32,555 bases of DNA from the NCBI GenBank assembly GCA_937930555.1, contig CALHCH010000087.1:1-32555 (forward strand), read 5' to 3'. Below are positions 1 to 32,555 of this stretch, one piece after another. The translations under genes were made by a program, and so were the position numbers. The stretch comes from Candidatus Absconditabacterales bacterium (lineage in GTDB: Bacteria; Patescibacteriota; Gracilibacteria; Absconditabacterales; Absconditicoccaceae). Each line of letters starts with the position of its first letter. Position 1 is the stretch's first letter. Below the pieces are notes generated by a model. The model was given only the letters and a program-made list of their open reading frames with translations. It searched no databases and had not been told where the DNA came from.

Positions 1-668
1 GTATATCCCTCTTGTATCAATTGTACATATGCTTGCAATACCTGATCGGACATCAGCTGAGGAGACTGAAATCACAATGAAGGATAGTGCATAATGCGAT
101 GCGTCTCTCACACCAACATATGTACCAATCCATCAATATCAAAAAATGTATCACCTCTCGCCACATAGTCCATCATCGGCAAGTCTATTGAGGTCACGAT
201 CGGCTCCAATGCAAATAGCGTTGGAAATTGAGCTTCAACAGTTGCTCGCACTCTCCTCTCCATATAAGGCTTGTGGATGAGCATCACACTATCAGATGAT
301 ATTCACTCATGCTCGATGATCTGGAGAGAGTTGGTATAGTTTTGAGCGGTATTGGTAGCTTGTGTATCTACATATATCGCCTCATCTGGTACTCAGAGTC
401 ATATTGCGATATCTCTATACTGTATAGCCTCTGATACATCAAACACTCCATCAGTATTTCTCCCCACGCCACCAGAAAAAATGATAGTATCAATCAGTCA
501 CCTATGGTATAGCTCAGCAGTATACACCGGCACGCTCAGATCCACCGATCCTCATACGATCGCCACATCACATTTTTTGAGCTCTTGTCATAGTAGCATA
601 TAGTCTCGGAGGATGTCAGCATAGTCGATGATTGATTGATGCATTGATATATGATGATTAAAATTCAT
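1..668 (-). CDS. YdcF/ElyC-type DUF218 protein, C-terminus cut by window edge
   Basis: The gene reads from the ATG at 668 off the left edge, so 222 codons are seen. With UGA=Gly it matches the DUF218 (YdcF/SanA/ElyC) fold: VAIVGGS at residues 35-41, the FSGGVGRNT block at 64-72, DTQATNTAQN at 101-110 (position of the conserved acidic/Thr-Asn site), and HKPYMERR at 132-139. There is no signal peptide or membrane segment, so this looks like a cytoplasmic YdcF-like member, unlike the membrane-anchored SanA type at 10405-10992. Codons 21 and 141 are CGA and fall where the family has Trp or an aromatic residue (ILWDYM; RRVWAT). The family is linked to cell envelope functions, but substrates are poorly known. 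It follows the BatC-like gene after 66 bp. Confidence 0.85.
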
Positions 669-697
669 AACTATGGGTATTCCTTGCGCCGCTACAA

Positions 698-738
698 AAT
701 TTCTACTTTTTACTTTCTACTTTTTGCTTTACTTCTAC
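698..738. repeat. Low-complexity CTACTTTTT tract between genes
   Basis: The spacer between the BatC-like stop and the DUF218 start is mostly a degenerate tandem tract of CTACTTTTT/CTTTCTA units. Similar degenerate simple tracts occur in other gaps of this window (about 5888-5930, 10360-10410, 30822-30854). No promoter was recognised in it. Confidence 0.5.
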
Positions 739-1583
739 CAATCCTTCTCCCCACTCCCACCTATCTGCTGACGAAACTGTGGCTGCCCAAATAGTGCTTC
801 AAACAAATCCTGGGACGGCTGAGTATCTTGTGGCTGTTTATTAAAAAATTGTTGATTTTGTGCTTGCTGCTCCTGGAGCTGCTGGGCATAGTCCTGGAGT
901 TGTTCTTTGACTGATTCTGGTAGTTGGGGTTGCTGTTGCGATCATTCTCCCTCTCATTCTTGTTCTCACTGCTGAGCGTCTCACTCATCTTGTTGTTGTT
1001 CATCATCTCACTCGTCTCATTCTCCCTGGTCATCACTCTCTTGCGACTCACCGTCTTGTGACTCATCTCACTGATCCTCACTCTCCTCAGATTCATCTGA
1101 TGTTTCTTCTGATGTTTCTGACTCCTCATCTGATTCTTCTGCCACGCCTAGCAATGTACGTATCACCTCAGCATTGTGACTCGCACCACTATATGTGCTA
1201 CCAGAGAAGTAGTCTACCGCTCTCTCTCGACTCTGTACCACAGCATAATCACTACTGTCCAGTGAGCCCAACTCATCTACCATATATACACCACCACTCA
1301 ATACCCTCACTCTATCTGCATATCACTCACTCGATCCTATCGCATCCACTCCAGACCAAAACCACGCATGTCCCTGATTGTATCTCGCCTCGTCTGTATC
1401 CTGACTCATCATCAATACATCAGCTACCTCATACACACCCTGATCCATCATCTCTCCATACCCAGCGTATACAGCTCACTCTCCCCAACTAGAAAATATC
1501 TGCACTCCATGAGTCAGCACAAACAACAAGCAACTAAGTAATATCATCGAGATGATCGATGATTTTTGGATTAATTTTTTCAT
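735..1583 (-). CDS. BatC-like TPR protein with acidic/Gln-rich tail
   Basis: 282 codons from the ATG at 1583, ending in TAG at 735. Residues 1-30 form a signal peptide or anchor (MKKLIQKSS followed by a long hydrophobic run). A TPR-like part follows (EARYNQGHAWFWSG at about 60 and a DYAVVQS region near 100), then a low-complexity tail rich in Glu, Asp, Ser and Gln, and a short GSGEKDW terminus. This layout, TPR then a Gln/acidic tail next to two VWA genes, is that of BatC-type proteins of aerotolerance (Bat) operons, thought to act as envelope scaffolds with BatA/BatB. The start overlaps the end of the upstream VWA gene by 13 nt. Many TGA codons lie in the tail; read as stops they would break the gene into fragments. 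Confidence 0.8.
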
Positions 1584-2587
1584 ACTAATGATGTTATATA
1601 TATAGGTCCAAATAATGTACTGATAAGATAACACAAAAATAACAGTCCTCATATACCGACCAAAAATCTCCCTGATCATTGCTTCGTCTCGATATCCTTG
1701 GAAATGGTTCTGGACTCTAGCGTATCCATCTTGCGTATCATACTATCTACATCTCTCATATTTTCTAGCTGGACAAAATCTCCATCCACCTCCTGTGCCA
1801 GAGAGCTCAGACCAGTACTGTTGGCACTACTCATCACAGTCTCACCATTGTACTGCTTATATATGATAGTCCCAAACATATCTCTCCCCTGCACGATCGG
1901 TCATCCAGTCTCTGTCCCGACTCAGATAGTCATCACATATATCCCCGACTCCTGTATCTGCTCCTGCAACTCCTGAGACACACTGATCTCATCCTCCCCA
2001 CCATCCGATATGATGAGCAGCACGCGTCACGCATCTCCCCCCTCAGAGAGGGGGGCTGGGGGGGAGCTATCCACTGCCAGCACTCATCTGACCTCATCTG
2101 ACCCCTCATCTGATTCTTGTATCCCAAACCTTGCTACTCAAAACTCCAACGCCTCCAACAAATCCGTCCCCTGTTCACTTACATTCTGACTATCTACTCA
2201 TCACAAAAACGTCCTATATAGCTCCACATCATCAGTGAGCGGAGCAATACCCATCGCCTCACCAGCAAACACACCCAGACCATATCTATGCTGCGGCGCA
2301 TCACTCATCATACGCTCTACCATACCCTTGGCTGCATCGAGTCTAGAGCGGTCCCCCTCTCCCAGAGAGGGGCTAGGGGAGAGTTTCCCATCTCACATAT
2401 CCATCACCTGCATACTCTGACTCACATCCAGCATCACCATCACATCCAGTCACTCCTGATCTACCCTCTGCGTCCCCAGTCACCACTGCGGATCTATAAG
2501 TCCAAGAACAACAAAAATCACCGCCCCTCACAGGAGGATTGATCTGAGTGTAATATCTAACTTTGTTTTTCAAGATTGTTGTTTCAT
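1571..2587 (-). CDS. BatB-like von Willebrand factor A membrane protein
   Basis: 338 codons from the ATG at 2587 to TAA at 1571. N-terminal membrane segment (about 15-32), then a VWA domain: MIDAS motif DVSQS at 54-58, PLTDD and GTDLLEAL blocks, and LLIISDGGED, where the first Gly of DGG is GGT and neighbouring glycines are TGA. A second hydrophobic segment lies near the C-terminus (FLVGIGGLLFLCYLI). This is the BatB arrangement: metal-binding VWA domain facing the outside, anchored at both ends. Two GC-rich palindromic repeats are read through in frame and add short Pro/Ser/Gly peptides (SPSPSLGEG; SSPPAPLSEGG) between conserved VWA blocks. The gene lies 60 bp after batA-like and overlaps the BatC-like gene. 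Confidence 0.88.
2035..2066. repeat. In-frame GC-rich palindromic repeat in batB-like gene
   Basis: A CTCCCC...GGGGAG palindrome with a CTGGGGGG core. Nearly the same sequence recurs at 3150-3179. It adds the peptide SSPPAPLSEGG between conserved parts of the VWA domain, so it is best seen as an inserted repeat that kept the frame. Confidence 0.7.
2353..2383. repeat. In-frame GC-rich palindromic repeat in batB-like gene
   Basis: CCCCTCTCC and GGGGAGAG arms around AGAGAGGGGCTA. It is related to the copies at 3103-3147 and 6545-6588 and encodes SPSPSLGEG just after the MIDAS region, a place where VWA proteins do not normally carry such a segment. Confidence 0.7.
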
Positions 2588-2647
2588 GACTAAATTATAT
2601 ACTATATTATCTAAATACCTATGTAAATAAATGACTTCTTATCAATC

Positions 2648-3805
2648 TTATCTCACTCCATCATCCACTCTCCACATTCTCTCCAATATACCTAACACAA
2701 ACAATATACTCAATAACACTCACGCAAGAGGTTTCCAATACGGTATATGGGTAGTATGCTGCGAGACGGTGATCTCTGATTTGCTCAGCTGTGATATCTC
2801 ATCAAAAATCGCCTGGAAGGTCTGCTCATCTGTCGCCCTCCAGTAGCGAGCATCTGTCATCTCAGCTATCCTCTGGAGCGTAGTCTCATCTATCCCCGCG
2901 ATCTGCTGCCTCTGTATCCCAAACGATGTCTGATAGGTGAGAAATCATCACTCCAGACTCCCTATACCTACCGTATATATGGAGATATCCTCATCTGCAC
3001 CCAGCTGCGCCACGATCATCGGATCCAGCGTCCCAGGTGTCGACTCTCCATCCGTGAGCAGCACGATGATCTGCTCTCTTGAGCTCCCATCCCCACTCTG
3101 TTCCCCTCTCCTAGCGAAGCGATTGGGAGAGGGGCTAGGGGTGAGGGTATCTCCCTCAGAGAGGGGGGCTGGGGGGGAGTCATTCTCACGTCATTTTTCT
3201 AGCACACTCACCGCACTCAATAATGCATCACCTATCGCCGTCCCCTGCAATGCTCTGAGTCATTGATTGATCGTGTCGGTCGTCATCTCAGTCAGCACCT
3301 CAGTCACAAAATCATAATCAAAGGTAAGTGGTACTGACGTAAACGGCTTGCCTGCAAACACCACGAGTCACAATCTATCCGACTCCAACTTGGCGATAAA
3401 ATCAGTCAATACTTGCTTGGCCACCACAAAACGATTTGGTGAAAAATCATCCGCAAGCATAGATTTGGACAGATCTAGGACTACCACGATATCTATACCC
3501 GTCTTGGTAATATCCTGGGTCTCGTCAGTCTTGTTGGGATACGCCAATATCACAAAAAACAAAAGTATCGACACCATCGTCAATATATGCCTCACTCGAT
3601 ACACTATCGACCCTCTCGGAGAGGATGGGACGATTTTTTTCAATATTTTTGCAAATATATTGGTATGAGATGGTCATTTGATCACAAAACGAAATATATA
3701 CCATATCAGCATACATCAGCCAATAATCAACCATATCGGGGACAAAAATACAATATTCTCCATAAAAAGATTGCAAATACGTACTAAAAATTTGACAAAT
3801 TTCAT
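2648..3805 (-). CDS. BatA-like von Willebrand factor A membrane protein
   Basis: 385 codons from the ATG at 3805, TAA at 2648. An internal ATG at 3763 would give 371 residues and a more usual BatA N-terminus (MENIVFLSPIWLIIG). The upstream start was chosen because GAGAAG lies just before it, a rare SD-like sequence here. Two N-terminal membrane segments (about 17-40 and 74-90), the MIDAS motif DLSKS at 111-115, LVVFAGKP, LLTDGES and a C-terminal membrane helix (PLAGVLLSILFVLGI) are as in BatA. A double palindromic repeat is translated in frame before LLTDGES. This is the first gene of the batA-batB-batC-ydcF run, divergent from the 3895 gene over an 89-bp gap. Confidence 0.88.
3103..3179. repeat. 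Two adjacent in-frame palindromic repeats in batA-like gene
   Basis: 3103-3147 (CCCCTCTCC...GGGAGAGGGG, with CTAGCGAAGCG between) and 3150-3179 (CTCCCTCAGAGAGGGGGG...) lie back to back. They resemble 6545-6588 and 2035-2066 respectively. They encode DSPPAPLSEGD and TPSPSPNRFARRG inside the VWA domain without breaking the frame. Confidence 0.7.
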
Positions 3806-3894
3806 TCTTCTCACTAAACTTATGATATGAGTGTTGGGATGTATATATATTACATCATTCGGCACGGTATTATTTATTCTTTATACTACTCGAT

Positions 3895-4677
3895 ATGAAA
3901 AATGCAATTTTAATCGTAGGCGGATTTATTTTTGGTCTACTCGTAGCAGCAGGTCTATCTACCACTACCAATTTGTTTTCTGACGCATCGCAGTCAGGTA
4001 CAGAAATATTGGAACAAGTGGATACTATGCTAGCACAGCCAAGATTTGACAACAAAGAAAACTGCGACAAGATCGTAGCAAAAACAGCTGAAATGCTGCC
4101 ACTCCTCCCAGATGGATCTCAGGCACAGCTTGTGATCAAGTACATCAACGAGTCGCTCAAAGCAAAATCAGCTAGACTCGCTCCTACTCCAGTACAGGCA
4201 CCTGTAGCACAGCCTGCACCAGAGGTAGAAGCAGCTCCTACAGCAGAACAAATCCAAGAAGAAGCTGTAGAAGAGGTAGTACACAACACTGCACCCACTA
4301 GCAACAACTATTTTGGTGGATTGCAAAAACCTACTCTAAGAGGTGCAGCTCCTGAACAAGAAGTAGATGAAGAAACCGCAAAAAAGATCGAAGGATGGAG
4401 TATAGGAAGACAAGATATCCCAGAAAAAACTGAGAGAGTAAGAAGAAGCTACATGACACCAGAATTTAAGTATGTAATCGATGGCAAAACATATGACAAG
4501 ACTTGTGTACAGGTAGAAACACTAGATCTATGTATGGAACTCAAAAATCATGATCAAGCTCAGCTAAACAACTGTAGAACTCAATCTATCGCTGGCAACT
4601 GTCTTGAAATCATAGAAAAAAGAGGTCAATCAGGTCTCGATTATTACGAAATCCAATACAACGATTCTATGAGATAA
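3895..4677 (+). CDS. Membrane-anchored protein of unknown function with Cys-rich C-terminus
   Basis: 260 codons, TAA stop. Residues 3-23 form a single hydrophobic segment (ILIVGGFIFGLLVAAGL) acting as anchor or signal. A predicted helical part follows (to about 90), then an Ala/Pro/Glu-rich linker (about 95-150) and a C-terminal domain with several cysteines (TCVQVETLDLC, NNC, GNC) that could form disulfides outside the membrane. No family was recognised. It is one of few plus-strand genes here and contains no in-frame TGA and no CGA/CGG, so it reads the same under the standard code. A TATACT box at 3882-3887 puts the predicted transcript start at or next to the ATG (leaderless). It ends at the terminator at 4705-4729. 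Confidence 0.85.
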   Translation: MKNAILIVGGFIFGLLVAAGLSTTTNLFSDASQSGTEILEQVDTMLAQPRFDNKENCDKIVAKTAEMLPLLPDGSQAQLVIKYINESLKAKSARLAPTPVQAPVAQPAPEVEAAPTAEQIQEEAVEEVVHNTAPTSNNYFGGLQKPTLRGAAPEQEVDEETAKKIEGWSIGRQDIPEKTERVRRSYMTPEFKYVIDGKTYDKTCVQVETLDLCMELKNHDQAQLNNCRTQSIAGNCLEIIEKRGQSGLDYYEIQYNDSMR

Positions 4678-4704
4678 ACAACTCATACCATCACCAAACA
4701 AACA

Positions 4705-4729
4705 AAAATCCCGTGTCTAGCGGGATTTT
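4705..4729. terminator. Bidirectional intrinsic terminator shared by the 3895 gene and tag
   Basis: Perfect 9-bp stem AAAATCCCG/CGGGATTTT with a 7-nt loop, flanked by A and T tracts on both sides, so it can stop transcription from both strands. The TAG stop of tag (4717-4719) lies in the loop, and the last Tag residues are encoded by one arm. Confidence 0.85.
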
Positions 4730-5301
4730 CTTGTCCGACAAGAAAGCACATGATCATCTACGACACCTACTGCCTGGAGGTAGGCATATACAATCGTAGA
4801 TCACACAAAGCTCATCCCTCTACGCTTGAGATCATGGGAGATCTGATCGGACAGCTCACTAGTAGCTGGACACTCATCCACTGTCTTGTGATAGCTGATC
4901 ACGGGAGTATGATCTACTCGTCCTCGCAAATAATCCGCAAACGAGCCAAACTCCTCCTGTATCGCCACAAATACTTTTGCGTTTTTTCTCACAGAATATA
5001 TCTTGAGCTTGTTGCGGACGATACGTTCATCGTCTCTGAGAGATTCTAGATACATATCAGGTAACTCAGCTCATAGTAGTGGGTCAAAATCCTTGAATGC
5101 TTGACGATATCACTCACGCTTGCGTAGGATAGTGATCCGACTCAGTCCTGCCTGGGCTCACTCCAGCACCAAGAATTCAAACAATATACGATCATCGTAT
5201 ACCGGCACTCCTCGCTCCGTATCGTGATATGCCTCATACGTAGTATCTCATACGCATCGTGAGCATCTATTTTTTTGGTTGTTCTGAGTGTTCTGAGCCA
5301 T
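4717..5301 (-). CDS. tag: DNA-3-methyladenine glycosylase I
   Basis: 194 residues (family about 185-200), ATG at 5301, TAG at 4717. Tag removes 3-methyladenine from alkylated DNA, starting base excision repair. Visible hallmarks: N-terminal Cys pair (RCSRC, possible zinc ligand) followed by YHDTEWGVP at 25-33, EGAQAGLSWITIL at 47-59, DYLWGWVDHTP at 123-133, PATSELSDQISHDLKRRG, and VGVVDDH near the C-terminus. The four Trp residues in these motifs that are conserved or aromatic in the family are written CGA (5212-5214, 4918-4920, 4924-4926) or CGG (5137-5139), a strong sign of Arg-to-Trp codon reassignment. The start overlaps the upstream membrane gene by 35 nt, so the two are probably translationally linked. 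Confidence 0.9.
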
Positions 5302-5770
5302 CAAGCAACAATGATAAAAGCTGGCTACTCTCATCCAGCATCACTCACTCATCTCCAGTCTCGAGATTGTATGGGTAGTAGTATGTCTGTCTCAGTAGAT
5401 CTACAACAGATGTCTGAAGTCCAGTGTGAGCATATGTAAGAGACTGGAGTGTGGTGCTAGATATATCCATACCATATATTGTATATACCACATCCCTGAG
5501 TATCTGCTGATACTCACGATATCGAGACTGGGTGTCGGTCTGTCATATGGTCTGCTGGAGCTGAGATATCCTCTCTCTATATATGTCCAGGCTAATGGGA
5601 GCTTCGTGCGCACCTCCCTCATTGATAAAGGAGGGGTTGGGGGTGGATTTGCGACTCATCAGCCACCATATACCAGCCATACTCAACCCTAACCACAAAA
5701 ATGTCCATCGTCATCGTATGGTTCAGGTTGGTGTGAGTATTTCTGGATACAAGAATAATTCTCAAGTCAT
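5267..5770 (-). CDS. Small membrane protein of the Bat operon, DUF4381-like
   Basis: 167 residues, ATG at 5770, TAG at 5267. A short N-terminal part (FLYPEILTPTG) leads into one Trp-rich membrane segment (about 18-40; read with CGA=Trp it is WGWWTFLWLGLSMAGIWWLM), then a cytoplasmic helical part with SQLQQTIGQTDTQS and YREYQQILRDVVYTIYG. Between DUF58 and Bat VWA genes this place is usually held by a DUF4381 protein, and the N-terminal Pro/Trp/TM pattern fits; assignment is mainly from context. A GC-rich palindromic repeat (5613-5656) is read in frame just after the membrane segment. Confidence 0.65.
5613..5656. repeat. In-frame palindromic repeat in DUF4381-like gene
   Basis: CCTCCCTC...GAGGGGTTGGGGG with an ATTGATAAAG centre, a variant of the GC-rich repeat family in this locus. 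It encodes a Pro/Asn-rich peptide (STPNPSFINEGG). Confidence 0.6.
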
Positions 5771-5927
5771 GTTATTTTAAATTATAATTTATTTTTAATC
5801 CACTGATTTATTGTAGGATAGAACTGATAAGGAACGATATTATTCTCTTTAAACTCTTCAAATGAATTTTATTGTCAAACTAAAAACATTTTTCTCTACT
5901 CTGAATTCTTAACTCTGAATTCTCTAT

Positions 5928-6845
5928 TTACATCACCTTCATCAACTCCCTCACTACATCATCCTCAGTATGTATCCTCACATATCTGCCTCATACTCAC
6001 TGCACCAGTCTCCTCATCTCCTGCAAGCTCTCATCGACAGCATTCTCATACACACCTGTCACTTGTCAGTGTACAGACGCCCTGCAGGGCGTCTCTACTG
6101 CCGCTACCACCCCTGACCCAAAACGAATATACTCCACATCACTACGCAGAGCCAACTCTTGAGCAGAAAAAAGATGCACTCGCAGTATCTCATTTTTGCT
6201 ACCTACTTGCTTGATCAGCTTGTGATCTAGATCTATACGATCTGTCACGATCACCACCAGTGTCCCACTCTCTTTCATTTGGATTATTTGCTGGAGCTTG
6301 TTTTCTAGTGACAACTCCTGTCTACCCACACTCACTCATCACAATGCGTATTTCACCATTTCCCATCTCCTTTTTCCCATCTCCTTTTTCCTTTTTCCTT
6401 CTAGTATGGTCCACAACGTTTCCCACTTGCCTCACATCTTGACCGTCTGCGATCAGTCTATCAGCCCTATCTTGTCACCATTGCGTATCGCAGCATATCC
6501 CAGCGCATACATCACCTCTTTCGCCTTATCGAGTTTGCACGCACTCTCTCTCCTAGCAAAGCGGTTGGGAGAGGGCTGGGGTGAGGGTATGCCAAGCACA
6601 TCACTCACCATCCACACCTTCAGTTGTCTTTCCTCCACAAACTCCTTGATATACAGATCTCCTCATTTTTTGGCACTCGTCTTCCAGTCGATTCTTTTGA
6701 TCGGATCACCAGCCACGTATCACCTCACATCAGCAAACTCCATCCCCTGTCACTTAAATTTTGTAGCAAAATTTCACAAAAATTGACTCGAAATCGAGCG
6801 TCCTAGCGTAAGATGTAATTGTTGGAGAGACGGATGGTTCTGCAT
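5928..6845 (-). CDS. DUF58 protein of the MoxR/Bat locus
   Basis: 305 residues, ATG at 6845, TAA at 5928. The DUF58 core is clear: GQGMEFADVRGY near 40, DPIKRIDWKTSAKKGGDLY and FVEERQLKVWMVSDV, then KLDKAKEVMYALGYAAIRNGDKIGLI, and a VWA-like C-terminal half with VVIVTDRIDLD. DUF58 proteins pair with MoxR ATPases; the role is thought to be assembly or maturation of envelope complexes. Three foreign-looking stretches are read in frame: a palindrome (6545-6588) where VWA domains carry the MIDAS serines, a GGAAAAAGGAGATGG tract at about 6359-6405, and the GTAG hairpin at 6071-6098. It starts 14 bp after the RAYT stop. Confidence 0.87.
6071..6098. repeat. REP-like GTAG hairpin inside DUF58 gene
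   Basis: A 28-bp near-perfect palindrome (13 of 14 pairs) around CGCCCTGCAGGGCG. On the minus strand it begins with GTAGAGACG. It belongs with the two hairpins in the RAYT gene (7055-7080, 7124-7150), which also have a GTAG end. Confidence 0.7.
6545..6588. repeat. In-frame palindromic repeat in DUF58 gene
   Basis: CTCTCCTAGCAAAGCGGTTGG followed by GAGAGGG; close copy of 3103-3147. Encodes IPSPQPSPNRFARR in the DUF58 protein between MVSDV and KLDKAKE. Confidence 0.7.
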
Positions 6846-6859
6846 TGGTCGTTATAGAT

Positions 6860-7444
6860 TTAAGATAATGAATCATTATTTCGATTCTGCGGATTGGTTA
6901 GGATGTAATGCATGATACGTTCGTATTCTGAGTGATCACGGATGATACGATCGTGATAGCGTGATTGTCGCGCAAATGATATATCGTGGTGACGGGCATA
7001 TTTGGTGACGTTTCATTTAAATAATTTAACGATATTTCACAATGTGGGTCCGTCGTAGGGATGGTTCAAAAAACCATCCCCCGTCTTAATTGATTTTTTC
7101 GTTCAGATTTGATTTTCACGTTCGGGACGTATTTTTGATACGTCCCTACGATTGGTTTTGATATTTGGATCATTTCGATCACGATTCCAATTGCCCAATA
7201 CCACAATCATATGGATATGATTTGGCATCACGATATATTTATGAATTTCTATATTTTTTCTCGATGATTCTATGCGTTGGATTTCTGTCTCACAACGTAT
7301 ACCCAATTCATTCAATAACATGCTACCATCCATCACCTCACCAAAACAATGTCTGCGATCTTTTGTTACGATAGTCACAAAATATCCTCATGGACTTGTA
7401 TAATCATGGGTCGGATGACGTGGTGATATACGATTTTTGACCAT
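6860..7444 (-). CDS. REP-associated tyrosine transposase (RAYT, Y1 HUH family)
   Basis: 194 residues, ATG at 7444, TAA at 6860. N-terminus HDYTSPGGYFVTIVTKDRR, the HUH motif in VMPNHIHMIVVL (about 72-83), and C-terminal LGNIVKLFKGNVTKYAR, WQSRYHDRIIR (catalytic Tyr region) and ILTNPQNWNND are all standard RAYT blocks. RAYTs cut and join single-stranded DNA at REP hairpins. CGA codons at 6968-6970 and 6881-6883 fall on the conserved Trp of FAWQ and NPxxW. The gene sits between moxR and DUF58 with 14-bp gaps on each side, so it is likely co-transcribed with the Bat genes. Two REP-like hairpins lie inside its own coding region, in the variable stretch between the HUH part and LGNIV. Confidence 0.92.
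7055..7080. repeat. REP-like GTAG hairpin inside RAYT gene
   Basis: GTA then perfect 9-bp stem GGGATGGTT/AACCATCCC with a CAAAA loop. The GTAG 5' end plus hairpin is the form recognised by RAYTs of other bacteria. It is translated in frame. Confidence 0.75.
7124..7150. repeat. REP-like GTAG hairpin inside RAYT gene, opposite orientation
   Basis: Perfect 9-bp stem GGGACGTAT/ATACGTCCC with a TTTTG loop, followed by TACG, so GTAGGGACG reads on the minus strand. It faces the copy at 7055-7080, giving an inverted REP pair about 45 bp apart. Confidence 0.75.
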
Positions 7445-7458
7445 ATATGATATATAGG

Positions 7459-8442
7459 TTACACAACTGAAATACCCTGCACAATCTCTGCTATGATCTC
7501 CTGTACACTCACTCCATCCGCCGTCGCATCAAAACTCAGTATCAATCTATGCTGTAGCACATCCTCTACTATCTCCTGGATATCCTCTGGTATGACAAAG
7601 GTCCTCCCATGGATCAGTGCCATCACTTTGGAAGCCGTGATCAGAGCGAGTGATGCTCTAGGTGAAGCACCATACTGGATATAGCTAGCCAAGCGCTCAA
7701 ATCATTTTTCTTTTGGATTTCTGGTGGCTACGATGATATTCTTCACATAATCATAGATGCTATCTGAGACATGTATCTGATCGACCAGCGACTGTATCGC
7801 GAGGATATCCTGATGCGGCACGATCTGAGATATCTGCTCCTGCATCACATCACCACCAAATCTCTTCATGATCTCTACCTCCTCATCCTCTGTAGGATAG
7901 CTGATCACCGTCTTGAGCAAAAATCTATCCAGCTGTGCCTCTGGGAGCGAATATGTCCCCTCCTGCTCGACAGGGTTTTGGGTAGCCATCACGACAAAGG
8001 GTGGATCCAGCTGATAGCTCTCATCACCGATCGTCACCTGTCTCTCAGCCATCGCCTCCAGGAGTGCGGACTGTACCTTGGCAGGCGCACGATTGATCTC
8101 ATCAGCCAGTACTAGATGGGCAAATATCGGTCCCGTCTTGGTCACAAAATTAGCGGTCTTCTGATCCCAGATCTGCGTACCTATCAGATCAGATGGCAAT
8201 AGATCTGGCGTAAACTGCACTCTCGCAAAATCCACCCCTATGGTCTGAGCAAGTGTCGAGATAGCGAGCGTCTTGGCGAGTCACGGGACTCACTCCAGGA
8301 TGATATGCCCTCTAGCCAGCAATGCTATCACGAGATTTCTCATTAGACGATCCTGCCCGATGATCACCTTCTTGGTCTCATACATCAGCGCCTGCAGCTG
8401 CTGAGACGCCTGCGTCACCTGTGTCTGTATTTCCTGATTCAT
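7459..8442 (-). CDS. MoxR-family AAA+ ATPase
   Basis: 327 residues, ATG at 8442, TAA at 7459; full family length. Walker A GVPGLAKT at 51-58, with both glycines written TGA (8290-8292 and 8281-8283), Walker B LADEINRAPAKVQSALLEAM, sensor ATQNPVEQEG, and the C-terminal lid (YGASPRASLALI, HRLILS). MoxR ATPases act as chaperone-like remodellers together with DUF58 and VWA proteins. It leads the MoxR-RAYT-DUF58-DUF4381-Tag run. All Arg in motifs use AGA, AGG, CGT or CGC. Confidence 0.95.
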
Positions 8443-8608
8443 CTATCCACACATATTAGTATCTAAAACTACACTCAGTGTAATGATCTGATAGAGTGTG
8501 GCAATGTGATTTTGAGCAGAAAAATTAGGAGAAAACAAAAGTGGTGGAGAAATCGGATGGATTACTGTGGAGCTGCTGTTTTTTTCAACACGCTGTTTTT
8601 TTTCTTAT

Positions 8609-8636
8609 TGCATTTTTACCATATATCGACTATAAT
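8609..8636 (+). promoter_or_regulatory. Sigma-70-like promoter for small gene at 8667
   Basis: TTGCAT at 8609-8614, 16-bp spacer, consensus TATAAT at 8631-8636. Predicted start near 8643, about 24 nt before the ATG. No SD sequence precedes the ATG. Confidence 0.6.
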
Positions 8637-8666
8637 TTATATAGTTGATTTGTATCTCACTATACT

Positions 8667-8867
8667 ATGGTCACACAAGTATATACCGCCAAAGCACATG
8701 AACAAATATCGCTTCCAGCATTTACCGAGGATGGAAGAATTTTTGTGACATTTGTATCTGCAGATGAGCAGCTACATATAGAGTCACAGGACTATATTAC
8801 AGATCCTGTAGTATCTACTACCAGCTCTCGAGCAGAATCCAAATCATTTTTAGATAGTCTCAAATAA
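8667..8867 (+). CDS. Small protein of unknown function, possibly antitoxin-like
   Basis: 66 residues, ATG at 8667, TAA stop, no TGA codon. MVTQVYTAKAHEQISLPAF suggests a short beta-strand N-terminus and SRAESKSFLDSLK a charged C-terminal helix, similar in size and layout to AbrB/antitoxin-type proteins, but no toxin gene is next to it and no family was recognised. Support comes from the good promoter upstream and plausible composition. Flanked by moxR and hflX, both on the other strand. The 8443-8666 gap otherwise holds only promoter-like DNA. Confidence 0.6.
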   Translation: MVTQVYTAKAHEQISLPAFTEDGRIFVTFVSADEQLHIESQDYITDPVVSTTSSRAESKSFLDSLK

Positions 8868-8905
8868 CCAACTCTGTCCAATTTCCACTAATTCTACCAA
8901 ACTGT

Positions 8906-10171
8906 CTACTTCCACTTCACCCTCTCCGCCATCAGCTCTTTGAGCTCATCCATACCCTCTCAGGTATGTGCTGATACAGTGATGATAGTAGGTGCGTCAT
9001 ATCCATACTCCTCGCAGTAGCTCTCGAGCCACTGCTTTTTTTGTTCTAGAGTTTGGTGAGATCAGATCACAGCATCACGAGATTCTTCAATCACTTCATT
9101 TCATTTCGTTCATTCAGAATGACGACTTGCTGCATCTCCTTCTTCCTTTTTCCTTATTCCTTGCTCGTCTAGTAAGTCTATCTTATTCAACACATACACC
9201 CTCTCCTGTTCTGCTCATATATCATCTAGTATCTCATCCACTATTCTCACCTTGTCATCCCAGAGAGGATCGTGTGCATCTATAGTATGGAGCAATACAT
9301 CTGCCTCGATACTATCCTCTAGCGTAGATTTGAATGCCTCAATCAGTCCAGGCGGGAGATCACGGATAAATCATATCGTATCGTTGATCAATATTTCAGT
9401 TCATTTGCCTCACTGCATATTGGGTATATACAGCTTACCTACATCAGTCCCGAGCGTCGCAAACAGCTTGTCTTCTACCAACACTCATTTGTTGGTCAGT
9501 GAATTCATCAATGACGATTTGCCTGCATTGGTATATCACACCAAACCTACCGTGGGGAGATATTTTTTTTGTCTTGATTGACGATGCACTTCTCTCACTT
9601 GAGCATATTTTGCGAGCTGTTTTTGGATTTGTTTTTTTCTGAGTCATAGATGTCTGCTCATCGTCTCAGTATTGGTCTCACCAGATCATTTGGATCATGT
9701 ACCAGATCATTGCTTACCCAGCTCCATACTCATATCGTAGATGCGAGGCCCCATATGCTTGATACTCGCCAGCTCTATCTGCAGCCTCGCCTCCGTACTA
9801 TTGGCGTGACGATCAAATATCTTGAGTATCAGATCCACTCTATCCCGAGCCTGCATTGGTTCTGCATAGCCATCGTCTTTGGAGGCATCTTTCAATATCT
9901 CATTGATAGCATATATCTGAGCAGGCTTGAGAATATTGCCAAAAATAAGAATGCGAGCTCATAGCTCCTTCATCACCTGTATGGTTTCTTCGAGTTTGCC
10001 TGAGCCCATATATGTTTTGTAGTCGGGCTTGGCGCGTTGTTGTACCATCTGTACCACACTCAGATCGCCACCATAGGTATGTACCAGCTGATCTAGCTCA
10101 TCCATTCTCTGCTGGATGAGTTCTTTTTGTGCTGGACCTGTGACTACTTCTGCTATTATTACCTTGATCAT
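8906..10171 (-). CDS. hflX: Ribosome-associated GTPase HflX
   Basis: 421 residues, ATG at 10171, TAG at 8906. HflX binds ribosomes and rescues or splits stalled ones. N-terminal HflX domain (TYGGDLSVVQMVQQRAKPDY, YMGSGKLEE, DRVDLILKIFDRHAN), linker GSGTGSKGSGETNTETMSRH with glycines from TGA, then the G domain: GYTNAGKS at 212-219 (G1), NDTIGFIRDLP (G3), NKIDLL (G4). CGG at 9845-9847 precedes DRVDLIL, where an aromatic is usual. After NKIDLL the frame runs through a CATTCTGAATGAACG palindromic repeat and a GGAATAAGGAAAAAGG tract (9080-9170), inserting about 25 unusual residues. Standalone gene with ATATAATG at the start and no SD. Confidence 0.93.
9080..9126. repeat. In-frame ATTCTGAATGA-type repeat in hflX
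   Basis: AGATTCTTCAATCACTTC...CATTCAGAATGACG has the form of short palindromic repeats common between genes in many bacteria. Here it is read in frame (SRHSEGTKGNEV), with TGA codons as Gly, so it would be a disrupting insertion under the standard code. Confidence 0.6.
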
Positions 10172-10196
10172 TATATCTCAAAAAAATAAAGGCCTA

Positions 10197-10332
10197 TGGC
10201 TATTGGCTATAATCCATAAGCTATAGGCAGGCCTGTCATCTCGACCAAAACGAAGAACGGAGTGATGAGTGGAGTGGAGAGATCTCTCGACTACGATTTC
10301 GCTTCGCTCAATCTTCGCTCGAGATGACAAGA
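10197..10332. repeat. Intergenic palindromic repeats upstream of hflX
   Basis: Two repeat units: an imperfect inverted repeat AGGCCTATGGCTAT...ATAAGCTATAGGC...GGCCT (about 10197-10233), then a unit at 10234-10330 bounded by TGTCATCTCGA and its complement TCGAGATGACA. The gap between hflX and the SanA-like gene (10172-10404) holds these plus an AACAACTAACAACTA tract near 10375 and no gene. Confidence 0.65.
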
Positions 10333-10404
10333 GTTGTCATGGTTGATGATTGATATTCATCACTATCTGCCAATCACTAACAACTAACAACTATTCACTA
10401 CCAT

Positions 10405-10992
10405 CTAACCACTAATCATCACCTCCACAAAAGATTTGACTCTGGCGAGTACCTCTCTGGTAGTACCAAAATCTCTCAGTGAGAGTCCATGTGTGTCTAC
10501 TGCATATCATACTGCGTCCATATCACTCGCTCTAGCATACATCATAGATCTCCAGAGGTGGTATCTCTGAGTAAACACAATCACTCTGTCTACCTCAAAC
10601 TCCTCCTTGGCTTTGATCATACTGGCTCGGGTATCGTATCCATTGCCATCTACCCATATATCATCATCAGGCACACCGCTGTCCAACAAATAGTCTGCCA
10701 TAGAAATCGCTTCGAGATGATCATCATTTTTGTCATATCCGCTGACCAAGATTTTGGAGATGATGCCGTCATTGTATGCTCATAAGGCTGCATCCACTCT
10801 CTCCTGCAGTACAGGAGACAGTAGTCCATCGCTGGTCACTGATGCTCACAGCACCAGTCACACATCATAGTCAGCATAGTCTGGCTCCATCACATCTGAC
10901 CAACCAGTGAGCACCACAAACATATTGATAGCGATCAATGATCATATCAACAATACTCCTGCACCAAAAAGTCTTCTAAAAATACGCATCAT
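10405..10992 (-). CDS. SanA-type DUF218 membrane protein
   Basis: 195 residues, ATG at 10992 (a second ATG follows directly), TAG at 10405. One N-terminal membrane segment (about 6-32), then the DUF218 domain: GLVLGASVTSDG, LSPVLQERVDAAL, KILVSGYDKND, DYLLDSGVPDDDI, VIVFTQRYHLWRSMMYA. This matches SanA/YdcF proteins, which affect envelope permeability; in the SanA type the domain faces the periplasmic or outer side. CGA in GYDTWAS falls where SanA proteins carry an aromatic. It starts 12 bp after the stop of the PH-domain gene, so the two are likely one unit. Confidence 0.9.
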
Positions 10993-11004
10993 ACAAAACA
11001 AAAA

Positions 11005-11565
11005 CTAACTACTCAATCACATTACATCACGGATTTTTTGTTCTACGGACTCTACTGCGTCTATAGATGGCATCACGATATCTCATTTTTCTGTGTCTCA
11101 TTCAGCCAAAAAAGTAATCGTCCCAATATCAAAAAAACTCTCAAAAAATCAATGCTTAGCCACTGTCACTGATCTTATCTTGTCTACATGGATTGTTTCT
11201 GTCTCTCTATGTAGTATTCAGGTTTGGTTGTACTTGATGACCTCCTTGGGCGTCACGATCATAAAATCCATCTTATAATCCACATACTCTTTGCTACTAC
11301 GTCTGACGATATACAGCGCAAAAAACAACATACCCAACCAAAATACCCATAATACTATCGACTGATATGGATACTCTAGTCCATACACCAAGGTCAATCA
11401 CAAAGCAAAAATAATGACCAATCGGATATATGGCGCGAGGACTCTTGAGATATAAAATCGTCTAGATTTGTGTACAGAGATGACTTTGGATGCACCAAAA
11501 TTTTGCTGGTACTGATCGACCAATCTTTTTTCCAATCAAGAATCAAAATTTGAAAAAAGTCTCAT
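11005..11565 (-). CDS. PH-domain (DUF304/YdbT-like) membrane protein
   Basis: 186 residues, ATG at 11565, TAG at 11005. Two adjacent membrane segments (about 46-66 and 71-90, separated by a short YPYQS turn), then a bacterial PH-type domain (DYKMDFMIVTPKEVIKYNQTGILHRETETI, then IDVDK-like IHVDKIRSV and FFDIGTITFLAEGD). Such small two-TM plus bPH proteins are common and of uncertain role in the envelope. CGA codons in the first membrane segment (APYIWLVIIFALGL) make better sense as Trp than Arg. It lies 18 bp after the stop of the large 11584 gene and 12 bp before the SanA gene. Confidence 0.8.
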
Positions 11566-11583
11566 AGCTACAAATGGTCAAAT

Positions 11584-13263
11584 CTAATAAACAGGTTTTT
11601 CTAGTATCTCTATTGTATGACTTTTTTTGCATACTTCACGACCATTTGCATCATATCAGATGATAGTATAGGTTCTATCTCATACTTGAGTTCATCTCTG
11701 GCTAGGTTCTATCGTAGTAGCCACATATCACTGAGTATGCTGACTCACCTCAAAACTCGATCCCTCATCATCCTCAATACCCACATGATCCACATCTCGA
11801 TCTGATCACATCAGTATGACATTGTCGTCTTCGTATAGATATTCTACATCCCCTCATAGATAACTATACACTCATATAGTAGCATCTTTGCACACAAATC
11901 AGGATTCTGGTACGTTCTCTATAGATTTTGGTTGGGCCAATGAAGTGATATTGTAGGTCACATGTCTAAATGGATCCTCTACTACCACCTCATCTTCGTA
12001 TAGCCACGCATTGAGGCGATACGATGTACCAAACTCTTGAGTAGGAGGTATGCGTACCTGCTGATCTAGGTGATAGGTGGTTCATTGACGGATTAGTCTT
12101 CGATTGCCAGATCTTTTGACATAGTACTTGTAGCGCAAACCTGGGTAGGTGATACTACGCTTGCTTTGATTGTCCTTGAAGTAATACAAGATGATTTTTT
12201 CATAGCCATTTTCTATTTCTACTTGATCACCATTGACCTGACGCAGAGACATAGTAGTGATGCCACTACGGACATTGTAATGCTGTATCAGTGTCTCAAA
12301 ATTGTTTTGGTCTCACAATGCTGATACTATCTGTATAAACTGCCCTCCTGGATTAAAAAACAATAATGATTGAAATATATTGCCTCGCTTTCGCTGAAAC
12401 AGGGGGAAGTTTTTGTAGATAGTGCCGTGTCCTGGAGAGATCACATTATAATATATTCATTCTTGCGTTTCTCTTTTGTTGTCAAAATACGCTAAATATT
12501 TTTTCTTGGTAGAATAGGTAAGACAAGATGGTATCTGCTCAAAGACATATTCGCGTTGTATCAATACTTTTTGGTCAGCTTCACCACACCCTTTCATCAA
12601 AAAACTTGTAGGTATCCCATCAAAATCATCTTCCTGCCAAGTGATGTTTTTGCCATCTAGAGAAAAATATGGATCTAGATATAGCGTCGTACCATCTATC
12701 TCAATCTCTTCGTAATCTACCGTTATTTTTTTATTTTTTTTGATTTTTTTTCAGTCTTGGAGAGTAGCTACAAACGTATAAGTGTTTTTTCATTGTTGGA
12801 GTGTGGTGTCTTGGAGTCAGATATCTCGAGTCCAGACTCAGGTATCGTTGACGTACTCTCATAGATCAATTGTGATCTTGTCATCCAAAGACTTGTGATC
12901 ATATACTACCTCAAATCATACTACATCGGATGACAACTCGCCCACAAATGTATGTACTGGCGAATACAGGTCAAAAGATGATGCTTCGTCATCAAATCTA
13001 AGTGAGGATGGATCGTCATCGGACGAGGTATTAGATGATCAATTGTTGGATGTATCTCATACAGCATCGGCGGATGTAGACGATCGGTCTGGATATGTAT
13101 CCAATCCAAAAAATCAGGAGACGTATGACGTAGGCGGAAAGAGAGAGTAAAGAGTTTGTTTTTGGGTATCAGAACCCAGCAACATCACAAAAATGTATGC
13201 TCCCAAAGCAAGAGTCCACACTCCCAAAAACACTCCTAAGATTATACGACGTATTTTTTTCAT
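11584..13263 (-). CDS. Large anchored extracytoplasmic protein of unknown function
   Basis: 559 residues, ATG at 13263, TAG at 11584. Residues 5-27 are a signal anchor (RIILGVFLGVWTLALGAYIF). A Ser/Asp-rich spacer (about 55-90) leads to stretches with the alternating pattern of beta-sandwich, Ig-like domains (KNTYTFVATLQDGKKI at about 155-170; a final TYTIIGYDANGREVCK). The middle part contains GGQFIQIVSALGD and RYKYYVKRSG. No enzyme motif or known family was seen. It likely stays on the outer face, attached by the N-terminal helix. About 25 TGA codons are read as Gly; under the standard code no stretch beyond about 60 residues would be left, so the gene is easily missed. Confidence 0.8.
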
Positions 13264-13305
13264 ATCTAGCTTCTTTATATATCACAAATAAAACTACTAT
13301 CACTA

Positions 13306-14409
13306 TTAATTATTAAACTTAAACAACATCACATCACCATCCTGGACGATGTACTCCTTGCCCTCTAGTCTCTGACAACCATTGTCCTTGCTGCCAGACC
13401 ATCACCCGTGAGTCACAAAGTCAGTATAGGTCACTACATCTGCCTTGATAAATCATTTTTCGAAGTCAGTATGTATCACTCCTGCGGCTTGGGGTGCAGT
13501 AGATCATTTGCGGACTGTCCGTGCTCTGGTCTCCTTCTCACCAGTAGTAAAATAATACATCAACCCAACCGTATCAAAAGCGAGCGCAATCAGATCATCA
13601 AGTGTCGGGAGTACTGCACTCTCATCTCATCATTTCAGATCATCCATAAACAATTCTTTTTCTTCCTCGTCCAATTCTATCAATTCAGATTCAAACTTTG
13701 CGCTCACGATCGCTACTTTTTTGTGTAGTTTTTGTTCGTATTGTTGCTGGAGTGCATCGCCTTGTATCAGATCTGTCTCAGTCACATTGAGTGCATACAC
13801 AAATGGTTTGAATGTCAGGAAATTGTATGGTTTGAGCAATTCTAGCTCTGCTTCACTCAGGTCTGGGAGGATGTCTATGGCGAGCTTTTCTTGCTCTAGC
13901 GTAGACATGATCTTGTCTAGCACACCTACCAGTTTGGTGACCTCAGGATCGTTGGATTTGAGTTTGCGTTGAAGTCCTGCCTGGATGTTTTCTATGGATT
14001 GGATATCAGCTAGGATGAGCTCGGTATTGATGATCTCGATATCACGCAGTGGGTCTGGTCACCCCTCCACATGCACCACATCATCATCTGCAAATAAACG
14101 TACCACCTGCACGATCGCATCCACTTCCCTGATATGTGCCAAAAACTTGTTTCACAATCATTCTCATTCGCTAGCGCCCTTTACTAGTCCAGCAATATCC
14201 ACAAAATCAATCGCCGCATAGATCTTCTTCTGCGTATTGGATATCTCTGCCAGCTTGTCCACTCTCTCATCCTTGACCTCTACCACGCCCACATTGGGCT
14301 CTATAGTACAAAACGGAAAATTCGCAGCATCTGCAGCGTAATTTTTGGTCAATGCATTAAACAGAGTTGACTTACCTACATTGGGCAGTCACACGATTCA
14401 TATCTTCAT
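13306..14409 (-). CDS. ychF: YchF/Ola1-type ATPase/GTPase
   Basis: 367 residues, ATG at 14409, TAA at 13306. P-loop [12 protein letters not shown] at 4-15, with Gly4 and Gly7 both TGA (14398-14400 and 14389-14391), then [26 protein letters not shown], the YchF-specific N(x)nE region with NVTETDLI, and the C-terminal TGS domain ([49 protein letters not shown]). The Trp of RAWTV, invariant in the family, is CGG (13519-13521). YchF is a universal Obg-family P-loop ATPase that binds the ribosome. It is monocistronic in appearance. Confidence 0.96.
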
Positions 14410-14483
14410 ATATAGCTAGCAATCTAAATGACTGAAGTATACAAAAAGAGTAACAAAAAAATAGTTGAAATCGTTGGGAGTTG

Positions 14484-15038
14484 CTAGATTGCGATAGTTT
14501 TATACTCAGGATAATCACCCTCTATCAATATTTTCCTCAAGTCTCTTTTCGCTTTGGTGAGCTCTGATCTAGAAGTTGAGATAGCTATTCCCAATTTGTG
14601 ACTTATCTCTTTGTGACTCAATTGATCTACGGTATTCATCTGAAATACCCTGCGTCTAGATGGAGTCAGATCTGACGTTTTTTGAAGAATTTCCTGAGCA
14701 TAGATACTGCTATCAGATATGTTACTTCATTTTAGATTATCAAGAATATCTGGAGACTCTCAACCTATTATTCTTCTATTATAGAACCTAAGCATATCAT
14801 AATATTTATGCAACATAATTTTTGCAATTCGAGTTCTTGGGCTGGAGTTACCATCATACATATGGAGTTTATTTAGGACTCTCTCAGCAGTCTCCTGTAT
14901 CAGATCATCTGCATCAAACATAAAACAATTTTTAGTCAAAGTAGTTGCATAGTATTTCAACGTAAAAATAGTCTCGCAAGCTTCTTTTTGTGAGAGAGAT
15001 ACAGTGTTGTCAATATTCAAAACAGAAGATTCTTCCAT
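14484..15038 (-). CDS. Sigma-70 family (ECF-like) RNA polymerase sigma factor
   Basis: 184 residues, ATG at 15038, TAG at 14484. Region 2 is seen as FDADDLIQETAERVLNKL and the following TRIAKIMLHKYYDMLR; region 4 as TPSRRRVFQMNTVDQLSHKE and ISHKLGIAISTSRSELTKA, a helix-turn-helix. Lack of regions 1 and 3 points to an ECF-type factor that would redirect RNA polymerase to a small gene set. No anti-sigma gene lies beside it. The promoter at 15045-15072 has its predicted start at the ATG itself. Confidence 0.88.
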
Positions 15039-15044
15039 ACAAAT

Positions 15045-15072
15045 ATGATATGTTTTTATGCATTCATGTCAA
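15045..15072 (-). promoter_or_regulatory. Promoter of sigma factor gene, predicted leaderless
   Basis: On the minus strand: TTGACA (15067-15072), 16-bp spacer, TATCAT (15045-15050). The ATG begins 7 nt after the -10 box, so transcription should start at the start codon. This is the best -35/-10 pair in the window. The rest of the 15039-15269 gap shows no gene. Confidence 0.7.
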
Positions 15073-15269
15073 ATAAAACTTAATTCAATAGACATACAAA
15101 CATCATATCTCATCACTCTAGTGACTTGACACTATCCATACATATAAAATTGAAGAAATATTCAGCAACATTTCCGTGATTGGTATTGTATATATGGTCG
15201 CAATATGATATATGCAATGGTTCACATCTTAGTGACATAAGTAGTATAAAATCCTATATAGTAAAAAAT

Positions 15270-15647
15270 TTATTTATATGGTTCGGCAACAATCTGATAT
15301 TCATCTTCATATACAATATATCCTGGAGTATCAGTCATCACTACCTCTACATATATATCATACTCCTCGTATATCCTTTGCAGTTCACACATATACGATA
15401 TATGCTCTGTCGCAGTGTCTTTATATCGAGATATTCACTTGGTAGCATATGAAGTAGTTTTTTTGCGAGAAAAAGTATCTGGCTTATCTAGATTTTCATC
15501 AAATCGTTTTAGTATTGTCCTAAGATATTCCGCATCATACTCTGGTATAGCACTATCACGAAGCTCATACGCCAGCTGAAAAATACCAAAAGGCTTAGTG
15601 CTTCATTCATGATCTATCTGAGAGGTTTGAAAGCGGATATACATCAT
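15270..15647 (-). CDS. Hypothetical protein, 125 residues
   Basis: ATG at 15647 (tandem ATG ATG), TAA at 15270. It starts YIRFQTSQIDHEGSTKPFGI and holds the helical stretches AIPEYDAEYLRTILKRFDEN and HISYMCELQRIYEEYDI, then YVEVVMTDTPGYIVYEDEYQ. Looks like a soluble, mixed alpha/beta protein. Two TGA codons are read as Gly. No family recognised. It is the last gene before the left copy of the 68-bp direct repeat, so it lies just outside the proposed island. Confidence 0.65.
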
Positions 15648-15690
15648 AAGTATGATATATATCACGTAGATATAAACAATCAGATAAAAC

Positions 15691-15758
15691 AAAAAAACTC
15701 CCTCTCAGGAGCTTCTTACATTCTATTATCCTCAAAATCTTATACTCTTAATTTGGGC
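15691..15758. repeat. Left copy of 68-bp imperfect direct repeat (attachment-site candidate)
   Basis: Matches 28662-28729 at 63 of 68 positions by eye. It contains a weak terminator hairpin with a T tract (minus strand) and ends in GCCC, the same 3' bases as tRNA-Lys. Similarity ends exactly at this GCCC. Confidence 0.75.
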
Positions 15759-15889
15759 TAGAGAGATTGACCTACGAACACAGTTCATAAGCCGATATAA
15801 CGAGAACTTCTTCCATCTAAGTCTGCTTTCGAGAAAAGTTAAAGCAATGAATATATAGATCATTGCTTCATCCGTAGAATCAACAACCC
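15691..15889 (-). ncRNA. Candidate structured non-coding RNA with own promoter and terminator
   Basis: A minus-strand TATAAT (15891-15896) lies just before GGGTTGTTGATTCTACGG. The 5' part pairs with the 3' part: CTACG with CGTAG, GATT with AATC, and GGG with CCC near AGCCC (about 15755-15758), so the RNA would be closed by a long terminal stem. Inside is a perfect AAGCAATGA/TCATTGCTT hairpin (about 15843-15875) and a GTTC...GAAC hairpin. Transcription would end at the CTCC/GGAG hairpin plus T run at 15691-15712. No ORF was found. It is not recognisably a tRNA, tmRNA, SRP RNA or 6S RNA. Primary sequence only; the fold is by eye. Confidence 0.5.
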
Positions 15890-15898
15890 TATTATACA

Positions 15899-15923
15899 AA
15901 ACAGTCATAGATAAAAACTGTTT
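15899..15923. promoter_or_regulatory. Inverted repeat upstream of ncRNA -10 box, possible operator
   Basis: Perfect 7-bp arms AAACAGT and ACTGTTT separated by 11 bp, lying just upstream of the TATAAT at 15891-15896, that is across the expected -35 region. A repressor or activator could bind here. Confidence 0.45.
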
Positions 15924-15990
15924 CTCAACTTCTCATATTCTCAATAATAAAAAAAATAAATAACATATTTTTTTATTATTATATAGTTGT

Positions 15991-16182
15991 ATGAGAAAGA
16001 TTAATATCAGTAGATACACAGTAGTTGATGGTGTTCGTTTATTTATAGATAAAGACTACCCTTGAGAAGCTAACGTCTGAGAGGTGCTTGCAAAATTTGT
16101 AGATCTTATGCTGGAACATGAAGAATCTATTGGAATAGATACATCACAATATCCTACTATTGATATCAATGAAATATTATAA
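15991..16182 (+). CDS. Small protein of unknown function, 63 residues
   Basis: ATG at 15991, TAA at 16180-16182, two internal TGA codons read as Gly. Sequence begins MRKINISRYTVVDGVRLFI and has an acidic helix LAKFVDLMLEHEESIGI. A TATATA box at 15980-15985 lies 5 nt before the ATG, so the transcript may be leaderless. The last 6 nt overlap the 3' end of the opposing 62-residue gene. Size and acidic character would suit an antitoxin or a regulator, but no family was recognised. Confidence 0.55.
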
Positions 16183-16365
16183 TTCACTATTATCATCATC
16201 TTCTTTAGATGATCCATACTTTTCTTCCAGATACTTTTTTCAATAAGGACTATTTTTGAATAGGTTCAAATACTTAGCTATTGCTGTCACTAGATACTCA
16301 TCGTCTGAAACTGAGTATTCAATATCAGATGGTACTAATTCTCGTCATGTGATCTTATCTACCAT
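16177..16365 (-). CDS. Small protein of unknown function, last gene of defence operon
   Basis: 62 residues, ATG at 16365, TAA at 16177. Contains SDIEYSVSDDEYLVTAIAKY and GKKYLEEKYGSSKEDDDNSEL, an acidic C-terminus. Starts 21 bp after the HEPN-like gene stop, in line with the tight spacing of the operon. No known family. Confidence 0.6.
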
Positions 16366-16386
16366 ATCATAAAGAAAATAAAATAT

Positions 16387-17094
16387 TTAATTTGATGTGC
16401 CAATAATTCCATTCTTTTTCATCTCCTCAATTCTTTGAGTAGTTGTCTGTGCTTTAGAAAATAATTCATCTCTATCCTTACTTCTGTTTTCAGCGAGCAA
16501 TCTTGCTTCAACTTTTTTATACTTTTCTTCCACTATTCAGTTCACTAAATCACATAGAGCTATCATCCTTTTGAAATCCTCAACTCATCTTCATCAAACA
16601 GATTTTGTTCAGCAACAGAACAATCAAGTAATCTCTTTGGCGCTCTCCTCTATTTCTTCTGGAACAAACACAATCATACTTTGTGTAAGCTCTTCTCAAT
16701 TCTTTCATGCATGGGCAACAAATTCATTTCTCAAATGGATAACATGTGCATGAAAATCTTTAGGTCATTTTTCGAGATGATTCAAATCACTAGTATCAAG
16801 CTTAATTCATCTTCATCATTTTGCGGATGCAAATAATTTTCAGTACAATATAATTGAATGCTCCCATAAGATATCAATAAACTCTCAATCTGGATTCTTT
16901 AATAACTCAGTAGCTATCTCCTTAATCCTAGTAATATCACTTTGCATAGAATAATATCCTCTGCACTGCTTTGATATTGGACAATCAACTACCAATCGAG
17001 GAGCCTCAATTCAATCATTAAAATCGATATAAGGGATAACGATATCTCATGCTCACATCTGAGTTCTTGCAGAGCCTCATACATTTATTTTCAT
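16387..17094 (-). CDS. HEPN-like protein of unknown function
   Basis: 235 residues, ATG at 17094, TAA at 16387. A mostly helical protein with HVIHLRNEFVAHAGKN at 117-132; R122-x5-H128 has the Rx4-6H form of HEPN domains, many of which are RNases in toxin or defence systems. The C-terminal 60 residues form a charged helix (EEKYKKVEARLLAENRSKD). HEPN assignment rests on this one motif, so it is a suggestion only. It follows the AAA ATPase by 19 bp and probably works with it. Confidence 0.65.
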
Positions 17095-17113
17095 AATTAG
17101 TTTAATTAAAGGA

Positions 17114-18436
17114 TTAAATTAGACTAAGCATAATATCAATTGAGTCTTTTAACATTTGTTTAGTATAAGATCTTCCCAACTCATCAGGATGATGTATGTT
17201 ATTTCTAATGAATACTGGAAGCTTCTCAGTAACTGTGTCTCATATATTTTTTCATCAAAATGCTTTTGTAACTGTAAACGTAATATCTGGTATATACGAT
17301 AATGAAGAAAACAGATTATTTCCTAATCAACTAGGTCAATCTTCATTATGCTTTATTAGTAATGCTGTAAATAGTTCAATATGCAGAAGCTCATCAAATA
17401 TATCGTAAGCGATATAATTTATTAAATTATGGCTAGGGCTGTTTATACTATTGGGATAGTATCAAAGCACTTCTCATTTTTCATCTCAAGAACAAAATCT
17501 ATCTACCTTAACGCAAACACTTTTTCAATCTTCTAATCATTGTAATATATACGGAGAGTGAGTAGCAATAAAAAACTGAACATCCAATCAATCAAATATA
17601 TCCAATAAAAATTGGGTATACCTAGTCTGCCAAATGGGATGTAAACTCGTTTCCGGCTCATCAATAAACACCATGGCTCAATCCATTTTTCCTAAATTGA
17701 TCAACAGTTCTCAGACTCTAAACAGAATCTGTTTCTCTCAAGTACTAAAATCACTTATTGAAACTTCGTTTCAATTTATGTCTTTGAAAAGAATTTTATG
17801 CTTTCCTCATTCTGGTCTTATTGCTTCAAAGGTCTTTGAAGATTCGTACATTTTTTTAAATGCATCTTTGAATCTATCAAACTTAATTTCTCATGTAAAT
17901 TGATTTCCAGGTTTTCATGGATTCTCTTGCATCCATTTAGACCTCATCTTGGCGTCTTGTGTATCTAAATCAATTAGTAGTTGAGGAATAACCTTTGATA
18001 AATCTTTAGACATTTTTTTTGGAATCTCGTCTCCATCTGTAACTGATGCTGTAACAGAAGATATATCTGGAACGTCAAATGTAACGTCCAAACTAGAATA
18101 CACTGCTTTTACAATTTCTTGTTTCCCATGAGATGAACTAGTTGAATGATTCTTCTTTGATGATATCAATGTCATTAAGTTATTTGTTCATGTCGGTCAT
18201 TCTGAATCTAATAACTTAACATCAACTTCAATTTTAAATTTATCTACTTTTTTATATGCAGTTTGAGACGTCAATCAAAAAAATATAGACTCTAACAAAT
18301 GAGTTTTTCAGGCTCAATTATTTCAAACGACAAAAAATATCTTTGGAACATCCTCAATAGTTGGATCAAAAAAAGTTACCGTACTATCATTGGGAAAAAC
18401 TGGATGTTCTTTGAAAATTATTTTTGAAACTTTCAT
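17114..18436 (-). CDS. AAA/ABC-type ATPase (AAA_21, OLD-like) of defence operon
   Basis: 440 residues, ATG at 18436, TAA at 17114. Walker A GNNGAGKT at 38-45 with all three glycines TGA (18323-18325, 18314-18316, 18308-18310). Signature FSTGEKQILF, Walker B MVFIDEPETSLHP, and IATHSPYIL with the switch His. The C-terminus (RNNIHHPDELG...YTKQMLKDSIDIML) is shared by AAA_21-type ATPases beside restriction and abortive-infection genes. ATP use by SMC/RecF-like head domains is expected; a partner effector is likely one of the adjacent HEPN-like proteins (inference). 22 bp after the 51-residue gene. Confidence 0.88.
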
Positions 18437-18458
18437 GACGACTTAAAAATAAAACGTT

Positions 18459-18614
18459 CTATTCTGACTCCTTAACTACATCAGTCTCTCTAATCTGATA
18501 ATCGACTAATGCACTAGCCATTTTCCTCATTTGAATAAGTTGAAGCTCAAGTTCCTCATCAGGCATTTCATCATATTTAGGTCATAAGATTTCTCTCATT
18601 TCAGCAACGTCCAT
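18459..18614 (-). CDS. Small helical protein, 51 residues
   Basis: ATG at 18614, TAG at 18459. Starts MDVAEMREILGPKYDEMPDEE and continues in an amphipathic helix (LELQLIQMRKMASALVDYQI). The ATG comes one base after the TAA of the fusion gene (TAA T ATG), so the two are translationally coupled. Role unknown; a small subunit or inhibitor of the fusion protein is possible. Confidence 0.65.
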
Positions 18615-18615
18615 A

Positions 18616-21219
18616 TTATATATGATCTAAAAATTCATCTATACTATTTGGCAAAGTATTCTGACACTCTTTGGCTTCGTCTTTCGTAAGTTTCTCTGTG
18701 TGAGCACATCTAATACGAAACTTCTTATTTATTTCACCTATAGTTTTGAGATAATCTACCAGAAACCCAAATCAATTTCAAAATTTATTTCTCAGGAATT
18801 TATGGAATTCTTGTAATAATCTACTTTGCTGCAAAGTAGATCAACTGTCTTTCTTTATAAGATCAAGAATAAAAATAATATTTCCAAGAGTGTACTTTAC
18901 CTCTTCAAGAGGTTTCTTGTGAAATTTCTTTACCATTCTTGAGAACATATATGATTTAACCTCTTCTCAATTTAGCTTAGATTCATCTTCCCAAGAAACT
19001 AATTCATTAACATCATCAAAATTTTCATTCATATAAGCACTAAACGCAACAAAAATTTTGTTAAGAAGTTCATTCTCTAAACTTCTACAATATTCAAGAA
19101 CAACTGGAGAAAAATCAATTCACTCAAATTTTGAAAGCTCTTCAAACAATAATGATCATACTGGTAGATATTCTTTTGAAAGATCATGGAGATCATCTCG
19201 ATTTAGAATTCTGCTCTTAAGCAAAGTCTCGTGTTGCAAATATCAGTCTTCATTACTCTTTTTTAGGTCATCTCAAATTTTTTGAACTTGCTCCTGTATT
19301 AAAATCAATTTTCATTCTAGATCAAATTCCTTGTTCTTAATACTGTCTATCTTATCAAGAGATTCAGATATCATACTCTTTATTTCCTGAACATTAGATT
19401 GGACCGACTTTGTTATTGCAATATTTTCTATCACATTAACATCAACTCTAGCTGCAATTTTTAACAACATGTCCAACTTAGAATCATATTTTTTTTCAAG
19501 GTAGTTAATTATGTATCTCCCCGATTCTGCGTTTAAATACTCAACTTGATCAGTATTTCTTGTGCCAAAACCTATACTAGCTCAGCTCTGTTCAGACTTA
19601 GCTTCTCATGTTTTATGATATCAATTTATTTCGTATTTATTATTAGAGTTTCATGATAGCCATTCTTTAGGATCAGGGAATCCTTTCATTTCTACTAATC
19701 ATTTTTTCTCAATATCAAAATGATAGAAAGAATTCTGATCGAGTATAAATGCATCCTTTATATCAGTTCAATTTAGTAAATCTTCTACCTGATGAATCAA
19801 CATCCTCTTATCTTTGATATTTCTCTTAACTTCTATAATTGCCTCAATCTTTCATTGGTATTCCAAGGCCAAGTCAGCAATCTTAGTATCTGATAATTTA
19901 TACTCAACATTAACAGTTCGTCATTTATTTTCGGCTGACTGTTTTAGTTGGTCAATCATAACTTGCTCAGAATCTGATACGATTTCATTGTATGAAACTT
20001 CCAATTTAGGTATCTTGAAGCTTTTAATATCACTTATTGATATTCTCTTTACAATACTTCAGGCACTATATTTTCTCAGATAAGAATTAAAGATCTTATC
20101 CCACAAATTACTATCATAAAACAATTTTAAATATTTTGTCTTATCACGAATTACTATGATATTTGGATGAGCCAGGTATTTAGGATTTTCTTCTTTTACG
20201 ATTACAGTTCTAAAGTCAGGTCAAAAGTTTGAAATTAAAATATCTCATTCTTCAATAACTCTCATTCACTTAAAAGAGTTGGCATACTTTTGTCATTGTA
20301 CTGGTACAACAATCTCTCATTGAATATTCTTTGGCATAATCATAGCATACTCTCATCAGTCATACATGATCTTATCAGCACTTGGTGGTCTTCAAGTAAA
20401 TATCTCAGCGACTTCTCATATCGTAGTAACATCATAATCTACCAGCTCATTATCTATTATTGAGTTATCAAAAAGATGATACGATACGGATCGTGTTTCA
20501 GTAAGATTTTTAATATCAATTTGATTGTACATCTGCCTACTTGATAATTTTTCTGCAATATTTCATCAGTCATATTTATCCATATACACTAATCAGGTGG
20601 ATGCGTTATTTGTGATAATAATCAATGAGGTGTTAATTCATGTATGTGGATAAAATGCTCACTTTCTTCATCATTCAAATTCAATGATCGCATTTAGATT
20701 ATAGTTTTTGGTGAGATATACCCTGAAATCTTGTAAAGTCCTATTGAATAAAAAGCCATTGGGAACCACCAGTATCAGCTTTCAGTCTTGATTGAGGAGA
20801 TTCAATGATTTGTAGATATATGCTTCTTCTGATTTCCTCAACTTAAATCATTCTTTAGTTTCCTTTACCGCATCTCATTTGAATCTCATACCAAATGGTA
20901 TTGTTCAAACTATCAAGTCATAGGTTTTGGATATATCTGCGTTTAGAAAATCTTCATTAATAATTTTTGCGTCAGATACTTTCGAAGCAATTTTAAGATT
21001 TTCACCATATACTTCATACCCCTCCACTTCTCAATAATTTATGTGGCGTGCAAGATTTCCTATTCACATCATAGGAATAAGAATTTTCTTTACATTATCT
21101 CATCTTCAAAGATTGGACAACTCTTGACATAAAAAATCAGGAATATAGAAAAAACCTCTACCGAGATCAGATTCTTTGACAAGCTTACTCTCTAGCAATA
21201 ATTCTTTAAAATCTTGCAT
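18616..21219 (-). CDS. Methylase-like / TRD / PD-(D/E)XK-like / HEPN-like fusion protein
   Basis: 867 residues, ATG at 21219, TAA at 18616. Domains by eye: N6-methylase-like fold 1-215 (motif I region PMMGIGNLAR at 49-58; motif IV region DLIVGTIPFG at 101-110 where active enzymes have NPPF/NPPY; VVPNGFLF); HsdS-type target recognition domain about 255-415 (VTTIGEVAEIFTGRPPSADK, then GMRVIEEGDILIS, SISDIKSFKIPKLE); PD-(D/E)XK-like segment 430-500 (D449, E463-V-K465 in ADLALEYQGKIEAIIEVKR); coiled-coil stretch 575-660; helical C-terminus with FRIRCAH (R835-x4-H840, HEPN-like). Catalytic Asn of motif IV is Thr, so methylation may be lost. 19 bp after hsdM and one base before the 51-residue gene. 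TRD and methylase assignments are good; nuclease and HEPN parts are tentative. Confidence 0.8.
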
Positions 21220-21238
21220 TGAAATATGGCATATAAAA

Positions 21239-22768
21239 TTATCCCAACATCTCCTCCAGCTCATCCATCCCTTGCAATATACTATTCTCTATCTCTCTGA
21301 TTTGCTTGATAAGTATCTCTGGCTTTTCATATTCTATTGTTTCATATACTATCTCTTTGTATTTGTTGAGACTAAGATCATATCATTCTTCTTGTATCTC
21401 TTCTTTCGTCACCCAAAACCAGTTATCTCATTCTTTAGGTTCAGTATCGTACTTTCTCCCCAATACAAGATCTTTGTATAAGCTCTGTATCTCAGGCACA
21501 TTACTTCACTCTATTTCATTTCTTTTATCATCTAGAGAGTATCCATCATTTTGCAAATCATAGTACCAAACTTTCTTGGTTTCATCCCCTTTGGTAAAGA
21601 TCAAGATAGCTGTACTTACTCAAGCATAGGGCTTGAAGACTCCACTAGGTAAACTAATGACAGCTTTGAGTTCGTTATCTTCTATAATTTTTTCTCTTAT
21701 GTGCTTATGTGCCTTACTACTCCCAAACAATACTCCATCAGGAACAATCACTCCTGCCTTTCCTCAGATAGTAAGTTTCTCCAAGATAAGTTCCAAAAAT
21801 AAAAGCTCCGTCTTCTTGGTACTAAGAGAAAAGTTTTCATTCATATCTCCAGCGTCAATACTTCACTTGAATGGTGGATTTGCTAGCACGATATCATACT
21901 CAGGAGTAAGTTTGTACTGCTTACCTAGCGTATCTCCATATACAATATTTGGAGAATCTACTCAGTGCAAGATACTGTTCATAAGAGCGATCCTTACCAT
22001 AGTGCTATCAATATCATATCCTATGAGTCACTCATTCTTTACTCTCTTCCGGTCTTCCTTACTCAGCATATCTCCTGTATATTGCTCTTCTCATCACTCA
22101 TCTTTTATAATCCCGTCCTTAGAGGTATTCTCTTTAATGATGTGCTTATATGCATTGATCAGAAATCAAGCAGTACCACATGCTGGATCACACACTTTAT
22201 CATGCTTGGTAGGATTAACGATATCTACTATCATCTGTATGATATGTCTTGGTGTACGAAACTGACCATTCTTTCCAGCGCTAGATATCTCAGAGAGTAA
22301 GTACTCGTATATATCTCCAGCAGTATCATCGTTCTGAGCCGTGATTTGTAGATCATTGATTGTAGTTGTTGCTGTGACGAGCATACTTGCCTTGGGTATC
22401 AAGAATGAAGCATCCTTGAGGCTCCCAGCAAAGCCATCTCCTGTATCAAGTTCTTTGATAAATGGAAACACAACATCTCTCACATACGGGAACATCTGAT
22501 CTGCACTCATCTGAGTCCAATGTGATCGTCTCAGCTTCTGCTTATCATAGCTCTTATCTCCATCGACATAGGTTCCATCGAACAATGAGGTATAGTCTTG
22601 TCCGAGTCTCTTTGCCTTAGCTACTCTCTGACTATCCAATATATCAATACGATACATAAAAATCAGATACGAGATCTGTTCTACTGCTGTGAGTGGATTG
22701 GATAATCCTCCAGACCAGAATATTTCTCGGAGTTTATCAATTTGTGATTTGAGAGTTGAATTTAGCAT
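21239..22768 (-). CDS. hsdM: Type I restriction-modification DNA methyltransferase subunit
   Basis: 509 residues, ATG at 22768, TAA at 21239. HsdM_N domain ([20 protein letters not shown] at 13-32; KLRWSHW at 78-84), AdoMet motif I DPACGTAGFL at 194-203 whose second Gly is TGA (22166-22168), [15 protein letters not shown], and catalytic NPPF at 297-300. Transfers a methyl group to adenine N6 in the HsdS-defined site. CGA codons at 22727-22729 and 22526-22528 fall on the Trp of LWEIFW and LRWS. Catalytic motifs are intact, so the M2S complex should be active. Confidence 0.95.
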
Positions 22769-22770
22769 AA

Positions 22771-23565
22771 TTACTGAGGTCTAATAAAAACTTTTACTGG
22801 ATATGTGTTTGATTGCTCAAGGTCGTTTTCCAATCATACTGGATTTCAAACTAATCATAGTGAATCATACACAAAACAAACTAAAGTTTCACAGTCAGGA
22901 TGTCATTCATATCTGGCTATGTCTACTATTAACTGTTCTCATATTTGCTTATCTTTAAGTGACTCTCTGGTCATTTTAACTTCAACTGCAATCTTTTCTT
23001 TCTTGAGAATAAAATCTATCCTAGAAGATCATCAAGCATAACTTGGACTATATTCTTCAGGACGTACATCATCAAAATGTATACTTAACAATCAGTTAAG
23101 TAAGTCTTGTACGTCATACTCATCCTATATATCTATCGTCCCACGAGATCAGTGTCTCTTCCTCAGTTTTCTTGCAACAGTATGAAATGATTGAAATAAG
23201 TTTTCTAATATTCAAATTGAATCTACTTCTTGTATATCATCATCAACTGGAACTTCATCGATATACGATAACAGTAATGGCTTTGCATAATTTAATCCCT
23301 TTTCGCATCACTCTTCTTTTGTATCATAAATTGTTTTTCATCATCAGATAAAAGAACTATCTTGATATGGAATGAAATCTATTTCATTCTGACCAAAATA
23401 AATATCCTTAAAATCTCTTAAATGTCATGAGTTATCTCAAAAAACTCTTTCGAGATATCTAATAGTTTTTTTATGTCGAGTCTGAAATTGAGAAGATTCT
23501 CTTGATTGTCATATAAGAGAGTCTACTTCATCTAAAAGAGATTGTAGAGTTTCACGATCTTGCAT
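22771..23565 (-). pseudogene. PD-(D/E)XK nuclease-like protein, interrupted by in-frame TAG
   Basis: Reading frame of 264 codons (ATG 23565, TAA 22771) broken by TAG at codon 147 (23125-23127). Both sides read as one known layout: an N-terminal part (RYLERVFGDNSGHLRDF) and, right after the TAG, DEYDVQDLLNGLLSIHFDD, EYSPSYAGGSSRIDFIL and KKEKIAVEVKMTRES, with nuclease core D and EVK, then DCETLVCFVYDS. The family normally has Glu before DEYDVQ, so one GAG-to-TAG change explains the stop. No start codon lies after it. It sits between hsdS and hsdM with 6 and 2 bp gaps. Sequencing error, a recent mutation, or readthrough cannot be told apart here. Confidence 0.8.
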
Positions 23566-23571
23566 ATATAT

Positions 23572-24672
23572 TTAAATAATGTTAAAAGATTCTTGCATTT
23601 GTTGAGCAAGGAATAGCTCTAATTGCTTCAAACTATAGCTCTGGTTTTTTAATATTTCTATATTTCAAATAACAATCTTTGAATACTTTTGTTGAAGAGA
23701 CTTGCCTGGAATTGGAACCAAAATTCATTTCAAAACTTCGCCCTTAACTCATTGAATTGTTGCTCATCTCTTTTGAGAGTCAAAAAAGGATATATATGAC
23801 CTAACAACATCTGATAAATATATGACATCAAAGTCTTGACTGATATCCGTCATTGATACTATATCTTGGTTTGTTGAAATATCACATTGATTTATAGATA
23901 CCTTTCCTACTCAAACTCTAGTTCATATTATCAGAGATCATTTTTTAATGATTTTAGTTGCGGATTTTTTAATCGCTTCTTCTGTTAAATATTCAACAGC
24001 ATCAGTTCAATCTATAAAGTAATTTCACAATGACACTGTGGTTACCCAAGGATTATCTCATTCAAAATATTCTGGATGCTTTCTTGAAGGAGTTCATCAT
24101 GATTTAAATGATCATATCTTTCATAATTCTATAGTATCGAAATTATTAGTATTACTTTGAATATCCCCAAACATCTCCACAAAAATACTCTTCCCCAACT
24201 CCTCTGTCTTTGCTATCGCTTCTTTCTTTTGATCTATAAGAGATTGGATATGGTCCAGTTTTTTAGCTATGGCTTTTTGGGTTGGGAGGTCTGGATACGA
24301 AACAGTAATTGTTTTTAGGTGCTTAAAAAATCTTTGGTATCATTCTTTTCAAGGTATATGAACGCTACTTAAATAATGATAAGCATACTTAGGGTCCAAT
24401 TCATTAGAACATTGTAAGACTTTAACTCAATCAGCTCATATAGTAAAAGGCGTATCTACAAACTTAAATATCTTAGTGTGATCTCAAAAAATTATACAAG
24501 GCGAATTTTCGAAATTAACTAGTTCGCTACTATCGGTGTATCATCAAATATAATTCTTGCCTTGATCAATAATTGAAAACTCTCAAGAAGAGAGATAATC
24601 TTCTTTCTTTATCTTATTAAACTTTCTAGTTATGTCAGTAAAGACATCCAAAAATCATTTTGTTTTTATCAT
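23572..24672 (-). CDS. hsdS: Type I restriction-modification specificity subunit
   Basis: 366 residues, ATG at 24672, TAA at 23572. Two target recognition domains: TRD1 about 1-145 (SSGEFSIIDQGKNYIGGYTD), a conserved helical spacer (LPTQKAIAKKLDHIQSLIDQ), and TRD2 about 190-345 (LGKIGSFKSGGTPSRKHPEYF, NPWVTTVSLGN, LIIGTRVGVGKVS), then a short terminal helix. Each TRD reads one half of a split DNA site. Somewhat short: the second spacer helix is reduced. The start overlaps the upstream membrane-protein gene by 7 nt. Confidence 0.93.
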
Positions 24673-25796
24673 ACATTATTTGATCATAAAGGTAGTTTAT
24701 TTATTAGTGTTTCAAGTAGTGATTTATATCAAGGATCTTTCGTTTTGTTTTTTGAATACATATGCGAATCATTTTCGGAAATAAATGCATTAACTAGTTT
24801 TTCTGTAGTTATAAATTCTATCTTTTTCTTTTCATCAGAGTCATTAACTGTATCTATAATCAAAGGATAGACATCAAGCATACTTTGTTTTTGTGAATAA
24901 CTAACAAATAGGTTGCTAGATATCTTATACTGACTAATAAACAGAGATAACAAATAAAATAGAACTGAAAAAAATAGTATCTGCTTAATCAAATTATATA
25001 TATTTGAAAAATTAAGTACTATCTCCTGTTGCTCTAAAATTGATTTTATCTCAGTATCAGAAAATTCAATTGGATAAGTAATAGTAGTTCACGTTGAATA
25101 TGCTTGATTTAAAATTATCTCTCTTTCAATAGAAATATCTCTAATTCTAAAAAGATTATAAGAATACACTAGAATTACAATTCAAAGAACTATAGCTAGT
25201 CATAAGGCAACTGCTCTTTCAATAAAATATCGTTTTATCATCTTCTCTGTATTCATCACGAAGAATCATTTTCTTTCTCATTCTTTATCAATTGTACTTC
25301 ATTTCTCAGACAACTTCTTAGCCAATCATTCAACCTTTTCTATTAGTCAATCTACATGACTAACTTTTTCATCTAAATTATTATTTTGGATAATATATTC
25401 TAGATATTCATTCTTTAAATTATTTAAATTTGTAAGTGCGTTATTTCAGTCAGTTCATTTTTCAATACTATCTCTATACTTTTTTAAATTTGATTTAACT
25501 ATATTTAATTGTCTGGTATAGCTTTGAGTATTTCATAGATATTTTCATAAATCTTGAATCTTTAAATACTGATTATTAAATTCTTCAACAAGAGATTTAA
25601 TGATATTATCATATTTATGTGTATCACTTTTCTCTGACTTATCTCTAAACTCCTCTATAATTTCTTTAAGGTAAGAGAAAGTATCTCAAAAATCTGATGT
25701 TAAATCAGATGTCAGTTTCCCTGTTTGATCTGTTATGGATAAATTTTCAATATCTATCGCATTATATCAATCTCGGTTAATTTCAATATCAGTCAT
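24666..25796 (-). CDS. Two-TM coiled-coil membrane protein within the hsd operon
   Basis: 376 residues, ATG at 25796, TAA at 24666. Residues 35-175 are long, charged helices likely forming a coiled coil (YLKEIIEEFRDKSEKSD, LNIVKSNLKKYRDSIEK). TM1 about 192-213 (FIERAVALGLAIVLGIVILV) and TM2 about 268-288 (LIKQILFFSVLFYLLSLFI) enclose a loop of about 55 residues. A soluble C-terminus follows. No family recognised. It lies between hsdR and hsdS with a 5-bp gap and a 7-nt overlap, so it belongs to the restriction operon. A membrane effector or membrane tether for the complex is an inference. Confidence 0.8.
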
Positions 25797-25801
25797 ATAG
25801 T

Positions 25802-28531
25802 TTAATTAGACAAACTAAACATCCCCACAAACTCCATCATCTTCTGTACCTCATCACTTTTAAATAATCTATCTACTGCTCCAGCTCACATCACTCATTC
25901 GATTGATGGACTATATAAGTCCTCATAAGTCACTGGCTTCCTTTGCAGGATTTTTGATTTTATAATTTTCATAAATCTTATCTGCTGGGAGTTGTAGTTT
26001 TGCTCTTGGATATGTTTTTCAAATAAGTCATTCACTTCATGCTCCCACTCTGGTAGACTTCATTTCCCTAGAGCTACTTTGATCAATTGCTCAAAACTTA
26101 CTGTTAGTCTCCCCACAGCTACTCTTAGATTACTGAGGTCTATATGGTATTCGTTTTGACTAAGGACTTGTTCCAATGCGTGTATATCCTCTTGAGACAC
26201 CAGTTCATCATTGAGGATTTTTTGTATGGTTGGGTGATCCTTAAGGACATCCTCCATCTGTTGCTCAAAGATTGCTCGATACTTATCTGACTCCATCTTC
26301 TTGTTATCAGCATAGTGAATCCATCTTCTTTCGATTACCTCATCCTTGAGATCTGTGATCAGCAATTCTTTGACCTGTGGTTTCCTATACTTCATCAGTC
26401 CAGTAAACTCTTCTATAAGACCATCTACTTGCTCTGTATCTATTTGATTCCAAAAACTCGGAGTGAGTACTTCTTTGATTACATCCTGTTTTTCTTCTAC
26501 TAGTGATATATTGCTAGGCAAAGCATTGATATCTGAAGCCATACTTCACATAAGTTTTTCTTGTTTCTCAGACTCTTGTGTTAAGATTGCTTGCTTAAGT
26601 CTAGATCCTTTAGTCATAAACTTTATTTCATCTATAGTATTTTCAGCATAGTATCTCATAAGTGGTGCAACTTTCTGCAGTTGCTCATTAGGATTAACTG
26701 CAATGTTATCCCATATCTTTCAACTACCTATATCTAGCACGAGTTCTCTATGATCCATCACATCAGAATTTTCTTTATCTAGAGACAATACCATCTTTGT
26801 AATCTTTGTAGTTAATTCTTCTACTCTATCTTTATCTTCTCTATTCTTCCACAGTTTCAATTCATCAACTAGAGCCTCGAAGTATTGTTGTTGTATAGGT
26901 TTTATCTTCCCACTTGGCTTGCTGAACTTGCGATTATCCTCAAAATTTAAACCATAATCAAAGATAAGAAAATCTTGTTTATCTTCTCATGGTCAAAACA
27001 AATCAGGACATAACCTAGTTCATCTACCTATCATCTGTCGAAACTTAGGCTCTGACATTACTTTCTTAGCAAAGACTAGGTTTACCAACTCAGGCACATC
27101 TATACCTGTATCCAACATAGCCACTGATATCGCTATACGATATTTCTTTTCTGTTTTAAATTTCTTAAATTGCTTGATCAGATCTCCAGACTTCTCTACA
27201 TTTGAAGTAATAACCACAGAAAAATTATCTAAGTTTGGATACAATTCCTCAAAAATTCTTTGGAGAGTGTCAGCATGTTTCTGAGTTTGTGCAAAGATTA
27301 TTGTCTTACCAGGCAAACCATCCTCTGCTGGAATTGCATGTTGCATGAACTCTTTAATCATTGCTCTATTGGTGTCTATATTTGATATAGTCTTTTCTAG
27401 TTCAGTTCATTCAAAGTTTATTTCATCTACAGTCTTTCATTCTCTTGTGAGTTGATCCAATATTTCATCAGGCAACTGTCTTGACTTAATACCCTGTATT
27501 TGAAATGCTGTTCTTGCTACCATTACATTATATGGAACAAGAAAATTTTCTTTAATAGCATCATCTAAGCCATAAAAATATGTAGGGTCTTCCGTTCTGA
27601 GTCAAAATACTTTATATGTATTTCTATCTATATGCTGTATTGGAGTAGCAGTAAGTCAGACTTTAACTGCATCAAAATGCTCCAAGATTGCATTCCAATC
27701 TCAATACAATGATCTATGCACCTCATCTATCACTATCAAATCAAAGTATCCACTACTATACTCGTCTAGCTTGTTAATCATTGTTTGATATGTCGCTGCG
27801 TACAGTCTTGCATTCTTATCTGTTTCTCAGGTTACGATTTCTGTTTTTGGTTCATTTGGTATATGAGTAAATCAATCGTCATGAGCTTGCTGTCTAAGAG
27901 CTTCTCTATCACATAAGAAAAGTACTTTTTGAGCATTAGATGACTTCAGAAACACATCGATCAATCACATAGCAGTTCTGGTCTTCCCTGTACCAGTCGC
28001 CATCACTAGCAAAAAACTTCTTTGTCATGCGTCTACTCATTCAGCTACTTTCTTGATAGCTTCCATTTGATACCATCTTCCAGAGATGTCTGCATTTATT
28101 GCAATCTCTCCAGCAGGTGTTTTGTTCTCATTCAAGAATTTTCTTCTTTGTAGATCAGTCAATGAATAAAATCATCTAAGCGATCTTGGAACTTCTCACA
28201 ATTCTGAATTATAGAATTCAATTTCTTTTCCGTTAGACAAAAAAATGAAAGGTCTCTTTCATTGTTTTGCTTCAAGTAATTCTGCGTATTCTAGTGCTTG
28301 ATGTTTACCAGCTCTTACATCACGAGAAAATTTCTTTGCTTCTATAATTGCTAGTACAGTTCCATCATTATTGTATAGTGTGTAATCTACATACAAAGTT
28401 GAATCTCATTCTCTTTCAAGTGGAAATTCTGACATGACTTGTAAAGGATTTTTAATATCCCGTCATGCTAGCTTCAATTTCTTATCTATGAGTAATTCAC
28501 GAGTTTCATCCTCGTTGAGATGTTCTACCAT
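25802..28531 (-). CDS. hsdR: Type I restriction enzyme, motor/endonuclease subunit
   Basis: 909 residues, ATG at 28531, TAA at 25802. N-terminal nuclease with D49, E64-A-K66 and Q78 ([18 protein letters not shown]), helicase motif I MATGTGKT at 177-184, DEVH at 269-272, TATP at 294-297, and motif VI QMIGRGTRL with Gly from TGA (27020-27022). HsdR translocates DNA and cuts unmethylated DNA away from the site. CGG at 28460-28462 gives LAGWDI and CGA at 27038-27040 gives KFWQMIGRG, both conserved Trp in this family. First gene of the ten-gene minus-strand operon. All catalytic motifs are present. Confidence 0.95.
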
Positions 28532-28661
28532 CAATGAATAGTTTTTTCGTAAAATAGACTATTTTTTGTTTATACAAAAAGATTTCTCAAAATACAGCCT
28601 AAGTCCATAATAGACATAATTCTAAACATTTCTCAGATTTTCTTGAGGCAACAAAATCATC

Positions 28662-28729
28662 AAAAAAACTCCCTTTCAGGAGCTTCTCATATTCTATTAT
28701 TCGCAAAATCTTATACTCTTAATTTGGGC
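28662..28729. repeat. Right copy of 68-bp direct repeat, overlapping tRNA-Lys 3' end
   Basis: Starts AAAAAAACTCCCTTTCAGG and ends in GGGC. Covers the tRNA-Lys 3' end, then a spacer and a CTCC/GGAG hairpin followed by a T run on the minus strand, which is probably the tRNA terminator (28662-28685). Five mismatches to the left copy. Confidence 0.75.
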
Positions 28730-28796
28730 CCTCCGGGACTCGAACCCGGGACCATCGGCTTAAAAGGCCGTTGCTCTACCACTGAGCTAAAGGCCC
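28725..28796 (-). tRNA. tRNA-Lys (anticodon TTT)
   Basis: 72 nt. Acceptor stem GGGCCTT/AGGGCCC (one G-T pair), D arm GCTCAGTGGTAGAGC, anticodon arm CGGCCTTTTAAGCCG with TTT, T arm CCGGGTTCGAGTCCCGG, discriminator A. CCA is not encoded. Reads Lys AAA/AAG. Confidence 0.97.
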
Positions 28797-28804
28797 GAAA
28801 TAAA

Positions 28805-28835
28805 GCTTTAAATTTTAAAGTTTAAAATTTAAAGC
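28805..28835. repeat. 31-bp AT-rich perfect palindrome between rpmB and tRNA-Lys
   Basis: GCTTTAAATTTTAAA and its exact reverse complement around a central G. It lies just after the rpmB stop and before the tRNA 5' end. It could be a weak terminator for the ribosomal genes or an RNA processing signal. Confidence 0.6.
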
Positions 28836-28845
28836 ATATCGGAAT

Positions 28846-29034
28846 CTACGCAAAAAGGTGTCTATATTTCTTGTAGTATCTACTAGATATCTTCACGGTA
28901 AGCGGGATACCATCGATCACTACTTTCTTTTTGATCAGATTTACTTTGTAGGTTCTTTTGGTTGCTCTATTGGAGTGAGATCTATTGTTTCCAGATTTGG
29001 TCTTCTTCCCAGAAAACATACATTGTCTTGCCAT
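28846..29034 (-). CDS. rpmB: Ribosomal protein bL28
   Basis: 62 residues, ATG at 29034, TAG at 28846. MARQCMFSGKKTKSGNNRSH is the bL28 N-terminus, followed by the basic TKRTYKVNL and KISSRYYKKYRHLF. Binds 23S rRNA in the large subunit. Zinc ligands are reduced to a single Cys. Follows rplY by 40 bp. No TGA and no CGA/CGG codons. Confidence 0.95.
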   Translation of the reverse strand: MARQCMFSGKKTKSGNNRSHSNRATKRTYKVNLIKKKVVIDGIPLTVKISSRYYKKYRHLFA

Positions 29035-29074
29035 CTTCGATAAGATAATAATTTAAAATATATGGTAGTATATA

Positions 29075-29719
29075 TTACTCAGCTGCTTCTTCTGTAGCTG
29101 CTTCTCATTCTGCACCAGCTTCTCCTTCTGCTCCCTCAGCTCCTTCCTCTGCTACTATTTCTTCCTCTTCTTCTGCAAATGCTACTGTAGTGAGGATAGT
29201 ACGAGTCAGATCATCCACAAACACAACGTTTTCTCATAGATCTACATCACTAAGATGGATTGCTTGTCATTCTTCTACAAGAGCGGAAACATCGATAGTA
29301 ATATCGTGTGGCAAGTCCAATGGAAATGCCTCTACCTCTACACTGTTCAATATCAATTGTACGCGTCATAGTCCATTCTTTTCGTATGGAGATACACCAG
29401 TCATTACGATTGGTACTTCTGCAGTTACTTTTTCATCTTTTCTTACTGCGAGAAGATCTACATGGCTGAGCTGATCAGATACTGGGTGAGACTGGAGATC
29501 AGACACCAGCACGAGATAGTCCAATCCATCTCCACTTACCTCGATAGGGGTACTTTTACCGGTTTTGGCAAATACCTTGAGAAAATCAACTCTAGACATA
29601 GTGATAGACTCAGCTGCATCCATATGTTTTCCGTAGATGACACCTGGTACCATCCCATCTTTTCTTAGATGTTTTGTCTTTTTCTTAAATACTTTACGAG
29701 AAGTTACGTTGAGTTTCAT
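29075..29719 (-). CDS. rplY: Ribosomal protein bL25 (CTC form)
   Basis: 214 residues, ATG at 29719, TAA at 29075. MKLNVTSRKVFKKKTKHLR, GMVPGVIYGK and HVDLLAVRKDEKV are bL25 N-terminal (5S rRNA-binding) features. Residues after about 95 form the TL5/CTC beta domain (VEVEAFPLDLPHDITIDVS), and the end is an acidic Glu/Ala-rich tail. Gly after EKNGL is TGA; under the standard code the protein would stop there at 117 residues. Confidence 0.95.
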
Positions 29720-29776
29720 AAGTAAGTTGTTTTACAAAATAGAAGTGAGAAAACGATATTTTTGATATTTGCTAGA

Positions 29777-30607
29777 CTAGGCAGCTGGTTTGCCGCCATC
29801 TAGTTCGTCTTGTAGCGTCTTGAGTTCGTCCCATTTTCATTCTGCAGCCATCTTGGACTGCTGAGGTCGAGTAGTAGGATCATGTGTCGCAAAATTTCAT
29901 TCTGCTGACTCTAGTATTCATTTGATAGTGTCTGCATCTGTATCTCCAAGCGCTGCATATGTAGAGATACCAGCTGTATGGAGGAGTTCGTTGATCTTTG
30001 GACCTATTCATTCGATCTTGGTAAGATCATCAGACTCACTAGGAGGTGTATCTACAGCAGGAGTTGCAGCTTCATCTTGAGCCGGTGTGTCAGATTCTAC
30101 TGTGTCAGTATTTTCTGTGGTCTGTGGAGCGTCTTGTGGTGCATCAGTAGTCTCAGGAGCTACATCGTCTGATGACTCTACTACTGGAGCAGCTGCTTCT
30201 TGGATCTTTTTAGCCTCTTCGATAGCCAATTCTAGAAGATCCACACCCTTATCTTGAGCAGTAGCTATAGATTTAAATTTAGCATCCTTACCTACCTTAT
30301 CTCTGATATAGTAGAGTTTTGATCTTCTCACCTTGTAGTTATCTACTACCAATACTTTCTCAAATTTGGAAAATGAGAGTGGGTAGATTTTTTCAATTGT
30401 TTGACCAGCAGCCTTACCTCTGATAGTAAACGTACCATCTATATGGTTTGGTTTTTTTACTTTGATGACCAATCCTTTGAACTTCCAAGTTCTAAGATTA
30501 CCTTCCTCACCCACGGTTTCGTGGATTTCTAGCATTTGACCAGCTTTTACAGGGAGGATATGATATCATTTTGCTGCTCTGATTGATTTGAGTCTAGGAG
30601 TATTCAT
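29777..30607 (-). CDS. rplS: Ribosomal protein bL19 with C-terminal helix-hairpin-helix domain
   Basis: 276 residues, about 160 more than usual bL19; ATG at 30607, TAG at 29777. Residues 1-115 are bL19 (VKAGQMLEIHETVGEEG, FTIRGKAAGQTIEKIYPL, DNYKVRRSKLYYIRD). An acidic Glu/Asp/Thr/Pro linker follows (about 135-195), then LTKIEGIGPKINELLHTAGI, a helix-hairpin-helix domain ending DPTTWPQQ and GKWDELKTLQDELDGG, the domain seen at ends of some ribosomal proteins in other bacteria. Trp of TTWPQQ is CGA (29867-29869). The Gly of EGIGPK is TGA; the standard code would cut off the whole extra domain. Confidence 0.93.
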
Positions 30608-30670
30608 TACAGTGATGAGTTGCTAAATAAAATCGAAAAATTACGTGAAAGAAAAATATCTCAAAATCGT

Positions 30671-30817
30671 TTATTTTACCTGTCTTCTTTTTACTACCTC
30701 AGCTTTTCGTTTTCTTTGCTGATCAAGTTGTTTTCTGATATCCATGATCACAACCTTATGCACTCTTTTTAGAGCTTTTCTCAGTTTTTTTCTTCCATTT
30801 GTCTTAAAAGTACCCAT
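30671..30817 (-). CDS. Small basic protein, 48 residues
   Basis: ATG at 30817, TAA at 30671. MGTFKTNGRKKLRKALKRVH and a Lys/Arg-rich helix to the end (RKAEVVKRRQVK). Very basic and helical, like a small ribosomal or rRNA-binding protein. It lies in a run of ribosomal genes, but no ribosomal family could be assigned. Confidence 0.6.
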   Translation of the reverse strand: MGTFKTNGRKKLRKALKRVHKVVIMDIRKQLDQQRKRKAEVVKRRQVK

Positions 30818-30821
30818 TATC

Positions 30822-30854
30822 TAAAGTGTAAAGTATAAAGTGTAAAGTATAAAG
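30822..30854. repeat. Tandem 14-bp repeat
   Basis: TAAAGTGTAAAGTA twice plus five bases, in the gap before the 48-residue gene. It is similar in style to other degenerate simple tracts between genes here. Confidence 0.7.
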
Positions 30855-30879
30855 CGCGAGCTAAACACAAACATTGTCA

Positions 30880-31104
30880 TTATTTAGTTATTTGAGCTTC
30901 GGTAAGTCCAAACTTCTTGATTCTTGCTTTACATTTTTGCATAGCATCGACCAATCGTTTTGTTTCTCACTCTTTTGCTATTCTTTTTTCCAATTTTTGA
31001 AAATGCTTCACAACTTTTTCTAGTCTTTTTCCAGACTTTTTTCTTTTCTTATTTGGATTTTGAAACGAATGTTCCGGTTTACCCGATTGATTTCTTGTAG
31101 GCAT
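30880..31104 (-). CDS. Small basic protein, 74 residues
   Basis: ATG at 31104, TAA at 30880, one TGA as Gly. N-terminus MPTRNQSGKPEHSFQNPNKK then basic helices (RLEKVVKHFQKLEKRI, MQKCKARIKKFGL). It sits between rpsG and the 48-residue gene. Looks like an RNA-binding or ribosome-associated protein; no family recognised. Confidence 0.65.
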
Positions 31105-31185
31105 TGCAGTAAAACTAAAAGCTAAAAATGAAAAGCTGAAATAGATAATAATATTCTCAAGTCTCGTATCTCAAATCTAAATTCT

Positions 31186-31653
31186 CTATTTAACGTATTT
31201 TGCAAGGTAAGCAAATGCTTTGTTTGCGTCAGCCATCTTATGCGTATCTTCTTTCTTCTTTACAGCAGATCACTGGTTAGAATAAGCCGCCAACAACTCT
31301 TCTGCAAGTCTTTGGTACATAGCAGTGCCTTTTTTTGCTCTACTGTAGTCGATGATCCACTTACAAGCATAAAAAAACCTTTTCTTGTTTGGGACTTCTA
31401 CTGGTACCTGATAGATCGCTCATCAGATTCTTTTAGATTTGATCATCACGCTTGGAGATGCGTTTTCTATCGCTGATTCTCGTACTGCTTTTGGATTTAC
31501 ATGACCATTTTTTTTGATCTCCTCCAATGTCTTACGAAAAATAGTTCTCGCGATGTTTTTCTTACCATCTTGCATGATATAGTTGATAAACTTCTCAGTT
31601 TTATCGTCAGTAGATGGGAGCGAAAACATCTGTGCTTTTTTAAATTTTGCCAT
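31186..31653 (-). CDS. rpsG: Ribosomal protein uS7
   Basis: 155 residues (usual 155-156), ATG at 31653, TAG at 31186. A GTG three codons upstream is in frame but not needed. Features: FINYIMQDGKKNIARTIF, ENASPSVMIKSKRIGGAIYQ, YQVPVEV, WIIDYSR and KMADANKAFAYLAKYVK. Primary 16S-binding protein of the 30S head. The Gly after KSKRI is TGA. CGA at 31480-31482 (KAVWESAIEN) is at a position where uS7 usually has an aromatic residue. Second gene of the str-type pair with rpsL. Confidence 0.96.
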
Positions 31654-31711
31654 TATAATCACTATCTTATAATCTAAAAATCTGTATTTCTAAACATTTA
31701 TTACTCTAGAT

Positions 31712-32128
31712 TTAGCTCTTTGGTCTCTTGGTGCCATGAAATGATCTTCACTGTCTTCTATCTTCTACAGGATTTGCATCATACACTCATCTCACCACAT
31801 GATACTTCACACCAGGTAGATCTTTTACTCTTCATCCTCTGATCATCACCACACTATGTTCTTGGAGCGTATGTTTTTCGCCAGGGATATATGCTACCAC
31901 CTCCTTACCATTGGATAGTCTCACCTTAGCGATCTTTCTCTGAGCTGAGTTAGGTTTTTTTGGTGTGGTTACCGTTACCTTGAGGCACACTCATCTTTTA
32001 AATGGTGCCGGTATGTTTACCTGCTTATTATTTTTCAACGTATTGGTACCATACTGCAATGCAGGAGCCTTAGATTTTCTCGTCTTGTTTTTTCTTCATT
32101 TTTTTACCAGTTGATTAGTTGTTGGCAT
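31712..32128 (-). CDS. rpsL: Ribosomal protein uS12
   Basis: 138 residues, ATG at 32128, TAA at 31712. [13 protein letters not shown], the decoding-site motif [11 protein letters not shown] with the Lys targeted by streptomycin resistance mutations, [18 protein letters not shown], and [15 protein letters not shown]. The ending [13 protein letters not shown] is standard. Two Gly near the end are TGA. Control sequences for rpsL lie in 32129-32290: an AT-rich gap with TTGACT near 32225, no confident -10, and no SD before the ATG. Confidence 0.97.
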
Positions 32129-32285
32129 AGTATCGAGTGTTTTATAAAAAAAAACTGTGCAACTCTACTACCTATTTCTAGGGATTATTTCGAGTTACTT
32201 ACTTGATTAGTAATATTACCATACACAAGTTAAGTCAAAATGCAAATACAAAATCGTATATCTCAACAATAACATAAATATTAAC

Positions 32286-32312
32286 AAAAAAACCACCCTC
32301 TCGGGTGGTTTG
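32286..32312 (-). terminator. Intrinsic terminator after the surface protein gene
   Basis: 8-bp stem AACCACCC/GGGTGGTT with a TCTC loop, followed on the minus strand by seven T. It separates the gene ending at 32351 from rpsL. Confidence 0.85.
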
Positions 32313-32350
32313 ATTGCTTACTAGCATCTCGACTACTCTTGTGTGCTATG

Positions 32351-32555
32351 CTACCTATGTGTTCATCCTGTCTGAGGGAGGATGCTAGGCAGTACTGGCG
32401 TGAGCGTGAGTGGCGAGTTGTGTAGTTTTTCTACTGTCAGGATGAGTCCAAAATCATTGTCGATACTATCCTCTCCTGGATCCAACGTGATAGCACAATG
32501 ATGCATCTTACCTACTGCCATACTGTCAGGTCACTCACCAGTACTGAGATCCACA
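32351..32555 (-). CDS. C-terminus of surface protein with LPXTG-like end, start outside window
   Basis: 68 codons are visible, ending in TAG at 32351. The sequence includes MHHCAITLDPGEDSIDNDFG, like the end of SdrD-type B repeats of surface adhesins, and finishes LPSILPQTGGTHR. The LPQTG motif is the form cut by sortases, but the usual hydrophobic segment and basic tail after it are missing; the protein stops six codons after the motif core. Reading past TAG reveals no membrane helix. The terminator at 32286-32312 follows. Confidence 0.65.

Follow-up and report, generated by a model that had tools for sequence, protein, structure and literature searches.

An uncultured member of the Absconditabacterales almost certainly decodes CGA and CGG as tryptophan

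The window, that is the whole stretch of 32,555 nucleotides analysed here (contig CALHCH010000087.1, assembly GCA_937930555.1), belongs to a genome that is 85.5% complete and distributed over 89 contigs. In 29 chosen window genes (9429 codons) we counted 43 CGA, 7 CGG, 62 TGG, 61 CGT, 32 CGC, 220 AGA, 55 AGG and 326 TGA. The original prediction had named 15 sites where CGA or CGG would fall on a conserved tryptophan or aromatic position (YchF 13519; HsdR 27038 and 28460; HsdM 22526 and 22727; Tag 5212, 5137, 4924 and 4918; RAYT 6968 and 6881; HflX 9845; bL19 tail 29867; uS7 31480; YdcF 606), and at all 15 the codon is in frame, on the minus strand and in the expected sequence context. The following genes and codons are discussed:

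4717–5352, minus strand: gene of Tag, 3-methyladenine DNA glycosylase I (Pfam PF03352)
4918–4926, minus strand: two CGA in the YLwGw motif of Tag; 4924 (W143) is Trp and 4918 (W145) is Phe in relatives
5137–5139, minus strand: CGG at the Trp of LSWIT in Tag (W72), from PDB relatives
5212–5214, minus strand: CGA at the Trp of EWGVP in Tag (W47), from PDB relatives
5257–5259, minus strand: CGA at the conserved Trp of RCSW in Tag (W32), absent from the original list
10627–10629, minus strand: CGA in the gene (10405–11001) of a DUF218 (YdcF-like) protein (PF02698), where the one reference, G103, has Tyr; also absent from that list
13519–13521, minus strand: CGG at the invariant Trp of RAWTV in YchF (W297, gene 13306–14409)
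22526–22528, minus strand: CGA at the Trp of RWxHW in HsdM (W81, gene 21239–22768), Trp in 5ybb
27038–27040, minus strand: CGA in KFwQMIGRG of HsdR, Lys and Gln in two PDB relatives, uninformative
28460–28462, minus strand: CGG at W25 of HsdR (gene 25802–28534), the last residue of an N-terminal (S/A)GW motif, Trp in 3h1t
31480–31482, minus strand: CGA in the uS7 gene (31186–31662), where G103 and E. coli have Phe

The organism is a member of the Absconditabacterales. A named genome, Candidatus Absconditabacterales SKYG23 (L039), is G065 of its family, f1, as the motif positions and the location of YchF coincide under both handles. In a YchF tree f1 and SKYG23 form a single group with a support of 100/100, f1 minus SKYG23 reaching just 69/59. 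The YchF tryptophan is encoded by TGG in 80/80 named loci and in 20/20 genomes from other families of the class, and the 31 rows of the own family show TGG 26 times, CGG three times (the own genome being entered twice) and CGA twice. In Tag, W32, W47, W72 and W143 are Trp in all three PDB relatives listed of the seven matched; in the same three, W206 aligns with Phe, Phe and Cys. Conservation of Trp or an aromatic residue stood up for YchF, Tag, HsdR 28460, HsdM 22526 and uS7 but not, against PDB relatives, for HflX 9845, which is Ile in two PDB relatives among the matches listed, and for HsdR 27038, presumably a position with a Trp consensus. HsdM 22727 falls outside the PDB alignments among the matches listed, the PDB search gave no relative of RAYT, and bL19 29867 (residue 247) and YdcF 606 (residue 21) lie beyond the Pfam matches, so that HflX, HsdR 27038, HsdM 22727, RAYT, the bL19 tail and YdcF carry no evidence, being uninformative or adverse. 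A further CGG, HsdM residue 240, stands opposite His, Phe and Arg in three PDB relatives among the matches listed.

Codon columns were compared with homologues instead of Pfam consensus, using 86 ORFs with homologues, about one third of the genome. The 104 CGA sites gave 167 pairs with W 29, F 20, Y 17 and R 12, and the 4 CGG sites five pairs with W 2, L 2, F 1 and R 0. TGG columns hold W in 72 and R in 4 of 200 pairs. The numbers for the other Arg codons are R 737 and W 3 of 1316 pairs for AGA, R 77 and W 0 of 166 for AGG, R 144 and W 0 of 251 for CGT and R 29 and W 0 of 82 for CGC, which means Arg in 35–57% of pairs and Trp in 3/1815 for the pooled four. Trp was accordingly the best assignment for CGA and CGG and Arg for the other four, in line with the original prediction for this third of the genome. 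The log-likelihood ratio between a TGG-like and an Arg-like profile favoured Trp by +135.6 nats for CGA (80/104 sites) and by +14.5 nats for CGG (4/4 sites), and the identical method returned Arg as the best score for both codons in the controls G103, G046 and E. coli. Because CGG is rare, the alignment taken alone supports its reassignment thinly. With BLOSUM62 alone CGA is a near tie (Trp 11.8, Tyr 11.6).

The claim that no conserved Arg uses CGA or CGG holds in essence: counting at least one match among up to four references per CGA site, Arg occurs at 9 of the 104 sites, Trp at 19 and both at none. The references disagree at four of these nine sites, four more depend on a single reference of 24–29% identity, and at the last of them both references (21–22% identity) carry Arg. 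Compared with TGG columns, Trp is less conserved at CGA columns (29/167 vs 72/200) and Arg is commoner (12/167 vs 4/200). All conclusions are based on a cleaned set from which overlapping ORFs and rRNA were removed, as the uncleaned tallies (CGG R 4 and W 2 of 10; CGA W 28 and R 18 of 184) took every ORF and were contaminated by antisense ORFs and translated E. coli rRNA; on that set BLOSUM62 preferred Tyr for CGA (Y 6.2, W −4.8, R −45.7). The idea that Arg at TGG columns is a relic of the switch was abandoned because such pairs arose even between standard-code genomes (G103 31/310) and fell after cleaning (5/245 in G103).

A genome of the same genus shows the exchange directly. Opposite 150 own CGA columns it has TGG 57, CGA 53 and Tyr 8 times and, outside the eight classes listed, other Arg codons at most 3 times; opposite 124 own TGG columns it has TGG 63 and CGA 22 times, and opposite eight own CGG columns TGG 3, CGA 2, Gln 2 and Phe 1. 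Per 10,000 aligned columns CGA (44.3) is nearly as frequent as TGG (49.4), and the codon therefore seems to have been refilled with Trp. Across 23 family genomes the share of CGA and CGG among Trp codons correlates weakly with G+C (Spearman 0.47, p 0.02), with ORFs taken by length only and 20/23 genomes represented by at most 20 kb. By an approximate tally of ORFs, the capture of these codons looks similar or further along in some other genera.

Both tRNA(UCG) and tRNA(CCG) were found in the own genome, each with A1:U72, the discriminator G73 and no A20, and thus carry Trp and not Arg identity elements; the original prediction had named a search for such tRNAs as a check. The genome keeps tRNA-Arg with GCG (for CGU and CGC), UCU and CCU, all of Arg type, and no tRNA(ACG) was seen among 28 tRNA matches of this incomplete genome. 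The anticodon base C35 is a determinant for ArgRS and is still present in both tRNA(UCG) and tRNA(CCG). There is one match to a tryptophanyl-tRNA synthetase, and TrpRS of the family (10 rows) and of outgroups (10 of 14 rows parsed) show differences, none attributable to anticodon recognition.

Within the family tRNA(UCG) has G73 in 17/17 genomes sampled and tRNA(CCG) in 14, namely 12/12 parsed and two read by eye (L214 of G010, with three acceptor-stem mismatches, and L219 of G148). A20 is missing from both own tRNAs and from 27 other family tRNAs parsed, position 20 of the G042 tRNA(CCG) being read by eye. L229 (G112) was rejected as a false match with a different anticodon, the likely CCG tRNA of G112 lying outside the count, and the motif search gave no CCG match in G140 and G205. 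Among 12 outgroup genomes searched, tRNA(UCG) has A73 in 9/9 parsed; of the others G152 has no match, G059 has only a CCG tRNA, and G079 has 13 matches, of which 5 were fetched, its tRNA(UCG) lying outside the count. ARAGORN identified a CCG tRNA of Arg type (A73 and A20) in L259 (G079, f22) and no tRNA in L249, L255, L257 and L258; these five rows and the duplicate rows L232, L235, L245 and L247 were left out of the parsing. In f14, the Gracilibacteria-like G059 has a CCG tRNA with A1:U72 and G73, and tRNA(UCG) of G014 and G170, the two parsed, is of Arg type with A73.

For UGA, TGA columns have Gly in 472/858 pairs. The sole prfB match is under the cut-off (252.7 vs 370 bits) and has P-D-T, the motif of RF1, where RF2 has SPF. 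A tRNA(UCA)-like motif occurs in 9/9 relatives and was not found in the own incomplete assembly. Judged from its sequence, the genome very probably uses the published Absconditabacterales code, with CGA and CGG as Trp and UGA probably as Gly.

Three other readings have to be weighed. Ambiguous decoding, mostly Trp with some Arg inserted, would fit the slight Arg excess at CGA columns and the retained C35 but is improbable, as A20 is lost throughout the parsed family tRNAs and most Arg-aligned sites depend on disagreeing or lone weak references, one having Arg in both. That CGA alone is Trp and CGG is unassigned or different draws on the rarity of CGG, with just four homologue sites, and on HsdM 240; this is very hard to reconcile with CGG occupying Trp positions of Tag and HsdR and the invariant one of YchF, with the CCG tRNA carrying A1:U72 and G73 and with the codons opposite CGG in the same genus. 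That both codons are still Arg, with Trp matches due to chance or misread frames, can practically be dismissed despite the 12 Arg pairs and the uninformative HflX, HsdR 27038, bL19 tail and YdcF sites, since CGA behaves opposite to the four other Arg codons in the same genes, faces TGG 57 times but other Arg codons at most 3 times in the genus, and both tRNAs have G73 and lack A20.

CGA and CGG are thus almost certainly read as Trp and not Arg in this uncultured bacterium. TrpRS would charge all three Trp tRNAs (CCA, CCG and UCG) and the loss of A20 would keep ArgRS off tRNA(UCG) and tRNA(CCG); tRNA(UCG) would decode CGA and probably also CGG, and tRNA(CCG) would decode CGG. As a tentative scenario, which we consider somewhat less probable than not, this could be a late-stage sense-codon capture with CGA as a main Trp codon, in which CGG changed first, before the Absconditabacterales and Gracilibacteria split, and a Trp-type tRNA(UCG) arose later in Absconditabacterales alone, perhaps copied from the CCG tRNA. 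The Trp-type CCG tRNA in G059 would, on this scenario, place the CGG change ahead of this split. The steps of the change, TGG–CGA exchange and the switch of tRNA identity, can be read across the genera of the clade. NCBI table 25 keeps CGA and CGG as Arg and would therefore mistranslate about 46 (aligned columns) to 53 (window genes) codons per 10,000, some of them at invariant Trp positions.

The phenomenon itself is already known. The genome-wide screen mentioned in the original prediction exists: for Absconditabacteria, Shulgina and Eddy 2021 (PMC8629427) predict that both codons encode Trp and that UGA encodes Gly, and they state that experiment alone can establish the Trp reading; PMC13092985 also supports this code. 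The clade is among the few with a published bacterial sense-codon change. New here are the family-wide Trp-type tRNA(UCG) (17/17) and tRNA(CCG) (14) and the direct CGA–TGG exchange in the genus. Compared with the published Absconditabacteria (SR1) code, codons, new amino acid, clade and tRNA set (Trp-type UCG and CCG, GCG for CGU and CGC) are identical, with no difference in kind (PMC8629427). CGA stays below 37 per 10,000 in all six Absconditabacteria species tabulated there, compared to 44.3 per 10,000 aligned columns here, the denominators being different. The tentative CGG to Trp change of Gracilibacteria, described in the same paper, is matched by the Trp-type CCG tRNA of G059, whereas the f14 tRNA(UCG) of G014 and G170 is of Arg type. 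For Anaerococcus and RFN20 Bacilli the paper reports CGG as Trp, CGA still as Arg and a missing tRNA(UCG) (PMC8629427); the capture of CGG by Trp via a CCG tRNA is alike, but in our genome CGA and CGG have both changed.

About 372 kb of the genome to which the contig belongs (of 1206 kb) and the window, with CGA, CGG and TGA masked, were compared with stretches of two class members used as standard-code references (G103 and G046, whose YchF genes are free of in-frame UGA), E. coli K-12 (two stretches of 50 kb) and 77 named bacterial loci. After overlapping ORFs and rRNA had been taken out, 86 ORFs with homologues were left. The original prediction, that CGA and CGG encode tryptophan and arginine uses other codons, had proposed such a tabulation, and in it CGA and CGG behaved Trp-like and AGA, AGG, CGT and CGC Arg-like. 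The CGA columns (104 sites, 167 pairs) hold W 29, F 20, Y 17 and R 12 and the CGG columns (4 sites, 5 pairs) W 2, L 2, F 1 and R 0; TGG itself gave W 72 and R 4 in 200 pairs. Arg was found in 737 of 1316 AGA pairs (Trp in 3), 77/166 for AGG, 144/251 for CGT and 29/82 for CGC, the last three with no Trp at all. Comparing a TGG-like with an Arg-like profile gave a log-likelihood ratio of +135.6 nats for CGA, with Trp favoured at 80 of 104 sites, and +14.5 nats for CGG (4/4 sites), and the same method returned Arg for both codons in G103, G046 and E. coli. Sorted by reference residue, 19 CGA sites face Trp in at least one reference and nine face Arg, none facing both. The Trp sites include what we take to be RpoC (VVHIwYIK, w being the residue at CGA or CGG read as Trp) and uS3 (KNwPCEWF); at four of the Arg sites the references disagree, four have a single weak reference and one has Arg in both.

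Under BLOSUM62 alone Trp (11.8) and Tyr (11.6) come to a near tie for CGA, and in the uncleaned set Tyr is ahead. The near tie is resolved by the exchange of CGA with TGG inside the family. Against G198, a genome of the same genus, 150 CGA columns correspond to TGG in 57, CGA in 53 and Tyr in 8 cases, and 124 TGG columns to TGG in 63 and CGA in 22; against G071 from another genus of the family, 94 CGA columns show TGG 34, Tyr 17 and Phe 12. In these columns CGA and TGG swap synonymously within the family.

The window holds 43 CGA, 7 CGG and 62 TGG codons in 29 genes (9429 codons), and its features include:

1571-8442, MoxR-type ATPase, DUF58 protein and two VWA proteins, close together
16387-28534, type I restriction-modification cluster with HsdR (PF04851), HsdM (PF02384) and specificity subunit (PF01420)
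29777-30607, bL19 carrying a long extension at its C-terminus; helix-hairpin-helix PF14520 at 193-229, under the curated cut-off

The first group resembles a Bat operon, and the restriction cluster also holds an AAA_21 ATPase and an additional methylase of Eco57I-like type (PF07669). Re-reading of the DNA placed all 15 codons named in the original prediction on the minus strand, each a CGA or CGG in frame and flanked as claimed. Their placement at conserved Trp or aromatic positions held for YchF, HsdR W25 (codon 28460), HsdM W81 (codon 22526) and the Tag sites named there and was not borne out for HflX 9845 (Ile in the aligned PDB relatives) and HsdR 27038 (Lys and Gln), so that only some of these sites count as evidence. 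Of the CGA and CGG codons in Tag, four (W32, W47, W72 and W143) face Trp in the PDB relatives printed and one (W145) faces Phe, W206 facing Phe, Phe and Cys; HsdR W25 and HsdM W81 each align with Trp. HsdM CGG 240 faces His, Phe and Arg, HsdM 22727 lies beyond the reach of the PDB alignments printed, RAYT found no relative in PDB, and the bL19-tail and YdcF sites lie beyond the extent of the Pfam matches. YchF W297 (codon 13519) is TGG in 80/80 named loci and in 20/20 genomes from other families of the class; the 31 rows of the own family show TGG 26, CGG 3 (own genome counted twice) and CGA 2. Candidatus Absconditabacterales SKYG23 belongs to this family (f1), with which it forms one group in the YchF tree (support 100/100); its motif places and YchF place coincide with those of the family member G065.

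The 28 tRNA matches of the own genome include the anticodons CCG, UCG, GCG, UCU, CCU and CCA. The original prediction had suggested a search for tRNAs with UCG and CCG anticodons; both are present, with A1:U72 and discriminator G73 as in the own tRNA-Trp(CCA) and a D-loop without A20. In a sample of 17 genomes of the family (16 besides the own), tRNA(UCG) carries G73 in all 17, its pair 1:72 being G:U in 8, A:U in 8 and G:C in 1. tRNA(CCG) was read in 14 of the 17 and has G73 in 14/14; A1:U72 is present in all 12 parsed by script, two being read by eye (one, from G010, with a poor acceptor stem). Outgroup tRNA(UCG) has A73 and A20 in 9/9 parsed, and two of three outgroup tRNA(CCG) are of Arg type (G046 and G079). 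The third, from G059 of family f14 (locus L240), has A1:U72 and G73, which fits the expectation of CGG to Trp in part of the Gracilibacteria; the YchF of G059 holds 15 in-frame UGA. TrpRS has a single match in the own genome and matches in 37/40 family genomes, one each except in G140, the only one of the 40 with two above the cut-off.

For UGA, column alignment clearly points to glycine as the predicted meaning (Gly in 472/858 pairs from the 86 ORFs). The sole prfB match in the own genome is under the cut-off and RF1-like, and a tRNA(UCA)-like motif was seen in 9/9 relatives and not found in the own assembly (85.5% complete).

Per 10,000 aligned columns we counted CGA 44.3, CGG 1.7 and TGG 49.4. 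In a rougher count on ORFs picked by length, the own genome had CGA 65.5 and TGG 67.9 and G071 had CGA 10.1 and TGG 78.5; in small samples of G058, G112 and G165 CGA exceeds TGG, so the own genus has company at this stage.

The genome-wide screen mentioned in the original prediction exists: Shulgina and Eddy 2021 (PMC8629427) predicted that Absconditabacteria read both CGA and CGG as Trp, with a tRNA set consistent with this and tRNA(GCG) serving CGU and CGC, and stated that decoding can be established by experiment only. Experimental proof of Trp decoding did not appear in the titles or abstract openings among the matches listed, in a search with most subscription journals outside it. A 2026 paper has Absconditabacterales reading both codons as Trp (PMC13092985). 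As the code is published for Absconditabacteria, the predicted reading of CGA and CGG as tryptophan is here a confirmed instance of what is already known. The 2021 study gives CGA usage below 37 per 10,000 in all species, with CGA 30, CGG 24 and UGG 35 in GCA_002791215.1 (PMC8629427). To this published code our analysis adds tRNA identities from 17 genomes of the family, a direct swap of CGA and TGG inside a genus and a CGA usage close to that of TGG.

What the first reader, a model, noticed from the sequence alone, without database searches (positions are those of the whole stretch)
18616..21219. 867-residue fusion: degenerate methylase, TRD, PD-(D/E)XK-like and HEPN-like parts in one chain
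The N-terminal methylase fold has TIPF where N6-methylases have NPPF/NPPY, so the catalytic Asn is missing. The fold and a full HsdS-type TRD are kept and are followed by a D-x13-E-V-K nuclease-like motif, a coiled coil and an R-x4-H helical end. A protein that reads a DNA site without methylating it, then signals to a nuclease or RNase part, would be a new kind of sensor-effector. It is coupled to a 51-residue protein by TAATATG.
Basis: partly seen in the sequence, partly recalled or inferred. Interest (0 to 1): 0.83.

Follow-up and report, generated by a model that had tools for sequence, protein, structure and literature searches.

The report
Dead methylase fused to nuclease-like domains
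A tiny, poorly known bacterium that reads the stop codon TGA as glycine carries, inside a restriction-modification (anti-virus) operon, one large protein that joins a broken DNA methylase and a DNA-reading domain to what look like a DNA-cutting domain and an RNA-cutting domain; it probably recognises foreign DNA, or failure of the operon's main enzyme, and then shuts the cell down, but no activity has been tested.

Summary
The gene lies on the minus strand (18616-21219) and is open for 867 codons only with TGA=Gly (code 25; 42 TGA codons). It sits in a tight Type I R-M operon (HsdR, HsdS, intact NPPF HsdM), directly after hsdM. Residues 20-213 match HsdM profiles, but motif I (DPACGTG) reads IPMMGIG and motif IV (NPPF) reads TIPF, so adenine methylation is very unlikely. 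Residues 260-405 are a full HsdS-type TRD. Residues 418-520 carry D449/E463-x-K465 in the register of HsdR-N and NOV_C PD-(D/E)XK domains, with moderate support. The C-terminus was settled by relatives: residues 677-865 belong to a domain, absent from Pfam, found at the end of archaeal TPR proteins and in plasmid proteins. R835, A839 and H840 are invariant in all seven; the six others have RNxxAH, the HEPN signature, while P0001 has RIRCAH. No other copy of the full architecture was found in over 700 related genomes, nor in plasmids or phages. Best reading: an accessory, DNA-targeted HEPN effector (PrrC-like in logic) of a Type I operon. A 2013 survey stated that HEPN domains in R-M systems are not fused to methylases. 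Activities are untested; structure predictions were uninformative.

The parts
18616..21219 (-). 867-codon gene P0001 (code 25, TGA=Gly): pseudo-N6-methylase, TRD, PD-(D/E)XK-like, coiled coil, HEPN-type domain
   Evidence: 42 TGA codons, no TAA/TAG; a single place in its own genome
20470..21162 (-). residues 20-250: degenerate gamma-type N6 methylase fold (pseudo-HsdM, without the HsdM N-terminal domain)
   Evidence: Eco57I 37.1 bits; hhalign 98.5% to a 38-HsdM profile over 20-213
21058..21078 (-). residues 48-54 IPMMGIG in place of motif I DPACGTG
   Evidence: alignment
20893..20904 (-). residues 106-109 TIPF in place of the catalytic NPPF/Y
   Evidence: 171 of 178 HsdM-like ORFs have NPPF/Y/W
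20005..20442 (-). residues 260-405: HsdS-type target recognition domain
   Evidence: Methylase_S 36.4 bits; PADLOC Specificity_I 2.8e-11
19645..19968 (-). residues 418-525: PD-(D/E)XK-like domain (HsdR-N / NOV_C type); D449 (19873-19875), E463-x-K465 (19825-19833)
   Evidence: a broader profile failed to separate it from shuffles
19240..19452 (-). residues 590-660: long helix, probable coiled coil
   Evidence: low-confidence helix 594-654; heptad pattern
18625..19191 (-). residues 677-865: HEPN-type helical domain
18700..18717 (-). R835-I-R-C-A-H840, RX4H motif; R, A and H invariant in seven proteins
18459..18614 (-). 51-codon ORF starting 1 nt after the stop of P0001 (TAATATG)
   Evidence: no confident family
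21239..22768 (-). HsdM, intact DPACGTA and NPPF
   Evidence: N6_Mtase 215 bits, HsdM_N
23572..24672 (-). HsdS with two TRDs
   Evidence: Methylase_S 76 bits; the two hits of PF01420 in the genome
25802..28534 (-). HsdR (EcoAI/EcoEI type)
   Evidence: ResIII, HSDR_N, EcoEI_R_C
17114..18436 (-). AAA_21 ATPase (PtuA/AriA-like), downstream in the operon
16387..17094 (-). 235-aa protein with an RNEFVAH motif, possible second HEPN-type protein
   Evidence: phrog_8440 1.4e-9

Best explanation
P0001 is an accessory effector of a Type I R-M operon. SHOWN (by sequence): a catalytically degenerate HsdM-like methylase fold and one HsdS-type TRD form a single-chain half of an M-S complex; behind them come a PD-(D/E)XK-like domain and a domain with an invariant RX4H. 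INFERRED: the pseudo-methylase/TRD head docks the protein on a half-site of DNA, or into the HsdM-HsdS assembly, without methylating it. The long coiled coil dimerises the chains and transmits the state. The HEPN-type end is a latent RNase, released when invading DNA is recognised or when the Type I complex is disabled, so that infected cells stop translating. The PD-(D/E)XK part nicks or cuts the bound DNA, or acts as a second sensor. The logic is that of PrrC in EcoprrI: a toxic RNase kept under a restriction complex as second-line defence, but with the DNA-reading module in the same chain.
For: Operon: ten ORFs on one strand with gaps of 2-33 nt or short overlaps, hsdM 19 nt upstream. Dead methylase: motifs I and IV lost, while 171 of 178 HsdM-like ORFs keep NPPF/Y/W. 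TRD intact. HEPN-type end: R835/A839/H840 and E715 invariant in seven divergent proteins, six of them with canonical RNxxAH; 72.5 bits against a profile built without it. No TRD similar to that of P0001 elsewhere in its genome, and no PF01420 hits other than the window's HsdS, so no dedicated methylase protects its presumed site, which speaks for conditional action rather than free cutting. PrrC precedent, and the rule that R-M-linked HEPN domains fuse to nucleases, helicases and ATPases but not methylases (PMC3710099; PMC3874165). A sister code-25 operon with the same R/S/M core carries instead a small RNxxAH protein between hsdS and hsdM.
Against: I836 replaces the usual polar residue after the HEPN Arg, so the RNase may be weak or lost. 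No full-length homologue was found, so conservation of the whole architecture is untested. The HEPN fold itself was not confirmed: both predictions had low confidence and there was no PDB profile hit. PD-(D/E)XK support is moderate, and the 71-sequence profile did not beat shuffles. The methylase part is no closer to the neighbouring HsdM than to others, and its TRD does not resemble the window HsdS TRDs, so docking in the Type I complex is unproven. The genome is 85.5% complete.
Confidence: 0.45

Rival explanations
1. A Type IIG/Type I-like restriction endonuclease with permuted order (M-S-R instead of R-M-S): the pseudo-methylase/TRD only positions the PD-(D/E)XK domain, which cuts DNA; the C-terminal domain is structural or for dimerisation.
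For: Intact D449/E463/K465 in the register of HsdR-N and NOV_C; M, S and R elements in one chain, as in Type IIG (PMC3874165).
Against: No cognate methylase or similar TRD is detectable in the genome; R835/H840 are conserved across unrelated fusions, more than a mere spacer would need; Type IIG R domains are N-terminal and their methylase is active.
Confidence: 0.2
2. Regulatory pseudo-subunit: P0001 binds HsdM/HsdS or DNA and tunes Type I assembly or specificity; both nuclease-like parts serve only as binding modules.
For: Directly downstream of hsdM in the operon; pseudo-enzymes are common in such systems, e.g. inactive nuclease domains in BREX and CoCoNuTs (PMC12839542, PMC11090510); I836 deviates from the HEPN consensus.
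Against: Both presumed catalytic sets are intact, whereas pseudo-domains usually lose them, as the methylase part here did; the sister operon lacks the gene, so the core does not need it.
Confidence: 0.2
3. The methylase is not dead but altered in chemistry or substrate.
For: The fold and the GxG of motif I remain; some methylases tolerate motif changes (general knowledge).
Against: The two key motifs and the QFxTPR element are all lost together.
Confidence: 0.05
4. A decaying or chimeric gene without function.
For: No full-length relative found; the neighbouring DpnII/MboI-type gene carries an in-frame amber codon.
Against: 867 codons open with 75% of Gly codons as TGA, like the operon neighbours; all domain boundaries and the RX4H and D/ExK residues are intact.
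Confidence: 0.1

Closest known systems
PrrC anticodon nuclease in the EcoprrI Type IC operon (PMC3710099, PMC3874165)
   Same: HEPN-type RX4-6H domain encoded inside a Type I hsd operon; toxic RNase as second-line defence is the proposed logic.
   Different: PrrC has an N-terminal ABC ATPase and no methylase or TRD; P0001 has a pseudo-methylase/TRD head and a PD-(D/E)XK part, and the AAA ATPase of this operon is a separate gene.
HsdM and HsdS of Type I R-M systems
   Same: Methylase fold (hhalign 98.5%) and TRD (Methylase_S over cut-off).
   Different: Motifs I and IV lost, no HsdM_N domain, one TRD fused behind the methylase, two nuclease-like domains added.
Type IIG (R-M-S single-chain) enzymes
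   Same: R, M and S elements in one chain.
   Different: Order M-S-R, methylase degenerate, extra coiled coil and HEPN-type end.
HEPN fused to REase or helicase in R-M systems (DUF4145, Swt1/Abi2, EC042_2821 and others; PMC3710099)
   Same: HEPN-type domain linked to a PD-(D/E)XK-type nuclease in an R-M operon.
   Different: The passages read there list no methylase/TRD head; [quoted passage not shown]
C-terminal RNxxAH domain of TPR proteins (archaeal L198, L208, L209; PADLOC PDLC02907)
   Same: Clear homology of residues 677-865, with R, A and H invariant.
   Different: There it follows TPR repeats, not a DNA-reading head.
CoCoNuT systems (PMC11090510)
   Same: Coiled coils, PD-(D/E)XK and HEPN domains combined in one defence system.
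   Different: McrBC-type GTPase systems; no methylase/TRD fusion of this kind in the passages read.

Membership tests
Type I / gamma N6-adenine methylase (HsdM) | catalytic NPP[FYW] motif IV | tested here: not met
   TIPF at 106-109; 171 of 178 HsdM-like ORFs have NPPF/Y/W
Type I / gamma N6-adenine methylase (HsdM) | SAM-binding motif I DPAxGxG | tested here: not met
   IPMMGIG at 48-54
Type I / gamma N6-adenine methylase (HsdM) | overall fold by profile | tested here: met
   37 bits against cut-off 25; hhalign 98.5%
HsdS-type TRD | Methylase_S profile over the gathering score | tested here: met
   36.4 against 22 bits
PD-(D/E)XK (HsdR-N / NOV_C type) | D...E-x-K in register | tested here: met
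   D449, E463, K465 aligned with HsdR catalytic residues
PD-(D/E)XK (HsdR-N / NOV_C type) | significant profile similarity | tested here: inconclusive
   17.4 bits against top shuffle 14.3 with 15 HsdR; 8.1 against 10.7 with 71 HsdR; NOV_C E=0.03
HEPN superfamily | RX4-6H motif conserved in the family | tested here: met
   R835 and H840 invariant in seven sequences
HEPN superfamily | polar residue (N/D/H) after R | tested here: not met
   I836 in P0001; Asn in all six relatives. Described as typical, not absolute, in PMC3710099
HEPN superfamily | four-helix fold with the motif at the end of helix 3 | tested here: inconclusive
   all-helical prediction with a helix ending at H840, but pLDDT about 50-60; no PDB match
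HEPN superfamily | metal-independent RNase activity | not testable with these tools
   needs a bench assay
PrrC | ABC ATPase and HEPN in one chain | tested here: not met
   no ATPase family in P0001
PrrC | encoded in a Type I hsd operon | tested here: met
Type IIG R-M enzyme | N-terminal R domain and active methylase | tested here: not met
   nuclease-like part is C-terminal to the TRD; methylase motifs lost

The most novel reading that the evidence does not exclude
A sequence-gated RNase: a catalytically dead methylase-TRD head probes DNA for a specific unmodified (or modified) site, and its engagement switches on a HEPN RNase, and perhaps a DNase, in the same polypeptide, turning a modification enzyme into a DNA-site-triggered abortive-infection switch.
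Probability: 0.27. Interest if true: 0.85.

Novelty: new variant of a known kind. Interest (0 to 1): 0.62.

Why it matters
R-M-associated HEPN RNases are thought to be second-line killers controlled by the restriction complex, and the 2013 survey of the superfamily noted that they do not fuse to methylases. This protein is such a fusion, with the methylase inactivated, as one would expect if modification activity is what is incompatible with a toxic partner. If the head does read DNA and gate the RNase, it would be a simple, testable and possibly reprogrammable link from a DNA sequence to RNA cleavage. It also shows an R-M operon with accessory effectors in a code-25 (TGA=Gly) ultra-small bacterium, where ordinary gene calling and tblastn lose much of the signal.

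Tried and rejected
Full-length relatives: none in 380 phylum genomes, plasmids (14) or phages; C-terminal half: none in 353 class genomes and only weak partial hits in phylum genomes. The IMG/VR and GTDB peptide-pattern scans (11, 16, 27) can only find relatives of roughly 75% identity or more (my estimate), so they count little. Borderline C-terminal hits: L024 (a NusG-like protein) and L025 were inspected, and L022 and L027 only considered; all were set aside as chance. L023 turned out to be an HsdR N-terminus. Structure: 405-867 with HsdR rows over the PD part only, pLDDT 55, Foldseek best E 0.15, HsdR 3h1t only at rank 23 with E 1.5; 670-867 as single sequence, pLDDT 46. MAFFT misplaced D449 in A3/A4, so the HsdR rows of A5 leave that residue out. 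TRD of P0001 against the window HsdS TRDs: no similarity. Integration repeat of the tRNA-Lys 3' end: none. The 71-sequence HsdR-N profile did not separate the PD domain from shuffles. HsdM flanks of 80 GTDB loci: no P0001-like gene; searching the whole genomes behind those loci gave the archaeal C-terminal homologue.

Full report
WHAT IS THERE. The window belongs to a 1.2 Mb, 85.5% complete genome (G000, contig C87). The gene is on the minus strand and is open only when TGA is read as glycine, NCBI code 25; table 11 breaks it. The same holds for its neighbours: 42 of 56 glycine codons in the gene are TGA, 24 of 31 in the AAA gene, 23 of 29 in hsdS, 11 of 39 in hsdM. The operon is poorer in G+C (0.25-0.38) than most of the flanking genes (about 0.37-0.49). 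Order of transcription: hsdR 25802-28534, a coiled-coil protein 24666-25796, hsdS 23572-24672, a DpnII/MboI-type nuclease gene 22771-23565 interrupted by an amber codon, hsdM 21239-22768, P0001 18616-21219, a 51-codon ORF 18459-18614, an AAA_21 ATPase 17114-18436, and a 235-codon gene 16387-17094.

THE HEAD. Residues 20-213 align with a profile of 38 HsdM proteins (hhalign 98.5%; hmmsearch 58.7 bits over 80-209). Motif I DPACGTG is IPMMGIG, motif IV NPPF is TIPF, and QFRTPR is FFYIPD. Of 178 HsdM-like ORFs surveyed, 171 have NPPF, NPPY or NPPW. The HsdM N-terminal domain is absent. The methylase part is no closer to the window's own HsdM (42 bits) than to other HsdMs (up to 55 bits), so it is not a recent duplicate. 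Residues 260-405 score 36.4 bits with Methylase_S against a cut-off of 22. The TRD is unlike both TRDs of the window HsdS. No other place in the genome resembles it, and the only PF01420 hits in the genome are those of HsdS. That family search did not report the TRD of P0001 itself, so such TGA-rich genes can be missed and the negative is not absolute.

THE MIDDLE. Residues 418-520 carry D449, E463-x-K465 and Q474 and end in GFPDPKEWL, as an HsdR N-terminus ends in GFPTPMDLL. Support: a single-sequence hit to an HsdR N-terminus in another genome of the class (E=0.005), Pfam NOV_C (which to my knowledge is a PD-(D/E)XK-type family) in the same register (E=0.03), and 17.4 bits against a profile of 15 HsdR N-termini where the best of 2000 shuffles reached 14.3. 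A broader profile of 71 did not beat shuffles (8.1 against 10.7), so this remains probable rather than proved. A long helix follows (594-654).

THE TAIL. This is the part that changed most. Searching whole genomes behind HsdM loci of GTDB gave an archaeal TPR protein whose end matches residues 685-864 (blastp 1.5e-16). That sequence led to plasmid proteins of Bradyrhizobium, Streptomyces and Priestia (the Priestia hit was weak, E=0.5, and rests on the conserved motifs), and the alignment led to two more archaeal TPR proteins. In all seven, R835, A839 and H840 are invariant; S704, E715 and L778-G779 are too. The six others read RN-x-x-A-H, which is what Anantharaman and colleagues give as the HEPN signature, with a polar residue after the Arg (PMC3710099). 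P0001 reads RIRCAH. A profile built without P0001 gives it 72.5 bits; the best of 2000 shuffles gets 7.8. Pfam has no model for the domain; one member touches Hypoth_Ymh, a HEPN family in that survey, only at E=0.2. One archaeal relative is a full-length match to PADLOC 'TPR'. I therefore call the tail HEPN-type by motif conservation, and leave the fold unproved: AlphaFold gave low confidence twice, Foldseek no significant match, and a profile search of PDB sequences nothing.

HOW RARE. The full protein has no relative of the same architecture in 380 genomes of the phylum or in plasmids and phages, and its C-terminal half has none in 353 genomes of the class. The closest comparable operon is in another genome whose genes need TGA=Gly to stay open (L116, G696): HsdR 54%, HsdM 62% and HsdS 39% identical, a coiled-coil protein in the corresponding place, but no P0001; between hsdS and hsdM it has a 184-codon frame with MRNLLAH. 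So the R/S/M core is shared and P0001 is cargo.

HOW IT MAY WORK. A dead methylase with a TRD is a reading head. Behind it are a probable DNase-like fold and a probable RNase. The economical model is that of PrrC in EcoprrI: a toxic RNase held by, or near, the restriction machinery and released on infection (PMC3710099; PMC3874165). What is added here is a DNA-reading module in the same chain. The 2013 survey says that R-M-linked HEPN domains fuse to nucleases, helicases and ATPases, not to methylases; here the methylase is inactivated, which fits that rule in spirit. The same survey's table does mention occasional fusions of one MNT-linked HEPN family to nucleic acid methylase domains, so the rule is about R-M-linked families. 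Whether the trigger is the DNA site or failure of the Type I complex cannot be told from sequence. The absence of a detectable matching methylase argues against a freely acting restriction enzyme. I836 and the lack of orthologues are the main cautions.

Noticed in passing
22771-23565 (-): A DpnII/MboI-type PD-(D/E)XK gene (PF18742 E=6e-36; N-terminal part like PADLOC PDC-S35) is split by a single in-frame TAG, in the slot between hsdS and hsdM.
   Followed up: partly
16387-17094 and 17114-18436 (-): AAA_21 ATPase (PtuA/AriA-like) followed by a 235-aa protein with an RNEFVAH motif (phrog_8440): possibly an ATPase-HEPN pair of its own.
   Followed up: partly
L116:9153-9704 (+): In a sister TGA=Gly genome the same Type I core carries a 184-aa frame with MRNLLAH between hsdS and hsdM, so effectors seem to be exchanged in this slot.
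   Followed up: partly
24666-25796 (-) and L116:6602-7969: Coiled-coil protein with apparent C-terminal membrane segments between hsdR and hsdS in both operons, without detectable sequence similarity between the two at E 0.01.
   Followed up: no
28725-28796 (-): tRNA-Lys (TTT) gene lies directly upstream of hsdR; no repeat of its 3' end was found at the other end of the island.
   Followed up: yes
L209:195-3272 and 4839-5639: Archaeal 1026-aa TPR protein with the same RNxxAH tail (full-length match to PADLOC PDLC02907 TPR), near a gene that looks CARF-like (NVSGGTK).
   Followed up: no
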